NCBI GenBank assembly: GCA_022984795.1
Contig: JALIHJ010000006.1
Location: 275,177 to 339,176, forward strand
DNA from: Fabrea salina
Lineage: Eukaryota > Ciliophora > Heterotrichea > Heterotrichida > Fabreidae
Reading direction: 5' to 3'
DNA length: 64,000 nucleotides
In this document: positions 1 to 64,000 of the stretch, in pieces
Position numbering within the stretch: the first letter of the stretch is position 1
How the letters are laid out: the number at the start of each line of letters is the position of its first letter
Made by a program: the position numbers and the translations under genes
The notes under the pieces: model-generated
What the model was told of the DNA's origin: nothing
The model's database searches: none
What the model saw: only the letters and a program-made list of their open reading frames with translations

Positions 1-393
1 AAGTACGTTTTTGAGGCTTGTGAGTAAGTCTTCTTTTTGGAAGTCCGTTTGAATCTTGTCGAAGCTGAACTTTTCCAGGAGTTGGTTCACTTGGTTCAGT
101 TGAGTAGGGTGTTTGGAAAGCTGGTTCATTTGGTCTTGGAAAACTTTGGACTCTTTAAGGAAAATGTTGGCTGAGTCTCTTAACAAATAAGCATTCCGCT
201 CTATTGACTCGTCCAGGTCCGAGATAACCCTTCGCTTCTCTAAGTTGTTTTCTCCGTAAAGGTCCCCGTTGTCCAGAGGCATTGACTCGTCGCTTTGCAA
301 GTCAAGCACCTCTGCAAAGGCATTCCTAGCTAGGTTCTGCGACTTAGAAGTTTTGTACAGCCAAAGCGGTGCTTGGTTTTCGTCTAGAGCCAT
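1..393 (-). CDS. N-terminal part of an unknown helical protein (runs off the window)
   Basis: An open frame starts at the ATG whose complement is at 391-393 and continues for 131 codons to the left edge without a stop, so only the N-terminus is present. The protein starts MALDENQAPLWLYK and is charged, with long helical or coiled-coil-like stretches (about residues 55-131) and no transmembrane segment. The upstream sequence is AT-rich, as for other starts here. It lies 60 bp downstream of, and on the same strand as, the TPR/RRM-like gene. A tethering-complex or SNARE-like subunit is possible from the helical look, but I recognise no family motif. Confidence 0.75.
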   Translation of the reverse strand, partial: MALDENQAPLWLYKTSKSQNLARNAFAEVLDLQSDESMPLDNGDLYGENNLEKRRVISDLDESIERNAYLLRDSANIFLKESKVFQDQMNQLSKHPTQLNQVNQLLEKFSFDKIQTDFQKEDLLTSLKNVL

Positions 394-453
394 TTTAAAT
401 TTGAATTCTAAATAAAGTTATCATTATGAACAAAAACCTCAATATAAACAAGT

Positions 454-1338
454 TTACTGACACAGAATGTCGTACAAACTGCCACCCAACAACTTCTTGA
501 CGTCGTCAGCTTCCAAGTCGGGGTGCTTCACACTCACTCCCAGTCCGTCCACAGGCATGCTCAAAACATACCCGTTGGGGTCCCTTTCGAATATAACATA
601 CTCATAAGGAGGGTGGGCTTTACGGTACTCTTCCATTTTGTGGCGGGCGTAATGGGCGTCTCCAACTACTACTCCAGCTTCGTTGAGCCACTCTACCTTG
701 TGAGTGTCCCAGGAGCTGTAGCCTTCTAAAGTTTTGCGTGCAGAAGAGTGGCTGTTGAAGTGTAAAACTGCGTAAAAGGCCTGCTTGGAGTTTTCTTCTT
801 TTTGGAGTTCTACTTGTTTGATGCGCACTGGGTTTTCAAAAAGTGCTAGGACTGTTTCACGATCATCAGAAGCAGATAATCCTGAAACTTTGAGGCTTTT
901 GTGCATAGCGTTTGCAGAGTTGGCGTGTTTCTGGAGCGTTGAGTAGAGGTTATTGAATTTAGTCAGGTCTTTCGAGAACAAGTGTTTGTAGCTGTTCAGC
1001 AACTCACAGGCCTCGTTAGTTTTGCCTCTTTGGTGCATTAAACTCGCTAAGTCTTTCACGGCGCTCTTTGTGCGGTCGCCGTGCTTTATGGCTTTTTTGT
1101 ATAAGTACTCTGCTTTAGACAGGTTCCTCTCTTTGTACTCGGCTTTTTTAGCCAACGCGTAGGGAGAGGAGCCTTTCGGGAGAGGTAAGGCAGTTTCTTC
1201 GCCGCTGCCGTTTTTGTCCTCGGAGTAGGGTTTCTCGGCTTTAGTAGACCTTTTAGTGGCTTTGCTTATACTAGTTTTGGAGTTTACAAAGCGTTTTCTT
1301 TGTTGTAAGCACACGTTGTAAGAAATATCCCCTGCCAT
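454..1338 (-). CDS. TPR-like / RRM-like protein, 294 aa
   Basis: The protein begins MAGDISYN and has a basic, low-complexity N-terminus (about 1-55). Residues about 58-125 form helical TPR-like repeats (KAEYLYKKAIKHGDR, then LASLMHQRGKTNEACELL). A fold resembling an RRM follows at about 148-215, with beta strands LKVSGL and FYAVLHF. The C-terminus (215-294) has a conserved-looking YEYVIFERDPNGYVL segment. The mixture suggests an RNA- or RNP-associated role, but this is inference from the fold alone and no named family was recognised. The ATG is preceded by an AT-rich gap of about 150 bp. Confidence 0.75.
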   Translation of the reverse strand: MAGDISYNVCLQQRKRFVNSKTSISKATKRSTKAEKPYSEDKNGSGEETALPLPKGSSPYALAKKAEYKERNLSKAEYLYKKAIKHGDRTKSAVKDLASLMHQRGKTNEACELLNSYKHLFSKDLTKFNNLYSTLQKHANSANAMHKSLKVSGLSASDDRETVLALFENPVRIKQVELQKEENSKQAFYAVLHFNSHSSARKTLEGYSSWDTHKVEWLNEAGVVVGDAHYARHKMEEYRKAHPPYEYVIFERDPNGYVLSMPVDGLGVSVKHPDLEADDVKKLLGGSLYDILCQ

Positions 1339-1492
1339 AATTTATTATAATCAGCCAATTCACTAAAAAATATGTAAGTATTTTGGGTGAAAAAATGGCA
1401 AGCTGGAATTTTTGTGAGTAATTTTAATAGTAATAAAAAGGGGCTTCTGAGACCTCACCAGGGTCTATCTTAGGCCAATGGGCTTATAGAAG

Positions 1493-1993
1493 TTAATTAT
1501 TATTCATCACTCTGATAGGAGTTCTTCCTCTTTTGAAGTCAAAGTCACTTATTGAGTCAAAGCTCAACTTCTTGACAACAGAAGCAGTTCTTCTGTGGGA
1601 CCTGACTTGACTCGAAGCAGGCGAAGAGAACCTGGGAGTGGATGCTCGGAAAGTACTGGCTTGTTTCCGCTTGATTTTTTCTTGATCTGCCCAGAACCCA
1701 GCGTGTGTAAGAGGGGGACAGGGACTTGGGCTTCTATCAGCAACTTGTCTTCTTCGCTTTCTTAATACAGCTTGTGTGTAGTCTTGCAAGTGGACTTGCT
1801 TGTCGTAGCACTGCATAAGCGAGCTAGTTCTGGGACGGATGCAACTTCTGCAAAACGAAGCGTGTTTGAGGGGTGAGGAGTAGACTAGGGGTCCAGGGAC
1901 TTCGTTGCTAGGGAGCTCTGAGTTAGGTGGAAGTGCTATTGTTGATTGGAAGGTCGAAGAAATCCAACTGTTATTTTTAACTTGTATTGACAT
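1493..1993 (-). CDS. Unknown basic protein, about 166 aa
   Basis: The frame is open to 2011, but I prefer the internal ATG at 1993 (MSIQVKNNS) because it is preceded by the A/T-rich leader typical of genes here; the upstream ATG would add six residues. The protein is rich in Ser, Arg and Lys and looks disordered. It has a few Cys (CRSCIRP) and a basic C-terminus (FKRGRTPIRVMNN). No domain is recognised. Serine-rich, basic composition fits a cytoskeletal or nuclear protein, but that is only compositional. Confidence 0.6.
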   Translation of the reverse strand: MSIQVKNNSWISSTFQSTIALPPNSELPSNEVPGPLVYSSPLKHASFCRSCIRPRTSSLMQCYDKQVHLQDYTQAVLRKRRRQVADRSPSPCPPLTHAGFWADQEKIKRKQASTFRASTPRFSSPASSQVRSHRRTASVVKKLSFDSISDFDFKRGRTPIRVMNNN

Positions 1994-2131
1994 TAATTTT
2001 ACTGTTATCATGGAGTGTTTAATTAGTTAAACTAAGAATCAGTTACTTCATTTAACTAATAGTTAAAATCAACACAAAAACAATATGAAAAGTGAAACAC
2101 CCCTAGCGTTCTATGCTTATAGTATACCAAG

Positions 2132-3538
2132 ATGGAGCAGGAAACTGGCGGGAAACTCCAAAAAGTAGTAGAGCCTTACTCAGTTACTCTGAACCAAACA
2201 GACCTTTCTTACGGACAAAAAGGCCACAACAAGTTTTACATAATACAAGTTCTAGAAGGGTACTCTCTATACACAGAGTGGGGACGCGTAGGGGTTGCTA
2301 ATCCTTCTTGCAAACTAGAACCCTGTGCCTCCAAAGAACAAGCTATTGAACTCTTTAAAAAGAAATTCAGAAGCAAAACTGCTAATGACTGGGGACAGCC
2401 CTTCACTCCTGTAGAAGGAAAGTACCAAATGTTGGATGTCCAGTCTGGTGCCAAAAGAGCCCAAACTGCTGCTAAACTCGAAAACAAACGCAGACAACTC
2501 AGTCAAGAAGCCATGAACTTCCAGATGCACTGCAACCCCCAGGTCGGGAACCTGATGGCGTTCATTTGGGACTTCGAACGAATGAAGAAAACCATGAAGG
2601 AACTCAACTTTGACCCCCAAAACTGTCCACTAGGCCAGCTTTCCAAACAACAAATCCAAAAAGGCTACAAAATCCTTAAGAGCCTTAAAAACGAAATAAC
2701 TACTTCTAAAAGAGAGTCCAAAATATTAGACTTAAGCAACCAGTTCTACACCCACATTCCTCAAAGTTTTGGCATGAACAGACCTCCTCCCATCAACCAC
2801 ATGATGAAACTAAGGGAAAAACTAACCTTACTAGACACCCTTGCAGACCTAGAAATTGCCAACACCCTTTCTGTGAGGTCTCTCCAAATGCTTAAAACTA
2901 CCCACCCTTACGACGTGTACCTTTCCCAGCTCAACTGTAGAGTCCACCCTGCAGACCTAGCAACCCTGAGTTCTTTGCAAGAACTAGTAACCGGCACTAC
3001 TTCCCACGAGTTTTCTTTAACAGTTACAGAAGCTTTCAGTATAGACCGTCCCCAAGAAAACCCTAGTTTCTGGCCTTTTTCCAAACTGCCCAACCAAAAA
3101 CTGCTTTGGCATGGTTCCCGAGCTACCAACTTCGTAGGAATACTTTCTAAAGGACTCAGAGTAGCTCCTAAAGAAGCTCCTAGTTCAGGCTACATGTTTG
3201 GCAAAGGAATTTACTTAGCAGACTTGTCAAGCAAAGCTGCCCAGTACTGCAGAGTTTCTCAGGGCGAAGGCCTGTTGTTGTTGTGCCAAGTAGCTCTAGG
3301 CAACATGCACGAAGTAAAAAGTGCTTGTGCTTTCAAAAAGCCCCTTAAAGGCTACCACAGTGTCAAAGGAGTGGGTAGAAACGCACCTACTTCCTGCACC
3401 CAATTAGACTCAGTAGAAGTGTACTCAGGAAACATAACTGAACAAGAACCTTCAAGTGACCTTAAGTTCAACGAGTACATAGTTTACGACGTAGGTCAGG
3501 TTAAAGTTAAGTACCTCCTAAAATGCACTTTTAATTAA
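2132..3538 (+). CDS. PARP: Poly(ADP-ribose) polymerase (WGR + helical + catalytic domains)
   Basis: This transfers ADP-ribose from NAD+ to proteins, typically in DNA-damage signalling in the nucleus. Residues about 12-100 form a WGR domain (W50-G51-R52), about 125-255 the helical autoinhibitory domain, and about 270-468 the catalytic ART domain. The H-Y-E triad is intact: His327 in LWHGSR, Tyr361 in GIYLAD and Glu448 in NEYIVYD. At 468 aa, with WGR but no zinc fingers or BRCT, it is closest to PARP2/PARP3-type enzymes. Its TAA shares its last A (3538) with the ATG of the next gene, leaving no spacer. Confidence 0.95.
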   Translation: MEQETGGKLQKVVEPYSVTLNQTDLSYGQKGHNKFYIIQVLEGYSLYTEWGRVGVANPSCKLEPCASKEQAIELFKKKFRSKTANDWGQPFTPVEGKYQMLDVQSGAKRAQTAAKLENKRRQLSQEAMNFQMHCNPQVGNLMAFIWDFERMKKTMKELNFDPQNCPLGQLSKQQIQKGYKILKSLKNEITTSKRESKILDLSNQFYTHIPQSFGMNRPPPINHMMKLREKLTLLDTLADLEIANTLSVRSLQMLKTTHPYDVYLSQLNCRVHPADLATLSSLQELVTGTTSHEFSLTVTEAFSIDRPQENPSFWPFSKLPNQKLLWHGSRATNFVGILSKGLRVAPKEAPSSGYMFGKGIYLADLSSKAAQYCRVSQGEGLLLLCQVALGNMHEVKSACAFKKPLKGYHSVKGVGRNAPTSCTQLDSVEVYSGNITEQEPSSDLKFNEYIVYDVGQVKVKYLLKCTFN

Positions 3539-4455
3539 TGTCTGACAAAATCTTCAGAATAGAAGAAGCCCAAATTCCCAAAAGTAACTTTTCACTGCCT
3601 TCTAACATTGACTTGAAAAAAGTAGTTGACCGAGTCACCCAAAGCCAAAAAAGCCCTAAACTCTGGAAACAGTTTTTAAGCAACGAAAACTCTAAACAAG
3701 TAATAAGTTGTTTTTTTTGGTACACTCTGGTTACTCTGGTTCACCCCAACCAGGAAACCCAGAACTTCCTTAAAGCTAAAATATCCCACCACTACCTAGA
3801 CTTATTTTCATCTACTAGTCACAAACAAAAAGCAGTGTTTTTTCCCAAGTTCCACAACGTTTTGGGCCAAACTATTTACTACTGTCTTTTTTTAGCTTTT
3901 CCTAAAAGCAGAGCACGTTTAACTCAGGACGAGTTCAAAAGGAAGTTCTACGAAACCGTCTGCAATGAGTTTTTGGGAGTCCCTCAAAGCTCAGGCCAGT
4001 ACCAGCAATGGGAACTAGACATGGGTGCTGGGAACTTACTAGCAGGCAAGCCTTCTTACTCACAAACCACTCTTCAAAAAAAGGACTTTTCTGTTGTAGA
4101 ACTGAATGTTTCGCCTGTCCTCGAAAGGTACTTAAAGTCCACTAAGAGAACCAGCAACCTAAAAAGCAGAAGGATGAAACTTAGCGTCAAAGACTACCAA
4201 AAACAGGAGTTCAAAGACTCTAAGTTCAAAGAGTACAGAAGAACAGCTGACGAAGTACTTAGAAACACCAGGAGCAGGTTCAAGCAGTTCGAGAACTACG
4301 AAAAAGACTCCCAAAAGAACATTTTGCAGAAAAAAAGAAGCACAGCACGACTTGGAAGGTTCTTGGAAGAACGTGTGGGTCAGATAACTAAAAACAACCC
4401 TAATGAGTACGGCAACTACATAGCAACTATTGGAGGAGTTTTTTCAGAACTATAG
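3538..4455 (+). CDS. FAM227-family protein, 305 aa
   Basis: The central region (about 55-170) matches the FAM227 pattern: FWYTLVTLVHP, a Tyr-rich helical core, and an FYETVCNEFLGVPQSSGQY block before W-E-LDMGAGNLL. The function of FAM227 proteins is poorly known; in animals they are linked to ciliated and testis tissues. The C-terminal third (200-305) is a basic helical or coiled region. The start codon overlaps the PARP stop by one base (TAATG), so its promoter must lie inside PARP or the two genes share a transcript. The 3' end is 12 bp from the convergent RING gene. Confidence 0.8.
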   Translation: MSDKIFRIEEAQIPKSNFSLPSNIDLKKVVDRVTQSQKSPKLWKQFLSNENSKQVISCFFWYTLVTLVHPNQETQNFLKAKISHHYLDLFSSTSHKQKAVFFPKFHNVLGQTIYYCLFLAFPKSRARLTQDEFKRKFYETVCNEFLGVPQSSGQYQQWELDMGAGNLLAGKPSYSQTTLQKKDFSVVELNVSPVLERYLKSTKRTSNLKSRRMKLSVKDYQKQEFKDSKFKEYRRTADEVLRNTRSRFKQFENYEKDSQKNILQKKRSTARLGRFLEERVGQITKNNPNEYGNYIATIGGVFSEL

Positions 4456-4467
4456 ATAGTTAAACAG

Positions 4468-5007
4468 TTAAGTATTAGCAATTCCAGATAGCACACTAGT
4501 GGCCTCTATGTACCTTACAATCACGTGGGCAAGAGTCCAAGCTACCTGCCACATGTAGGAGCCTGACCCACTGTTAGCTACTCTAACAAGAGTTTTGATG
4601 AACCTGCTGAAACCACCTGGAAGTTTTCTATAGTTCTCTGCAAGCAAAATTAAAGCAAAAGCTGGAAACATAACTAAGAACAAAGTCTTAAAAGTTTTGA
4701 AACTCACAGTCAAAAAAACCTGCATCCTGGACCGGTTTTCCCTTATGCTGAAGGACTGCAGCCGTTCTGAGTACTCTTTAGGGAAGAGGTCCTTTATAAG
4801 AGTTTCAAGCAAAATGTTCACCCTGAACTTGGATTTGGGCAAAGACGAACGGCAAATCGGGCACTTCAAGTTAGAAAAAGAACTTCCGCGGAGGGAGTCC
4901 AGGCAGTTCTTGCAGAAGTTGTGGCCACAAGGAGTTGAAGAGGGTCTGCAGAGCAACTCCAAACACACTCCACACTCCAAGCATTTGAAATCCGATTGTG
5001 GTTCCAT
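4468..5007 (-). CDS. C3HC4 RING-finger protein with a membrane segment, 179 aa
   Basis: A probable E3 ubiquitin ligase. The RING has C12, C15, C27, H29, C32, C35, C49 and C52, the full C3HC4 set. A hydrophobic stretch at about 100-123 (FKTLFLVMFPAFALILLAE) looks like one transmembrane helix, with a possible weaker one near the C-terminus (about 148-165). This suggests a membrane-anchored ligase, but the specific family is not identified. It is divergent from the ArfB/ICT1 gene with 34 bp between start codons. Confidence 0.85.
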   Translation of the reverse strand: MEPQSDFKCLECGVCLELLCRPSSTPCGHNFCKNCLDSLRGSSFSNLKCPICRSSLPKSKFRVNILLETLIKDLFPKEYSERLQSFSIRENRSRMQVFLTVSFKTFKTLFLVMFPAFALILLAENYRKLPGGFSRFIKTLVRVANSGSGSYMWQVAWTLAHVIVRYIEATSVLSGIANT

Positions 5008-5041
5008 TTTTTCACTTCAAAGACGAGTTGGCTGGTTAACT

Positions 5042-5482
5042 ATGATTTTAAAAAGGTTTTTCAGCAGAGTTCCAGTTAACAAATTAGAAGTTTCTTTCAG
5101 CAGGTCTTCAGGTCCAGGAGGACAAGCTGTGAACAAGCAAAACACCAAGGTGGACTTGCGGTTCAAGCTTTCAGAAGCTGACTGGATTCCCGAAGCAACC
5201 AAAACTAGACTGAACGAACTGTACTCAAACAACATCAACAAAGAAGGCGAACTTTACGTGAGTTCCCAAAGTAACTACTAAACAGAGTACCGAAACCAAA
5301 AACAGAACTATGATGACGCTGTGCAGAAGATCGAAGCAATGATTGAAGTAGCCAGCAAACCTAAAGTTGAACGCGTGATCAAAATGAAAGAAGAAACCCA
5401 AAAAGAAGAAGACTTCAGAATCAAACAAAAAAAACGCAGAAGCGAATTCAAACAACTCAGAAGCGAAAAGTTCGAGTTTTAA
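5042..5482 (+). CDS. ICT1: Mitochondrial peptidyl-tRNA hydrolase of ArfB/ICT1 type (spliced, 141 aa)
   Basis: This family rescues stalled ribosomes by hydrolysing peptidyl-tRNA through a GGQ loop. The GGQ is at residues 26-28 within SRSSGPGGQAVNKQNTKV. The first reading frame stops inside a 15-nt intron (5271-5285). Removing it restores the family's C-terminus (QKYRNQNRNYDDA) and the Lys/Arg-rich tail that enters the mRNA channel, ending at TAA 5480-5482. The start at 5042 (MILKRFF) gives a short, basic, mitochondrial-type leader; an upstream in-frame extension would run into the divergent RING gene. Confidence 0.92.
5271..5285 (+). other. 15-nt spliceosomal intron in the ArfB/ICT1 gene
   Basis: The sequence gtaactactaaacag starts GTAA, ends AG and has an A at position 10. 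It carries an in-frame TAA, and removing it joins the GGQ domain to the conserved C-terminal tail. Confidence 0.93.
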
Positions 5483-5501
5483 CTTAATCACTGATATAAA
5501 A

Positions 5502-5735
5502 ATGATGTTCGCGAGAACTCTAAAAAGCACCCTGCGCTTAACTTCGAGTTTCAAGCACCAAACCCGAGTGTACTCCCAAATGTAAACTTAAAGTAGGTAC
5601 CAACTCCAAGCTTACCGCAACAAACTAGTTACAAGCCACATACACAACCTGGCCTACCTGCACATGGGAGCCAGCAACTACTTGGACCTTAACGACCTAG
5701 AAGACTCTGAAGACCTTGAAGAAGACCCAACGTAA
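5502..5735 (+). CDS. Small unknown protein, 72 aa, probably mitochondrial (spliced)
   Basis: ATG at 5502 gives MMFARTLKSTLRLTSSFK, a basic, amphipathic leader free of acidic residues that looks like a mitochondrial presequence. The frame hits TAA immediately after residue 27 unless the 15-nt intron 5582-5596 is removed. It then continues through YQLQAYRNKLVTSHIHNLAYLHMGAS to an acidic tail (LEDSEDLEEDPT) and TAA at 5733-5735. No family is recognised. It lies 19 bp after ArfB on the same strand. Intron consensus, leader and codon use make it a credible gene although it is short. Confidence 0.75.
5582..5596 (+). other. 15-nt intron in the 72-aa gene
   Basis: The sequence gtaaacttaaagtag has GTAA, A at position 10 and TAG at the end. 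In frame it would give a TAA stop at its second codon. Confidence 0.85.
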
Positions 5736-5817
5736 GTGATTTTTTATGTAGTATGAGCATTTCTAAGACAACGGGCGCCGTAGCGTAACTTAATACTCCA
5801 TTTCACTCTAATTAAAC

Positions 5818-8088
5818 ATGTCATCAGGAAGTCATTTGTCCAAAGAACTGTTTGAACTCGTGAAGTCAATAGGTGAGTCGCGCAGCAAACAAGAAGAAGA
5901 CAAAATAATCACTCAGGAACTTTCTACCCTCAAAGCCAAAATTGCAGAACCTTCAATACCCCCCAAAAAGATGAAGGAGTACCTTGTCAGAGCCATCTAC
6001 ATAGAGATGCTGGGCCACGACGCTTCCTTCGCCTACATCCACGCCATCAACCTCACCCGGTCCACTTCTGTCCAGGCCAAAAGAATAGGTTACATGACTT
6101 GTGCTCTCAGTCTGCCCCAAGACTCCCAGCTTTTGATCCTTTTAGTAGCCACTTTGCAAACAGACCTCAAGAGTTCTAACTACTTAGAAGCTTCTGGGGC
6201 ACTTTCAGCAATTCTCAAGCTAGTCAATTCAGGAATGGTCCATGCTTTAAGTGACTCAGTGGTCAAACTAGTTAGTTCTCCTAACGAAATCATCAGGAAA
6301 AAGGCCATCATGGCTCTTATGAAGTTCACCAAACTGAACCCCTCCCTCATGAACGAGTACGACGTGCACTTCAGAAAGGCCCTTTGCGACAAGGACCCTT
6401 CTGTGATGGGTGCGTCTCTGAACTACTTTTGGGACATGCTTCAAGAAGAAAGACTCAGACCTTACTACAAAGACTTGATTCCTTCCTTCGTTGTAATACT
6501 CAAACAAATAATAGACCACAGACTCCCCAGGGACTACGACTACCACAGAATGCCTGCTCCTTGGCTCCAAATCAAGATTCTAGAGATCTTGGGTTTGCTA
6601 GGCCAGGACGACCAAAGGGCCAGTGAGCAAATGTACGAAATCTTAAGCGACGTTATGCGGAGAGCTGACGACACAGGAATCAACGCAGGTTACGCTATAG
6701 TTTACCAGTGCCTTAAAACTATCACTACCATCTACCCCAACTCAGGTCTTATCGAAAACGCTGCCCACTGCATTTCTAGGTTTTTGACTAGTGAAAACCA
6801 CAACCTGAAGTACACTGGAATTACAGGGTTGATTTCAATCGTGAAAATAAACCCTACTTACGCCTCGCGTCACCAAATGGTAGTTGTTGACTGCCTCGAA
6901 GACACAGACGACACTCTTAAAAAGAAAACCCTTAACTTGCTGTTCAAAATGACCAACCCCAACAACATCAGAATCATCATTGAAAAGCTCATGAACTTCC
7001 TTAGGTCTGCAACCTTCGACCCCCACCTCAAAGAAGAACTTGCTACTAAAATCAGCGACGTTGCTGAAAGGTTTGCTCCGGACTCTAAGTGGTACTTGCA
7101 CACTATGAACACTGTTTTGGAACTGGCAGGCGAACACGTTAAACCTAGCATAGTCAACAACTTAGTCAGACTCGTTGACGAGTGGAGAGAAGACCCAGAC
7201 ATCGTCAAGTATACTGCTGAACAGTACTTAAAGATTTTGGAGGGTTCCAGCAACATCCAAGACCCCATGATGCGCACTGCGGCTTGGGTGTTGGGGGAGT
7301 TTGGCGACTACTTAGATTCTGAAAAACAAGAAAAGATCATGAAGGTGCTGTGCAAAGCACTTTCTAGACAGTTCGAAAACCCCCTAACTAAGGGCTGGGT
7401 CTTAACTGCTCTTTTGAAGTCAGGCAAAGGAATTCCCTCTGACGAGGTGAGGGAACTGGTCAGTAGGTTTTCAGCTTCAAGGAACGAAGACCTCCAGCAA
7501 AGGTGTTACGAGTTCGCAGGGATCTGCACTAAACTTTCCAATCCTGTGAGCTTCAAAGAGAACCAAGGGTTGTCTATAGACTTTGAACTGGGTTTTCTAG
7601 ACAACTACGTGCAGGAACAAATCATGCAAGGCGCAAGGACTTATGACCAAGAACGCAACCGCAGAGGAATTTCTTATATCATTTCAAAAAGCAAAGACAG
7701 TGGCAAGAGCTCGCAGCCTTTTGAAGGACTTAAGACCGAACCCTACGCTGCCCCTGTAGTGGAGAACCCTGCACCCTTCTTAGTGTCTACTCCACAAGAA
7801 CCGCAAGTTGCTTCAGGCCTCCAAATCAAACAAAAAGTATGGTCAAAGCAAGGCTACATAGGACAAATGCCTGCCAAAGAACCCAAACCAGCTCCCCCAG
7901 CTCCTGTGCCAACTAGTAACCCCTCTGCCCAGCGTTCTTACGCTCCACGCCAAAAAACTCAGAAAGAAATCGAGAAAGAAAAGTTCGCAGCTTCTCTGTT
8001 CGGAGGACTTAGTGAAGAACCCCCTGTAACTCAACAAGAACCCAAACCCAAAACCCAAGACCAAGGAAGCCTTTTAGACTTAATATAA
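5818..8088 (+). CDS. AP4E1: AP-4 adaptor complex large subunit epsilon, 756 aa
   Basis: Large subunit of the AP-4 vesicle coat adaptor acting at the trans-Golgi network. The N-terminus carries the epsilon signature LVKSIGESRSKQEEDKII, followed by KKMKEYLVRAIYIEMLGHDASFAYIHA. This is the adaptin N-terminal armadillo/HEAT trunk, running to about residue 610. Residues about 640-756 are a Pro/Gln-rich hinge, and the protein ends in an acidic, clathrin-box-like LLDLI. The folded C-terminal ear of plant and animal epsilon subunits appears absent, so it is shorter than they are. Its TAA overlaps the next ATG by one base. Confidence 0.93.
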   Translation: MSSGSHLSKELFELVKSIGESRSKQEEDKIITQELSTLKAKIAEPSIPPKKMKEYLVRAIYIEMLGHDASFAYIHAINLTRSTSVQAKRIGYMTCALSLPQDSQLLILLVATLQTDLKSSNYLEASGALSAILKLVNSGMVHALSDSVVKLVSSPNEIIRKKAIMALMKFTKLNPSLMNEYDVHFRKALCDKDPSVMGASLNYFWDMLQEERLRPYYKDLIPSFVVILKQIIDHRLPRDYDYHRMPAPWLQIKILEILGLLGQDDQRASEQMYEILSDVMRRADDTGINAGYAIVYQCLKTITTIYPNSGLIENAAHCISRFLTSENHNLKYTGITGLISIVKINPTYASRHQMVVVDCLEDTDDTLKKKTLNLLFKMTNPNNIRIIIEKLMNFLRSATFDPHLKEELATKISDVAERFAPDSKWYLHTMNTVLELAGEHVKPSIVNNLVRLVDEWREDPDIVKYTAEQYLKILEGSSNIQDPMMRTAAWVLGEFGDYLDSEKQEKIMKVLCKALSRQFENPLTKGWVLTALLKSGKGIPSDEVRELVSRFSASRNEDLQQRCYEFAGICTKLSNPVSFKENQGLSIDFELGFLDNYVQEQIMQGARTYDQERNRRGISYIISKSKDSGKSSQPFEGLKTEPYAAPVVENPAPFLVSTPQEPQVASGLQIKQKVWSKQGYIGQMPAKEPKPAPPAPVPTSNPSAQRSYAPRQKTQKEIEKEKFAASLFGGLSEEPPVTQQEPKPKTQDQGSLLDLI

Positions 8089-8999
8089 TGGGTAAAAATA
8101 AGGGCCTTAAGCTAAAACTTGTTCCTTTAGAAGGCGACAGCTCCCGAATGGTGTTTGCTCCAGTTGATTACGACGAAGACAAACTTTCACGCCTTAAGTC
8201 TTTAATAGGGAAAAAGTACTTTGGAGAAGAAGACTCAGAAGACTACGACGAAGTAGACATAGACCTGGACCCCAGCGCTATGGACAAAGAACAAATAGAA
8301 GTTCTAGAGGCTTTGTACGACGAAGACGAAGCAGAGATTCCTGACGACTTCTTGATGGTAGCTAACCAAGAACTAGACAAAGTCCTCGAAGAGTACTCTG
8401 ACTCTGAAGAAGAGCCTCAACAAACAATCAACCAAGAAGACCTCCGCGAAGCCATGAACGAGTTCATATCAGAACACCCAGCTATGTTCCAAAACGTAGA
8501 GGTTGACCTTCCAGAGTTCACTAGCGACGGACTAGTGATTCTCAGGAAGAAAAACTGCCAGCCCGAAAAAATAACCTTTGAAGAAGACCACGTGCTCCAA
8601 GAAATACTTCAAAGGGAAGAAGAAGAGGAAGTAGAAGACCTTCCAGAACCCCCCCAAAGAGACTTCAACGTAGACATTCAGTCTGTGACCAGCACCTGGT
8701 CCAACATAGACAACCGGCCCAAAGTCATCCAACTCGTTCCTAAACACAAAAAAGAAAAACCTAAGAAAGAAACCCCTCAAGTTGAGGAAAAAGAACCAGT
8801 TCAGTTCAAACGAGAACAAAGTGAGTCTAAAGAAGACAAAAAACAACGCAAACTCAAAGTCAAAGAACTCAAAAAAGCCAGCAGAGAAAGAAAAAAGGCC
8901 CTTAAAGAAACAGCAACTAGACAAAAACTCCAACACAACTCAGCACAAGCTAGAGGCTACGACATTGCACAAGGAGTTTCGGTATTAAAACTAAAGTGA
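8088..8999 (+). CDS. LTV1: LTV1-like 40S ribosome biogenesis factor, 303 aa
   Basis: LTV1 escorts pre-40S particles during late assembly and export. The match rests on the DP-rich acidic middle (PDDFLMVANQELDKVLEEYSD), the SVTSTWSNIDNRPKVIQL block typical of LTV1, and a highly basic C-terminal half. The ATG shares its A with the AP-4 epsilon stop (TAATG at 8086-8090). It ends in TGA, direct evidence that TGA is a stop in this genome. The 3' end is 11 bp from the convergent transporter gene. Confidence 0.85.
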   Translation: MGKNKGLKLKLVPLEGDSSRMVFAPVDYDEDKLSRLKSLIGKKYFGEEDSEDYDEVDIDLDPSAMDKEQIEVLEALYDEDEAEIPDDFLMVANQELDKVLEEYSDSEEEPQQTINQEDLREAMNEFISEHPAMFQNVEVDLPEFTSDGLVILRKKNCQPEKITFEEDHVLQEILQREEEEEVEDLPEPPQRDFNVDIQSVTSTWSNIDNRPKVIQLVPKHKKEKPKKETPQVEEKEPVQFKREQSESKEDKKQRKLKVKELKKASRERKKALKETATRQKLQHNSAQARGYDIAQGVSVLKLK

Positions 9000-9010
9000 T
9001 TACTTAATAA

Positions 9011-10423
9011 CTACTCTGTCCAACTAAAATCCAGAAACTTTCCACAAGTTTCAAAAGGCAGCAGAAAAGTAGCAACTAGCATCAGTCCGTTAGTTACAAG
9101 TAGTAGTATGAACGGCCCTGCTTTAGTCCAGTCCAGCAGCACTGTGAACACAAACGGAGCAAACAAGGTTGCAGCTCTGCCTATTGCGTTTTGAATAGAG
9201 AACCCCAGTTCCCTGAGTTCAGTCTCGTAAACCTCAGAAGTGTAAGTGTACAGCATGCAAAAAGTACTGTTGTTCAAAGAGTTAATCAAAATAACCAGCA
9301 CATATAATGCAAAGCTGTCTGCCAAGGGAATGCTTGCAGCACTCAACAACACTAGGAAGAAAAAAGACAACTCGAGAGTGCCCTTTCTGCCTAAAGCAGG
9401 CAGGTCTATCAAGTAAGTGCTTCCTAAAGTGATGAAACACTGCGCCCCTATTGCTATCAAAATCAAGTACAAAACAGAACTGTCTTCTTCGTCCGTGCCA
9501 AAAAGCCTCGGAAGTATGTAGAACAATCCATAGTAAGAAAATATCGCACAACTCCATAAACACACCAAAAGCAAAGTTGTGAGTCTGTGGGTTTTGTCAA
9601 ACAGAAAAGAAAACCTAGTAGGACCTCTTTCTACGTGCAGAGGAAAAGTTAAGTACACGTTATCGTACTCTTCTTCGTTGAGTGGCGGCTTTTTGTTAAC
9701 TTTGGCTATATACTCTAAAGAGTTACTTGCAACCGAGTACCTTTGTTTTCTGGCTGAAAACAAAGGACTCTCCACTGCAAACATACTAAACACTATTCCT
9801 ATTATTATTGGAATTGCAGCAGCAATCAGTAACTCCCTCCACCTGTCTGACTCTAAGTTAGGTGCCAGCCACATAGCTATCAGCACTATGTAGATCTGCC
9901 CCACTCCAAATACCAACTCTACAATCATCACGTAGGCTCCTCTTTGCTCAGTAGTGCAGGACTCCACTGAGAGTGCAATGTACGGAGGAACGCTCATTGA
10001 TATAGCCACTCCTGCAAAGGCCCTCAGCACAATGAAACTCCAGAACTCAGGCATCAGGGCTGAGGCTATTCCTAGCAGAAACAAAGCTGCATAAGTGTAC
10101 TTAACTACCTCCAAGCGGCCCCACTCGTCTCCATAAATGCCTATTATGATGTAGCCCAAACTCATTCCTCCAAATATAATGCCTCCCATTAAGCCTAGTT
10201 GCAAAGTAGACAAGCTCCATTCGTCTTCAAGCATAAAAGACACCAAACTAAAAATAGTTACTTCAGCTCCGTCTGCAAAGGAACCAGTTCCAGTGACTCC
10301 GAAAAGCAAGTATTGATAAACTCCAAAGCCGATTCTATTGAGAATCTTTTCTATTCTGTTGTTGGCTTGGTCTTTTCGGTCTTCTTCCTGAACAAGAGGG
10401 TTGGTTTCTTTGTCTGCACACAT
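9011..10423 (-). CDS. Major facilitator superfamily transporter (SV2 / organic ion-like), 470 aa
   Basis: A 12-helix MFS protein of the sugar/organic-ion class. The first loop has the conserved GxxxDxWGR pattern (IIIGIYGDEWGRLEV). Helix 4 carries FIVLRAFAGVAISMSVPPYIALSVE and then TEQRGAY, as in SV2- and SLC22-like proteins. There is no cleavable signal. The substrate cannot be read from sequence. It is tandem with, and 12 bp downstream of, another 12-helix transporter on the same strand; the two are not close copies. Confidence 0.88.
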   Translation of the reverse strand: MCADKETNPLVQEEDRKDQANNRIEKILNRIGFGVYQYLLFGVTGTGSFADGAEVTIFSLVSFMLEDEWSLSTLQLGLMGGIIFGGMSLGYIIIGIYGDEWGRLEVVKYTYAALFLLGIASALMPEFWSFIVLRAFAGVAISMSVPPYIALSVESCTTEQRGAYVMIVELVFGVGQIYIVLIAMWLAPNLESDRWRELLIAAAIPIIIGIVFSMFAVESPLFSARKQRYSVASNSLEYIAKVNKKPPLNEEEYDNVYLTFPLHVERGPTRFSFLFDKTHRLTTLLLVCLWSCAIFSYYGLFYILPRLFGTDEEDSSVLYLILIAIGAQCFITLGSTYLIDLPALGRKGTLELSFFFLVLLSAASIPLADSFALYVLVILINSLNNSTFCMLYTYTSEVYETELRELGFSIQNAIGRAATLFAPFVFTVLLDWTKAGPFILLLVTNGLMLVATFLLPFETCGKFLDFSWTE

Positions 10424-10435
10424 ATTTATGCGTTA

Positions 10436-11722
10436 TTATAAAAAAAAGCAAAACAGGGAGCCTATGAAGGAAGAAATCCCTGCAGTCAGCAGTCCGAACT
10501 TGTTGTCGTCTTGTTCTGGCCACATCACAAAAGCACAAGGAAACACTCCTAACACCAAAATCTGTGCAAAAAACAATGAAACTTGCAAAAGGTGGTTCCA
10601 AGGAGTGCTTTTGTCTGAGTTCTTGAAAGAGTTCATGAGTTCGTAAGGCAACACACAGTTACTCCCTATTGCAAAGCCACAAAGCGGAATCAGCACAAAA
10701 ACAGACCTAAAGTCTTCTACGAAGAAAGTAGGCACTAGCAACACCGAACACAGCAAATTAGAAATCCCTAAAAAGTAAGAACTCGGAATGAGCTTGTCTT
10801 CTTTCAGTTTGTAAATTAAAAGAATCGAAGTTAAAGTGATGATTCCCGTCAGCAGCAAAGAAAAAGCCCCCCAAGACACTCCTACATCAAACACGTGTCT
10901 GTCAAAGCTCAAACTCGAAGTCCCCAGTAAAGAAAAAGTCACCCAAGAAGAAGCATAAAGCGATATCAAAACGTTACTTCCAATACAAAAAAAGTAGCCT
11001 GCACTCAAAACCCAGATCTTCTTGGGAGCTCTTTTAAACAGCTTCAGTGACTTCAAAGGGTTTGCAAGTGGCTCTTTGAACTCAGGAATGCTGGGAACCC
11101 CCGCAAAAGCCCCTAGTAAAAAGAACACTCCTGACAGCAGGTAACTAAAAGTCATGTTGTCTCCTACTGCGTAGTACAAATACAAAGAGTACTTTTCAAA
11201 TATGTTGCAAGAAGCCACGAAAAACCCTCCTATTCTGCCCAAACACCCTGAGCCCAGTAACAATTGGGACTGAGTCACTTCTGACAGCAAACAACACAGT
11301 CCAGAGTGACTCACTCCCATCAAAGCAAACCCCAAGAACCCTGCAGCCACTGCTACTGAACGCACCTTCCAGCCCTTTTCCACGGATTCTCCGAAGTACC
11401 ACTCAGCTATTCCTCCGGAAAAAACGAATATCCCAATGCCTGCCACCATTACTCCACACAAAGAGTAAACCAAACACTTCATTCTGTTGGCTTCAAAGGC
11501 TTTGTTGCTTGCAGGGTAGATCCCAAACAGTCCGTAAACTGGAACTAACCAAATAAAAGCTACGTGCAAACTCGAGCACCCTAGTCTCATAAAGTAGGGG
11601 TTAATAAACACTGACTGCAAAGCATAATCTAAATATAGCGTACGGAACTCCAAAGAAAACACAAAGAAACACAACGCCCAAGGACTGGAAGTAGAAGTCC
11701 TTAGCATCTTGTTTGACTCCAT
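10436..11722 (-). CDS. Polytopic MFS-like transporter (SLC45-like?), 428 aa
   Basis: About 12 hydrophobic helices over the whole length. The start at 11722 (MESNKMLRTSTSSPWAL) is the only ATG fitting the gene spacing; a longer frame to 11782 lacks a normal ATG. Short basic loops such as KAFEANRMK after helix 2 and a central loop (PEFKEPLANPLKSLKLFKRAPKK) divide it into two halves. The overall pattern resembles SLC45/sucrose-type MFS members, but the motif match is weak. Its start codon lies only 5 bp from that of the divergent gene at 11728. Confidence 0.78.
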   Translation of the reverse strand: MESNKMLRTSTSSPWALCFFVFSLEFRTLYLDYALQSVFINPYFMRLGCSSLHVAFIWLVPVYGLFGIYPASNKAFEANRMKCLVYSLCGVMVAGIGIFVFSGGIAEWYFGESVEKGWKVRSVAVAAGFLGFALMGVSHSGLCCLLSEVTQSQLLLGSGCLGRIGGFFVASCNIFEKYSLYLYYAVGDNMTFSYLLSGVFFLLGAFAGVPSIPEFKEPLANPLKSLKLFKRAPKKIWVLSAGYFFCIGSNVLISLYASSWVTFSLLGTSSLSFDRHVFDVGVSWGAFSLLLTGIITLTSILLIYKLKEDKLIPSSYFLGISNLLCSVLLVPTFFVEDFRSVFVLIPLCGFAIGSNCVLPYELMNSFKNSDKSTPWNHLLQVSLFFAQILVLGVFPCAFVMWPEQDDNKFGLLTAGISSFIGSLFCFFL

Positions 11723-11727
11723 AATAA

Positions 11728-14454
11728 ATGGAACCTGGAGTTTCTTCAAGACAAGAGTCCCAGTCTTCAGGCGCAATGGCACTTTACAGAATGACTATCA
11801 ACCAAGAAGACAGACTGCTCAGTAAACTTTCAAAAGCCTCTTTAGGCATGGCTTTCCCCAGTTGCCTCATTGGAGTCTTGGGGTTGGCAGCTTATTTGAA
11901 AACCAGCCACATTTTCCTCATAATCCCTCCTTTTGTTTCTTTAGTAGCGTTTGGGGGGTCCGTTGCTACTTACTTAAGTGCTAAGTACGCCAGGGCGAAC
12001 TTAACGCGGCAAAGAGCAATGATAGGTTCCTGGAAAGGGTTGGTAGCTCAGGACACGTTGATGTATTCACTGTACTTTTTGCACGTAGCTGCGAGTTTTT
12101 ACTTCTTTTTAGGAGTGATTTCTTTGATTTCCCAAGAAGTACTTATGGGGCCTATAGACGACGAAGAGCAGAAGTGGAAGATCAGGTGGTTGCTTTTTTT
12201 CATAAGTGGAGGGTGTTTGAAGTACATTTTGGGGTACCTTTACATTTTCTGGGTTGCGTGTAAGCTTGCAGTGGACTACGAAAACATCCAGAACTACTTC
12301 CAGGTGATCCAGTACACCTTGAACTGCATGGGAGTTGCTTTGGTGTTTTGTCCCACAGTGTACTGGTGGTACTGGAGTGCTTTTAGCATACAAGAAGAAC
12401 TCAACCCCATAATCATCAAGGCAGGAGTGCTCCTTGGAGTCTTTATACTGAGTATTTCTATGCTGAACTACTACTCTGCTTACAAAGAAAAGCCCAACCA
12501 ACTTGTTTTGTCTATGATTTTGCAAATCATTTCTATTATATTTTGCAGTTTCTACGTAGTAATGATTGTTGTTTACACACAAAGCTACTTGAATTCTCTT
12601 TACCCCAATTGTTATGACATCTTGCGCATGATGTCTTCTACCCACATCCAAAAACTAGGGTGTCCTTCTAAGTACTTGGCACTCTCAGACTCTACTAACT
12701 TTAACTGTACAAAAGGCCAAACTTCTTTAGCCTGGGAGGAACCCAGCCACTACGGGTGTCTGAATCCTCAGTGCTGCGACGTGATCTCACAGTCTTCTAC
12801 TGCGGGACTGGACTACATGATTGGCTTCGCCGTCACTGCCATGCTGATGCTGAGTTTGACTTTTTACTCTTCTCGTTACTTGCTGCGCAAGATCCAGAAG
12901 TTTGGACTCAGTCAAGACAAACGAGTAGACGACAAAATATTTCTAGTTATTGTACTCAGCTTCTTCGTAGTGATGGCCTGGGCCTTTGCAGCTAAGTTCG
13001 AAGTAGACATTGCCGTTCCTCGAACAGGCGTAAGTGTTCAGGTAAAAGACGCAGGTGCACTTCCTAGTAAATATCTGACTGAAGAATACTGTGTAAAAGG
13101 AATAGACATAGACATAGGTAGTAACTGGAACTTAAGACGTGAGTTCTTAGTAGAGGTAAGTGCCCAAGGAGCTGAACTCAGAATTCTTGAGGGGCCTGAG
13201 TTCACAGCAACTGCTGTGGAAACCAAAAGAATTCTTAAGGAGTCAAGGTTGTGTCCCCACTACTTAGGAGTGCCTATTTTGGTTTCAGTGGAGTTGTGGG
13301 AAACACGGAGACTCCAAGAAGACTACGAAGAAGACTACGAAGAAGACTACGAAGAACTTCCTCCCCAGCCAAAGTAAGCTTTACTTAGCTTTTTGTTCCA
13401 AAAAAACATAACTATCCATCCTGTGTCCTACAGCCAAGTTTCTCTAGCTGTGTTGGACGGAAAGCAACCCCTGGAAAACACTACTATTCAAAGCAAAAGC
13501 CACATACCACCCTTTGAGCACCACTTGCCCAACCTAACTCTCCAGCTGCCCTTGGCTCCTAGAGCTTACTTGTCCTCAGTAAGCATCAGCAACCCTTTTT
13601 TTGCAGACACTACTTACAGTATTAGAGTGGGTGCTCTGCCTTACGGGAACTACTCAGTTCCAAGTGTGCACCTTGCTCCAGCAATTAACCAAACACTTTG
13701 CTTAAACGGCACAGTTCACGACTTCCATATGAACGAAAGAGTACCAAGTGGCAAAGCAGTGCTTAAAAAAGGAGCTTACTCAGCAAGTGCTTTTTTAACT
13801 CAAGCCTTCCAAAACAACACTTTTAGTTTCTGTAACTTGGAACCAGGGGTCTACACTCTGGAAGTTTCAGCAGACAAAAAGCACACAGCAGTGCTGTTAG
13901 TAACTCTCAGCCAAAACAAACAACTTAGGGTGCCTGTGACTCCGTTTAACTTATCGCCTGACATGGTTAGATTTGTTTTGGGCTGGGAAGGCCAAACAGA
14001 CCTAGACATCCACGCAGTTTTCAACACAAACAAGTCCCAAACTTGTCTAGTAGACTTTGCAAACCCTAAATGCGGAGGTGCGAAACTCAAATCTTCCGAG
14101 AACCAAGAAAGTTTGACTCTAAGAGAAGTAGGAACAAGCCACTACCTTTTGTTTGTTAAGAAATACTCAAAGTCAGAAGGCACTCTAGGAACAACTGGAG
14201 CTTGGCTGAGCACTTACATTGCAAACCACCACGAGCCAGTAAGCATTGTAGGAATTCCTTACGAAGACTCCCAGAAAGACGCTTGGTTGGGTTTGTGCTT
14301 AGAAGGAAGAAGAGGAGTCAAAAGTTTAGTTGCAGTGAACCAACTTCTCGAGTACAACTACTCCACAAACTACAAGCAAGTGTGCAAAACCCTGCTAGGA
14401 AAAGAAAGGTGGCCTCAAGAAGAACTTGAAGCTGGCGAGATTCTAGTAGAATAA
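11728..14454 (+). CDS. Nine-helix membrane protein fused to a large ectodomain with a DUF2135-like module (spliced, about 903 aa)
   Basis: Two open frames, 11728-13377 and 13389-14454, become one gene when the 15-nt intron 13374-13388 is removed. The N-terminal half has about nine membrane helices and a Cys-rich loop (CYDIL, CPSKY, CTK, CLNPQCCD). The acidic repeat EEDYEEDYEEDYEEL ends just before the junction. The second half is Asn- and Thr-rich with many N-glycosylation sequons and beta-sandwich-like repeats. It contains FVLGWEGQTDLDIHAVF followed by CLVDFANPKCGGAKL, resembling DUF2135 (TDLDxHV) domains. A surface receptor or adhesion role is inference. An internal Met at 11776 is an alternative start. 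Confidence 0.82.
13374..13388 (+). other. 15-nt intron joining membrane and ectodomain halves
   Basis: The sequence gtaagctttacttag has GTAA, A at position 10 and TAG. Without splicing the protein ends at TAA four residues after the acidic repeat. With splicing the frame runs on for another 1.07 kb that has no ATG near its own start. Confidence 0.92.
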
Positions 14455-14463
14455 GAAAGTTAG

Positions 14464-15993
14464 TTAGTACTTCCTGGGGGACTTAGGAGTCACCTCGTTC
14501 AAGAACTCAGAGTAAGAAACTCTTCCGTCCCTGTCTTTGTCGTATCTATCCATTAAACTCTCTACGTCTTTCTTGCTTGCGAAAATTCCGTGGTCTTGTA
14601 AAACTGACTGAAATTCGTCCATAGTGATGTACCCGTTCCTGTCGCGGTCCACTGACTGAAAAGCGTCCAGCAAACTAAACAAAGGACGCCTGTCTAGTTT
14701 TTGCCTGATTGACTCAGCCACGCTTTCGCTTTCAAGGGAGATCTGCATGGCCCTTGTGATCCTGTAAGTAGTTTCAGAGGTAAAGACTCTGCGTCTTTCA
14801 GACCTAGTCACGTTGTAGGGAGACCTGTTCCTGATGAGTCTAGCGTACTCAGGGTCTTTGGGAGTGAAGAGTTCGTTGAACTCTGAGTAACGCAGTCTTC
14901 TTTCCCCAGTGCTGCTGTAGTGTTTGAAAAGCAAAGAAATCTCGTCCCTCACTGGCCTGATTCCCAACTCCACCAAAGTTTCTTCAAAGTCAAGTTCGTT
15001 AACGTAGCCTTTGTCGTCAATGTCAAACATCCTAAAAGCGTCAATCAAGTTAAAGTCTGCCCTCAAAGAAAGGTCTTTAATAACAGCGTCTAAGTCACGA
15101 GCTAAGTTTATTTGCTGGAAGAAAATACTCACGAGTTCTGACTCTTCCGAAACAGTTAAAGGTGAACGTCCAGATACCCTTGAAGGAGAAGCTCTGGTAG
15201 GCGAGCCCCGGCTAGGAGAACCCCGACTGGGGGAACCATAGGAGTTCCTAACAGGAGACCCAGACCTACGCAGGGGAGAAGAGTTTCTATAGGGACTCCT
15301 TCTGGAAGGAGAAACAGGAGAGTAGCCAGTCGTTTGAAGTGCTTCCACAAACTCTGAGTAACTCAGGCTTTCGTCCCCGTCAGTGTCTAGTCTCCTTAAA
15401 ATAGCATCAACGTCTTCGTCAAACAAAGGCACACCTTGTCTTCTGGCGAAGCTCAAAAACTTGTCCCTACTTATGAAACTAGTGCTGGGGTAGTCCATGA
15501 CCTTAAATGCATCTAGGTTAGTGAAGTCTGGCCTGATTACTACGTCTTTGCGAGCTCCTTCAATGCGAGACTGCGACTGGCACTCTTTTTCCAAAAGTCT
15601 AGCAAGTAAGTACTCTGCGTCAAGGCTGAGTCTGGGGTAGGAAGTCCTAGAGACAGCCAAGTCCCTCAAAGCCATATTGGTGGAAGGCAGAGCTAGTTGC
15701 TGGAAGTCAGTCAGCTGGAGTCTTCCGTCAGAATCAGAGTCGTACTGCTTGACAAGCTGAGTGATTTCAAAATCAGACATAACTACGCGGTTTCTGTCAA
15801 GAAACTCGCGAATGTCCAGAAAGTTCAAATAACCGTTACTCAGTCGGTCCAAATGTTGGAAAGCAGAGTAGGGTTCGAAGCTCCTGTTTTCGCAAAGAGA
15901 GATTCTGCACAACTCAACATCTCTTTCGCACTGAGAAACTGTTTTGAAGAACTCAGCTAGTCTGCTTTCAGTTTCTAGACTTAATCTTGCCAT
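14464..15993 (-). CDS. Multi-EF-hand calcium-binding protein with an SP/SR-rich linker, 509 aa
   Basis: Several EF-hand loops are visible: DSDSDGRLQLTDF (about 85-97), DTDGDESLSYSEF (about 207-219), DIDDKGYVNELDF, DRDRNGYITMDEF and, near the C-terminus, DKDRDGRVSYSEF. They are arranged in three calmodulin-like blocks, each preceded by a repeated helical module (SESESVAESIRQ-type). Between blocks 2 and 3 lies a low-complexity linker of GSPSRGSPTRASPSR type, probably a phosphorylation target. This architecture is common in ciliate cytoskeletal EF-hand proteins. The 3' end converges on the membrane/ectodomain gene with 9 bp between. Confidence 0.88.
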   Translation of the reverse strand: MARLSLETESRLAEFFKTVSQCERDVELCRISLCENRSFEPYSAFQHLDRLSNGYLNFLDIREFLDRNRVVMSDFEITQLVKQYDSDSDGRLQLTDFQQLALPSTNMALRDLAVSRTSYPRLSLDAEYLLARLLEKECQSQSRIEGARKDVVIRPDFTNLDAFKVMDYPSTSFISRDKFLSFARRQGVPLFDEDVDAILRRLDTDGDESLSYSEFVEALQTTGYSPVSPSRRSPYRNSSPLRRSGSPVRNSYGSPSRGSPSRGSPTRASPSRVSGRSPLTVSEESELVSIFFQQINLARDLDAVIKDLSLRADFNLIDAFRMFDIDDKGYVNELDFEETLVELGIRPVRDEISLLFKHYSSTGERRLRYSEFNELFTPKDPEYARLIRNRSPYNVTRSERRRVFTSETTYRITRAMQISLESESVAESIRQKLDRRPLFSLLDAFQSVDRDRNGYITMDEFQSVLQDHGIFASKKDVESLMDRYDKDRDGRVSYSEFLNEVTPKSPRKY

Positions 15994-16002
15994 TTAACGT
16001 TA

Positions 16003-17583
16003 TTACACTTGGAGCCAAGGGTGAGAAAGGGCTTCCCGGGCACTGAGTCTGTTTCCTGGGTCAACTTGCAGCAAGCAAGTCAAGAAGTTCAGTAGCAGTT
16101 GGTCTTCCCCAGCTATTTCTTGCAAAGTCTTCCCAGAAACTTGGGGGGTGTCTTGAGTCCTGAGCATTCCATCTCTAATGTACATTTCAAGGAGCTTTCC
16201 TTGGGTAGGCAACTGCTGAGTAACCTTTTCTACTTTAAGTAGGAACTCCTCAATGGTTTCCCAGCTGAACAAAATGTCTCCAGAAAGAATCTCTGCTACC
16301 ACGCACCCCAAACTCCACATGTCGATTTTGCAGTCGTAGGGTCCTCCCATAACAACTTCAGGAGCTCGGTAGGACTTCGACTGGATGTAGGTCGTCAGCT
16401 CGTCAGTCGTGAAACAACTGTTCCCGAAGTCAATCAGTCTGATAGAACAGTGTGTAGGCGAGTGGACGCGTTTCCGCAGAGGAGTAGCAACTAAGATGTT
16501 TTCAGGCTTGATGTCAGCGTGGATGACTCCTTGGGAGTGGATGAAGTCAAGGGCTGTGAGGACTTGACTAACGATGCTTTTGACCTGGGACTTGAGAATC
16601 CAGGACACTTCAGGCTGTGTATTGATGTTAAAGAGGTTCTCTCCTAGTAATTCATACACTATAAACAAATGCTCCCTGTAGTAGAAGTACTCGTACAAAG
16701 CTACGATGCACTGCTGAGCCAAGTCGTTAGCAGCACACCTAGCAAGTTCCTTCATGACTTTGATTTCGTCAAGTCCTTGGTCGAAGGTTTCCTTTTCGTT
16801 ATGTATGATTTTAAGGCAAACTTGTCTTTTAAGGCGTATGTCGTAGCACTCTATGACGGTGCTGAAGTTAGAGGAAGCAATGATACGTTCTATTTTGTAC
16901 CGTTCTGCCAAAACTTCGCCCAACAACAGTGGAATGTTCTTGGTAGCTTCGTAACCAGTTTTGCGGGGCTTGTAAATGAAGGGCAAGTACATCACTTCGT
17001 TTTCCTGCGAAAAGTTTTCTTGGAGGCACTTGGACTCTTCGCGTGCCAGGAACTTTTCGAACTCAATGGTTTCTTTGTCAGGTTGTCTGTAGGGGAAGTT
17101 CACTTCTATGTTCTCGTCTATTTCACCAAAGGAGAAGTTGGAGGTTTCGTCGCCCTCGTTGTTTGAAAACGAAAAGTCCCCTGGAGACCGGGTTCTTCCT
17201 CGCAACTGTGTGGGGAAGGCACAAGTAGACCCATGCATGCTTCCTGCAAAACCTAACTTTTCGTTAAGCCGCATTTCGAGTTGGTGCATGCGTCGCATCT
17301 TATCGTCTAGGTTCTCTAGTTCTATAGACAGGTGGTTGAGTCCGCGCTGGAACATCAGTTCTAACTGCAGCACGTCTTCTGTTTTGTCCTTGTAAAGCAG
17401 CTTCAGGGCTTCTAGTTCTTTTCTGAGCGAGGAAATTTCTTTGTTTTGGCGCTTACTGGATTTCTCAGGGATGGTGGAACTAGTGGGGTGCTCAGAGCAC
17501 ATGCAAGACGTGAATTCTTCGTACCTCCTTCTTCCCAGGTCTTTCAAGCACTCTTCCAAACTAGAGTCATATTGCCTTGACAT
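16003..17583 (-). CDS. DYRK-like CMGC protein kinase with N-terminal coiled coil, 526 aa
   Basis: Residues about 50-110 form a coiled coil. The kinase domain begins near 230 (ERYKIERIIASSNFSTVIECYD). The ATP-binding Lys is in CLKII, the catalytic loop is HADIKPEN, the metal motif is DFG, and the activation segment YIQSKSYRAPEVVMG is the DYRK/HIPK/PRP4 signature with a Tyr for autophosphorylation. The glycine-rich loop is degenerate (IASSNFSTV), and HAD replaces the usual HCD. The rest of the catalytic set is intact, so it is probably active. It is divergent from SGT1 with 95 bp between starts. Confidence 0.92.
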   Translation of the reverse strand: MSRQYDSSLEECLKDLGRRRYEEFTSCMCSEHPTSSTIPEKSSKRQNKEISSLRKELEALKLLYKDKTEDVLQLELMFQRGLNHLSIELENLDDKMRRMHQLEMRLNEKLGFAGSMHGSTCAFPTQLRGRTRSPGDFSFSNNEGDETSNFSFGEIDENIEVNFPYRQPDKETIEFEKFLAREESKCLQENFSQENEVMYLPFIYKPRKTGYEATKNIPLLLGEVLAERYKIERIIASSNFSTVIECYDIRLKRQVCLKIIHNEKETFDQGLDEIKVMKELARCAANDLAQQCIVALYEYFYYREHLFIVYELLGENLFNINTQPEVSWILKSQVKSIVSQVLTALDFIHSQGVIHADIKPENILVATPLRKRVHSPTHCSIRLIDFGNSCFTTDELTTYIQSKSYRAPEVVMGGPYDCKIDMWSLGCVVAEILSGDILFSWETIEEFLLKVEKVTQQLPTQGKLLEMYIRDGMLRTQDTPQVSGKTLQEIAGEDQLLLNFLTCLLQVDPGNRLSAREALSHPWLQV

Positions 17584-17678
17584 TTCAATATTAATTAAAT
17601 TCTTCCATATATGTAACAGAACTCATTTATTACGGTGCTTCCAAGTAGTATCCAGAACTTTCTATAGTGTTAAACAAA

Positions 17679-18593
17679 ATGGAAAGTGTCCACTTAGGGA
17701 ACTCTTTTTTCTTGCAAGACAACTTCACTGAGTCTGCCAAACACTACAAAGCTGCTTTGGAACAAGAACCTAACCTTTTGGAAGCCCTTCTCAACTTAGG
17801 CTACTCTTACATCAAACAAGGAGCCTTCGAGCTTGCCTGTGAAGTACTTGACAAAGCAATCTTAGCAGACCCCCACTCTGAACTTGCAGCCTTCAGGAAA
17901 GGACAGGCTCTTTTTTACTCCGAAAGGTTCTCAGAAGCCCTGTCCCTCTTCGAAAAGGCCCAAGCCCACTTATGGGCCAGGAAAGCTGCCAGCGAACTTA
18001 ACAAGTCCAGCCTTCCTCCTGGAAAAGAACCCTACACTTGGTTCCAAAGCACTGACCAACTCTTTGTAGTAGCCAACGTAAAACCCCGCTCTGAACAAGA
18101 AGTCTCAGTAAAGATCCAGCCTGACTTCCTTAGTCTGACCGCAAAGACCCAACAAGGTTCCGACTTCCACTTCAAAGTCCAACTGCTGCGCCAAGTAGTG
18201 CCTGAGCAAAGCACCTACGAAGTCAAACCCAACAAAGTTGAAGTTACTCTTAAAAAAGCAGAAGAACTTAACTGGAGCAGTTTGGAACCCCAAACACAAG
18301 AGTCCAAACCTTCGTACCCAAGTTCTTCTCGAAAAAAGAAAGACTGGAGCCAAATCGACAAAGAAATCGACCAAGAACTCAAAAAAGAAAAACCTGAAGG
18401 CGAAGAAGCCCTCCAGGAACTCTTCAAACAAATCTACGCCAACGCCGACGAAGACACCAGACGCGCCATGATCAAGTCTTACCAGACCTCAGGCGGAACA
18501 GTGCTTTCTACCAACTGGGGCGAAGTCAGCCAAAAAGACTACGAAGGAAGAGACAAACCCGAACCCCCCGAAGGCCAACAGTGGGCTAAGTAA
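17679..18593 (+). CDS. SUGT1: SGT1 co-chaperone (TPR-CS-SGS), 304 aa
   Basis: SGT1 bridges HSP90 to client complexes such as SCF ligases and kinetochore assembly factors. Residues about 5-115 are three TPRs (NSFFLQDNFTESAKHYKAAL). The CS domain spans about 125-205 (WFQSTDQLFVVANVKPRSEQEVSVKI to EVTLKKAEELNWSSLE). The SGS domain covers about 230-304 and ends NWGEVSQKDYEGRDKPEPPEG, as in the family. The ATG at 17679 (MESVHLGN) is chosen because the upstream extension lacks an ATG. Confidence 0.95.
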   Translation: MESVHLGNSFFLQDNFTESAKHYKAALEQEPNLLEALLNLGYSYIKQGAFELACEVLDKAILADPHSELAAFRKGQALFYSERFSEALSLFEKAQAHLWARKAASELNKSSLPPGKEPYTWFQSTDQLFVVANVKPRSEQEVSVKIQPDFLSLTAKTQQGSDFHFKVQLLRQVVPEQSTYEVKPNKVEVTLKKAEELNWSSLEPQTQESKPSYPSSSRKKKDWSQIDKEIDQELKKEKPEGEEALQELFKQIYANADEDTRRAMIKSYQTSGGTVLSTNWGEVSQKDYEGRDKPEPPEGQQWAK

Positions 18594-18673
18594 CTCTGTT
18601 TAAATTTAAGTCAGTAAGGTAAGTTCAGAACCCAACAACCTAGATACGCTCTATATCCATTTACAATTGCACA

Positions 18674-18880
18674 ATGGACTTCCAAACACAGTTTTCCACC
18701 TACAAAGGTTCCCAGAACTCCTTCAACTCGCACAATCTAGCCCAGATTACTCCAAAAAGAGATGAAAGTTACTTTGGACAGCTGCGCAAAGAACTCCAGA
18801 TGTTTTTTGTGTCAAGTGCAGCTCTTTCAGTCGAGGACGTTTGGGCGGTTCGTAAAATTAACTCTAATTTGAGCCATTAA
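18674..18880 (+). CDS. Small unknown protein, 68 aa
   Basis: An ATG-started frame of 68 codons, MDFQTQFSTYKG to INSNLSH, lying 80 bp after SGT1 and 3 bp before the next gene on the same strand. Polar N-terminus and a short hydrophobic helix (LQMFFVSSAALSVEDVW). I recognise no family. It fits the codon style of its neighbours and fills an otherwise empty gap, so it is probably real. Confidence 0.55.
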   Translation: MDFQTQFSTYKGSQNSFNSHNLAQITPKRDESYFGQLRKELQMFFVSSAALSVEDVWAVRKINSNLSH

Positions 18881-18883
18881 TAA

Positions 18884-19297
18884 ATGACAACTTTTAAGCA
18901 GGCTAAAGAAAAAGGTCAGCCCTGGCCCCAGGGCCCTGATGACATGTGCCCCTCAAAAGTGCAAAACCAATACCTCTACGGAGGAGGCCGCACTTTCAAA
19001 CTCAAGTTGCTTTTAGGTAACATTTCTGTGGCTTGGTTGGCCGGAACCGTTTATCTAGACAAGTACCTCACAAAGAACAGGCACATGGTCAAGCAAAACT
19101 ACTTTTTGGAACGTTTATGCCTCAACTCTGTGCGATACATGTGGCCAGTCTTCTTTGTACTGTGGTTTGGACTTCCTCACAGTCAGTGGTTGTATTGGAA
19201 GATCCTTGACTTGGCTGTAGGAGCCAAACCCCTGACAAGGGACCCCAGACCTAACTGGAAGCCTGATGAAGGCATTTTAGCCAAACTCGAGCAGTAA
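18884..19297 (+). CDS. Unknown protein with two hydrophobic helices, 137 aa
   Basis: Starts MTTFKQAKEKGQPWPQGPDDM. Two hydrophobic stretches, about 43-62 (LKLLLGNISVAWLAGTVYL) and about 87-108 (YMWPVFFVLWFGLPHSQWLYW), and a C-terminal KPLTRDPRPNWKPDEG. The Trp/Tyr-rich, small, two-helix form resembles accessory subunits of mitochondrial membrane complexes in protists, but there is no specific match. Only 3 bp separate it from the upstream stop. Confidence 0.65.
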   Translation: MTTFKQAKEKGQPWPQGPDDMCPSKVQNQYLYGGGRTFKLKLLLGNISVAWLAGTVYLDKYLTKNRHMVKQNYFLERLCLNSVRYMWPVFFVLWFGLPHSQWLYWKILDLAVGAKPLTRDPRPNWKPDEGILAKLEQ

Positions 19298-19305
19298 CTA
19301 ACCAG

Positions 19306-19590
19306 TTATATTTTTAAGAACTGAGTATTTGGGAAGTAGACTCCTTCTCCGTACTGCGTTGACTTGTCTTGGGTGGGAACAGGTTCTTTTTTATCTTGTT
19401 TCTGAGCTAGCTTCAAACTTGCCTCTTTCAAAAAGTACTTTTGTGCGTGACTCCTTACTTGGGTGGGACTGCGTGTTTTGACCAGAGAGGAGATTTTTTT
19501 CCAGTTTCTTCCAAACAGAGAAAGTCCATCTAAAAACAAAGACTGTTCTTTAGCAGTCCACCTGCCTGACTTGCAGTTTGAGTAGTTCAT
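19306..19590 (-). CDS. SHAQKYF-class Myb/SANT protein, 94 aa
   Basis: A single Myb/SANT repeat (about residues 9-55) with spaced Trp residues (GRWTAKEQ, RNWKKISS) and the diagnostic SHAQKYFLK at its end. This class binds DNA in plants, amoebae and ciliates and usually acts as a transcription factor. The tail (56-94) is polar. No other domain is present, so it is among the smallest proteins of this type. It converges on the two-helix gene with 8 bp between. Confidence 0.9.
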   Translation of the reverse strand: MNYSNCKSGRWTAKEQSLFLDGLSLFGRNWKKISSLVKTRSPTQVRSHAQKYFLKEASLKLAQKQDKKEPVPTQDKSTQYGEGVYFPNTQFLKI

Positions 19591-19640
19591 AGATTTAAAT
19601 TATACAAGATACACAATATGGCAGGATCTTATTTACAAAC

Positions 19641-20099
19641 TTACAAGAGTCCAGAAGTGTAGGGTTTGAAGTTAAGTGCTTCTCTGGCAGTAGTGGTGCA
19701 AACTACTCTTGGGTTGAGTTTAAGGGGCTTGGCTTTGCTTTCCCAGTTAGTTTCTGTTGCGTTCCACAACTCCTGAGTGTTTTGTTGTCTGTAGAGTTCT
19801 TCAAAAAACACTTCATTAACTCTTAAGTCAAAGTCTGTTTCGTTATGCACAACCAACAAAGAATGGGGACCTAGTTCTAAAGGGCAACAAAAGTTCTCGA
19901 AAGCAGGAGTTTTTCCTTCAAACCTGACGACTCCGTTTAGCTTAACCTTTTTTTTGTTGGTGAACTTGCTGTTTAAGAACTCCACTGAAACCTCTTTGTG
20001 GTCGATTCTGAGTTTCCAAAAGTAACGCGTTTTGCTGTGTTTGAAAGTCTTTCCAATTTGGTCTTTTTGGCAGTAAAGAGCTTGTATAGGACTTGACAT
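19641..20099 (-). CDS. FAIM-like beta-sandwich protein, 152 aa
   Basis: The region about 25-105 has alternating strands (YFWKLRIDHKEVSVEFLNSKF, VKLNGVVRFEGK, LGPHSLLVVHNETDFDLRVN) similar in layout to FAIM domains. FAIM proteins are implicated in protein-aggregate handling in animals; nothing here proves that role. The C-terminus (110-152) is polar and unrelated to FAIM. Divergent from the coiled-coil gene at 20135 (35 bp). Confidence 0.6.
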   Translation of the reverse strand: MSSPIQALYCQKDQIGKTFKHSKTRYFWKLRIDHKEVSVEFLNSKFTNKKKVKLNGVVRFEGKTPAFENFCCPLELGPHSLLVVHNETDFDLRVNEVFFEELYRQQNTQELWNATETNWESKAKPLKLNPRVVCTTTAREALNFKPYTSGLL

Positions 20100-20134
20100 G
20101 TTTATAAGCTGTTTCTATATAATTTTGACTAACT

Positions 20135-21286
20135 ATGTCTGAAAGCGACCAGGAAAGGAACTACTTGAAGCAGATGGTTGGAATCAAAAGCGAAAGAGAC
20201 AACCTGAAACGCAGCAACCAGTACTACGTAAAACAAGTAAGCCAAATGGAAGTTAAAATCAGCGAACTCAAAGCAATGCTCCAGGCAAAGGACTCTGAAA
20301 TACAGTACTATAAAAATAAACTACTCCACCTCGAAGAAGAAAACAGCCGAGCAATGACAGACACCATGGAAATGTCTTCGCGCTCCATTCACGAGTTAGA
20401 ATCCAAACTCGTAATGCTTGAAGAAGAAAACGAACACCTTAAGTCCCTAACTAACAACTCAGACATACTTGACCTCAAAGTGCAACTTGAACACGCCTTG
20501 CTAATGAAAGACACCTTTGAAGAAAAGTACCGCGAAGCCAGACACGAACTCCTGAAAAACGAAGCCTTGGATGAGTCCAACAGAAGCCTGCAAGAAAAAC
20601 CCAAACTCCAAAAAGAGACCCAAGTCTCTCAGGAAAACTACAAACTCAAACAAGAACTCCAACAACTCAAACAAGAACTCCAACAACTCAAAAACTCAAA
20701 TAACGAACTTTCCCAACAAAACAACCAGCTCCAACAAAAGCACACACAAGTCACTAAAGAAAAAGAAAACCTAGCTAAAGACAAAAACAGGCTTTCTGAA
20801 GAGTTTTCTCAACTCGAAAGACAACTAGAAGAAGTCACACAGGAAAAACTCCACTCAGAAGCCAAACTCCTGGAACTCAAAAAGGACTCTGTTTTCTTCC
20901 AACCTGAACACATGGAAAAGCAGAACTACTTCCGTCACACCGAACCTAGTTTCGAAGAGTTCGAAACCTTCCACAGACCCAAGACTCAAAGGTCAGGCGA
21001 GTTCTACTCAACCTCCAGCACTCCTTCACAGAAAAAAGCAGCTTTTCCAAACGTCCAGATTCCCCAACAGTCCCCTACAAGACCAAGAATGCTCAAAGAT
21101 TTAAAAAAGTCCTCTACTTCTTCCTTGTCTTCTTACAATCAAACTTCTGTCAACAAGCCAGTAGACTTTGTTCCTAGTTTTATGCGTGCTAAAAAACCCA
21201 TGCACAAAAACCACGTGATTGACCTAGACGGCAGTGGGCCTGACTCTTTTGCTGACGACTTTCCTGATGAGGATGAGCTTGCTTAA
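20135..21286 (+). CDS. Long coiled-coil protein, 383 aa
   Basis: Residues about 5-255 are nearly continuous coiled coil, including a short tandem repeat, KQELQQLKQELQQLK (about 170-186). The C-terminal third is Ser/Pro-rich and basic with a terminal acidic cluster (DDFPDEDELA). A structural or basal-body role is plausible but not shown. The stop TAA (21284-21286) overlaps the stop of the convergent gene on the other strand, the two together reading TTAA. Confidence 0.8.
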   Translation: MSESDQERNYLKQMVGIKSERDNLKRSNQYYVKQVSQMEVKISELKAMLQAKDSEIQYYKNKLLHLEEENSRAMTDTMEMSSRSIHELESKLVMLEEENEHLKSLTNNSDILDLKVQLEHALLMKDTFEEKYREARHELLKNEALDESNRSLQEKPKLQKETQVSQENYKLKQELQQLKQELQQLKNSNNELSQQNNQLQQKHTQVTKEKENLAKDKNRLSEEFSQLERQLEEVTQEKLHSEAKLLELKKDSVFFQPEHMEKQNYFRHTEPSFEEFETFHRPKTQRSGEFYSTSSTPSQKKAAFPNVQIPQQSPTRPRMLKDLKKSSTSSLSSYNQTSVNKPVDFVPSFMRAKKPMHKNHVIDLDGSGPDSFADDFPDEDELA

Positions 21287-22005
21287 TTTAACAGAGACCT
21301 TAATCTTTTTTTGTTGGAAGTAATTATCTTTTCGAACTTGAATTTGCGTTCAAGGTCCCCTTGATACTTAGCAGACCCTTCGTTCATGTAGTCTTGGGTT
21401 CCGCTTTTTTGTTTTCGGTGGACTTCAAAATGTCTAGGTTTGCGCACTAAAAAGCGTCTTTTGAAGCCAAGTTCTTTTTCTAGGTACTTCTGCATCTTCT
21501 TTTGCAAAGTGATTTTTTCTCTGTAGTTGGTTTCGTTGAGTGACTGAGAAACTTCATTTCTGTTAATCTTGGGCAAAATTTCTTTGTTCTGACTAGAAGG
21601 TGAGTGTGAATTTTCTCCAAATTTTCTTTTGTTTACTCTGAAAGCTTCGTGCAAAGGGTGCTTTTTGATGGAGTCAAAAGTTAAGTTGAGTTTGCTTTCG
21701 GGGGTCTTGATTTGTTCTATGGTTTTTTGCACCTCAAGTTTTGTTTTGATGTTTTTTTGGTGGCGCTTGTCAATGTATTTCTGTAACTTGCTGTTCTGAG
21801 TCAAGGAATTAATGCGAGCCTTTTTGATCAAGAGTTCAGTTTCCTTCAACAAGTTGTTACTTTGCTTTAGGTTACTTAAACTCCGGACTGAAGCTTGTTC
21901 CCTTTCGGTTTTGGCGTGGTTTCTGATTGACTCACACTGCTCTAAGAGTTGGTCTAGGTCTAGTTTTAAGTTCTGGGCTTTGGGCTTTTTCTTATTTAGC
22001 TTCAT
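21283..22005 (-). CDS. Basic coiled-coil protein, 240 aa
   Basis: Lys-rich helical protein (MKLNKKKPKAQNLKLDLDQLLEQCES) with two predicted coils (about 18-85 and 150-190). No family recognised. Its TAA (complement of 21283-21285) shares two bases with the stop of the convergent gene, so the two coding regions meet in the palindrome TTAA. Confidence 0.7.
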   Translation of the reverse strand: MKLNKKKPKAQNLKLDLDQLLEQCESIRNHAKTEREQASVRSLSNLKQSNNLLKETELLIKKARINSLTQNSKLQKYIDKRHQKNIKTKLEVQKTIEQIKTPESKLNLTFDSIKKHPLHEAFRVNKRKFGENSHSPSSQNKEILPKINRNEVSQSLNETNYREKITLQKKMQKYLEKELGFKRRFLVRKPRHFEVHRKQKSGTQDYMNEGSAKYQGDLERKFKFEKIITSNKKRLRSLLN

Positions 22006-22140
22006 TTTCTTAAAATCTACTAGTTACCATAAACGTTTATTTAAATATTAGTCCCTCTTAGCAACTTGCAAAGCAACAACTAACTCATATTAGTTGAATT
22101 TAAAATAGCATTGGCCAAAATTTTAAAAATTAAATTCCAG

Positions 22141-22761
22141 ATGGAAACAAAATCATTGGACTGCCTAGGAGAAAAAACAACACACATATACACTCCTGTC
22201 CCCTACAGGGCTTACAGAACCCCTGTGACTTCTCCTGCGTTCGGGTTGCCTTATTGCCATAAATCATTGTCTCCCTCAGGAGCTTTTCAAAAAGTGAAAA
22301 GTTTTCCCTTCAAACTGTTTCCCCTAAATCTAGGGGTTCTGAAAATGACACAAGACCAACCGGAAGAGGCACTGCTGTCCCTCTCTGCCGGAAAGCCCTT
22401 CAAGAGACCTCGCACCAGCTGCAATTGCGTCAAGTCCAAATGCCTTAAGCTGTACTGCGAGTGCTTTTCTTCAGGACAAACGTGTGTGGGATGTAACTGC
22501 ACAGGCTGCCACAACTCTGAAGAGTTCGACGAACAAAGACGCCAAGCTGTAACAAATGTACTCGACAGGAACCCCCAGGCTTTCAAACCCAAAGTCAGGA
22601 CTGTACTCCACAACGGGTCCCACCACTTACTCAACGGCAAAGGCTGCAGCTGTTCTAAGTCCGGCTGCATGAAAAAGTACTGTGAATGTTTTCAACTAGG
22701 AGCTCCGTGTACTACCTTTTGCAGGTGCAAAGGTTGCAAAAACCAAACCATAATTCCTTAA
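22141..22761 (+). CDS. CXC/CRC-domain DNA-binding protein (tesmin/TSO1/LIN54-like), 206 aa
   Basis: Two CXC modules rich in paired cysteines: RPRTSCNCVKSKCLKLYCECF...CNCTGCHN (about 88-128) and GCSCSKSGCMKKYCECF...CRCKGCKN (about 164-203). They are joined by a linker containing RNPQAFKPK, the conserved RNPxAFxPK of CRC proteins. These zinc-binding domains recognise CHR-type promoter elements of cell-cycle genes. ATG at 22141 is used because the upstream extension has no ATG. The neighbouring gene is a Cdc20/Cdh1 activator, a suggestive but possibly chance pairing. Confidence 0.92.
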   Translation: METKSLDCLGEKTTHIYTPVPYRAYRTPVTSPAFGLPYCHKSLSPSGAFQKVKSFPFKLFPLNLGVLKMTQDQPEEALLSLSAGKPFKRPRTSCNCVKSKCLKLYCECFSSGQTCVGCNCTGCHNSEEFDEQRRQAVTNVLDRNPQAFKPKVRTVLHNGSHHLLNGKGCSCSKSGCMKKYCECFQLGAPCTTFCRCKGCKNQTIIP

Positions 22762-22797
22762 GTAATTAGGGTTAGCATTCAAAAGGGGGACTTAATA

Positions 22798-24021
22798 ATG
22801 TTTAAAACTCCCAAGAAGTCTTTCCAGGTGCAAACTAACACCCAACACACTGGAGGCAGATACATCCCCAACCGCGTATCTTCTACACTCAGCGGTTTCA
22901 CTAAGTCCGAACCACTTCCTAACAAACTCTCTTACTCCAAGATTTTAGAGTCCTTGCTGCCTCTCCCTACTAACTTGTTAAATTACAAACCCCTTCCTGT
23001 ATCTAGTCCAGACATTTCATCTAGTTTTTCTACCCTACTTCCTCTCCGAAGCTACTTGCCCAGACAAGTCCCCCACTCTCCCTACAAAATCCTAGACGCT
23101 CCAGGCTTCCCAGATGACTATTACTTGAACATTCTGGACTGGGGTCCCAACAACCAAATTGCAGCAGGCTTGGCACAAAACGTGTTTATACTCCACCCAA
23201 TCACGGGAAAAGTAACTAAGTTCTGCAACTTGCAAAACCCAGTTACCTCTCTAAGTTTCAACTCCTCTGGAAACCAGCTAGCCGTTGGAACTTCTTCAGG
23301 AAGTGTCTTGGTTTACGACACCCAAGTGGGCAGAGTTACTTCAAGTTTCTACTCCCACAGTGACCGTGTGGGAGTTCTTTCCTGGAACAGCACTGTAATC
23401 AGTTCAGGGTCTGCAGATCACAACATTTCACACAGCGACTCTAGGTCCAAAGACACCTTTGCCAAGTTCCAGTTCCACAAAGACGAAGTTTGTGGCTTGA
23501 AGTGGAACGCAGACGGAAGACTAGTAGCTTCAGGGGGCAACGACAACACTGTAGTTTTGTGGAGCATCAGGCACTCACGCCCGGTGTTTAAGTTCACAGA
23601 GCACACTGCTGCAGTAAAAGCACTGGCTTGGTCTCCCCACAAGTATTGTGAGCTTGCTTCAGGCGGAGGCAGTTCTGATAAAACTATTCGGGTCTGGGAC
23701 ACGCAAACCCTCACTAAGTCCTGTGCTGTTAACACTCAGTCGCAAATCTGCAGTTTGGTTTTTTCGAACACAAGCAACGAGCTAGTCTCAGCCCACGGAC
23801 CTCCCCAAAACGAAATAGCTGTTTGGGAACTGCCTGGAATGCAGAAAGTAGGCGTTATGCTAGGGCACTCAAGCAGAGTTTTGCACCTTGCCTTGTCTCC
23901 AGATTCCAAGTCTCTTCTTTCGGGTTCTGGAGACGAAACCCTAAGGTTCTGGAAAGTCTTTTCCTGCACCAAAAACACAGAATTGAAATGGATGATTCCA
24001 TCCGAGCATTTCCCTAGATAA
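22798..24021 (+). CDS. Cdc20/Cdh1-type APC/C activator, 407 aa
   Basis: Residues about 100-395 form the seven-bladed WD40 propeller (KILDAPGFPDDYYLNILDWG, then SGSADHNI, ASGGNDNTVVLWS, ASGGGSSDKTIRVWD). These are the Cdc20/Fizzy family features, with substrate-recognition sequence typical of Cdh1. The N-terminal C-box is degenerate (GGRYIPNR instead of DRxIP), and the last residues are HFPR rather than the IR tail that docks on the APC/C. Either these anchors are divergent in this lineage, or this is a specialised paralogue. It is 36 bp after the CXC gene. Confidence 0.9.
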   Translation: MFKTPKKSFQVQTNTQHTGGRYIPNRVSSTLSGFTKSEPLPNKLSYSKILESLLPLPTNLLNYKPLPVSSPDISSSFSTLLPLRSYLPRQVPHSPYKILDAPGFPDDYYLNILDWGPNNQIAAGLAQNVFILHPITGKVTKFCNLQNPVTSLSFNSSGNQLAVGTSSGSVLVYDTQVGRVTSSFYSHSDRVGVLSWNSTVISSGSADHNISHSDSRSKDTFAKFQFHKDEVCGLKWNADGRLVASGGNDNTVVLWSIRHSRPVFKFTEHTAAVKALAWSPHKYCELASGGGSSDKTIRVWDTQTLTKSCAVNTQSQICSLVFSNTSNELVSAHGPPQNEIAVWELPGMQKVGVMLGHSSRVLHLALSPDSKSLLSGSGDETLRFWKVFSCTKNTELKWMIPSEHFPR

Positions 24022-24031
24022 TATTTATAAC

Positions 24032-24655
24032 ATGGACAAAGAAAAAAACCTTATGCTCAAAGTACTTAAGGACATTTCCCAGCCAACTCCCCAACTTCCG
24101 CAAAAGCGCAAACCCTCCACTGGAGTCTCTACTAACTGGAAGAAAAACCCCAACTACCGGGCCACTAAAAAACACACATCTCTGCCCTATGTTGCTTTGG
24201 ACTGCGAAATGGTCAGCACTGAAAAAGACCCTAACACCCTAGCGCAAGTGGCAATAGTGGACTTTGATGGCCACGTGCTTTTGAACGAGTACGTAAAGCC
24301 TGACTCAGAAGTCAAGAACTACCGAAGCTCCATTACAGGAATCAGGTCCAAGCACCTGAAAAACGCCAAGTCATTTCCACAAGTCCAGGCTTTAGTCAAA
24401 AACATTATTGAAGACAAAATAGTAGTGGGACACTCTATTTCCCACGACTTAAAAGCTTTGGACCTGCAACTAGACCAAGAAAAAGTTAGAGACACCCAGA
24501 AGTTGTTTAAGGCCAAAACCCAAGTCAAAGCAGTGAGTTTGCAGAAGCTTTCTTTTGACGTGCTGGGCAAAGTGATCCAGTTAGGGAAGCACTGTCCTGT
24601 TGAAGACGCTCGTTCTACTATTCAAATTTTCAAAGCCCTTTTTCTGCATAAGTAA
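24032..24655 (+). CDS. REXO4: REXO4-like DEDDh 3'-5' RNA exonuclease, 207 aa
   Basis: Contains the four exonuclease motifs: DCEMV (D57, E59), GHSISHDLKAL, and HCPVEDARST with the catalytic His and Asp. NTLAQVAIVDFDG follows motif I, as in the REX4/ISG20 branch. The family trims rRNA precursors in the nucleolus. The N-terminus is basic and disordered. It lies 10 bp after Cdc20 and 8 bp before VPS35L, all on the + strand. Confidence 0.9.
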   Translation: MDKEKNLMLKVLKDISQPTPQLPQKRKPSTGVSTNWKKNPNYRATKKHTSLPYVALDCEMVSTEKDPNTLAQVAIVDFDGHVLLNEYVKPDSEVKNYRSSITGIRSKHLKNAKSFPQVQALVKNIIEDKIVVGHSISHDLKALDLQLDQEKVRDTQKLFKAKTQVKAVSLQKLSFDVLGKVIQLGKHCPVEDARSTIQIFKALFLHK

Positions 24656-24663
24656 GAGATAAA

Positions 24664-27231
24664 ATGGAAATTGCTTCTTGGCAAACAAGGAGAAGAAACT
24701 ACATCCTCGAAAACTCCAAAGCTAAAGTGCAACTCACTCAAACAGACAAACAGCCCCTAGCTGTGACTAAACTCCAAAAAGAAATCCCTGACCCTCTTGG
24801 CATCTTTGGTCCCGTCAAAGTCAAACAGGAATTTACTGAAAACCCCAAAGAAGACCCTTCTCAGTACTGGTCCCACCTCACTCAAGTTGTTTCTTCTAAG
24901 TTCGAAAGTTCTTCTCAGTTCAAAATAGCAACTAACACCCAGGAAGTCCCTGAGTCCAGAACAGTCTCCCCAACTTACTCGCGACTAGAAGTTCTGCAGG
25001 CCTCCAAAAAACCCAAAGACGAGTTTTCATACGTTTCACACCAGGAGTTCCTGGCCCACATTGAAATGCTCTGTAGGGAAATGGAACAAGCTTGGTCACT
25101 CAACGACCGCGTGAAAACTCTTAAGTTAGTTATTCAGACCGTGAAAATGATGAGGGACGTGGTGAACACTTCCCACTACCCAGCTGTTTTCTTCAGTGCT
25201 ATGAAGATGCTTGACAACTTTGAACACCTAGTTTACAACCGGTTGTTTTCAATAGCCTTCAGTGGAGCAGCTTCTGAAGAGTTTTTGCCAAACCAAGTAA
25301 ACGAAGAAGCTAAGGACACTGCCAACAACTGGTTTTTGAAAATATCCTGCATAAGAGAGTTGCAGCCCAGAATCTTTGTAGAAATAGCTTTGTTGAAGTG
25401 CTACAGGTTTAAGTGGATTGACAAGTACCCAGAAGTAATGACAAGGCTAGTTCACCAAATAAGAGGAATAGGCAACCCTATTATGTCCTGCTACGCAGGA
25501 ATGTACCTTGCTTTACAAACAGTCAAACTCAACCTTAAAAGCAAAGACCACTTGGACTTGCTGCTCCAGGACCTGTGTGAGTTTGTGTCTTTGGTTTCCC
25601 AAGAACAGTACGAGATTTGTAAACCTGCCCTTCAGTGGTTGTTTTACTGTGTAAGTTACAATTCACAGCCTGAATTGATTGTTGAAATAGTGGAAAAACT
25701 CAGACCTAGCATTGAAAGGAAACCTATACTTCTGGGTTTAATCATTGAGGAATTTCCTTCTCACCAAGTTACTTCGCACATAAATTTCTTTATGGAAATC
25801 TTTAACAACGTGCAGAACCCCAACGACATCATGAAAGTAGCTATTTCGCTTACAAAAGCCGTTTACAACTCAAGCATGTCCAAAAGCATCCTTAAAGTGC
25901 TTAATTTGGTTTGGGACAAAATCAACGAGAACTCTCAGTCTCAGTTGGAACTCTACGTAGAAGCAGTGGAAATCTTCATCCAAATCATGCTTAAGCACGA
26001 CTACTTGTCACAAGCCAACTCTGTGATCAAAGACTTTATTTCAAACTTGAAGTCCAAAAAGTCCCAAGTTCCTGAAAGTTTGGAAAAAATCATGAGGACA
26101 CTTTTGCTTTACTCAAAGAACTTCTCTACTTTGCTGTCGATTGAGGACTTCCTGTCCATCCTAGACGAGTTTCCTCTGAAGAAAAAAACTGAACTTTGCC
26201 ACAAAATAGTTGAACACTACGCACGTGACGAAATCAAAATGGAAGTTTCCAACCCCTTCATGATCCATACACTGTTTACTGTTATGAGGATAGTCCACGA
26301 CAGCATTGACTTCAGAGAAAGCAGTCCTGAGTACATCAAACGCATTTCACAACTAATTTGCAGCTTCCTGAAAAACCTCAACTTCGGAAAGAACTTGGAA
26401 CAGCACCTAAACGTGCTTTCTGAAGCAAGAGCTAGTTTCTCAAGTATGGAGATGGTCATGGAAACTCTAATCCAGGCTTCCTTGGAAATCTGCATGCGTG
26501 CTCACCAGTTCGTGAAGGGCAAACATAACTTAAAAACACTAGCTTTCCTCAAAGCTTGCATTTCCTACGCACATATCACTATTCCCTCTTTGGAAGACTT
26601 GCCTACTCAGTTCAAGCTTTTCGTGCTTTCTAGCCAAGTTGCACTTGTCAACGGACTCATAGGAGAAGCTGAAGCTCTAGTGAAAGCTGCGGTTTCTTTG
26701 ATTCCTGAACTAGAAAAAACAATCCATGAAATAGAACCCAGCATCCATTCACTAGTTTCCCAAATGGTGTTTCTTCCCGAAAACCCTGCTTCAACCAGTG
26801 GGTTCCTTCTCCCTGCCAACGGACTCTTCAACTCCATCAGAGACCTCCACAAAAACCAAACTCCCCTCAAAGTGAGAGTCTTAATTAGCTTGATGCGTTA
26901 CTTAAACACTCAAACCCAACTGAGACTGCCTGCCACTATTTTCAGAGTGGACTCCAACGACAAACTTATGTCCGGAAACGAACAGTTTGCAAAAGACCTC
27001 AGAGAGCTTTTGTCAGTAGTTGTGGAGGAACTCATGGAAATACTCAGTCAAATCTACGAAGCCAAAGACCTGTCCCAGGAAAACCTAGAACTCATAGTTT
27101 CAATCTACATGGCCCTCGAGGACGTGTATGACAGAGAGGAGACCTCCCAACTTGACGCTTTGCTCACCAGAATGGCCCAGTTCTGCAAGCAGAAAAAACC
27201 TGAAGCTTATATCGTTAAGTATCTCAACTAA
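24664..27231 (+). CDS. VPS35L: VPS35L, retriever complex scaffold, 855 aa
   Basis: Scaffold of the endosomal retriever complex, which recycles membrane proteins with the CCC complex. The N-terminal PLGIFGPVKVKQEF leader and the diagnostic RLVHQIRGIGNPIMSCYAGMYLALQ distinguish it from VPS35 (retromer). The rest is a helical solenoid of alpha repeats throughout (about 120-850). Length is close to the animal homologue's. The 3' end converges on the Kelch gene with 9 bp between. Confidence 0.9.
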   Translation: MEIASWQTRRRNYILENSKAKVQLTQTDKQPLAVTKLQKEIPDPLGIFGPVKVKQEFTENPKEDPSQYWSHLTQVVSSKFESSSQFKIATNTQEVPESRTVSPTYSRLEVLQASKKPKDEFSYVSHQEFLAHIEMLCREMEQAWSLNDRVKTLKLVIQTVKMMRDVVNTSHYPAVFFSAMKMLDNFEHLVYNRLFSIAFSGAASEEFLPNQVNEEAKDTANNWFLKISCIRELQPRIFVEIALLKCYRFKWIDKYPEVMTRLVHQIRGIGNPIMSCYAGMYLALQTVKLNLKSKDHLDLLLQDLCEFVSLVSQEQYEICKPALQWLFYCVSYNSQPELIVEIVEKLRPSIERKPILLGLIIEEFPSHQVTSHINFFMEIFNNVQNPNDIMKVAISLTKAVYNSSMSKSILKVLNLVWDKINENSQSQLELYVEAVEIFIQIMLKHDYLSQANSVIKDFISNLKSKKSQVPESLEKIMRTLLLYSKNFSTLLSIEDFLSILDEFPLKKKTELCHKIVEHYARDEIKMEVSNPFMIHTLFTVMRIVHDSIDFRESSPEYIKRISQLICSFLKNLNFGKNLEQHLNVLSEARASFSSMEMVMETLIQASLEICMRAHQFVKGKHNLKTLAFLKACISYAHITIPSLEDLPTQFKLFVLSSQVALVNGLIGEAEALVKAAVSLIPELEKTIHEIEPSIHSLVSQMVFLPENPASTSGFLLPANGLFNSIRDLHKNQTPLKVRVLISLMRYLNTQTQLRLPATIFRVDSNDKLMSGNEQFAKDLRELLSVVVEELMEILSQIYEAKDLSQENLELIVSIYMALEDVYDREETSQLDALLTRMAQFCKQKKPEAYIVKYLN

Positions 27232-27240
27232 TTATTTAAT

Positions 27241-28092
27241 TCAAAGCTTCATATACTCTGGCTTCAGAGACTTTACGTGCCAAAAATTAGACTCAAACAC
27301 AAGTATTTGGTCACAACTAGCCTCAATAGCAAAAACTCTGCCTAAGTAAGTCTTAGCTTCAGTGTTGAACCTCCAGTTGCCTTGGGGCAATTGAGGGCCT
27401 TTAAGCAGACTGAAATCTGAAATCTTCAGCCAGTAAGAGTCCCTGCCACCAAATACTAAAATCAAATTAGGTGCAACCCTAGCAAGCCCAACTTCCAAAA
27501 TTGAAACTGGCAGCACTCCCAAAGTTTCCCACTGGTTTTCCTCTGGCAAGAATCTTTCGATTTTGTTCATTGCTTCTGGACCTGAGTGTCCCCCCATTAC
27601 AAGTATTTGGGACTCAGTAGCTAAAGCAGTGGAGTTCCTTCTGCCTTGTGGAATAGAGTTTAAAGTCCTCCACTCTGCTTCTTCGAAACTGTACTTTTCA
27701 ACAGTAGTCACTATTAAGTTTTTGTCATTGCACCCTGAAATAATGTAAACTTCGCTTTTGTAAGCAGCAATAGCAAAGTCTGAACGGGGAGATGTCAGGT
27801 CTGCAAGACGCTTAGGAGTCCAAGTACTACTAGGTATAAAGTAACAGTTAAGTATCCCAACTCTGGGACGCAAACACCCTCCGCCCACAAAAATGTCTTT
27901 TCCTACCCAGCAGAAACCAAAGCCAGGCCCTAGGTTTATATTGACTGCTTGCTCTGTGTAAGTGCCTTTTTCAATGCTGTAAATTCCTAAAGTAGGAGTC
28001 CCATTGGTACTGAAGTGCACCATTTGGTCTAAGCTGTTGGGAAAAGAGTACTCACTTACGCACGAAATTCTGGAGTTAGCTCCACAGCCCAT
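27241..28092 (-). CDS. Kelch-repeat beta-propeller with a possible lipidated N-terminus, 283 aa
   Basis: At least four Kelch-like repeats (VYIISGCNDKNL, ILVMGGHSGPE, LILVFGGRDSYW and others), giving a small propeller-like protein. The N-terminus MGCGANSRISC has Gly2 and Cys3, the pattern of an N-myristoylation plus palmitoylation site, suggesting membrane anchorage. The function and binding partner are unknown. It is tandem with the next minus-strand gene, which also begins MGC. Confidence 0.75.
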   Translation of the reverse strand: MGCGANSRISCVSEYSFPNSLDQMVHFSTNGTPTLGIYSIEKGTYTEQAVNINLGPGFGFCWVGKDIFVGGGCLRPRVGILNCYFIPSSTWTPKRLADLTSPRSDFAIAAYKSEVYIISGCNDKNLIVTTVEKYSFEEAEWRTLNSIPQGRRNSTALATESQILVMGGHSGPEAMNKIERFLPEENQWETLGVLPVSILEVGLARVAPNLILVFGGRDSYWLKISDFSLLKGPQLPQGNWRFNTEAKTYLGRVFAIEASCDQILVFESNFWHVKSLKPEYMKL

Positions 28093-28141
28093 TATCTGTT
28101 TTAAATAAATTAATTTTCATAATACGGACAAATGTGACAAT

Positions 28142-28453
28142 TTAATTAGGTTTAAATGAATGCGAAGCAGTTTTCACCACCTTAGCGCCTATAACTAGTT
28201 TGGCGTTGCCTGCGTACACGTAAGCCTCCTGAAGTCCCAAGTCGTTCAAAATCGGAGTGATGCCTTCAAGTCCGTAGTATTCCAGAACTACTTCTTTGCA
28301 AGTTTTGTTTTCTAGCTCTATTTCGTGCACCACTCTCAGCAACTCTTCCAAACTTTTAGGTCTTTTGTCCAAAGCAACTCTGTTGTCCTGTATAACTATT
28401 TCCAAAGGTGCAGTGTAAGGCACCGTTTCAGAGCAAGAACAATTACACCCCAT
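28142..28453 (-). CDS. Small protein with MGCNCSC N-terminus, 103 aa
   Basis: Starts MGCNCSCSE: Gly2 and three cysteines, a strong pattern for dual N-myristoylation and palmitoylation. The remainder has an acidic helix (LEELLRVVHEIELENKT) and hydrophobic strands (AYVYAGNAKLVIGAKVVKTA). I recognise no domain. It lies 49 bp upstream of the Kelch start and 34 bp downstream of the tRNA-Glu on the same strand. Confidence 0.65.
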   Translation of the reverse strand: MGCNCSCSETVPYTAPLEIVIQDNRVALDKRPKSLEELLRVVHEIELENKTCKEVVLEYYGLEGITPILNDLGLQEAYVYAGNAKLVIGAKVVKTASHSFKPN

Positions 28454-28481
28454 TATAATTTAATAAGTTGCAAAACCCAAC

Positions 28482-28486
28482 AAAAA
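28482..28486 (-). terminator. Pol III T5 terminator of tRNA-Glu
   Basis: Five consecutive T on the transcribed strand immediately after the tRNA discriminator base. Confidence 0.8.
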
Positions 28487-28560
28487 TTCCGCAACCGGGA
28501 CTCGAACCCGGGTCTTTCGGGTGAGAGCCGAAGATCCTAACCAGACTAGACTATTGCGGA
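28487..28560 (-). tRNA. tRNA-Glu(CTC)
   Basis: The complement folds as a cloverleaf: acceptor stem TCCGCAA/TTGCGGA, a D arm of the usual Glu type with a 9-nt loop, anticodon stem TTCGG/CCGAA with loop CTCTCAC, and T arm CCGGG/CCCGG with TTCGAGT. The anticodon CTC reads GAG (glutamate). The discriminator is A (28487), and it is directly followed by a run of five T on the transcribed strand (28482-28486), an expected Pol III terminator. No intron is present. Confidence 0.95.
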
Positions 28561-28634
28561 TTGGTTTTATAGTCTACCTAAGCTTTTTATATCTTTAGTG
28601 GCAACAACTGGCGCACCAGCAACTACTTATAAAT

Positions 28635-28898
28635 ATGTCAGAGTCCAAAGAAGCCTTCACGAGGTTACTGAGAACCATTCCCAAAGTTGAGCACGGACCC
28701 GGGTTCAGTACGGACTCTCTGTACCAGCAGTTCTACACCCAAGAAAAGCCACTTATCATTGAAGGAATTCTCAGCCCTTTCTTTCTGAACTCAGTCAAAC
28801 TTGCTAGTTCCAGGCAAGACCAATACAACCTTCTCTACGGAAAGTACAAGCAAATTTCTAACCTCATGCAGGAACTCTTTCAGCTTAAAAATCAATAA
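28635..28898 (+). CDS. Small unknown protein, 87 aa
   Basis: ATG-started frame MSESKEAFTRLLRTIPKVEHG with a helical C-terminal half (LLYGKYKQISNLMQELFQLKNQ). It has the codon style of the surrounding genes. No family recognised. It lies 74 bp from the tRNA and is divergent from it. Confidence 0.6.
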   Translation: MSESKEAFTRLLRTIPKVEHGPGFSTDSLYQQFYTQEKPLIIEGILSPFFLNSVKLASSRQDQYNLLYGKYKQISNLMQELFQLKNQ

Positions 28899-28961
28899 CA
28901 ATTACTAGTCAAAATGGGCTATTTAACACTTAGGTAATAATTAAAGGTAATCTATAATAAT

Positions 28962-30860
28962 ATGGGCGAACCTATAAAACTTGGCCAAGAGCCAATTCAA
29001 CTAGGCCAAGAATTCAGGGACTTCAAGTCGATTTCCAGAACAAAGCCTGAAGTTTCTTCTTTCTACCTGTGCTTTGGAACAGCTCTTTTGGAGGCCATAA
29101 ACCGCTTTAAGTTGTCACCTCCACACTACAATGCTATCACAAAAAAACTCAGCAGTTGCCTTGACCACATGATCACCGACATAAACGAAAACGGAACTAA
29201 CCAACAAAAAGCCAACCTCGAAAGAATCGGAATTTTCAGGCAGCTGCTAGGCATCATGCAGGACAAAACTAACTATGACATTGCAACTTGCAAAAGGTTC
29301 GTTAACTACTACTTGAATGAACAGAACCAAAGCCAAAGAGCAGGCCAGTCCATAGAGTGGACTGTCCGCGAACTCATGTGCCACGCCAACCGAGGGAAAA
29401 GGGACATAGTTAACGAAATACAAAACAGACAGGCCTTTAAGGTCGGAGTAAGGGAGGTTAACCTTCAAAACATGCTTAACTCTCTTAAAGTGCACCTTCT
29501 AATCATAGGATCTCAACAGGCCAAGTTCATTCAGTGCAACGACAACAACCAACTGCCCCTCATAACTCTTTACTTAGAAGGCGACTCCAACTACTCCTTG
29601 ATTTACCACCAAAGGCATCTAGAAGTTGATGAAAGTGGCCAGGCTAGTCTCTCAATTGATAATTACCCCTTCATAACTACTTCTCAAGAAGAACAGAAAA
29701 AAACCTCTCCATCCAACCACGCACCTGTGCAAGTACTCCCTCAAAACCTCGTCCAAAGTTCTACATCCGTCTCTGACTCGTCTTTAACCTCTCTCTTTGA
29801 GGCAATCATCCCTGCTATTGACTTTTCCAAGCTTGAAGATCCTGAAAAACTCCAAAGTCATTTGCAAAAGGTCCAAGAAAGCAACCCTGAACTCCAGAAA
29901 ACCCTTGAAAAGATCACTCGGTCTTTAAAACAACAACCAACTAACCAATTTGCACCTGCCCAGCCTACTCCTAAACAAAATTCCTACCCCCCAGTTCAAA
30001 CTCCTTCTGGACCCCAATTTCCCCAAGTAAAGGCTCCTGCTAACCAAGGACCCCCGGTCTCTCCACCTGTTCAGAATTATCAAGCACATAACCCCATGGA
30101 AAACCAATTCCAGCAATTGTCAGATTCTGGGCACCAATTTCCCCAAGTACAGGCTCCTGGAAACCAAGGATATTCTCCGGCAACTCCGCCTAGGCAAGGA
30201 CCTCCACCAGTGGTTCCACCTAGCCAAGGACCTCCACCAGTGGCTCCACCTATTCAGGGTTCTCAAGCATATCAGCCACCTCTTGTGCGTCCTCCAGTAA
30301 ATACACCTAACCAAGGACCTCCGATCTCTCCACCTATTCAGGGTTCTCAAGCACATCAGCCACCTGCTGTGCGTCCTCCGGTAAACCCACCTAACCAAGG
30401 ACCTCCGGTAAATCCACCTGCTGTGCGTCCTCCGGTAAACCCATCTAACCAAGGGCCTCCGATCTCTCCACCTATTCAGAATTATCAAGCACATCAACCA
30501 CCTCCTGTGCGTCCTCCAGTAAATACACCTAACCAAGGACCTCCACCAGTGATTCCACCTAACCCGATGAAAAACCAATTCCAGCAATCGCAAAACTTCC
30601 CCTCTGTATTTCCGCTCAACCAACCTAAAAATCAGCCTCCTTTAGTCCGACCTCCAGTGTCTTCAAGGCCACCCTGCGTTGCTTGCAGAAACCAAAAAGA
30701 CGATGATGAATTTTCAATTGTCTGTCCAGAACATAAAATATGCAATCTGTGCAGAGTTTCAAATTTCAAATCTGGAGACCAATCCTGTCCGAGATGCAAA
30801 AGAGACTATTCACCAGGAGAAGTTGAAACTTTACAAGTTTTACAGTTCAGTCTGGGTTAA
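28962..30860 (+). CDS. Inactive-looking otubain-like domain, Pro-rich repeats and a C-terminal zinc-finger-like module, 632 aa
   Basis: The N-terminal region resembles the otubain (peptidase C65) fold: EFRDFKSISRTKPEVSSFYLCFGTALLEAI aligns with the usual RTRxDGNCFYRxF...YLE, but Ser33 occupies the catalytic Cys position. At the other end, SNYSLIYHQ has Asn210 where the catalytic His (GHYDxLY) is expected. So it may bind ubiquitin without cleaving it. Residues about 335-555 are degenerate Pro-rich repeats (NQGPPVxPP). The C-terminus (about 570-632) has CxxC pairs (CVACRN, CNLCRV, CPRCKR) resembling a RING/IBR-like zinc ribbon. The fold assignment is inferred from motif layout. Confidence 0.7.
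   Translation: MGEPIKLGQEPIQLGQEFRDFKSISRTKPEVSSFYLCFGTALLEAINRFKLSPPHYNAITKKLSSCLDHMITDINENGTNQQKANLERIGIFRQLLGIMQDKTNYDIATCKRFVNYYLNEQNQSQRAGQSIEWTVRELMCHANRGKRDIVNEIQNRQAFKVGVREVNLQNMLNSLKVHLLIIGSQQAKFIQCNDNNQLPLITLYLEGDSNYSLIYHQRHLEVDESGQASLSIDNYPFITTSQEEQKKTSPSNHAPVQVLPQNLVQSSTSVSDSSLTSLFEAIIPAIDFSKLEDPEKLQSHLQKVQESNPELQKTLEKITRSLKQQPTNQFAPAQPTPKQNSYPPVQTPSGPQFPQVKAPANQGPPVSPPVQNYQAHNPMENQFQQLSDSGHQFPQVQAPGNQGYSPATPPRQGPPPVVPPSQGPPPVAPPIQGSQAYQPPLVRPPVNTPNQGPPISPPIQGSQAHQPPAVRPPVNPPNQGPPVNPPAVRPPVNPSNQGPPISPPIQNYQAHQPPPVRPPVNTPNQGPPPVIPPNPMKNQFQQSQNFPSVFPLNQPKNQPPLVRPPVSSRPPCVACRNQKDDDEFSIVCPEHKICNLCRVSNFKSGDQSCPRCKRDYSPGEVETLQVLQFSLG
30160..30560 (+). repeat. Degenerate Pro-rich coding repeats
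   Basis: Tandem imperfect units such as cctaaccaaggacctcc and cctgctgtgcgtcctcc recur within the otubain-like gene. They encode NQGPPxxPP, VRPPVN and IQGSQAHQPP, and the unit length varies, suggesting slippage or unequal exchange. Confidence 0.8.
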
Positions 30861-30864
30861 TTAA

Positions 30865-33300
30865 TTAAACTTTGTCAGTGAAGCTTCCAGAGTTGGACTG
30901 GTTTTCCTCCAAAGAGTCCACACTTTCCGTGAACTTTACTATGGAGTCTTCTTTGTCTGAAAGGTTGTCTACGGGGATTCTGAGAGTGCTTTTTTTCTCT
31001 TCGATGTTTCTGGAGTACCGCAAACTAGTTTCTACTCCGTAGGGTTCTTTGGGGAGTTCTGGCGAAAAGTCCGAAACTGAACCTTGGTTGAAGTTTTGGG
31101 TACAGGACCTTCTAGGCTTGTACACGAAGCTTCTGTCCATAAGTGCTTTTTGGGAGTACTTGTGGAAGTGGTTGCGACTTCCAAACACTTCTACTATTTT
31201 TTCAGTGTTTCTGGAAGAGTTCCTTCGCAAAGTAGAGTTGAAGGAAACTTCCCTTGAGTAAAGCTTCATCTCTGTTTGGTGGGGCTTTACTCTGTGCTTC
31301 CCATAGTCTTTTTCAAGTCTCTTGGCAAAGAACCTTTCGTCTAGGAAAAAAAGAACACCTCCCACGAACCTTATGCAGAGTATTGCAGCTCCTATCAACC
31401 CAATCATGTACACTATCCAGTAGTTCCCCCCCTCTCCTTCTTCAGCAGCCTTTTCTTGGTTTATCTTGTCAAGAGTGTCTAGGAAGTACGCAAAGGACCC
31501 GTTACTAAGTACCCAAACTATCACCCAACGTCCTCTGAACTCTTCAAACTCTTCCAGCTTGCTTTTCTCGTCTTCGTTTAGTTGGTCAGGACGGTTCCCC
31601 CAGGTGCAGTCGTGGACATTGCAAATCGAGTAGATCAAAAACATGTTCACGTAAGTAGGAGTTAAAAACACAAACTGCAGAACTCCTTTCAACACTACAA
31701 CAACTGCATTGTTGATCAGTATTATAATTGCAAAGGCCAGAATCGAACCATACATTATGTAAGCTATCCACTGCTGGTCGAACTCTGCACTTGCTAAGTA
31801 ACTTGCCATGAAAAACATCGCAAGCAGCATGTAGGCCCCCAGAACTACTGAAATGATGTTTAAAGTCGACTCAATTCTTTTAGGCTTCACACTCAGTGAA
31901 AGTATCAACAGCAAAACCAGTATAGCTACGTACAAAAGGATAAACGCACGTCCTGAGTCAATTACGTTGTCAAACTCGTAACCCAGAGTGGAGTTCCTCA
32001 CTGTGATGGAAAATACCAAGTAAAAAGACCCCACCATGAGCCAAGTAAATATTACATTGACTACATAATACAACATCAAAAAGCAAATTGCAAGTTTCCT
32101 GCAACACGAGTGGTTGCTGTTGCAGATGCGGTTGCACTTCCTCAAAGTGTCAATCAAAGCAAACCAAGAACCGTTAATCCACCTTCTGCGCTGTGCCAAA
32201 AGTATCGGCAGTTTGTCAGGAACGTCTGTCCCAGCTACTGACTCGCGCACGTAACGCAGTATGTTGTTGCGACCTTCTTTGCAAACCAAAGAGTGACACA
32301 AAACCCTGTCTTCCGCTAAGTAAATGTTAGAGTTGAAAGCGTCCATTTTGTGAGGCCACCTCAAAGACTTGAAGTAGTCTTGCCACAAACTGTCTCCCTG
32401 GAGTGCTTCCCACCGGTAAGCACTGAAGGCTCCAGGAAGCACTGTGATGTACCCCACAATGCTTTCAAGAGCTTTGTCGAAGATGTGGCCGAATTTGTAC
32501 TCCACTACTTGGGCCGAAACTACGAAGTTCCACATGTTGGTAGTGATGGGTTTGATTTCTCCACAGCACCCAGCCACTCTGGGGTCTACTTCCATTGCTT
32601 CAAACAAGTAAAAAAGTGCTTTTTCGTCAGGTTTGGTGCCTACGTCTAGAAGCATGCAGTATTTGGGCTGGATGGCTTCGCAAAAGCCTCCGAAGTACCA
32701 AAGGTGGGAGTTAAGTTTGCGCTTGTTGGCTTGTTTGACACACCAAAACAAGTTCAAAGGCAACTTTTCATTGCCTTCGCTTTCGTACTGCTGCATAAAG
32801 CAATGTGCTATTTCGTCGTACTCGTTTTCAATTCCTACGTCGAAGTTAAGTAAGTTTTCGCAGTTGTACCTGTTCTTTATTAAGTCAGCGTCAAAGAACC
32901 TTTGGAAGAATTCGTGTTCTTGGTAAACTTTGAGGAAGGGACCCATTCCGTCAACAATCACAATGCAGGCTATTTCTTCAGGGGGAATCCCCCCTGACTC
33001 AAAGTGCCTTAAGTTGTCGCAAATCCCGTCTAGGGTCTGTATCACTTCTTCGGGGTTTTCGTTGTACATAGCAATCACTATCAAGAACTTGCACTCGCCT
33101 TCCGATAGTCTGGTCAGTAGGTTGGAGTCTTTGTTGTCAATGAGTTCCAAACCCGATGCTCTTTTGAGACAGTGGACAGTTTTTCCTTCTTTTGAACTTT
33201 CTAAGTTCACTTCTTTCCTCAGTTTAAGTAGTTGGTACTCCATTCTGTGTCTTTCAGTACTTAGTGACTCAGTGCCATAGTTAGACTCGCCGGGTTTCAT
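30865..33300 (-). CDS. Chitin synthase (GT2, multi-pass membrane), 811 aa
   Basis: Polymerises UDP-GlcNAc into chitin at a membrane. The catalytic region (about 60-410) contains IVIAMYNENPEE, IVDGMGP, LLDVGTKP, VLPGAFSAYRWE, AEDRVLC and QRRRWINGSW: the donor/metal motifs, the acceptor LPGAFSAYR, the EDR and the product-binding QRRRW of chitin synthases. About seven membrane helices follow in the C-terminal half (about 400-650), then a basic, Ser-rich cytoplasmic tail. Heterotrich ciliates form chitin-containing cyst walls, a plausible role. It is divergent from a small zinc-finger gene with 15 bp between starts. Confidence 0.92.
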   Translation of the reverse strand: MKPGESNYGTESLSTERHRMEYQLLKLRKEVNLESSKEGKTVHCLKRASGLELIDNKDSNLLTRLSEGECKFLIVIAMYNENPEEVIQTLDGICDNLRHFESGGIPPEEIACIVIVDGMGPFLKVYQEHEFFQRFFDADLIKNRYNCENLLNFDVGIENEYDEIAHCFMQQYESEGNEKLPLNLFWCVKQANKRKLNSHLWYFGGFCEAIQPKYCMLLDVGTKPDEKALFYLFEAMEVDPRVAGCCGEIKPITTNMWNFVVSAQVVEYKFGHIFDKALESIVGYITVLPGAFSAYRWEALQGDSLWQDYFKSLRWPHKMDAFNSNIYLAEDRVLCHSLVCKEGRNNILRYVRESVAGTDVPDKLPILLAQRRRWINGSWFALIDTLRKCNRICNSNHSCCRKLAICFLMLYYVVNVIFTWLMVGSFYLVFSITVRNSTLGYEFDNVIDSGRAFILLYVAILVLLLILSLSVKPKRIESTLNIISVVLGAYMLLAMFFMASYLASAEFDQQWIAYIMYGSILAFAIIILINNAVVVVLKGVLQFVFLTPTYVNMFLIYSICNVHDCTWGNRPDQLNEDEKSKLEEFEEFRGRWVIVWVLSNGSFAYFLDTLDKINQEKAAEEGEGGNYWIVYMIGLIGAAILCIRFVGGVLFFLDERFFAKRLEKDYGKHRVKPHQTEMKLYSREVSFNSTLRRNSSRNTEKIVEVFGSRNHFHKYSQKALMDRSFVYKPRRSCTQNFNQGSVSDFSPELPKEPYGVETSLRYSRNIEEKKSTLRIPVDNLSDKEDSIVKFTESVDSLEENQSNSGSFTDKV

Positions 33301-33315
33301 ATTTATATCTCGTTA

Positions 33316-33603
33316 ATGAGTCAAGTTTACTCCAAGTTAGAAGAACTGCTTACTAAAGCCAACTCTAAACTCAAGCAGTGCCAGGAACTACTTGAAAATA
33401 TAAATGACTCTAGGTTTGGACTCCCCCAACCACTTTGTCCTGTTTGTGACTGGAGTTTCCCCAAAAACTTCACTGAACAAGAAAAAACCCACCACGTTGA
33501 AAGGTGTTTGGAAGAAGAAAGTTTAGCACTTCCTGCCAAACGCTATTTAAGTCCAAAGCCCCACAAAGCAAAAAAGAGAATTAAAGCTACCAAAACCACT
33601 TAA
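33316..33603 (+). CDS. Small coiled-coil/C2HC zinc-finger protein, 95 aa
   Basis: A short coiled coil (about 5-28) followed by a zinc-finger-like CPVCDWSFPKN...HHVERC (about 42-64, two Cys, then His-His and Cys), and a basic Lys-rich tail. The layout resembles UBZ-type fingers of ubiquitin readers, but it is short and unverified. Divergent from chitin synthase. Confidence 0.7.
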   Translation: MSQVYSKLEELLTKANSKLKQCQELLENINDSRFGLPQPLCPVCDWSFPKNFTEQEKTHHVERCLEEESLALPAKRYLSPKPHKAKKRIKATKTT

Positions 33604-33608
33604 AAACA

Positions 33609-34043
33609 TTAGTTCTGTTTAAGCTTGTTTTTGTAGTTCCTGTACTGTGTTGAAATGTTTTCGTACTTTTGTCTCAACTCGTGGTTTGGAGACTTGAAGA
33701 TAAGTACTGCCCTCGCAGCTTGGCCTGCTTCAGAGGGCTTTTCAGCTATAGTCTCCATCATCTCTGCTAAGTAGTAAGGACTCAAAAGCAACTTAATGGT
33801 GAAGAACCCACAACCCATGAAAAAAAGCCTCAAAGGCCACCTCTTCATAAAGGTAAGTGAAGCACCCACTGTAGCAGCAATGCACACCAAAGTAGAGCGT
33901 CCTTGTCTCGCACGGATTTGTTCTAGGTCCTCCGAGTCAGGCACCACCAACTGCAAAGAGTTGATTTTTTCCAAAGCCACTCTAGCAGCCTTCTGCCTTT
34001 CTATTTCTTTTTCGAACTTTTCTTTGAAAACTCGGTAGTACAT
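33609..34043 (-). CDS. Unknown small membrane protein, 144 aa
   Basis: Basic N-terminal helix (MYYRVFKEKFEKEIERQKAARVALEKI), then two hydrophobic stretches, about 53-66 (LVCIAATVGASLTF) and about 71-87 (LRLFFMGCGFFTIKLLL), and a polar C-terminal helix. Compatible with an organelle-membrane protein. No recognised family. Convergent, 5 bp from the zinc-finger gene. Confidence 0.65.
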   Translation of the reverse strand: MYYRVFKEKFEKEIERQKAARVALEKINSLQLVVPDSEDLEQIRARQGRSTLVCIAATVGASLTFMKRWPLRLFFMGCGFFTIKLLLSPYYLAEMMETIAEKPSEAGQAARAVLIFKSPNHELRQKYENISTQYRNYKNKLKQN

Positions 34044-34075
34044 CCTGCTTTTTATTAACTTAATTGGACACTTAA

Positions 34076-35095
34076 TTATTCCTGGACTTCAAAAAACAAA
34101 CCCGTTTCGTCTTTTTGTCGGTAGTTGAAAGGCAGGAACCAAAACCAAGGGTTCCTTCCCAGGGCCTCTTGGAAGTTTTTGTAAGTCCCCAAGTCAAAGG
34201 GCGACTTTTGGCTGTATAAAGTGTGCTTTTTCTGGCGTCTTTTTTCGCAGTACTCAATTGTGGTGTAGTTGTTGGAAATCATCCAAAAATGGAAAATGCA
34301 AAACCCTATCAAGGCCACCCCCAGCATCACCATCAACGAGTAAGAAAGCACTATGTAAAAGCTCAAAAAAGCTGACTGGTCGGGGTCAGCCACTGTCACC
34401 ACCACTGTTTCCCAAAAGGTCCCCATAAATACTGCCAAAGCCAACGCTCCGTAAAATACCATTTGGAAAAAGTATTTGTAGTTGTAAAAGCCCACACAGT
34501 TAGCCACCCAGTTGCAGTGGTGGTCCATCTTAAGGTTGCACCTGTCACACTGTTTGCAGTGATGAGTCCGGTCAGGCTTCCTCTTAGTGCACCTTCCACA
34601 AGTGCGTACGTCGCCAGTTTCGGATCGTTCAACAAGCCGCAAACGAGTTTCGGAGTCAGAAGAGTTGGAGTCTTCGTCACTTGGGATATCCCAAGGCTTT
34701 TCTTGGGGTATGGACCCTGGGTCTACTCTGATGCACTGGACATGCGCTACTGAAATGCAGCCTACAGTCCAAGTCACCACTGCAAAAAAGATCCACCCTC
34801 TCAAGCGGGCGTTGCTTTTTTCAGAGTCAGTGTGCCAGTAGTAGAGTTCAGGGGGGTCATCCTTGTCTGTAACTAAAGGAACTACATAAAAAGCTACGTA
34901 AGTGGTGTAGCCTACCACAACTAGCAGGGTCAAAACCACCACTGGCATGTAAATAGCTAAGTAGTACAAAGCGAGTCTTAGGCGCTGGGTGAAACTTGCC
35001 TCTTTCCAAGGAGGAATGGCATCTTTGATTTCTTCCTTAGCTTGTTCATATAAACTTTCATAGTTGAGGGAACCACGCGATTCTGAAAATGCCAT
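34076..35095 (-). CDS. DHHC palmitoyltransferase, 339 aa
   Basis: S-palmitoyltransferase. The Cys-rich domain (about 160-215) shows CGRCTKRKPDRTHHCKQCDRCNLKMDHHCNWVANCVGFYNYKYF: complete zinc ligands and the DHHC active site. Four membrane helices: two before (about 40-65, 97-118) and two after (about 205-230, 248-275). The N-terminus MAFSESRGSLNYES is cytoplasmic. Several proteins in this window carry MGC-type palmitoylation motifs and could be substrates, though that is inference. Divergent from the Sfi1-like gene. Confidence 0.95.
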   Translation of the reverse strand: MAFSESRGSLNYESLYEQAKEEIKDAIPPWKEASFTQRLRLALYYLAIYMPVVVLTLLVVVGYTTYVAFYVVPLVTDKDDPPELYYWHTDSEKSNARLRGWIFFAVVTWTVGCISVAHVQCIRVDPGSIPQEKPWDIPSDEDSNSSDSETRLRLVERSETGDVRTCGRCTKRKPDRTHHCKQCDRCNLKMDHHCNWVANCVGFYNYKYFFQMVFYGALALAVFMGTFWETVVVTVADPDQSAFLSFYIVLSYSLMVMLGVALIGFCIFHFWMISNNYTTIEYCEKRRQKKHTLYSQKSPFDLGTYKNFQEALGRNPWFWFLPFNYRQKDETGLFFEVQE

Positions 35096-35114
35096 TTATT
35101 CGTTTTCATACAAT

Positions 35115-36497
35115 ATGAATTCACAAAAGATCCAGTCTTTCAAAAAAGACATTCTACTGCTGTCTGAATATGCTAGTTCCCAACAAAGGTTTTCTCAAAA
35201 AATGCAGACTTTGCTTCAAAAACTGACACTTGAACTCCAAGAAGTAGGAGTTGACACTCAAGAAGTAGTCCAAACTCTGGAGTCTGGAGACAATTGTTAC
35301 CAACCAAGGGGTTTGATGATGGCTTTGTGCTTAAACAAACCCTACAGAAGAACTTCGCGGAGTTTTTTGAATTTTGGGTTCCACCTCCTCAAAGGACTGT
35401 TCAAAGACTCCAAAAGAACTAGTTCTCGCGCCAGAACTTCTTCGAAAAGTCACTCCTTTAAAAGAGTTACTGCCAAAACCATGTCAGTTCTCCTCGCTCA
35501 GGTCTTTTCGAAAAGACTCAGTTCCTCCTTCTGCCAAATGAAGTCTTTGTCCCAAATGAAAGCTTTTTCAGAGGCTACTTCCAAAAAAGTTCTTTGCAGG
35601 CACTTTTTTGCTTGGAAGAGTTCTTTTAAAGTTCTTTTAAAAAGGAAAACTGCCTTGAAAAGCTGTGTGTGCATTTTCAAGAGAAAACTAAACACTAAGT
35701 TGCAAACATTTTATAGAAATGGCTTAAGAACCGCCAAGTGTGCTCAACACTTAACTAAACTCTTTCGGGTTTGCCGAAGGTATGCTTTGAGTTCCACTCT
35801 AACACTGTGGAGCAGCAAGTTGTTTAAAAAAACCTCACTCAAACCCAAGTTCGTGCCCAAAACAAAACTGCTCTACAAGCAAATTGCTCAAAAGTTCAGG
35901 TCCCGGAAAACCCACATTCCAACTAGTCCACTTAAGTCAATCCAAGCCTTCAACAAAAATCACTTCTATTCAACTCAAAAGGCCTTTAAAAAGTGGGCCT
36001 TGGAGTCTAAAGAATTCACTAAAAAACTAGATACTTTCAGACTCAAAAGGTTGTTCAAGGGGTGGAGAAAAGCTCTGGAAGTCCAAAAGTACATCAAAGT
36101 TAACTTTCTTTGCAGCGTCTTAAACAACCTCTCGACCAAAAAACTCAGAAGTCAGCTTTGTTTAAGCTTCAAACAACTCAAAGAAGCCTCTGCAGTCGAC
36201 TTTGCAAGAGTCATCAAAACAGTCAAGTTAGTTCACACCTTTAGAAAACTGTACATCAGAAAACTTGCGAACTGTTTTGCCCTTTGGTATGCCTTTAACC
36301 TCCGCAGCAAAGTGTTACTCTGTGAGTGCCAAACTACCACTAGCCAAAAGTACCTAGAGACTCCCTCCAACATCCACCACTACATTGACCAAATGTACAA
36401 GTACTCTGGGTACAACTCCCGGATTTCTTACTACTCAAATGTTTCTACTTCTCCGCCTAGTTTTTACTCCAACAGTTCTTCGCCTTTCCAAATTTAA
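35115..36497 (+). CDS. Sfi1-like centrin-binding repeat protein, 460 aa
   Basis: The ATG at 35115 (MNSQKIQS) replaces an upstream extension that lacks ATG. Much of the protein is very basic helix with recurrent Phe/Trp spacings such as CRHFFAWKSSFK, LTLWSSKLFKK, FKKWALESKEF, RLFKGWRKALEV and FALWYAF. These resemble Sfi1 repeats, which bind centrin along helices in centrioles and basal bodies. It is short next to yeast Sfi1. Its TAA (36495-36497) abuts the stop of the small minus-strand gene (36498) exactly. Confidence 0.75.
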   Translation: MNSQKIQSFKKDILLLSEYASSQQRFSQKMQTLLQKLTLELQEVGVDTQEVVQTLESGDNCYQPRGLMMALCLNKPYRRTSRSFLNFGFHLLKGLFKDSKRTSSRARTSSKSHSFKRVTAKTMSVLLAQVFSKRLSSSFCQMKSLSQMKAFSEATSKKVLCRHFFAWKSSFKVLLKRKTALKSCVCIFKRKLNTKLQTFYRNGLRTAKCAQHLTKLFRVCRRYALSSTLTLWSSKLFKKTSLKPKFVPKTKLLYKQIAQKFRSRKTHIPTSPLKSIQAFNKNHFYSTQKAFKKWALESKEFTKKLDTFRLKRLFKGWRKALEVQKYIKVNFLCSVLNNLSTKKLRSQLCLSFKQLKEASAVDFARVIKTVKLVHTFRKLYIRKLANCFALWYAFNLRSKVLLCECQTTTSQKYLETPSNIHHYIDQMYKYSGYNSRISYYSNVSTSPPSFYSNSSSPFQI

Positions 36498-36650
36498 TTA
36501 AATCTCATAATTACTATTAATTAGCCTCCCTGGACTCTGCTGGGGACTTTTTTCTTTAGGAGAGTTTTTGTCGTTGCGAACTAAGGGCTTTTCTTCGGAT
36601 AACACAGCTTCCGAACTAACTTCATTGCACACACTACAGCAACTTCCCAT
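36498..36650 (-). CDS. Tiny MGSCCSVC lipidation-type protein, 50 aa
   Basis: A 50-codon frame from the ATG complement at 36648-36650 to TAA at 36498-36500, directly abutting the Sfi1-like stop. It starts MGSCCSVCNEV: Gly2 and clustered Cys4, Cys5 and Cys8, a strong N-myristoylation/palmitoylation pattern. The rest is polar and disordered (SEEKPLVRNDKNSPKEKSPQQS). It is divergent from the 63-aa gene (27 bp between starts). The exact tiling between neighbours argues that it is real despite its size. Confidence 0.65.
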   Translation of the reverse strand: MGSCCSVCNEVSSEAVLSEEKPLVRNDKNSPKEKSPQQSPGRLINSNYEI

Positions 36651-36677
36651 TTTAATTACTATTCAAATGATAATTAA

Positions 36678-36869
36678 ATGGAATCCAAAGAGAAAAAATT
36701 AAGGTGCTGCAAGTCTCAAAGTGAGCTCATTATGGAAGACGCAGAAGACCTACAAGTACTTAAGCAGCATACACTCAAACAGGAAACCCAGTTGGTCTCT
36801 ATCAAACACCAAATTTCCGAAATAAGGTCAGACTGGCTGAAACTCAAACAGATGATCAAAGACATTTAA
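36678..36869 (+). CDS. Small coiled-coil protein, 63 aa
   Basis: MESKEKKLRCCKSQSELIMEDAEDLQVLKQHTLKQETQLVSIKHQI, helical through the end with heptad spacing. No family recognised. It tiles the gap between the 50-aa gene and PACRGL (17 bp to the PACRGL stop), which supports it. Confidence 0.6.
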   Translation: MESKEKKLRCCKSQSELIMEDAEDLQVLKQHTLKQETQLVSIKHQISEIRSDWLKLKQMIKDI

Positions 36870-36886
36870 ATGTAATTAGTAACAAC

Positions 36887-37540
36887 TTAAGATCGATAAG
36901 TAGGTATTTTGGACTTGATTATGGGTGTTACTTCTTCTCCTCCCTGCTCCTCTAGCGTCATAAGTACCTGGAGTACTTTGTCCCGAAGAGTTCTGTCAGA
37001 GAGTTTCTTTCCTAAGTGCTGCAAAAACAAGTGCACGTGTGGATTCAAGTAAGGACCTACTAACTCCGACAAGATTCTTAGTGTTTCCAAAGCAGCCGAA
37101 AACACTCCTTGCTCTCTGCTCATAAGTGCCATGCGTAGGGGCCTCACTAGTCTAGGAATGAGGGGCAGAGTCTTTTCAGCAGCTCCTTCAGCTGTGAGTA
37201 ACTCCAGAGTTCCTTGGCGCGCTACAAACACAAAGGGGTGCTCAGTTTCAAGTAAGCCCTCTAAGCAAGTCACTAGCAAGGGGTCGTAGTTTAGTTCTGA
37301 AGGAGGAGTGTCCCACTGAAGTCTGTTGTTGACAGAGCCATGATTGATTCTACAAGGAATGCCCCCTGCATTGTAAACGTACCCTAAGTTGCTGCTTAAA
37401 ACTTACGTTTTGGCTTTGTTTTTGGGTTTGAAAGGGTCTGCGGTTTTGATGTTCAGTCTTTCACTGGGTTTGGAGGTGTAAGGACCTGTCTTTTTTTCTT
37501 CTTTTCTTTCTGGGGTTTCCTTTTTGGTTCTTCTGTTCAT
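36887..37540 (-). CDS. PACRGL: PACRG-like (PACRGL) ciliary protein, 212 aa (spliced)
   Basis: The first exon begins at 37540 (MNRRTKKETPERK) and ends at KPKNKAK. Removing the 15-nt intron 37392-37406 adds TNLGYVYNAGGIPCRINHGSVNNRLQWDTPPSELNYDPLLVTCLEGLLETEHPF, matching the PACRGL signature (IPCRxxHGSVxxRLQW). A helical ARM-like repeat follows, ending GGEEVTPIIKSKIPTYRS. Related PACRG is an axonemal inner-junction protein, so a microtubule or cilium role is expected. It ends 9 bp downstream of the RRM gene's stop on the same strand. Confidence 0.92.
37392..37406 (-). other. 15-nt intron in PACRGL
   Basis: On the coding strand gtaagttttaagcag: GTAA, A at position 10, CAG end. It carries an in-frame TAA, and without splicing the PACRGL signature is unreachable from the ATG. 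Confidence 0.93.
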
Positions 37541-37549
37541 TTACTATTA

Positions 37550-38332
37550 TTACCCTAGCTTAACACTTCTTCCGCGTTGAGGAGCTTTGGACCTTTCTTC
37601 AGCAATGTCGACCTTGAGTGGTTTCCCGTTGAGTTTTTTGCCAGTCAGGTTCACAGCTGTTTGGGGAGCGAAGGGGTTCGTGAACTCTACGTGGGCAAAC
37701 CCTTTGGGGTTCCCTGAAGGGTCTGTAGCTATGTGTATTCTTTTGACGTTTCCGCACCCAGAGAAGAAACTCCTGAGTTGTTCTTCAGTGGTTGTGCTGT
37801 TTATCCCTCCAACAAACACAGTCTTGGGCCCTTCTTTGCGCTGAATGCTTGAGGGCAGGTCTTCTAGTTTGTTAACTAGGATTTCGTGTTCTCTGTACAC
37901 AGTTCGGTTCTTCTTCAAGGCAGACTTGGCACTTTTTTCTGAGTCAAACTTCACTCTGGCAAATCCTTGGAACACCCTGGACTGGTACTCTGGACACTTT
38001 TTGAACACTTTTCCCAAGGCCCTTTCTTCCTTCCCCAGAGGCAAGTTTCCCACTACTACTTCTACTCCTTCTTGGGGGGCTTCTTTCTTGGTTTTCTTGA
38101 CTTTGATTTTTTGTTTTTTGTAAGTGCAGCCGTTCATTTCGAGGGCACTCTTCAGTTGTTTTTTTGTGCTGAACTCCAGAACTGCATAGTCTTCGCCAAC
38201 TGTGGAGACTTGGTAGTCTCCGCAGTCTTTGAAGATCCTTTTTAGAGCTTTAGAGTCGCCTTGAGGAAGGTTCTTTACCTTGGCCAGAAAACTTTGGGGT
38301 TCCTGAGGGCCTTCAGAAGACTTCTTTACCAT
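37550..38332 (-). CDS. RNA-binding protein with three RRM-like domains, 260 aa
   Basis: The start at 38332 (MVKKSSEGPQEP) is preferred over an upstream Met. Three RRM-type units are seen: about 13-83 (SFLAKVKNLPQG...YAVLEFST), about 92-160 (VEVVVGNLPLG...GFARVKF), and about 172-245 (KTVFVGGINSTTTEEQLRSFF...GFAHVEF, the best RNP motifs). The first two are degenerate. A Lys-rich linker and an RGRSVKLG tail follow nucleolin-type architecture. Probably nucleolar or nuclear RNA processing. Divergent from the arrestin gene (about 100 bp). Confidence 0.85.
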   Translation of the reverse strand: MVKKSSEGPQEPQSFLAKVKNLPQGDSKALKRIFKDCGDYQVSTVGEDYAVLEFSTKKQLKSALEMNGCTYKKQKIKVKKTKKEAPQEGVEVVVGNLPLGKEERALGKVFKKCPEYQSRVFQGFARVKFDSEKSAKSALKKNRTVYREHEILVNKLEDLPSSIQRKEGPKTVFVGGINSTTTEEQLRSFFSGCGNVKRIHIATDPSGNPKGFAHVEFTNPFAPQTAVNLTGKKLNGKPLKVDIAEERSKAPQRGRSVKLG

Positions 38333-38434
38333 TATTATGTTAACATACACAAAGGCTCAGTGAAAAGGTGTTATTGCTATCATGACTCGGATGTCGCGAA
38401 TTTTCTCATCACCACCATATATTTATATTTAAAA

Positions 38435-39406
38435 ATGGGCTCTAAACACAGTCTTGGAAATTTAGTAATTACAACGGAATCTTACTCTTATTCACCAGGC
38501 ACAAACTTAACGGGAACTATTTTCGTCCAAACTCTAAAAGACCTTCAAGCCAGTACTCTTTGGCTGAGGTTTGTTGGGAGTGAAATTGTCCAAAAAGGCT
38601 CTAAGAAGAAAAAGAAGTTCAAGTTCCTTGAGAAAAAAAGTCCCGTCAGAGTTTGGGAGGAGGGCCTAGTTCAGGAAGGCCAGTACGAAATACCCTTCTC
38701 CTTCGAGTTGCCTGCAAATTTGCAAAACTCCTTCAACTACACTGCCAAGGACCTTTTGACCTGCATCAGGTACAAAGTCAAGGCCCAGATCGAACCAAAC
38801 CATGCCAAAAAGATCTCTAATGAGTGCGAAGTCACTATTGGGAACCCCATTACTCAAGAAAGGATGGGTGTTTTCAAGAAAGAAACACTCCAAAGCAAAC
38901 AAATGTGTTTCCGGGGGCTGTACTGCGACCTAAAACTAAGTGTTAACAAAAACGCATTTGTGCCCAACGAAAACGCTGTTTTCTGCTTAGAAGTTTACAA
39001 CTCAAACAACCCTGTCAGCATCAACAGCTTCACAGTGAGCGTCCACAGACAAATACTCACTAGGAACTCCAAGGGAAAAGCAGAGATCTTTTCCCACTCA
39101 CTCTGGGAGGCTGAGTTCGACGGAGTTGAGTCTTTCAAAGACAAAATAGCCTCCGACGCCATTAAGTTCTCTTTCGAACTGGAAGGTGTGGAATCCATTC
39201 CCTGCGTTAAAGGCAGTCACGTCCAGTGTTCTTACATCCTGGAAGTAAGGCCCTTAATGAAAGCTTCCTGTGTAAAGCAGTTCCAACCCTTAACCATGGA
39301 CATTCACCTTTTCCCTAGAATTGAAGCAGCCCAAAGGCCCTTGCCCGATGCTCCTATTGACTGGAATCCTTATAGTTTGCCAGTCAGCAACTTAGAAATG
39401 CACTAA
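38435..39406 (+). CDS. Arrestin-like protein (ARRDC-type), 323 aa
   Basis: N- and C-terminal arrestin sandwiches: about 10-135 (LVITTESYSYSPGTNLTGTIFV, YEIPFSFELPANL) and about 145-300 (KLSVNKNAFVPNENAVFCLEVYN, YILEVRP). These beta-strand patterns match alpha-arrestins, which link membrane cargo to ubiquitin ligases. The start is the ATG at 38435, giving MGSKHSLG, a potential N-myristoylation site; the upstream extension is implausible. Ends 10 bp from the convergent channel gene. Confidence 0.85.
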   Translation: MGSKHSLGNLVITTESYSYSPGTNLTGTIFVQTLKDLQASTLWLRFVGSEIVQKGSKKKKKFKFLEKKSPVRVWEEGLVQEGQYEIPFSFELPANLQNSFNYTAKDLLTCIRYKVKAQIEPNHAKKISNECEVTIGNPITQERMGVFKKETLQSKQMCFRGLYCDLKLSVNKNAFVPNENAVFCLEVYNSNNPVSINSFTVSVHRQILTRNSKGKAEIFSHSLWEAEFDGVESFKDKIASDAIKFSFELEGVESIPCVKGSHVQCSYILEVRPLMKASCVKQFQPLTMDIHLFPRIEAAQRPLPDAPIDWNPYSLPVSNLEMH

Positions 39407-39416
39407 ATGTAAATAA

Positions 39417-42400
39417 TTAGTTAACTATATGCTTTTCAAGTAGGGAAACTCTAGACTCGAGACTGCGAATAGTGTCAATGAGTTTAGTTTCCTGGGACTT
39501 GTCTTGGTCTTGTATAGAAAGAGCATTGTGCTGGGGGAACCAAGACACGTCATGCTCGTTGTACTTTTCTCGAATGTAGGACTCTATTCCTGAGTACTCG
39601 GTTTCGTCTTTGCTAAGTAAGTAAGCTATGAACAAGATGTAGTTCCACTCGTTGTGCTCTTTAAGGGCGTGGAACCTAAACGACCTGGAAGTTTTTCTTT
39701 CAATGTAGTCTCTGTTCAAGCCACAAATGTAGCACTTAGTTTGCCTGTCCTTGGTGTTGGCTTCAAGTTCTTCCCTCAACACTGCAAAGGTGTCAATGAT
39801 GTTTCCTGCAACTATGCTCATCATTATGATGAGTATTACTATGTTAAACAAGTTGTCGTAAGTCAAACGAAGCCAGTCAGTAGAATTCCCCCAGTCCCCC
39901 AAGTACCCCCCAATGCCTCCGTCGTTTTTAAAGCCTTGGTCCCAAATCGTGATTGTGCACTTAAACAAACTGTCACAGTCATTCCCAAAAAAGTCCTGCA
40001 AAAACAAGTAACCAATTATCCCAAACAAGTACACAAAAATCAAAGTCAACAAAAACGTCAGCAAAAGTTGCTTCTTGGGCTTCACTATGGACTTAATCAC
40101 GTTTTGCAGCGAAGGGTACCTGTTGATTATGTCCAAAAGTAACAGCGAAAAAAACAAGTGGTTCCCAAAAGTACCCATGACCGAAAAGGCCATGTAAGCT
40201 GAGTAGTAAATCACTTCAAAGTTGCTCAAAAGAGTCAAAAAGGCACTGATGATCTGGAGAGCCCTTTTCCAAAGGACCTTTGTCCAGCGAGGCTCAGCTT
40301 TCCAAAACTCACTAGAGGGTTCCTTTGCAAGCCATCCCCGCCGAGCAAGCAGAGGACCTACTTTCATAAAGAAAAACATCACTATCATCAAACAAGAAAT
40401 AGTTTGGACAAACCCCAAAGACATTATTAGGGTTTCAGTGCTTTTTTTGCCCAAACCGTAGTCAGAGCCACTGCTTTCGTAGTAGAAAAGAGAAGGTTCG
40501 TCTTTCCTGTCGGTGTTGTACCTTGAGTAAGAAAATATCAGTATGAAGTTCAAGCAAAGAGTCATCAAAAAAGCCAGTTCTCTCCACAGTGAAACGTTAG
40601 AAGCTATGGCAGAAATGACTTTGTTCCTGTCAAAGAACTTTCTAAGGGAGTGTTCGTGCTGCATTTTTTCTATAGTGAGTTCTGCTGAGTCAACTAAAGA
40701 CTTAAGTTTGCTTTGGTCAGAACTCCGGTCTACTTCTAAGTGGAACTGTTCCTTGATCTCTTCACTCAGACCTTTTACTTCAGGTGGCAAGTAGAAGTAA
40801 ATTTTCGTCAGGTTCTCCATAAACACTACTTCAATGTTCCCAGTGTTCCTCTCAAAAAAGTCGTAAGCTGACTCAAGCGTTTTTTGCCTTTCTTGGAACT
40901 TCTGGCTGCTGGCTTGTCTTCCAGCTAGTCTGCTCACAGTTGATATTCCTGACTTGAGAAAAGCCATTCCTATTCTGCTCAGTCCTCCTAAGAGTTTCGA
41001 CCCTGGAAAACTAGACTCGTCTTCCACTTTTGCTTGCAGCTCAAAAAGTTCGTTTTCAATGATTTCTTTGTTTTCAGGTTCGTCGCTGTCGTTGAAGTAC
41101 TTCATCAAGTGGTAAATCATAAACCCTACTTCAATGATTGTTTGGTAGTACTTAGGGTTCAGGTCCTGGCTGTTTTCTGCAGAGTGGGAGTTGTAGTTTT
41201 CGTTGTCTAAAAAGTGGTTGAAGACCTCTTTGTCGTAGAAGTCACCTCCGTAAAACTCTGTGTAAGAAGTAAACACACTCACTAAGTTTTCTTTAAGCAC
41301 TTCAATGTTTAAGGCTCGGATGAGTCTAGTAATGGCGAAACTGTCCTTCCTGCCTTCAAGTAAACTCAAAAGAGTTATCATGCACTTGTACTTCAAGTGA
41401 GCAATCATCCACCCACTGAGGACCTCCACCCCTCCATAATCCCCTGTAAGTTCTGAGGGAGTGCCTCTTTGGTAGTCTTCTTTCAATGAGTCGTAGATCT
41501 CTATTTCTTCAGCCCTTTCGTTCAAAGAAAGGATTCCGGTGGCGATTTCCAGGAACTGGGAGTCAATGATTGACTCCTGGTTTTTCATGCAGGGTCCTTG
41601 CACGAACTCAGTCAAGGTATCTAAACACTGGGAAATTTCCAAGAAAGTTCTGGCGTACTTCTTCTGCACTAGGTTTTCCAGCAAGTTAATTATGTCGTGT
41701 ATCATGTTGTAGTTAGTTCTTGACTTGTGCTGGTGTCTTATATAATTCTGAAGCAAGTCATTGTGGTTCTCGCACAAAAGCTGGAGGAGTCTCAGGACTG
41801 TTTTGATTTTGCTTTCTTTTTTCTTGTAAACTGGTGCTTTTTTCTTAGTCACTGGAGGGTTATTGGACACCTTTTTGGTGTGTTCTTTAAACAAGTTGTG
41901 GACTCTTTCGAAAAACACTTCTGAGTAAGGCACGTTTATGAAGAACTGGTAAAACTCTTGCTGGACTTTTTGGTTTCCGTTGTCGAGCAGTTGAACTGAT
42001 AACTTCATCAAGGCCTTAAACACACTCATGTCTACACTTGAGTCACACAGTAGAGTCAAAGAAACCCTTCCAGCGCCGTAGGAGTTGAGCTTCTCCTGGA
42101 CTTCCAGTTTGACTTTTTCTGGTTCTTCCATCTTTTCGCACACTGGGTCTGCAATCAGAGCAGCTAGGAACTCAATGGCCTTCAAAGTCATTTCGTTGCT
42201 GGTTTGGTTCCTTCCCAAACGAATGAACTCCACCAAGGCCTTTGCAACCTTTTCAAAATTAATGCTTTCGTCCATTCTGTGGATGTTGTAAACAGCCACC
42301 CTCAAGGCTTTGTCTTCTAGCTTGAGCAGGTGTTTTATTCCTTCGTCGTGTACTAGTTCGTTTTTTACTTTTTTCCAACTCTTAAACACGTCACAGCAGC

Positions 42401-45400
42401 TTTCTTCATAAAAACCGTACACTGAAGTTCCTTTGAAAAGACTAGGAGGAGCAAGTGGGTCCAACTCGTCTTCTTCTGCGTCACTCACGTTTACACTGAA
42501 CAAAAAGTCGTAGTCAAAGTAGTTGCAAAGTGCTTGGATGTCACTTAGAAGTTTCGAAGGAATGATTCCTTCTGAAAACAGTCTGCCGCTTTCAGTCAAA
42601 GCCTCTACGTAGTTCTTTATAGCTTCGTAGTCTTCTTTTTGCTTGCTCATGTTTTTGGACTCGTGGCAGTACAGCCTCAAAGTCTTCACCCAAACTCTCA
42701 GGAACTCTATCATGTGCTGGTTGATTTCTTCGGAAGCTCTTAACTTGTGGGCTTGGAAGTTTACGTACTCCAGGAACTTTTCGGACTCCCTTACTTCTTC
42801 GTTGAACTTTTCACACTCTAAGTAAATGTGTTGGAAGAAGTCCAGCACTGGAATTTTCAAACTGTGCAGTTCCGACTGACCTTCTTCTGCTTCAAACAGA
42901 ATTTCAATGATTTTGTTAATTGGAAAGATCTTTTGGCACTTTGCTTCGTTCAAGTACATCCCTAGTTTTCCGTAGCCGCTTTTAGCTAACACCTTCACTA
43001 ACTTCCTGTGGTAAGCTACTGGTTTGTCTCTTTCCAGAGTTTTTTCAAAGTAAAAGTCCAAGTTCTCGTTTAGGTAAAGAAGGACTTTGTTAGGGTGCTC
43101 CCCAATAAACAGGTTAAGCACCATTATTTGGACTTGCTGGATAGGTGTTTCGTTGCACACTTGGATAGTGTCGAAGAGCTCCAGAAACATAGGGTCTCTG
43201 CCTTTAGTTTCAATCAGTGTCTTCACGGAGTAAAGGATTTCCGGGTTGATGTTGAGTATAAGTTGCATGTTTTCTCTGTAGATCTCGCAAATCAAAGGAA
43301 TCTGCCCTAAGTCTATAGACAAGTACTTAGAAAACAGGTGCACAGACTTCTCTAGTTTTTTCTGGTTTTTGGAGTTGCGAGTAACGAACTTCCTGAGGAT
43401 CTTGTGGCAGAGCGTGAAGAGTTGCTTTAGTTTGCAGGCTTCAGCTTCTTTGTTGGGATCTGAGCAGAGTTCTTTGAGAGTGTGCATTCCGTCCTTGATG
43501 AGTTTGGTGATTAAGTCGTGGGCTTCTAAGAAGTAAAGCATTTGCTGTCTCGACTTAGAAATGTTTCTGTTGTCGCCTACTAATGGCTTTTGCTCCACAA
43601 TGTAAGTTTCTTCGTAAAGGACCAACTCTAGGTTTTTGAGGATCCAGATGATTTCGTTGAACTTCTTTTTGAACTTTCTGCGTTTTTGAACGTCTTGGTC
43701 CCAGTACCTAAGGGCAAGTTCACTCTTTTCGCCGAGTTGTTTGAACTGGGACAGGTTTTCTTTCAGCCACCTCAAAAGTTCAATTTCTTTGTCGTGGGTG
43801 ATCACGTGCAAGTGACTCAAAGACTTAAGTAGTTCTGTTCTTTGACTGAAGCATCTCAGAATCAAGGAAAAGACTGAACTCTTGAGTTTGTAGTTGCTAG
43901 ACTCCACAAACACCTTAAACAACTCAGAAACCACTTTTTCTGGAATAATGGTGTCCATGTCTTCTATTTCTTCTTTAACTACTTTTTTGAACCTGTGGCC
44001 GTAAATGTCTTCAGCAAGTCTGTCTAGAGAGTCAAACTCTTCTCCGTGTCTGATTTCCATCACTTCTGGAAGCAGTTTGGCAAACTTCTTGGAACTCTCT
44101 AGGTTCTTAAGGTTTTGTGCTTTGAAGAACTCCACAAAGTTCGAAATCAAAAAGTCTTGTCGCCAGTTAAGCAAAAAATGGTACATCCCACTGATTTTAA
44201 TCTTAATCCGAGTTCCGAAGTCTTTCAAGTTCTGCGAAACCAAAGAGTTAGACTTCAGAGTTTGCAGAAAGTTCCTTAAGTTAGTGGCACACCTAATTAT
44301 GGGGTCGGAAGCGTTGTGTGGGTCGTTGTGCAGTTTGGTGAGGAAGGAGTTCTTTTTCCTTTTCTGTTTTTTAGACTGAAGTTGTTCATAGCTAGAAGTT
44401 GTCTTCAACTTAGAGTACCTAGGAACCTGACTGCTTTGTTGCGTCGCAAAAAAGTAAGAAACACACCTTAGTAAACCAACTAAGTCCATCCGGGCAGACT
44501 CTTTAAAGTTCAAGCTGTTTTTCAGTACCTTTGCACTAGTTCCGTACAGTTCAAACCTGAGCATTTTGTCAGCTAGTCTCAGTGTTTCATAAGAAAGCGA
44601 GTCAAAGTACAACTCTCCAGAGTCGCTTTCGCCGTCTCCGTCCAAGTAAAAAAACTCCAAAGTTCTAGAAAGTATTCTGTCGATTTCCTTGTCTGTCCAG
44701 TAAACTTTTTCTTGGTTTTCAGACTTACTCGAAGTTTCCACTGTATTTTTGCGGTAAATTGGGTTTTCAGAAGTCAGTTTGGTAGAAATCCCTTCGTTGT
44801 TAGGCGAAATAGCTTCTTCAGACAGAGCAGAATTGCCCGAGTGCAGGACTCTTATGAGTTCTGGTTTTTTGGACTCTTCCCTTGGGTGAATGTCTAGGTG
44901 AATAGTCAACAACAGCTTAGTAAGTGCTGCCCTCAACTCTCTGTCTATTCCTTGGTCCCATATCATGGAACTCAACAACCCCACCGGAAAGTGCTCTTTG
45001 AAGGCTTCAATGCAAACAAAGTTCCTTCCCAAACACAAGTTCGCAAAGAACTCCAACAACTCCTTCAAGTACTCTTTGGACTCCCCTCTGGTAATTTTTT
45101 CCTTGAGCAAAGACACGTCGTTTTCAGCCAAGTCCCTTCTAATGAGGTCAAACACTTTTTCCTGATTGATTGTGACACCTTCTCCTTTAAACACACAAAT
45201 TGACTTAAAGAACTTAATCAACTCTGGGCTTTGTTTGTTCCTCACTTTGAGTTCAGCGTAGTGCTCAATTATTCCGTTTTCAGAAATCTTGTACATAAGT
45301 TCTTCGTTGTCCCTCAGCATTGAAAGAATGCACTCAGTTGCTCCAAGTCCCAGTCCTACGTGCCCACTGAACACCCTGACTATGTTCATGGCTTCGTACT

Positions 45401-47072
45401 GGTTTTCTCTGTTTTTGTTGCACAGAGTTTTCAGCAGTTGGTAAATGCTTGCAACTAACTCACTTAAGTAACTTGCATCCAGCAAGTGCAACTCAGTAAT
45501 AATCTCCTTGTTCTTCTTGAGTTCCCTTACTTGGTGTAGGTACTTTTTCTTGACTTCAGCAATCTCAAGAACAGCTTCAATGGCTTCAAAAAACCTTTGT
45601 TCTCTAAGCATACGCTGTCTTTCTCTCTGAACTTCTCCATACTGGTTGTCCAGCCCCATCATGCTCTGCAGTTTGTTTTTGCAAAACAACTCTAGGTCAT
45701 TCACACACTTAATCACAAGTTTCATAAGCTTTTCGAACTCCCTCGTGTTGTTTTTGTCAATACTTAGTCCACTTGCTAGTTGGCGGTACCTGGTTGGAAA
45801 GTTCTTTATGATTGGGTAGCAGTGCAGCAAAAACAAAGTTTCAAGCACAACTTGTCCGTCTGCACGGCTGAACTTAAAGTAGTTAGGCTCTTCAATGTAT
45901 GTTTGGAAGTAAACTCCTGACTTCAAGTCCACTCTCCCCGAAATAGTTACTCCGTTCTCTGCATTCTTCAAAAGGCAAACTTCGTCTGACTGAATGAACT
46001 TCGACTCTGCACTCAGAGGAACAAAACTCCAGTTAGCTCGTTCATCGTCACACCTGTTCCTTGTAAGTTTCAGTCTGAAAACCAACTTGTCTTTGAATTC
46101 GTCTTTCTTCAAGTACAAGTACCGCCCCGTACTTACATGCTTGAGTCTGTAAGTCTCCTTTACGTTAACTAGTCCCCCTGCAGCTTTATTTAGGCTCTCG
46201 ATCATCCACAGTCCATTAGTGTCACTAAGGTTTTCGTTCAAATAAACAACTCTTCTTGTGCTGATGCAGCCATAAGACAAGCACTTTTCTTCCTCAGTGT
46301 GTGTGAGCCAAATGTAGTCCCCACAAGTCAAAACATAAGGGTTCTTCTTGTTGTAAGGAGTGAAAAGGTCAATTGTCCAAGTAGTTCGGCAATCCAAAGA
46401 AGCATTTACTTCCATTGGTTCTGAAAACAACCTAGGGGCCCTAACAGACCAAGTAGCCTGTCGGATGAAACTAGCCCCCAGTGCTTTAGTTTGACTTGCG
46501 TGCAGGTTCGCGACTCTGCTCATATAAGGCACCACTACCTCTAGTTTCAGCTTATCCCCAATCTTCACGTAAGCTTCTCCTTCGCGCTGGAAGTTGTAGG
46601 CAGGTTCGAGTTTAAAGTGGGACTCTTCGCTTCCGTAGTCTTCCAGAGTGATTTTAAGGTTTTCCTTTTCGCTTTCAGCACTTTCACTGCTGATTGTCAA
46701 GAAACGACGACTTTGCACATGCTCGAGTTGGACCAACGACCCGAAACGAATGGGTTCTCCTTTCAACTTGTTGTAGGTTTGGTGGTTGGTCTTGGTTTCT
46801 CCGTCCAGTGCGTCTTCTAGTTTTTCAAGACGGTTTTTGAGTTTTCTTTCCTGTCTTCTTTCAATCACTTTTAAGATCTGGGCTTGGGTTGAGTGCAAGC
46901 ACTGGGGAATTATTCTGAAAACTGCTCCTTCAAAGTTCAGTTCTGGGTTCCGCACATCGTCTAAAGTCACCCTATTATCTATGAAGCCTTCTGAGTACAG
47001 GAACTTGTTTTTTTCTGCAGACAGAGTTATAAGTGCTCCATAGTGAAGTATTGGTGCCCTTTCACTTGACAT
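39417..47072 (-). CDS. ITPR-like: IP3-receptor-like intracellular calcium channel, 2,551 aa
   Basis: Large tetrameric Ca2+-release channel. The N-terminus (APILHYGALITLSAEKNKFLYSEG) is the IP3R/RyR suppressor-like domain. MIR-type beta-trefoil repeats follow to about residue 430, then RIH and RIH-associated helical domains. Six membrane helices lie at about 2160-2430. The pore has DGGIGGYLGDWGNS (near 2386) in place of the vertebrate GGGVGD filter. The tail has the CYICGLNRDYIERKT...FHALKEHNEWNYI zinc site (about 2450) and a final coiled coil (RSLESRVSLLEKHIV). The IP3-contact residues cannot be verified here. It is one exon with no disrupting intron. Confidence 0.93.
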   Translation of the reverse strand: MSSERAPILHYGALITLSAEKNKFLYSEGFIDNRVTLDDVRNPELNFEGAVFRIIPQCLHSTQAQILKVIERRQERKLKNRLEKLEDALDGETKTNHQTYNKLKGEPIRFGSLVQLEHVQSRRFLTISSESAESEKENLKITLEDYGSEESHFKLEPAYNFQREGEAYVKIGDKLKLEVVVPYMSRVANLHASQTKALGASFIRQATWSVRAPRLFSEPMEVNASLDCRTTWTIDLFTPYNKKNPYVLTCGDYIWLTHTEEEKCLSYGCISTRRVVYLNENLSDTNGLWMIESLNKAAGGLVNVKETYRLKHVSTGRYLYLKKDEFKDKLVFRLKLTRNRCDDERANWSFVPLSAESKFIQSDEVCLLKNAENGVTISGRVDLKSGVYFQTYIEEPNYFKFSRADGQVVLETLFLLHCYPIIKNFPTRYRQLASGLSIDKNNTREFEKLMKLVIKCVNDLELFCKNKLQSMMGLDNQYGEVQRERQRMLREQRFFEAIEAVLEIAEVKKKYLHQVRELKKNKEIITELHLLDASYLSELVASIYQLLKTLCNKNRENQYEAMNIVRVFSGHVGLGLGATECILSMLRDNEELMYKISENGIIEHYAELKVRNKQSPELIKFFKSICVFKGEGVTINQEKVFDLIRRDLAENDVSLLKEKITRGESKEYLKELLEFFANLCLGRNFVCIEAFKEHFPVGLLSSMIWDQGIDRELRAALTKLLLTIHLDIHPREESKKPELIRVLHSGNSALSEEAISPNNEGISTKLTSENPIYRKNTVETSSKSENQEKVYWTDKEIDRILSRTLEFFYLDGDGESDSGELYFDSLSYETLRLADKMLRFELYGTSAKVLKNSLNFKESARMDLVGLLRCVSYFFATQQSSQVPRYSKLKTTSSYEQLQSKKQKRKKNSFLTKLHNDPHNASDPIIRCATNLRNFLQTLKSNSLVSQNLKDFGTRIKIKISGMYHFLLNWRQDFLISNFVEFFKAQNLKNLESSKKFAKLLPEVMEIRHGEEFDSLDRLAEDIYGHRFKKVVKEEIEDMDTIIPEKVVSELFKVFVESSNYKLKSSVFSLILRCFSQRTELLKSLSHLHVITHDKEIELLRWLKENLSQFKQLGEKSELALRYWDQDVQKRRKFKKKFNEIIWILKNLELVLYEETYIVEQKPLVGDNRNISKSRQQMLYFLEAHDLITKLIKDGMHTLKELCSDPNKEAEACKLKQLFTLCHKILRKFVTRNSKNQKKLEKSVHLFSKYLSIDLGQIPLICEIYRENMQLILNINPEILYSVKTLIETKGRDPMFLELFDTIQVCNETPIQQVQIMVLNLFIGEHPNKVLLYLNENLDFYFEKTLERDKPVAYHRKLVKVLAKSGYGKLGMYLNEAKCQKIFPINKIIEILFEAEEGQSELHSLKIPVLDFFQHIYLECEKFNEEVRESEKFLEYVNFQAHKLRASEEINQHMIEFLRVWVKTLRLYCHESKNMSKQKEDYEAIKNYVEALTESGRLFSEGIIPSKLLSDIQALCNYFDYDFLFSVNVSDAEEDELDPLAPPSLFKGTSVYGFYEESCCDVFKSWKKVKNELVHDEGIKHLLKLEDKALRVAVYNIHRMDESINFEKVAKALVEFIRLGRNQTSNEMTLKAIEFLAALIADPVCEKMEEPEKVKLEVQEKLNSYGAGRVSLTLLCDSSVDMSVFKALMKLSVQLLDNGNQKVQQEFYQFFINVPYSEVFFERVHNLFKEHTKKVSNNPPVTKKKAPVYKKKESKIKTVLRLLQLLCENHNDLLQNYIRHQHKSRTNYNMIHDIINLLENLVQKKYARTFLEISQCLDTLTEFVQGPCMKNQESIIDSQFLEIATGILSLNERAEEIEIYDSLKEDYQRGTPSELTGDYGGVEVLSGWMIAHLKYKCMITLLSLLEGRKDSFAITRLIRALNIEVLKENLVSVFTSYTEFYGGDFYDKEVFNHFLDNENYNSHSAENSQDLNPKYYQTIIEVGFMIYHLMKYFNDSDEPENKEIIENELFELQAKVEDESSFPGSKLLGGLSRIGMAFLKSGISTVSRLAGRQASSQKFQERQKTLESAYDFFERNTGNIEVVFMENLTKIYFYLPPEVKGLSEEIKEQFHLEVDRSSDQSKLKSLVDSAELTIEKMQHEHSLRKFFDRNKVISAIASNVSLWRELAFLMTLCLNFILIFSYSRYNTDRKDEPSLFYYESSGSDYGLGKKSTETLIMSLGFVQTISCLMIVMFFFMKVGPLLARRGWLAKEPSSEFWKAEPRWTKVLWKRALQIISAFLTLLSNFEVIYYSAYMAFSVMGTFGNHLFFSLLLLDIINRYPSLQNVIKSIVKPKKQLLLTFLLTLIFVYLFGIIGYLFLQDFFGNDCDSLFKCTITIWDQGFKNDGGIGGYLGDWGNSTDWLRLTYDNLFNIVILIIMMSIVAGNIIDTFAVLREELEANTKDRQTKCYICGLNRDYIERKTSRSFRFHALKEHNEWNYILFIAYLLSKDETEYSGIESYIREKYNEHDVSWFPQHNALSIQDQDKSQETKLIDTIRSLESRVSLLEKHIVN

Positions 47073-47245
47073 TTAAATTATTGCTAACTAGTTAATTAAC
47101 CAATTAGTCCTAAGTCCTTAGAAACTAGTTACCAATACTACTTAAACTACCTAAAAGTGTTAATAAGTCTTAAAAGTGTTTTTGGCTGAAATATGATTAT
47201 TGTCAAAATATTTAATTCGGAGTTCCACAGGAGCCAATAAACAAA

Positions 47246-48145
47246 ATGGAAGGTGCTGTGAAGACCCACTTCAAAGTGAACGTCGGCGAAGAAATCAAGG
47301 ATGCAGGAGTCAAGGCATCTGTGCACATTGCAGTAGGACCTGATGCACAAACTTTAAAAACCCAGGTGCCTGGAACTGAATTTCAGGATCTCCATGCATA
47401 CGAAGTGATTGACTGCGGAAATGGCGATAATGCCAATGCCTTGAAAGAAGCAGTCTCTAAGTTCTGGGAGAAAGTTAAGAACGGAGAAGGAGAAGTAGCA
47501 GCTCAATTACAACGAGTTATAAAGCCCGAAGAAGACGAACCTGCTTTAGTTGAAGTCGAATTCAAGGTCCATGAGAACTTCCTAGTTATCGACGTCACTG
47601 CCAACGAAGAGAAGTTAGAAATGGCCGGAGCTATGATTGAAATGGCCAAAGAGCAGGCAGGCAGCATCATGGAAAACAACCAAGGAATTCACCTGCAGTT
47701 CTCTATCGGAAAGGGAATCAGCTCTATTCTGCACAGCCAAAACATGGTTGTGGAACTTTTCCACGCTTTGTGTGTTCAACTAGACGTCAACTTATTCCGT
47801 GGAATTTCAAACCAGGTCGAAGAAATCGCTGAAAACATGGGGGCTCCTTCCCAAGCCGTCAACATGGCTCGTCTCTTTGGAGCTTACGAGTCAGCTAACT
47901 TAGAGTTCAAGTTCAGAGGAGCTAATGAACTTCCCCAAAAAATCCAAGAACAAGCCTCCAAAGTGTCCAGCAGCTTCGACCCCAAAGAAATTAGAGACCA
48001 ACTTCCAGCTGAGATCAAAGAACTTGTAGACGCCTTCTGTGCACATGCACGTGGCGAACTCAAGATCATTGGAGGTGTGGACAAATTAGCAGTTGAAATC
48101 TCTCTACATGCCCCTGGAGCAAGCGAGTTCTTCCAATATAACTAA
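47246..48145 (+). CDS. Unknown acidic protein, 299 aa
   Basis: MEGAVKTHFKVNVGEEIKDAG, an evenly mixed alpha/beta protein without low-complexity stretches, transmembrane segments or recognised motifs. It has an acidic net composition and several conserved-looking hydrophobic strands (LVEVEFKVHENFLVIDVTAN, ELKIIGGVDKLAVEISLHA). It follows the largest gap in this part of the core (about 170 bp), unusually spacious for this genome and perhaps a strong promoter. Its TAA shares an A with the SDR start (TAATG, 48143-48147). Confidence 0.75.
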   Translation: MEGAVKTHFKVNVGEEIKDAGVKASVHIAVGPDAQTLKTQVPGTEFQDLHAYEVIDCGNGDNANALKEAVSKFWEKVKNGEGEVAAQLQRVIKPEEDEPALVEVEFKVHENFLVIDVTANEEKLEMAGAMIEMAKEQAGSIMENNQGIHLQFSIGKGISSILHSQNMVVELFHALCVQLDVNLFRGISNQVEEIAENMGAPSQAVNMARLFGAYESANLEFKFRGANELPQKIQEQASKVSSSFDPKEIRDQLPAEIKELVDAFCAHARGELKIIGGVDKLAVEISLHAPGASEFFQYN

Positions 48146-49023
48146 TGCGTAGAGGAATATGGATGTTAGGAATTGCCACCCTAGGTGTGGGGGTCTGGAG
48201 GCCTACTTACCTTCTTTACAGAGACTTCTTCCAAGGGCTTCCTGATCTGTCTTCTAAGTATGGATCTGGTTCTTATGCCTTGATAACTGGTGCTTCGGAT
48301 GGCATAGGCAAAGCTTTTGCTGACCAGCTTGCTTCACAGGGATTCAACTTGGTGCTCATAGGGCGCAACGAAAAGAAACTAGAGTACATCTCGCAAAAGA
48401 TCAAAGCAGAGTTTGGCGTAGACGTGGACATAATAGTTCAAGACTTGCAAGATGCTGCTGACCCAGCTACTTACCAAAACATTTACCAAAGGATTGAAAA
48501 CTATGACCTTTCTATACTCGTGAACAACGTGGGAGCTTACACCAAAAAGGACATAACTGAGCTCAACCACCAAGAAATAAACCACATGGTTTTTCTCAAC
48601 ACCCTCAGCATGGTGCATCTTTCAAATGAACTTTTCGAAAAGCTGAGCACAAGGCACACCAAAAGTGCCATAATAAACGTGTCATCTATAGTAGGTAGGT
48701 ACGCTTTCGGAGGAGCAAGTGTGTACTCGGCAACTAAGGCCTTTAACTACAACTTTTCGCAAAGCTTAGCACAAGAACTCAAAGGAAAAATAGACGTAAT
48801 GACCCTTTGTCCTGGAAAAACTTTAACTCAAATGCACCCTGGAGCCAAGAAGACCTGGTCTTGTGTGTCCGCAGACGACTGCGTTAACTCGGCTTTGAAG
48901 GATCTAGGCCGGAGGACTTTATCTTACGGAGCTTCTTCTCACGAAATCTTAGGCTGGCTGATGGGAATAGTTCCTGAGTCCCTAAGACTTTCTGTTCTTT
49001 ACACCTTCTACAGAAAGCCCTAA
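48145..49023 (+). CDS. Short-chain dehydrogenase (HSD17B12/3-ketoacyl-CoA reductase type), 292 aa
   Basis: The NAD(P)-binding motif TGASDGIGKAF is at about residues 49-59, NNVG near 128, a catalytic Ser in NVSSIVG, and YxxxK in VYSATKAFN. PGKTLTQMHPG resembles the family's PxxVxTxM loop. The N-terminus has a membrane helix and a leader as in HSD17B12, which reduces 3-ketoacyl-CoA in very-long-chain fatty acid elongation at the ER. The substrate is inferred from similarity to that branch. The ATG overlaps the previous stop. Confidence 0.88.
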   Translation: MRRGIWMLGIATLGVGVWRPTYLLYRDFFQGLPDLSSKYGSGSYALITGASDGIGKAFADQLASQGFNLVLIGRNEKKLEYISQKIKAEFGVDVDIIVQDLQDAADPATYQNIYQRIENYDLSILVNNVGAYTKKDITELNHQEINHMVFLNTLSMVHLSNELFEKLSTRHTKSAIINVSSIVGRYAFGGASVYSATKAFNYNFSQSLAQELKGKIDVMTLCPGKTLTQMHPGAKKTWSCVSADDCVNSALKDLGRRTLSYGASSHEILGWLMGIVPESLRLSVLYTFYRKP

Positions 49024-49033
49024 CTTAATAAAT

Positions 49034-49729
49034 ATGAAAAGGCGCGCAAGTACACAACTAACTCCTAAGTCACAAGATCCTTCATACGAAGAACCTTTGT
49101 TTCCGCGTGCAGAAAAACCCAACACACTAAGAACAAGTTATAAGCCTATCAAACCCCTCAACTGGAACTTAGTTGACAACAAAACTCCTCCTTGGAAAAA
49201 ACCCCTTCCTCAAAAAACTGCTCCTCCTACTTCAGAGAACTTTAGTGAGATGCTGTCTTTTCTGCAAAGCAAGTCTGTCCAGAACCAAACAGACGAGTTC
49301 CTACACAACTCAAACAAACCCGAAGCCAACACTCCTAGAAAAATACTTCCCGTTCCTACACCTCAAAGGTCTCTTTACACTCAAGTCTTTAACTCCGAAG
49401 CAAAGTTAGTGGCTCCTCGCAAAATCAACCAGTCGAACTTGTTGCTCATGAGTTCAAAGGACTTTAGAGTGAATTTATTGGTTTTAAGGGATTGCATTGG
49501 CAAAATCAGGTTCTCAGGAGCAATAAACAAAACTACAAAAACTTCAGAACTCCAAGAAGGCTGCAAAAAGCACCACGAAACTAACGTCCACTTGCAAGTT
49601 AAAGTGTTTGACCTGAACCAAAGTAAACCCCAAGAAGCAGTTTTTTGCTTGAAAAAAGAAAACTCAACTAAACTAATTCAAAAAATAAATGATATTTCCC
49701 AGACAGTCAAACCACCAGTAAATCCCTAA
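49034..49729 (+). CDS. Unknown Pro/Lys-rich protein, 231 aa
   Basis: MKRRASTQLTPKSQDPSYEEPLF; an N-terminal half rich in Pro, Lys and Asn, then a folded-looking stretch (LLLMSSKDFRVNLLVLRDCIGKIRFSG). No domain is recognised. Its TAA (49727-49729) overlaps the stop of the spliced convergent gene by two bases. Confidence 0.65.
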   Translation: MKRRASTQLTPKSQDPSYEEPLFPRAEKPNTLRTSYKPIKPLNWNLVDNKTPPWKKPLPQKTAPPTSENFSEMLSFLQSKSVQNQTDEFLHNSNKPEANTPRKILPVPTPQRSLYTQVFNSEAKLVAPRKINQSNLLLMSSKDFRVNLLVLRDCIGKIRFSGAINKTTKTSELQEGCKKHHETNVHLQVKVFDLNQSKPQEAVFCLKKENSTKLIQKINDISQTVKPPVNP

Positions 49730-50089
49730 TCTTTCTATTAAGTTACGAGTTTTTGCGATTTCAGTTCTTATCTTGAGCACAAACTTGAATTTATGAGATT
49801 TGACACACTCGTTAAAACCCTTAACTTCATTTCCTTTTAAGTACTCCATGCAGTAGTTCTTGCCCTTTTCCTCAATTTCTTGAGGTTTAGTTTCACTCAA
49901 AACTTGGTTTATTGACTCAAGTCTGTGGTTGCAAAAACTCTGGAGCTGACTAGGACAGACTGTTAGTTTGTTTTTCAGAGACTGCAACTCTGAGTAGTAC
50001 TCAAAAACCTTGGAGTCTCCATGGAACTGCTTGACAGTGTTTCCAGTCTTAAGGTTCCTGTATTGTCTGAAGAACTCTTGTTTGTCCAT
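49726..50089 (-). CDS. Unknown helical protein, about 115 aa (probably spliced)
   Basis: MDKQEFFRQYRNLKTGNTVKQF, with helical Cys-containing repeats. Read straight through it would extend to 49673 and overlap the + gene by 57 bp. If the 16-nt intron 49731-49746 is removed, the protein ends EIAKTH and stops at TAG (49728-49726), exactly at the neighbour's stop. That non-overlapping fit is why I prefer the spliced model. Family unknown. Confidence 0.65.
49731..49746 (-). other. Probable 16-nt intron
   Basis: Coding strand gtaacttaatagaaag: GTAA start, AG end, and an A six bases from the 3' end as in the 15-nt introns. Support is indirect: splicing makes the two convergent genes meet at their stops. 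Confidence 0.65.
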
Positions 50090-50111
50090 TAATTACAAGA
50101 TTGAATATTTA

Positions 50112-51362
50112 TTACTTACTTGTGGTCTTGAGTGAGGCCATGATTCCTACAAATGAAAGCAAAGCACTCCAAACAAGACAACCCAGTCTTTTGTAGTAAC
50201 TTTTCTCAACTTTCCAGTGCATCAGGGCAGGAAAAAGTATTGAAGTAGGAATAGAAAACAACCCACCAAGTAACTTGAAGTAACTAATTGAGTTTGGAAA
50301 CACTATGCAAACGCAAAAAATGCTAACCTGGATCCCAAATGTTACCCAGTAAAACCTGCAGCGCGAATAACTAAAATTAACTCCGCATATCATTTGCTCA
50401 ATGCTAAGTCTCAAAGGAACGACACAAAGAATAAGCACCTGTGAAAGTGAAACTATCACTAAAACTTTGCTAATCACTATACTCAAGTGGTTCACTGGGT
50501 GCAAAGATCCCCGGAGAGTTACTTGCTCAGGAACGTTCCCCATGTAGGACAAATACCCCAACATTCCTATTAAGGAATACAGCAGTGCCGCAAAAAGTAT
50601 ACTCCGGTCTATGACTTTGGACATTCTTTTGTAACTTCTTTGTGTGAGTTCAGCGTACACAACTGGAACTGCTGCACTGAATCCAAAAGAAAAAAGCATT
50701 ATGCTGAAAACTGTAGCAACTTGGTCATCCAAGTTCACCAGTTTCAGTTCTGAGTAGTTGAAGTTTTCTGAGATGTAAAAAGGAGCCTCTGTAATTATCA
50801 TCGCCAGAATGTAAACCACACAGGTAATACAAATAGCGTTGCTGTAGCGGAACCTAGACAACTGTTCACACAGGGATAAAGGAGCTAGCACTGCCACCAC
50901 CAGAAAGGCGTTAACTGCAATGCGCACTACTTGACTTTCCTGAACCACTAAGTTGAATTCACTCAAGAGGCCTAGAGTGTTTTCAACAACAACTGCTTCG
51001 TAAGCACACATAACTCCAAACAGAAGCAGTATGATGCTTAACTCCACCAACCTCCTCATCCAGCTTCCGTAAAAGAACTCCATTGCTCCTACGTAAGTGT
51101 ACTCTAGCGAGCAGTCAAAAGCCTTCACCATCACGCTGTAGTAAAACTTAAAAGTAAAAGCCCCTAGGAGTATCAGAAGCAGCCCTAAACAAATTCCGGT
51201 GTGGCTGAAAGAGTAAGGCATCAAGAGGGAAGGTCCCACCGTTATGGTGCAGACTGTAAAGATAGAGCCTCTAACGGAACCTGGACTCAAAGCTGAAAAT
51301 GTTCTATCTACCCAGCACCTCTCTTCCTTAGGGTTCAAAGGAACATCCAGCCCTGGTTCCAT
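50112..51362 (-). CDS. Amino-acid transporter, AAAP/SLC38 type, 416 aa
   Basis: About 11 membrane helices. The N-terminal PGSVRGSIFTVCTITVGPSLLMPYSFSHTG, with helix 1 broken by a Gly-rich segment, is the hallmark of the AAAP family. Later helices show the family's VYAELTQRSYKRM motif between helices 6 and 7. Substrate (which amino acids) cannot be read. The ATG is at 51362; 81 bp separate it from the divergent MMAB start. Confidence 0.88.
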   Translation of the reverse strand: MEPGLDVPLNPKEERCWVDRTFSALSPGSVRGSIFTVCTITVGPSLLMPYSFSHTGICLGLLLILLGAFTFKFYYSVMVKAFDCSLEYTYVGAMEFFYGSWMRRLVELSIILLLFGVMCAYEAVVVENTLGLLSEFNLVVQESQVVRIAVNAFLVVAVLAPLSLCEQLSRFRYSNAICITCVVYILAMIITEAPFYISENFNYSELKLVNLDDQVATVFSIMLFSFGFSAAVPVVYAELTQRSYKRMSKVIDRSILFAALLYSLIGMLGYLSYMGNVPEQVTLRGSLHPVNHLSIVISKVLVIVSLSQVLILCVVPLRLSIEQMICGVNFSYSRCRFYWVTFGIQVSIFCVCIVFPNSISYFKLLGGLFSIPTSILFPALMHWKVEKSYYKRLGCLVWSALLSFVGIMASLKTTSK

Positions 51363-51443
51363 TATTTAAATTACTGTTTGAATTTTATGCCGAAGCTCCG
51401 ATATTATTGACATTGTTAATTTCCCTAAAATCATTAGAATAAA

Positions 51444-52061
51444 ATGTTGGGTCGTGGTATACAAATAATGGCCAGGCACATGAAAATATATACAAAAACC
51501 GGAGACGCAGGGTCAAGTATGCTGTTCAGTGGCGAAAGGAGACTTAAAAGCAACCAGGTGTTTGAGGCTTTGGGGAACACTGATGAACTGAATGCTCATC
51601 TAGGACATGTAAAGTTCACTTAGGTACACTCGTCACTCCAAGAGCACAACGACATAAAAGAAAAACTAGAGTCAATTCAAAGCCGACTTATAGATGTTGG
51701 GAGCTGCATTGCCACACCTTTAAAATCTTCCACTGAAGCCCGGAGAAACAGGGCAGCTTTTGATAGTTCCAACACAAAAGTGCTGGAAGACTGGATAGAC
51801 GAAATGGAAACTGAACTGCCTCCCCTGAGAAACTTTATCTTGCCTTCAGGAGGAGAGCCCAGTTCGAGACTGCACATAGCAAGGTCAGTCTGCAGAAGGT
51901 TGGAACGCAGTTTGGTAGTTCTGCTCGAAACTGAAGAACTCGAAGCAGGGACTTACTCTTACGTCAACCGACTCAGCGACTTCCTTTTCGTACTTGCAAG
52001 GCTAGTGGCAAAGAGGACAGGCAACTCAGAAGTCGTTTACCAAAAACCTAAACAAAAGTAA
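51444..52061 (+). CDS. MMAB: ATP:cob(I)alamin adenosyltransferase (MMAB/PduO type), 200 aa (spliced)
   Basis: Makes adenosylcobalamin from vitamin B12, normally in mitochondria for methylmalonyl-CoA mutase. [25 protein letters not shown] is the ATP-binding N-terminal motif. After removal of the 15-nt intron 51609-51623, [19 protein letters not shown] runs into the conserved [25 protein letters not shown] and [14 protein letters not shown]. It starts at 51444 with a short leader ([13 protein letters not shown]). Its stop abuts the stop of the convergent NDE1-like gene exactly (52061/52062). Confidence 0.95.
51609..51623 (+). other. 15-nt intron in MMAB
   Basis: The sequence gtaaagttcacttag has GTAA, A at position 10 and TAG. 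It lies in phase 0 and ends with an in-frame TAG. Confidence 0.95.
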
Positions 52062-52766
52062 TCATTTCAGCTTATTTGTCTTTTTATACTCAGTAATGTT
52101 TGAGCTAATGGTAAGTATTAGGGAGTCAATCATCTCAAGTGCATCGGTTCCGTCCACGTCAAACTGGAACTTGAACTCGTTCTTTGTGTCAGGAGGAGGT
52201 TGTTCCATTTCAGATGAGTTGTTGTGGGACTTCTTGATCAGTTCTAGTTCTTGCTGCAACTCATTGATGTGGTCTTTCATCCTTTGAGAGTTTTCTTGAC
52301 TAGCATTTTTAACGTAGTCAAGTTCGCTTCCGGTTATTGCTAGGTCTTCTAAAGTTTTGTGGTAAAAGCTCCTCAGGTCTTGGTTCTCGGCGTCTTTTTC
52401 TCTGAGTCGGAGTTTCAAGGCTTCGTTTTCTGTCTCGAGTTCCTTGATTTGTAGGTTCAGAGAATTTAGTTGGTCTTCTCCTACTAAGGAGGATTTTTTC
52501 CTTTCGATTTCAAGCTCTTTAGACAACTTTAAATACTCAGAGTGCAGTTTATCGTAGCTTTCTTGCAAACTTTCGTTTTTTTGTTCCAAGTCGTGGTTTT
52601 TCAACAGAGCTTTTTCTAAGTCCTGCTCCATCTCAGCCTCGAGGGTTTTGCTCATTTCTTCCTAAAAGTTACCTTGAAACTCTTCGAACTGCTGCTGGAG
52701 TTCCTTTAGTTCTTTGTTCGTGCTTTCGTACAACTTTTTATAGTCAACATCCGCACTTTTTGCCAT
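52062..52766 (-). CDS. NDE1: NudE/NDE1-like dynein regulator, 229 aa (spliced)
   Basis: NDE1 binds LIS1 and dynein. The first exon (52766, MAKSADVDYKKLYESTNKELKELQQQFEEFQ) joins at the 15-nt intron 52658-52672 to EMSKTLEAEMEQDLEKALLKNHDLEQ. This gives the diagnostic EFQExSxxLEAEMExxL block of the NUDE family, followed by a long coiled coil. Without the intron only the second exon (from an internal Met) would be predicted, losing the signature. It ends in TGA. The first codon directly follows the MARC TAA on the same strand. Confidence 0.88.
52658..52672 (-). other. 15-nt intron in NDE1-like gene
   Basis: Coding strand gtaacttttaggaag: GTAA, A at position 10, AG end, with an in-frame TAG. It separates the first 31 codons from the rest. 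Confidence 0.92.
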
Positions 52767-53687
52767 TTAATTAGAATTTCTAACTTCCCTTGATACTACG
52801 TTCACTTTGTCTTTGACATGGATTGACCCTTTGTTTTTCTTCACTGCCCACAGCCCAAAGTACGCCTTAACTCCTTTCCCGTGGACTTTCCTCAGTGTCT
52901 TAAGGGGTTCTTGCTGTTTGTCCATTTCAGCTGACGAAAAATTCACAGTTGTAGCTCTGCACCTATAGCACATTTCCACTCCCTGGAAAACCACTCCATT
53001 TATTTCAAAAACTTTCCAGTTGTCTTCGTCAAAGGGCTCACAGTTCTTCACAACTATGTTGGGTCGGAAATTCGAAATAGGGATTTCTTCAGGCTTGTTT
53101 TTGGGCAAGTACTTACACAGCTTTTCGTAAGACTCTTCACTCACCACCAACACTTGTGACTCGTCTGCAAACCCCAACTCAAAGTTCCCTTCGTCTTTGC
53201 TTTGCTCAATCTTTCGGTGCTTCTTGATCTTCACGAGGCTGTAAGATTTTTCAAAAACCATACTCAGCCATTTTGAGGCTTCAGGCCCAATATCTACTGC
53301 TCGGCCTGCCGCTTTTCCAAGTTCTACTTCAAATTCTTCGCCACCCATCTCGTCTAATGGCAACTTTAATTCCGGAAACTTCGGGTATGTTAAAACAAGG
53401 TACTTGTACTCGTTTTCAAAGCCAAACTCAAACTTAGGCTGCAGTTTGTATAACCTAGGTTCTTCTCTGAGTGAAATAACTTGTTTGTTCTCATCAACTA
53501 CAGCCCACTCTCGATCCCTCTTTAAGCCTAAGTCTGAAATCTCAGCTTCCAATAAATGAATCCCCGCGCAGGACTTTACGGGGTAGTAAATTATGTCTGA
53601 TACAACTTTCACTTTCTTTGTTTTACTGTTGAAAACTAATAGGCAAACTACTATAAACACAAAAGTCAATAGCATGTAAAAGTCCAT
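52767..53687 (-). CDS. MOSC-domain molybdenum enzyme (mARC-like), 306 aa
   Basis: mARC reduces N-hydroxylated compounds using a molybdenum cofactor at the mitochondrial outer membrane. It has an N-terminal hydrophobic anchor (about 5-22), the MOSC_N block (IIYYPVKSCAGIHLLEAEISDLGLKRDREWAVV), then MOSC with NFRPNIVV and GVEMCYRCRATTVN, the region carrying the Mo-coordinating Cys. Its TAA is followed immediately by the ATG of the NDE1-like gene on the same strand, with no spacer. Confidence 0.9.
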   Translation of the reverse strand: MDFYMLLTFVFIVVCLLVFNSKTKKVKVVSDIIYYPVKSCAGIHLLEAEISDLGLKRDREWAVVDENKQVISLREEPRLYKLQPKFEFGFENEYKYLVLTYPKFPELKLPLDEMGGEEFEVELGKAAGRAVDIGPEASKWLSMVFEKSYSLVKIKKHRKIEQSKDEGNFELGFADESQVLVVSEESYEKLCKYLPKNKPEEIPISNFRPNIVVKNCEPFDEDNWKVFEINGVVFQGVEMCYRCRATTVNFSSAEMDKQQEPLKTLRKVHGKGVKAYFGLWAVKKNKGSIHVKDKVNVVSREVRNSN

Positions 53688-53715
53688 ATTCTATTATCAT
53701 CCCTACTCATAATTT

Positions 53716-54555
53716 ATGAATATTGCTGTTTCAGGCTGCACTCATGGAAACCTAGACCTGCTTTACCAAGAAGTAACTAAACTCCAAGATTCCAAAAACA
53801 TAAAAGTGTCCTTGCTTTTGTGCACTGGAGACTTCCATGCTATACGTGATTTTGAAGACCTCGACTCTATGACTTGTCCTGCCAAGTTCAGAAAGCTAGG
53901 CGACTTCCACAAGTATTACACAGGCCAGGCAGTAGCTCCTGTGACAACTGTTTTCATCGGGGGAAACCATGAATCAGTTTCCCACATGCACGAGTTCCAA
54001 AACGGAGGGTGGGTAGCTCCAAACATCTACTACATGGGAAGAGCGGGCGTCATAAAGTTCGGCGACTTACGCATTGCTGGAGTTTCTGGAATTTACCACC
54101 AAAAAGACTACTTTAAAAATGTCCCCACTCACTGTACTCCAGCTGCTATTAAGACTTTGTACAGGTACCGTAAATCCGAAGTGGAGAATCTAATGCGGAT
54201 TTCCCCTCCAGATATAATGCTCTCACACGACTGGCCTCGGGGTATATACCACTACGGAGATGTAGAACAGCTAATTAGAAAAAAGCCTTTTTTCAAAGAA
54301 GAAATCTACGCAAACCAACTGGGTAGTCCCCCCACTGAAGAATTACTAGAAGTCCTAAAGCCGTAATTCTTACTCAGAAAGTACTGGTTTGCCTCCCATC
54401 TGCACGTTTACTTCCAAGCACAAAAAGAAAACACTCATTTTATAGCACTAGACAAAGCACTTGAACAAAGAAATTTTGTTGAAATAGTAACTATTGATGC
54501 AAGTGAAGGGGCCATTACTCCAGATGAAGAATGGCTAAGGATCATAGGTAATTAA
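53716..54555 (+). CDS. DBR1: RNA lariat debranching enzyme DBR1, 274 aa (spliced)
   Basis: Cleaves the 2'-5' branch of intron lariats. Metal-site residues are complete by family pattern: C8 and H10 (GCTHG), D39 (GDF), N84 and H85 (GGNHE), H171 (SHDWPR), and H223/H225 in SHLHV. The last pair lies after the 15-nt intron 54363-54377; unspliced mRNA would stop at P216. Compared with animal DBR1 it lacks the long C-terminal domain. GGWVAPNIYYMG and SHDWPRGIYHYGD are typical. The TAA (54553-54555) is followed directly by the next ATG. Confidence 0.95.
54363..54377 (+). other. 15-nt intron in DBR1
   Basis: The sequence gtaattcttactcag has GTAA, A at position 10 and CAG. Splicing joins LKP to KYWFASHLHVYF, restoring the conserved debranchase end. 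Confidence 0.95.
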
Positions 54556-55842
54556 ATGGAGCTCTTGCCCCTAAAATCAATAATGGAAAGTTCTTGTTCC
54601 CAAGACTGCAAGCTCATCTCCAAATGTGAGTGTGGAACTTTTTTGTGCGCCCATACAATGCCTAACCATGCTTTGCAAGGCCACACTACTTATCCTCTTC
54701 CCCAGCAAGTAAGTTTAAACGAAGTGCTCACTCAAATTTCTCAAAGCCAAAGAGAAACTACTGAATTGAGTGAGTGGATCGCCACTGAGGTCGAGAAAAT
54801 AGCTTCACACCAAACCAACCAACTTACTAGGCTCAGAAAGACTGTTATTGGTCTCTGTGAAACTGACCCTTGGGCTATGGAACAAGCAAAAGAAAAACTA
54901 GATGCTTTGGAATCTGGAAAAGAGAACCTAAAACAAATTAGCGAGTTCATAAAAAGGTTAACTGCTGACTTCAAACTCACTGTGGTGTCTGGAAGCCTAG
55001 ATGGCACTGTAAGAGTTTCTAAAGAGAACCACTCCCAAATGTTCGAAGGCCACAGTGATGCAGTTTACTCAGTAGTTGTTTCCAACTCTAAAGAATTCAT
55101 AGTCTCTGCCAGTGATGATAGAACCCTACGAGTCTGGAACTTAGTCACTGGCGAGCAAACTCAAGTTTTGGAAGGCCACTCCAACCTAGTGTTTTGTGTG
55201 GCTATTTCCAAAGACGATACCTTCCTAGTTTCTGGAAGCAAGGATAAAACCACCAGGGTCTGGAATTTGTCAACCGGAGAGCCAACCCAAGTGCTCAAAG
55301 GTCACTCTGGAAGTGTGTTTTCCGTAGCTATTTCAAGCACAGGTGAATTTCTGGTCTCAGGAGGGCTAGATAAAACTATCAGAGTCTGGAATATTGCTTC
55401 TGGAGAGCAGACTCAAGCACTTGAAGGACACTCTGGAAGTGTTAGGTCGGTGGTTGTCTCCAGCAGTGATGAGTCTTTGGTGTCTGCTAGCGAAGACAAG
55501 ACCATCAGGGTCTGGAATTTGTCAACCGGAGAGCAAATCCAAATCCTGGAAGGGCACACTGGTGGTGTTTGGTCAATTGCTATTTCCAGTAAAGGAGACT
55601 TCCTTGTGTCTGGAGGCGTGGATAACACTGCCAGGGTTTGGAATTTATCAAGCGGAAAGCAAACCCAAGTACTTGAAGGCCACTCCTACTATGTACTTTC
55701 AGTTGCCTTATCAAGTGACGACCTTTACTTAGCTACAGGTGGCGGGGATAGTTCGATTGTAGTTTGGAGTCTTGAAACCGGTAAGCAAGTCCAAGTATTT
55801 AAACTCCACACCCTCGGAGTCTTTTCAGTTAAGTTAGTGTAA
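54556..55842 (+). CDS. B-box-like zinc motif plus seven WD40 repeats, 428 aa
   Basis: Residues about 12-50 hold a B-box-like zinc pattern (CKLISKCECGTFLCAHTMPNHALQGH), about 55-135 a helical coil, and about 150-428 seven WD40 repeats with repeated VLEGHSGSVxSVAIS and TIRVWNLxTGE units. The neighbouring repeats are very similar to each other, suggesting recent internal duplication. Probably a scaffold or ubiquitin-linked adaptor; partner unknown. The ATG follows the DBR1 stop without spacer. Confidence 0.85.
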   Translation: MELLPLKSIMESSCSQDCKLISKCECGTFLCAHTMPNHALQGHTTYPLPQQVSLNEVLTQISQSQRETTELSEWIATEVEKIASHQTNQLTRLRKTVIGLCETDPWAMEQAKEKLDALESGKENLKQISEFIKRLTADFKLTVVSGSLDGTVRVSKENHSQMFEGHSDAVYSVVVSNSKEFIVSASDDRTLRVWNLVTGEQTQVLEGHSNLVFCVAISKDDTFLVSGSKDKTTRVWNLSTGEPTQVLKGHSGSVFSVAISSTGEFLVSGGLDKTIRVWNIASGEQTQALEGHSGSVRSVVVSSSDESLVSASEDKTIRVWNLSTGEQIQILEGHTGGVWSIAISSKGDFLVSGGVDNTARVWNLSSGKQTQVLEGHSYYVLSVALSSDDLYLATGGGDSSIVVWSLETGKQVQVFKLHTLGVFSVKLV

Positions 55843-55983
55843 ATGATTGCTAATTGACTTAGTTGTTCAAGTCTTAGGTTCAGAGAGGTATCTAGGCCAA
55901 TATTCAGGGTTTAAGTCTGACGTTATCGGCTTAATATTGAACGTTTTAGAAGCTTAGATGAATTAAACAAGCAATTGTCTAAT
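55843..55983. other. Non-coding gap after the WD40 gene
   Basis: AT-rich, with frequent stops in all frames. I see no RNA fold, gene remnant or promoter box I can name. It marks where gene spacing starts to widen toward the chromosome end. Confidence 0.6.
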
Positions 55984-56109
55984 CTATTTATTGAATTCGT
56001 GTAAGCCGCCTAGGCCTTTAGATTGGACTTTTTTATGGCTGGTTGTTTGGTTTTCCTTTTTCGCGTTCTCTAAGTTGATTTTTGGTCGTTTCTTGGATGG
56101 GCTCTTCAT
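55984..56109 (-). CDS. Possible basic micro-protein, 41 aa
   Basis: ATG complement at 56107-56109 to TAG at 55984-55986: MKSPSKKRPKINLENAKKENQ followed by a Lys-rich stretch and KGLGGLHEFNK. Its codon and residue choice resembles local genes, and it is divergent from the zinc protein at 56307. An in-frame stop lies two codons upstream. It is below the usual gene size and could be chance; no family recognised. Confidence 0.35.
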   Translation of the reverse strand: MKSPSKKRPKINLENAKKENQTTSHKKVQSKGLGGLHEFNK

Positions 56110-56306
56110 TGTCTAGGGCGTTTTTGTACGGTTCCGTGCTACTTGTTTTCTAGTTAACCGGGTGTCTAATAATCAGGGTGTATTGTTCAATTGAAGAATA
56201 CAAGTAGTACTCAAAACTGCTATAGAAGACTAAAAGAGCTGCTTCTGAGGCAAGTCCACTACTAACTTGAACAAATTAAACAAATCTACCTGGAGTAATA
56301 ATAAAT
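56110..56306. other. Upstream region of the zinc protein gene
   Basis: About 200 bp of AT-rich sequence between divergent coding starts, longer than typical here. No recognisable element; presumably promoter. Confidence 0.5.
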
Positions 56307-57974
56307 ATGGACTGTCTCAACTGCAAACGCGCTCTCAAGGACACTTATGTTGTATCTATGGGTCATAGACTCTGCATAGGGTGTTACAGAGCTGGAGTGT
56401 ATGAGAATGAAGAGAAGAAGTGCTTTGAGTGCCAGAACATGAGACCAAACAAGACACTTTTCTACTGTGATGACATGCAGTTCAGGTGCATTTTATGCAA
56501 AGCAGTAGAAAGCCAAGTTCAGTGCAGTAAGTGCGAGGAAAACAAAAGCAACAAAATCAGCTTCTTCCACAAAAACCAAATGTTCTGTATCAGCTGTTGT
56601 TCTTCCGATGTGTTTGAGTGCTTTATGTGTGGAATCAACATGGCTTACAGTAAGACCAGCACTGATTCAGAAATGAACATCCTTTGCTTTCCTTGTCACA
56701 ATCAGGTGGAACTTACTGAAACCAAGTGTAGGGTGTGCAACTTCAGTATGAGGAATTACTTTGTGCACACAACCACTACACTCTGCTTCAACTGCTATGA
56801 CTGCACTCCTGCTAAAGTGTGCTTTAAAATTCACGGACACCGAAACCTGCTTCCTACTCAACTCGACTCAGAGGAAAAGGTTTTGTGCCAGGTGATGAGT
56901 GAGATCGACTTAACTCTTTGGTCACTCACTAAGTACATTTCAGACTCTTCAAAGTCACTAGAAATGAGGGCAAAGAGAAGAAGAGCAATTAAAGAATTCA
57001 GCCAAAACCTAAGAAGAAACTACCCTCAGGTGTTTGAGAAATGCAGTCTTGAGGAATTCACCTACTACAAAGGAACTGCCTTAGTAATCCAGATACTCTT
57101 CAATAAGCTGGATGAAGAAGACTTCCTCAGCTGCAGAGTTGAAGACTTTGGAGTCACCTGGAACTACATGCAGCAAGTCAGTTTGTTAGGAATCTGGCTT
57201 AAGATCAAAAGCATTCAAGACAGACTCATGGAAATCTTTTTCTGTGACAGATTCCTGTACTACTTTGACTTCAAGTGCCCAGTAGCCTACATGTTCGGAA
57301 CTACACTTCTCAAGCTAGAATACCACAACTCCTCCGTGACAAAGCCTATTCCAGAAAGCACCAAGAACTCAATATTCAGTGTCATGAACACTGAGTTTGT
57401 GAAGCAAAAGTACCTTGAAGAGTTGGAGCTAGAAAATAACTACACCCAAATACTTCAAGCTACTCTAGACAAGACTTTCTTGTGCGACTACAATGTATTT
57501 GGGATATGCGGAGTGTCCTTGATGACTGGCAACTTAATCATCAAGGACTACCTAAGTGCTCCCAAAGACTCTAACTCTGGTGAAGCTCCGTGTAAGAAGC
57601 CTAAGTACGAAGAAGATACTGACTTAGGCACTGCTTCAATTCTGATCTGCTTCATACACGAGTTTGCTCATGTCCTGGCTAGAGCTAAACTGGGCAGAGG
57701 AATTGACTTTGTAAGACTCGAAAACTCACCAGACAACTTCAAGTACAACCAAAAGAAAAAGGAAACTGGATTCTACATGGAGGAGAAACTACTAGGAGAA
57801 CAAGAAACAAGGTCCCAAGTAGTGGTTGAAGACGCAGCAAGGATGATCCTGGACCCCAACAGTTGGGTTGATGGAATTGACCAAAGATTCCAACAACTCA
57901 ACATGGACAGAAGCAACAAACTCAGCATGACTCTCAAGCACAGAGACAGGCCCTTCTGTGGATTGCATGAGTAG
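56307..57974 (+). CDS. Cys-rich zinc-binding protein with a C-terminal HExxH metallopeptidase-like motif, 555 aa
   Basis: Residues 1-175 contain about eight CxxC pairs (CLNC, CIGC, CFEC, CILC, CSKC, CISC, CFMC, CRVC) in RING/LIM-like arrangement. A helical middle (about 190-420) follows. HEFAH at 451-455 (LICFIHEFAHVLARAKLG) is a perfect HExxH, and Glu492/493 in ETGFYMEEKLLGE is positioned as a possible third zinc ligand. So the C-terminus may be a gluzincin-like peptidase; activity is inferred. No signal peptide. Architecture not matched to any family I know. Confidence 0.75.
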   Translation: MDCLNCKRALKDTYVVSMGHRLCIGCYRAGVYENEEKKCFECQNMRPNKTLFYCDDMQFRCILCKAVESQVQCSKCEENKSNKISFFHKNQMFCISCCSSDVFECFMCGINMAYSKTSTDSEMNILCFPCHNQVELTETKCRVCNFSMRNYFVHTTTTLCFNCYDCTPAKVCFKIHGHRNLLPTQLDSEEKVLCQVMSEIDLTLWSLTKYISDSSKSLEMRAKRRRAIKEFSQNLRRNYPQVFEKCSLEEFTYYKGTALVIQILFNKLDEEDFLSCRVEDFGVTWNYMQQVSLLGIWLKIKSIQDRLMEIFFCDRFLYYFDFKCPVAYMFGTTLLKLEYHNSSVTKPIPESTKNSIFSVMNTEFVKQKYLEELELENNYTQILQATLDKTFLCDYNVFGICGVSLMTGNLIIKDYLSAPKDSNSGEAPCKKPKYEEDTDLGTASILICFIHEFAHVLARAKLGRGIDFVRLENSPDNFKYNQKKKETGFYMEEKLLGEQETRSQVVVEDAARMILDPNSWVDGIDQRFQQLNMDRSNKLSMTLKHRDRPFCGLHE

Positions 57975-59546
57975 TAATAATTCTATCTACTTTAAGTAAT
58001 TCAGTAAGAGTAGTTAAATGCATGCTTGAGAGTTTACTTAGCACAAGTACTTTCAAAGTTATTGTTGTCTTTGCTACTTGATGTTGTTTAGCTATCAAGT
58101 GTTTTTCATTACTCTTAATAGACTACTTAGGGTGTTTAGTTTATTGATTTGATGAAGCATCCAGAAAGACTTCTGTTCTTTATCAATTCTTGTTTGTAGT
58201 TCTTCCTGAAACTTTCTAGAGATTCATTCCAATTAGGATTATGCAGTACAAACTCAGCTAGTTCTTGAACCCTAATAACTGAGTCTCTAACTGGTTACCA
58301 TTTACTTTCTTGAGTCTCTTCAAAGTGTTACTGAGTGTTCTTTTTGAGAAAGTTCTGAGTCATTGTAATTCTTGGAGATAGACCAAACAAATGTACCGAG
58401 TGAGTCTTTACACACCTCTGAGTCTAATGCAAGTACTGGGTTACTTTCCATTTACATAAAGACTAAGGATAGACAATATTCAGAGTTTGATTGCTTGTAT
58501 GTAGAAGTTAGAACACTAGTATTCATACTAATATTCCCACTCCTTTTGATTGAATGCTATTAGTGTTAGGGTTCTTAAATCCCAAGCTTAAAGCATCAAC
58601 ACTGCAATAGACTTACATACTTTAGAATTAGAACTCAAAGTTAAGAAGTTTTTAATGAGTTGTTATTCTGTTTGTTTATTGCTTCCTTATTGTTAGGGTG
58701 TGTTTTCACTAGGTCTCTAAAAACCTTGCTAGAATTAGTAAGTTATTTCAACTGAACAAAAACCTTTAGACTTCAGTCTAGGTAGAAATTGCTCACATCC
58801 TAACCAGCATTTCTTGTTTCCTTCTGTTTAATAATCTAGTGTTACCTTCCTTGGTTGTTCCTCGCTTCAATCCCCTTTCTTTTGTTGCAATCTGTGTGTT
58901 TATAGTTGTTTCCTTTACTTGCCACTGTTCATGCTTTCTGTTTGCCTTCTGTTTCTTTGTGAAGAAGTTCCCAGTGGTTTTAAACCTCTGCTAGTTAACT
59001 CAATAGCCCTTCACACAACTAGTCACGACATCAAGCTCTTCTTCTAACTACCTTGCAAGCATACGCTCTACAAAGCAAAGTCTAAGCATTGCAAAGTCCA
59101 TCAAATCATTTCTTATTTTGACTACTTTAAGAATTATTCAACCAATACAGAGAAGTAACTATTCGTCTTCTCGTATCAATCTGTTGTCTAAGTTTTAAGT
59201 TCTGTTAGGTGAGACTCAGAGTTGTCTTCGTTGATTTCTTGCTTTGTTTGTACTGTGCATGAACATTGTGATTACTAGCTTAGTATGCAGATGCTCTAAT
59301 TACTTATTCACAGCTATGTTCTCTTCAGACTTCTCTCTGATGGGTGTCCACTCATAACCTTCCAAGTTTACTCACTGCCTCCAGCCTTCTATGTCCTAGA
59401 CTTTAACTTAGTAAACTCACATTGCTAATCAGAATCCCGTAGACTGTGACTCTAAGATCATCTTTCAGACATCACCCTAACCTATTGATTAATTCAACCA
59501 AGTCCTAGTTGCTATAACCCAGTCAAACTCATATCCCCCTAATTCA
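57975..59546. other. Subtelomeric non-coding region 1
   Basis: About 1.57 kb without a convincing gene; the longest frame (near 58372) lacks an ATG. A segment near 58331 resembles one near 61207 on the other side of the ATPase gene. Two isolated telomere octamers (58564, 58691) occur, probably by chance. No RNA gene or mobile element recognised. Confidence 0.7.
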
Positions 59547-61007
59547 ATGGCTAATAAAATGTTCAGTCGAGTCGTCCGCAACTTCCACAAGCTCAGAGTT
59601 CCCCAGGGATACTCCGGAGACTTGAGACTTTACAAGTTCAGATTCGAAAGGTTCACCCAGGGAGAGAATATCGCTGAAATAGGCGGAAAGTCCTTATTCG
59701 CAAGCGGTGACGGCATTGTGTGGAAAAAGCTCAAGCAAGACAACCTCACTGTTGAGGAAGGCACAGAAATCTACGAAGTCGTCAACTTCCCTCCTTGGTT
59801 AAGAATGATTCCTCCGAATGCAGCTATATCCTTCCTCGCAGTCTTTGTAGCCTACCTGACCTACATGAACCAAAGGAAATTCAATAAAGAACAACTTCAA
59901 AACAATAATATAGAGATCGGGCTTAAAGACCCCCAATTCAGCGTCCAAAAAATCAAAGAGACTCTGATCCAGCCCAAGCTAGCACCAGAAGTAGAAGGTC
60001 CCTTGATTGAAAACCCTGAACTTACTCGAGAGTGGATCAACCACCTTGAAAAGCCTATCCGAAGGGGGGTTGACGTGGTCTACGGACCCAAAGGCATAGG
60101 CAAGTCTACCTTTATGGAGAGACTTTGCCATGTGCTGAGCAAACCTGACATGCTCAAAAAGTACTCAGACACTAAGACCCAGTTTGTTTCTGTGTACTTG
60201 GCAATGAAAAAACAACAAACAGGTGTATGGTCAACTTTCTACAGAGGATTGGGAGTAGAGGGTAATTCAACCAACGACGAAGTCCTGCTCCAAAAGTCTC
60301 TTAGGGAACTAATCGATCAAGGAAAAAAACCCGTTCTAATACTCGACGACCTCCAGAATATACTACCCAGAATTGATGACGAGTCAGAAGGTGCCAACTT
60401 CATCAAAGACCTGATACTCAGGTTTACTGCAAGGGGACTAGCCAAAGTAATCCTACTCAGCAGTGATCAACACCTTCCGAGCCGAATTGGATCACTCAGT
60501 ACGATTGATGAAGAATGCGATGTGCATGACTTCTTGTTTAGTTACCAAGAAGGAGAAGAAGCTATCAACTGGATGAAACAAGTAGCACAAATGTATGGGA
60601 AATCACCAACTACTGAAGAGTTACAAGTCTATTTGAAGTACCATGGATCTCTGAGAAAGTTCTACGAGTTCTGTGTTTACTCCAATGAAATGACCTTGAG
60701 GGAGTACTTAAAAGAAAGCATCAAAAAGCGCTTAACTACACTGGAGACTCAAATCAATGATTCAAAAGTTGACAAATCTGAATTGGAAGAATTGGTTAAG
60801 CCTCTTTTCCAAAACTCAGTAATGAAAATTCCCACCGATATGAAAAACTTGTTTCTAGGGCTTATTGAAGACAATTTGATGAGGAGACTAGACATAAGGT
60901 CTATAACATTCAACTCAAGAGTCTCTGAATCAGCTATGAGGGTTTACTTCGGAGAGCACGGTGACTCGGAGTTCTTAAAAGAATTAATTAACGAGCAAGA
61001 TAACTAA
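59547..61007 (+). CDS. Membrane-linked P-loop ATPase, AAA+/STAND type, 486 aa
   Basis: The last gene before the telomere. Basic N-terminal leader (MANKMFSRVVRNFHKLRV), possibly mitochondrial, and one transmembrane helix at about 92-110 (NAAISFLAVFVAYLTYM). Walker A GPKGIGKST (180-188, Lys186), Walker B VLILDDLQ (Asp267-Asp268), a sensor-1-like VILLSSDQ, and a C-terminal helical winged-helix-like region, as in STAND/ORC-like ATPases. No effector domain is seen, so the function is unknown. Codon use is like that of the core genes, so it is not an obvious recent import. Confidence 0.82.
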   Translation: MANKMFSRVVRNFHKLRVPQGYSGDLRLYKFRFERFTQGENIAEIGGKSLFASGDGIVWKKLKQDNLTVEEGTEIYEVVNFPPWLRMIPPNAAISFLAVFVAYLTYMNQRKFNKEQLQNNNIEIGLKDPQFSVQKIKETLIQPKLAPEVEGPLIENPELTREWINHLEKPIRRGVDVVYGPKGIGKSTFMERLCHVLSKPDMLKKYSDTKTQFVSVYLAMKKQQTGVWSTFYRGLGVEGNSTNDEVLLQKSLRELIDQGKKPVLILDDLQNILPRIDDESEGANFIKDLILRFTARGLAKVILLSSDQHLPSRIGSLSTIDEECDVHDFLFSYQEGEEAINWMKQVAQMYGKSPTTEELQVYLKYHGSLRKFYEFCVYSNEMTLREYLKESIKKRLTTLETQINDSKVDKSELEELVKPLFQNSVMKIPTDMKNLFLGLIEDNLMRRLDIRSITFNSRVSESAMRVYFGEHGDSEFLKELINEQDN

Positions 61008-63126
61008 TCTTACTAATTATCCAATTATTGATTAACTTGTTCGGTTGCTGGGTCTTGATGCATAATGATTTAGGGATATTCAGCAACAACTACTTGGGTC
61101 AATCCGATTTAATACTAAACTAACATTACTATAACAAGTGTTTGATTCTGCAGTCTTTAAGTAGCATATCACGACTTGAGTTCTTTAAGCTAACCGCTAA
61201 GTTGTATTGAGTGTTCTTTTTCAGTTACTTCTGAGTCCTTCTTTGTTAAACTCAACAACTTCTTTGTCATGCTTTGATTTTGAGTTCTAACTCAAGTACT
61301 TTATGGATGCTACACCCAGTTCATCTCTACAGAGTTCAGATTATCCAAAACTGAATTGGATTTAAAGTCTTCATTTACCTACCCTTAATAATACACCAGA
61401 AGTCTGTGATAGTATGCTTTGTTCAGTACCACTTTCTATCCTAGCTTCAGAAGTACTTGTTTGGAGCACCTAAAATTAGAAAACCTGTTAAGTACTTATG
61501 GAGTCTATTATTGACTGTACCTGGTTCTTGTCTTTTAGAAGACTCAGATAATTTAGGTTGCACTGTTACTTAATACTTCCTTCGAAATTCACTCTAAGAT
61601 CAAGGACATTTAGATCTACCAAACTTCTCTAACTTGGAATTCCTTTAGTGTGTGTTCTGTTTCTAGTTACCAATTAGGACATTACACACTATGTAGTTTT
61701 TGTTCTTGTCTACCTATAAGTCTAGTACCAATGCATTCATTACACAACCCAAAGGACAAAATGCAGATAACTAGATGCTTTACTACTTGTTTATGGTAGT
61801 TACTTCTTCAGTCTCTTTGATTTTGAGTTCTTCTTCAGGATCATGATCTTTGTTGCCAGAGTTTCTGAGCCTAAAAGTACTAAGATCTATAGTGTGCAGA
61901 AAATATGTTAGTTTAAAACTTAACTGAATACTTTCGTTTTTGAAGGTGCATAACGTTTAAAGGTACTCACAGTCTTAACTTTTGTTCTCTAGAAAACCCT
62001 TGAAGAATACTTAATCAAACAACCCAATGCAGCCTTTTGAAGTGTTTTGAATACTTTCTTTCAATACTCAGAACAACTGAAGAGACTTTGAATTAACTTC
62101 ATTGAACATTGATGACAACTAAAGACTTAGACCAAAGAACACTAATCCTGGAGAAGTACTTGACTGCTGAGAGAAGTGCATTGTCAAAGCAATCAACCAA
62201 CAAGACTCTAAAGAACTCTTTGGAGGTATTTAATAGAGTCAAGTTTGAAGTGAGTGCTTTGAAGGTTACTACTTAGTAGTCATTGACTAATTGATTCCTT
62301 TTTTAAGTCTCTAAACTGCTTATATTCATGAGAAGGAACTATGTTGAGTGACTAAGTATTCAAGATTGCTAGGGTTTAGACTTCCCACTCACTACTCAAT
62401 TTAATCCTACTTCAATTAAACACTCAATCACCAATTATTCTTGATGACTAGAGTGTCTTCTACTGAGTAACATTCAGAACTCACCATCTAATAGACACTG
62501 CCTTAGTTATCTCTTAGTGATCTACTAAGTAACTACTTAACAACTCATTACTTAAGACTCCAGTGCTTGCTTTAGTTCACAGACATACCAATACTCTTAT
62601 TTAGTAACCAGGTTATTCTGAGTGATGAGCAACCTTGTATCTACCTTTCTGTTACTTGTGCATTCTACTTAGTCTTGTAGACTGTATTCAGACATTCTAG
62701 TTTACTCACAGACTATTGAATGCTTTAAGTCATTCATATTCCATGTAATTATTCATTGCTTAGTTCCAACACTGTTGTTTACTCTAAGTACTCAGAAATT
62801 ACTTCATCTACTTTACTGATTTAAACTATGTCTCATACTTGATCTATAAACTAACTTACAATACTCCATTACTATTTAGTTAACTTATTCACTGTATGTA
62901 TTAGCACCTTCTTCACTAAGTACTTACTAACTTGTGTGATTAACTCCTAGTTGTTCTTTATCTTCTATAACTAACTCTTTTAGATACTTATAACCATTAC
63001 TTACTCTTTAGCACTTTATATTACTGTTTACTTCTATCTATATTGCATACTCTTCATTATTAACTAGTTTCTTCTTTAGTGTTACTCTCTTAGGGTTTAT
63101 ACCTGTTAACTCTTAGCCTTGTTGGT
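61008..63126. other. Subtelomeric non-coding region 2
   Basis: About 2.1 kb of AT-rich sequence leading to the telomere, with no frame of gene length, no RNA fold and no tandem repeat that I can see. It contrasts strongly with the 0-100 bp spacing of the core. Confidence 0.75.
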
Positions 63127-64000
63127 TGTTAGGGTGTTAGGGTGTTAGGGTGTTAGGGTGTTAGGGTGTTAGGGTGTTAGGGTGTTAGGGTGTTAGGGTG
63201 TTAGGGTGTTAGGGTGTTAGGGTGTTAGGGTGTTAGGGTGTTAGGGTGTTAGGGTGTTAGGGTGTTAGGGTGTTAGGGTGTTAGGGTGTTAGGGTGTTAG
63301 GGTGTTAGGGTGTTAGGGTGTTAGGGTGTTAGGGTGTTAGGGTGTTAGGGTGTTAGGGTGTTAGGGTGTTAGGGTGTTAGGGTGTTAGGGTGTTAGGGTG
63401 TTAGGGTGTTAGGGTGTTAGGGTGTTAGGGTGTTAGGGTGTTAGGGTGTTAGGGTGTTAGGGTGTTAGGGTGTTAGGGTGTTAGGGTGTTAGGGTGTTAG
63501 GGTGTTAGGGTGTTAGGGTGTTAGGGTGTTAGGGTGTTAGGGTGTTAGGGTGTTAGGGTGTTAGGGTGTTAGGGTGTTAGGGTGTTAGGGTGTTAGGGTG
63601 TTAGGGTGTTAGGGTGTTAGGGTGTTAGGGTGTTAGGGTGTTAGGGTGTTAGGGTGTTAGGGTGTTAGGGTGTTAGGGTGTTAGGGTGTTAGGGTGTTAG
63701 GGTGTTAGGGTGTTAGGGTGTTAGGGTGTTAGGGTGTTAGGGTGTTAGGGTGTTAGGGTGTTAGGGTGTTAGGGTGTTAGGGTGTTAGGGTGTTAGGGTG
63801 TTAGGGTGTTAGGGTGTTAGGGTGTTAGGGTGTTAGGGTGTTAGGGTGTTAGGGTGTTAGGGTGTTAGGGTGTTAGGGTGTTAGGGTGTTAGGGTGTTAG
63901 GGTGTTAGGGTGTTAGGGTGTTAGGGTGTTAGGGTGTTAGGGTGTTAGGGTGTTAGGGTGTTAGGGTGTTAGGGTGTTAGGGTGTTAGGGTGTTAGGGTG
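63127..64000 (+). repeat. Telomere: perfect TGTTAGGG array, about 109 copies
   Basis: From 63127 to the window end the sequence is TGTTAGGG repeated with no visible variant (874 bases, about 109.25 units). The G-rich strand runs 5' to 3' toward the right, as at a right chromosome end. The window may cut it. This repeat is the telomere of heterotrich ciliates as I recall it. Confidence 0.98.

What the first reader, a model, noticed from the sequence alone, without database searches (positions are those of the whole stretch)
5271..54377. A class of 15-nt introns with a fixed branch A, all carrying in-frame stops
Seven 15-nt introns (5271, 5582, 13374, 37392, 51609, 52658, 54363) and one 16-nt intron (49731) restore conserved proteins or gene tiling. 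Every 15-mer is GTAA...A at position 10...AG, leaving five bases after the A. All are 3n long yet contain a stop in the host frame, as if selected so that retention triggers decay. Ascertainment bias: only frame-breaking introns are visible by this approach; silent 15-nt introns would be hidden inside the ORFs.
Basis: partly seen in the sequence, partly recalled or inferred. Interest (0 to 1): 0.75.

Follow-up and report, generated by a model that had tools for sequence, protein, structure and literature searches.

The report
Fifteen-base introns of a heterotrich ciliate
A chromosome end, most likely from a single-celled heterotrich ciliate, carries the 15-base introns already known from Stentor; their built-in stop codons come mostly from the splice signals themselves, and whether selection adds to that is an open question a whole genome could settle.

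Summary
All seven read GTAA-N5-A-N3-AG. In five, removing exactly 15 nt gives a protein that aligns without a gap at the junction to a solved homologue (mL62/ICT1, cobalamin adenosyltransferase, Dbr1, PACRG, NudE-like). 13374 is supported by coding continuity, 5582 only by frame and tiling. The 16-nt intron (49731) is not demonstrated. The window ends in a TGTTAGGG telomere and uses the standard code: most likely a macronuclear chromosome end of a heterotrich ciliate. The intron class is published: in Stentor coeruleus 92.8% of introns are 15 nt, and 90.9% of all introns are 15-mers with the branch A at position 10. The stop claim is true (7 of 7) but mostly built in: four introns are phase 2, where the donor GTAA supplies TAA; two phase-1 introns get the stop from the branch T-A10-R, the phase-0 intron from the acceptor TAG. 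Stop-free motif copies in coding sequence number 3, against 3.8 expected by synonymous shuffling, so hidden stop-free introns look few or absent; a no-selection model would add about 4 to 6. Selection is thus suggested (P about 0.04 to 0.08 with the intron rate integrated), not shown. Decay of retained transcripts is untested.

The parts
5271..5285 (+). 15-nt intron, phase 1, in an mL62/ICT1-like gene (5042-5482)
   Evidence: spliced protein aligns gap-free through the junction to mL62/ICT1 (E 2.5e-23); in-frame TAA at intron positions 9-11
5582..5596 (+). 15-nt intron, phase 2, in a small gene of unknown family (5502-5735)
   Evidence: motif, open frame and tiling only; no family
13374..13388 (+). 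15-nt intron, phase 2, joining 11728-13373 with 13389-14454
   Evidence: chosen by gene models that ask only for GT..AG of any length 9-45; 113 codons without ATG downstream
37392..37406 (-). 15-nt intron, phase 2, in a PACRG gene (36887-37540)
   Evidence: alignment to PACRGA starts about 11 residues before the junction and crosses it without a gap (E 4.8e-20); Pfam ParcG 1.5e-46 begins just after it
51609..51623 (+). 15-nt intron, phase 0, in a cobalamin adenosyltransferase gene (51444-52061)
   Evidence: gap-free at the junction against 2idx_A, E 4.7e-50, with a one-residue gap a few residues further on; stop is the acceptor TAG
52658..52672 (-). 15-nt intron, phase 1, in a NudE-like coiled-coil gene (52062-52766)
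   Evidence: gap-free at the junction against NDEL1 2v71_A, E 7.5e-5 with a large coiled-coil bias, so the weakest of the five; stop TAG at positions 9-11
54363..54377 (+). 15-nt intron, phase 2, in the lariat-debranching-enzyme (Dbr1) gene (53716-54555)
   Evidence: gap-free LKP/KYW junction against 5uki_A, E 1.8e-57; Pfam Metallophos and DBR1
49731..49746 (-). possible 16-nt intron, A at position 11, at the 3' end of a minus-strand ORF (ATG at 50089); not demonstrated
   Evidence: splicing would end the protein at a stop in 49726-49728 instead of 49673-49675; no family, weak coding signal, not called by the gene model
63127..64000 (+). telomere, 109 perfect copies of TGTTAGGG (permutation of CCCTAACA)
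   Evidence: same repeat as Blepharisma (PMC9942806 passage)

Best explanation
The window is most likely the end of a macronuclear chromosome of a heterotrich ciliate that uses the standard genetic code. The seven 15-mers are spliceosomal introns of the heterotrich kind: donor GTAA, branch A at position 10, a five-base tail ending in AG, removed as a 10-nt lariat loop with a 5-nt tail (the mechanism is inferred from sequence and from what is written of Stentor, not shown here). Their in-frame stops arise mainly because the short splice signals are themselves stop-like in each phase: donor gTAA in phase 2, branch T-A-R in phase 1, acceptor TAG in phase 0. Weak selection against stop-free introns may act on top of this.
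For: Gap-free homology at 5 of 7 junctions. Enrichment unique to spacing 15 with a GTAA donor; 10 events at 21 motif sites against 34 at 764 decoy sites. Stentor: 8173 of 8806 introns are 15 nt; 8005 have the A at position 10; 442 16-mers have it at 11; 18.14% of genes hold introns (PMC9505925, section 2.1). Here 7 of 45 gene models of positive score hold one (15.6%), after dropping models of negative score and, by hand, one 16-nt call at 21149. Telomere as in Blepharisma. All three stops are used at gene ends (38 TAA, 3 TAG, 3 TGA; one of 45 models is incomplete). Each stop sits in a splice signal; without selection P(stop) is about 0.33-0.43 in phase 0, 0.31-0.43 in phase 1 and 1.0 in phase 2.
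Against: No RNA reads were available, so splicing is inferred. Two of the seven introns (5582, 13374) lack a homologue across the junction. The gene model rewards GTAA and A10, so only and the decoys bear on the motif independently. Gene models with free length recovered only one and three of the 15-mers exactly; at the lower intron cost they chose other lengths (12, 30, 30, 36) over nearly the same break at four sites, at the higher cost at three, with 52658 left out. With any GT donor, spacing 15 shows no excess. Intron A+T is 68% here against 75.6% in Stentor. A comparison of ciliates finds the conserved A in Stentor and three spirotrichs but not in the other species it examined (PMC10946202 passages), so the fixed A is not shown for all heterotrichs. 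The species is unknown.
Confidence: 0.95

Rival explanations
1. Selection keeps an in-frame stop in nearly every 15-nt intron, so that retained introns end translation and send the transcript to nonsense-mediated decay; stop-free 15-mers are purged. (An addition to the best explanation, not a replacement.)
For: 7 of 7 carry a stop. Stop-free copies of the motif in coding sequence: 3 (13832, 49623, 53612) against 3.8 expected from synonymous shuffles and 3.25 from codon shuffles, so the best estimate of hidden stop-free introns is zero, one-sided 95% upper bound 0.34-0.37 of introns (two-sided 0.42-0.44); no selection expects 0.38-0.46. P(3 or fewer) 0.014-0.056, or 0.041-0.078 with the rate integrated. 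13832 lies in a carboxypeptidase-regulatory-like match that leaves no room for a 5-residue insert, though that match is below Pfam's cut-off. Published for 3n introns of other ciliates: Paramecium, Tetrahymena (most lengths), Oxytricha, Stylonychia (PMC5014332 passages; PMC11334263 passage).
Against: Four of seven stops are forced by phase 2 plus GTAA. Permuting the phases among these introns gives seven stops with P 0.086; uniform phases give 0.029. The sample is seven, all found because they break the frame. Two of the three stop-free candidates are undecided. Ultra-short 3n introns of Tetrahymena are depleted in stops. No decay data.
Confidence: 0.45
2. The stop content is only a by-product of splice signals plus the reader's way of finding introns; no selection.
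For: The null model gives 55-62% stops with uniform phase and 100% in phase 2. The introns were found as frame breaks.
Against: The hidden stop-free introns that this predicts (about 4 to 6 in the window) are not seen, though only at P about 0.04 to 0.08.
Confidence: 0.5
3. The stops are read through as sense codons in mid-gene, as in ciliates with context-dependent stops, and the 15-mers are five extra residues.
For: Such a code exists in karyorelicts, the sister group (PMC11441545 passages), and in Condylostoma (recalled).
Against: The spliced proteins align gap-free at the junction in 5 of 7, so the five residues would be an insertion absent from the homologues. All seven share GTAA, A10 and AG, which readthrough would not need.
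Confidence: 0.02
4. Pseudogenes or assembly errors.
For: None found.
Against: Long intact frames on both sides at most sites, a common motif, conserved proteins.
Confidence: 0.01

Closest known systems
15/16-nt introns of Stentor coeruleus (Slabodnick 2017, not held; Nuadthaisong 2022, PMC9505925, section 2.1 and passages read)
   Same: length 15, GT..AG, A at position 10 with a five-base tail, roughly one gene in six with an intron
   Different: intron A+T 68% here against 75.6%; the donor is GTAA in all seven, while the text read gives only GU (its figure was not seen)
15/16-nt introns of Blepharisma stoltei (PMC9942806, passages read)
   Same: intron lengths; telomere repeat; gene-dense genome
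   Different: Blepharisma reads UGA as tryptophan; here UGA ends 3 of 44 complete gene models
3n introns with in-frame stops in Paramecium and other ciliates (PMC5014332 and PMC11334263, passages read)
   Same: 3n introns carrying in-frame stops
   Different: there 3n lengths are mostly avoided; heterotrichs have fixed on a 3n length, so stop content would have to do the whole job
16/17-nt introns of mikrocytids (PMC10245619, passages read)
   Same: tiny and uniform
   Different: 16-17 nt; unrelated rhizarian parasites

Membership tests
heterotrich 15/16-nt spliceosomal intron | length exactly 15 (or 16) | tested here: met
   spacing scan 9-45 with GTAA donor; gap-free junctions at 15 in 5 of 7
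heterotrich 15/16-nt spliceosomal intron | GT..AG with A at position 10 | tested here: met
   7 of 7
heterotrich 15/16-nt spliceosomal intron | about 18% of genes with introns | tested here: met
   7 of 45 positive-score gene models; stop-free or unmotifed introns would be missed
heterotrich 15/16-nt spliceosomal intron | A+T-rich | tested here: met
   64% at unfixed positions, 68% overall; lower than the 75.6% of Stentor
heterotrich 15/16-nt spliceosomal intron | host is a heterotrich ciliate | tested here: inconclusive
   telomere repeat as in Blepharisma, standard code; no rRNA found and no species match; own genome not held
heterotrich 15/16-nt spliceosomal intron | spliced in RNA | not testable with these tools
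   no reads
heterotrich 16-nt intron (49731) | restores a protein | tested here: inconclusive
   no family; coding score undecided; not called by the gene model
3n intron with selected in-frame stop | more in-frame stops than expected | tested here: inconclusive
   7 of 7 against 55-62% expected; hidden stop-free introns near zero, P 0.04-0.08 with the rate integrated
3n intron with selected in-frame stop | retained transcripts are degraded | not testable with these tools
   needs RNA and a decay-factor knockdown

The most novel reading that the evidence does not exclude
Heterotrichs escaped the usual ban on 3n introns by placing a stop inside a different splice signal for each phase: donor gTAA in phase 2, branch TAA/TAG (T9-A10-R11) in phase 1, acceptor TAG (T13) in phase 0. 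The 15-nt length with A at position 10 lets all three signals double as stops, so splice-site sequence depends on reading phase.
Probability: 0.35. Interest if true: 0.6.

Novelty: already known. Interest (0 to 1): 0.35.

Why it matters
About 95% of heterotrich introns are 15 bp (PMC11441545 passage), a multiple of three, the length class that other ciliates mostly avoid because retention would pass unnoticed. If stops are built into the splice signals phase by phase, that would explain how such introns are tolerated, and it is directly testable on the roughly 8000 annotated Stentor introns. For this window it mainly means that gene calling must allow 15-nt introns.

Tried and rejected
The window's own genome was not held, so the intron sample could not be enlarged. 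A PACRG query found no relative in viral contigs. A telomere-repeat pattern found nothing in viral contigs and 18 stretches in genome contigs whose record titles are bacterial; they were not examined further. Rfam at gathering thresholds found only one tRNA, no snRNA. A first single-strand gene model was too weak (one of seven introns exact, plus two other calls that I take as noise). The two-strand model with free lengths gave three 15-mers exactly and many odd lengths, most of them in weak or negative-score stretches at the lower intron cost. In one search four further introns were called and not counted: 49923, 58291 and 58316 in models of negative score, and a 16-mer at 21149 in a good gene, which I removed by hand before the counts. 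A general excess of in-frame GT..AG over synonymous shuffles (192 against 161) first looked like hidden introns with other donors; it occurs at every spacing 9-45 (z 2.2 to 7.7), so it is not an intron signal. Mikrocytid origin was considered and dropped: introns there are 16-17 nt and G+C is 30-34%. Fabrea salina as the species (streamlined macronuclear genome) is a guess from the title of a paper seen only in reference lists and not held.

Stop content of heterotrich 15-nt introns was not found in print; the searches were (listings only, capped at 10 to 20 rows of up to 699 papers) and term searches inside PMC9505925, PMC9942806 and PMC9942856. Slabodnick 2017 and the Fabrea paper, where it might stand, are not held, and supplements could not be read.
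Full report
What the window is. It ends in 109 perfect copies of TGTTAGGG (63127-64000), a permutation of the CCCTAACA telomere of the heterotrich Blepharisma (PMC9942806 passage). Of 45 gene models of positive score, 38 end in TAA, 3 in TAG and 3 in TGA; one is incomplete. The code is therefore standard, as recalled for Stentor, unlike Blepharisma (UGA = W). Genes are packed tightly: 20 of 44 gaps between neighbouring models are 12 nt or less. G+C is 39-45% in 4-kb steps. The species was not identified; the own genome is not held.

The introns. In five, removal of exactly 15 nt gives a protein that aligns at the junction without a gap: 5271 with mL62/ICT1, 51609 with cobalamin adenosyltransferase, 54363 with the RNA lariat debranching enzyme, 37392 with PACRG (only about 11 aligned residues before the junction), 52658 with NDEL1 (E 7.5e-5 with coiled-coil bias, the weakest). 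13374 joins two long frames; the second has no ATG for 113 codons, and gene models that ask only for GT..AG of any length 9-45 choose it. 5582 has only motif, frame and tiling.

Controls. GTAA..AG at spacing 15 bridges two open frames of 40 codons 11 times; no other spacing from 9 to 45 exceeds 5. At 25 codons it is 14 against 3 to 12, and with any GT donor there is no excess at 15. With the A asked for at other positions the count is 0 to 6, partly at the same sites. Free-length gene models were poorer: one exact 15-mer, three, with other lengths over nearly the same break at three or four sites.

The 16-mer. GTAACTTAATAGAAAG at 49731(-) has its A at position 11, like most Stentor 16-mers, but the host ORF has no family. 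Splicing merely moves the stop from 49673-49675 to 49726-49728, at the end of the convergent gene; coding scores do not decide, and the gene model does not call it. Seventeen 16-mers of this form occur in the window, so chance is a fair explanation.

Known class. In Stentor coeruleus 8173 of 8806 introns are 15 nt and 8005 have the branch A at position 10; 442 16-mers have it at 11; 18.14% of genes have introns (PMC9505925 section 2.1). In heterotrichs about 95% of introns are 15 bp (PMC11441545 passage). Here 7 of 45 models carry one, with negative-score models and one hand-removed 16-nt call left out. A survey of ciliates finds the conserved A in Stentor and in three spirotrichs only (PMC10946202 passages).

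The stops. All seven 15-mers hold an in-frame stop. Four are in phase 2 (5582, 13374, 37392, 54363), two in phase 1 (5271, 52658), one in phase 0 (51609). In phase 2 the donor always reads xxG TAA, so the stop is forced. In phase 1 the stop is T9-A10-A or T9-A10-G at the branch. In phase 0 it is the acceptor TAG. With the motif fixed and interior A+T from 57 to 75%, P(stop) is 0.33-0.43 in phase 0, 0.31-0.40 in phase 1 and 1.0 in phase 2, 0.55-0.61 overall; a matrix from the seven introns gives 0.42, 0.43, 1.0 and 0.62. Permuting phases among the introns gives seven stops with P 0.086, uniform phases 0.029.

The hidden introns. They can be counted as excess motif copies in coding sequence: 3 found, 3.8 expected by synonymous shuffling, 3.25 by codon shuffling. 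One of the three (13832) lies inside a carboxypeptidase-regulatory-like match that fits without an insert, so it is probably coding, though the match is below Pfam's cut-off. 53612 lies at the very edge of the mARC match and stays open; 49623 has no family. The best estimate of the stop-free share is zero, one-sided 95% upper bound 0.34-0.37, against 0.38-0.46 expected without selection; P 0.014 to 0.056, or 0.041 to 0.078 with the intron rate integrated. This counts only GTAA donors and treats the seven known introns as the whole stop-bearing set.

Reading. The introns are, short of RNA proof, real and of a known kind. The stop pattern is explained in large part by the signals; the missing stop-free introns lean towards selection, as reported for short 3n introns of other ciliates (PMC5014332 passages; PMC11334263 passage). 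The bold version, a separate signal-borne stop for each phase, is consistent with all seven and testable on published Stentor introns. Splicing, lariat and decay are inferred; no RNA was examined.

Noticed in passing
3538, 8088, 48145; 52061/52062, 52766/52767, 54555/54556; other gaps of 4-12 nt: Extreme gene packing: 20 of 44 gaps between neighbouring gene models are 12 nt or less, three tandem pairs overlap by one base, and tandem neighbours also lie 0-12 nt apart, leaving hardly any room for untranslated regions or promoters (models without RNA support).
   Followed up: partly
53716-54555: The gene for the lariat debranching enzyme, which opens excised introns, itself carries one of the 15-nt introns.
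   Followed up: partly
63127-64000: Telomere of at least 874 nt in 109 perfect TGTTAGGG repeats.
   Followed up: no
57975-59546 and 61008-63126: Long stretches in which only gene models of negative score were found, a contrast to the tight packing elsewhere.
   Followed up: no
45 gene models, whole window: TAA ends 38 of 44 complete gene models; TAG and TGA three each.
   Followed up: no
28487-28560: One tRNA-Glu (CTC) on the minus strand, the only RNA family at Rfam's gathering thresholds.
   Followed up: no
39417-47072: A 2551-residue protein on the minus strand that looks like an IP3/ryanodine-receptor-type calcium channel (recognised by eye, not searched).
   Followed up: no
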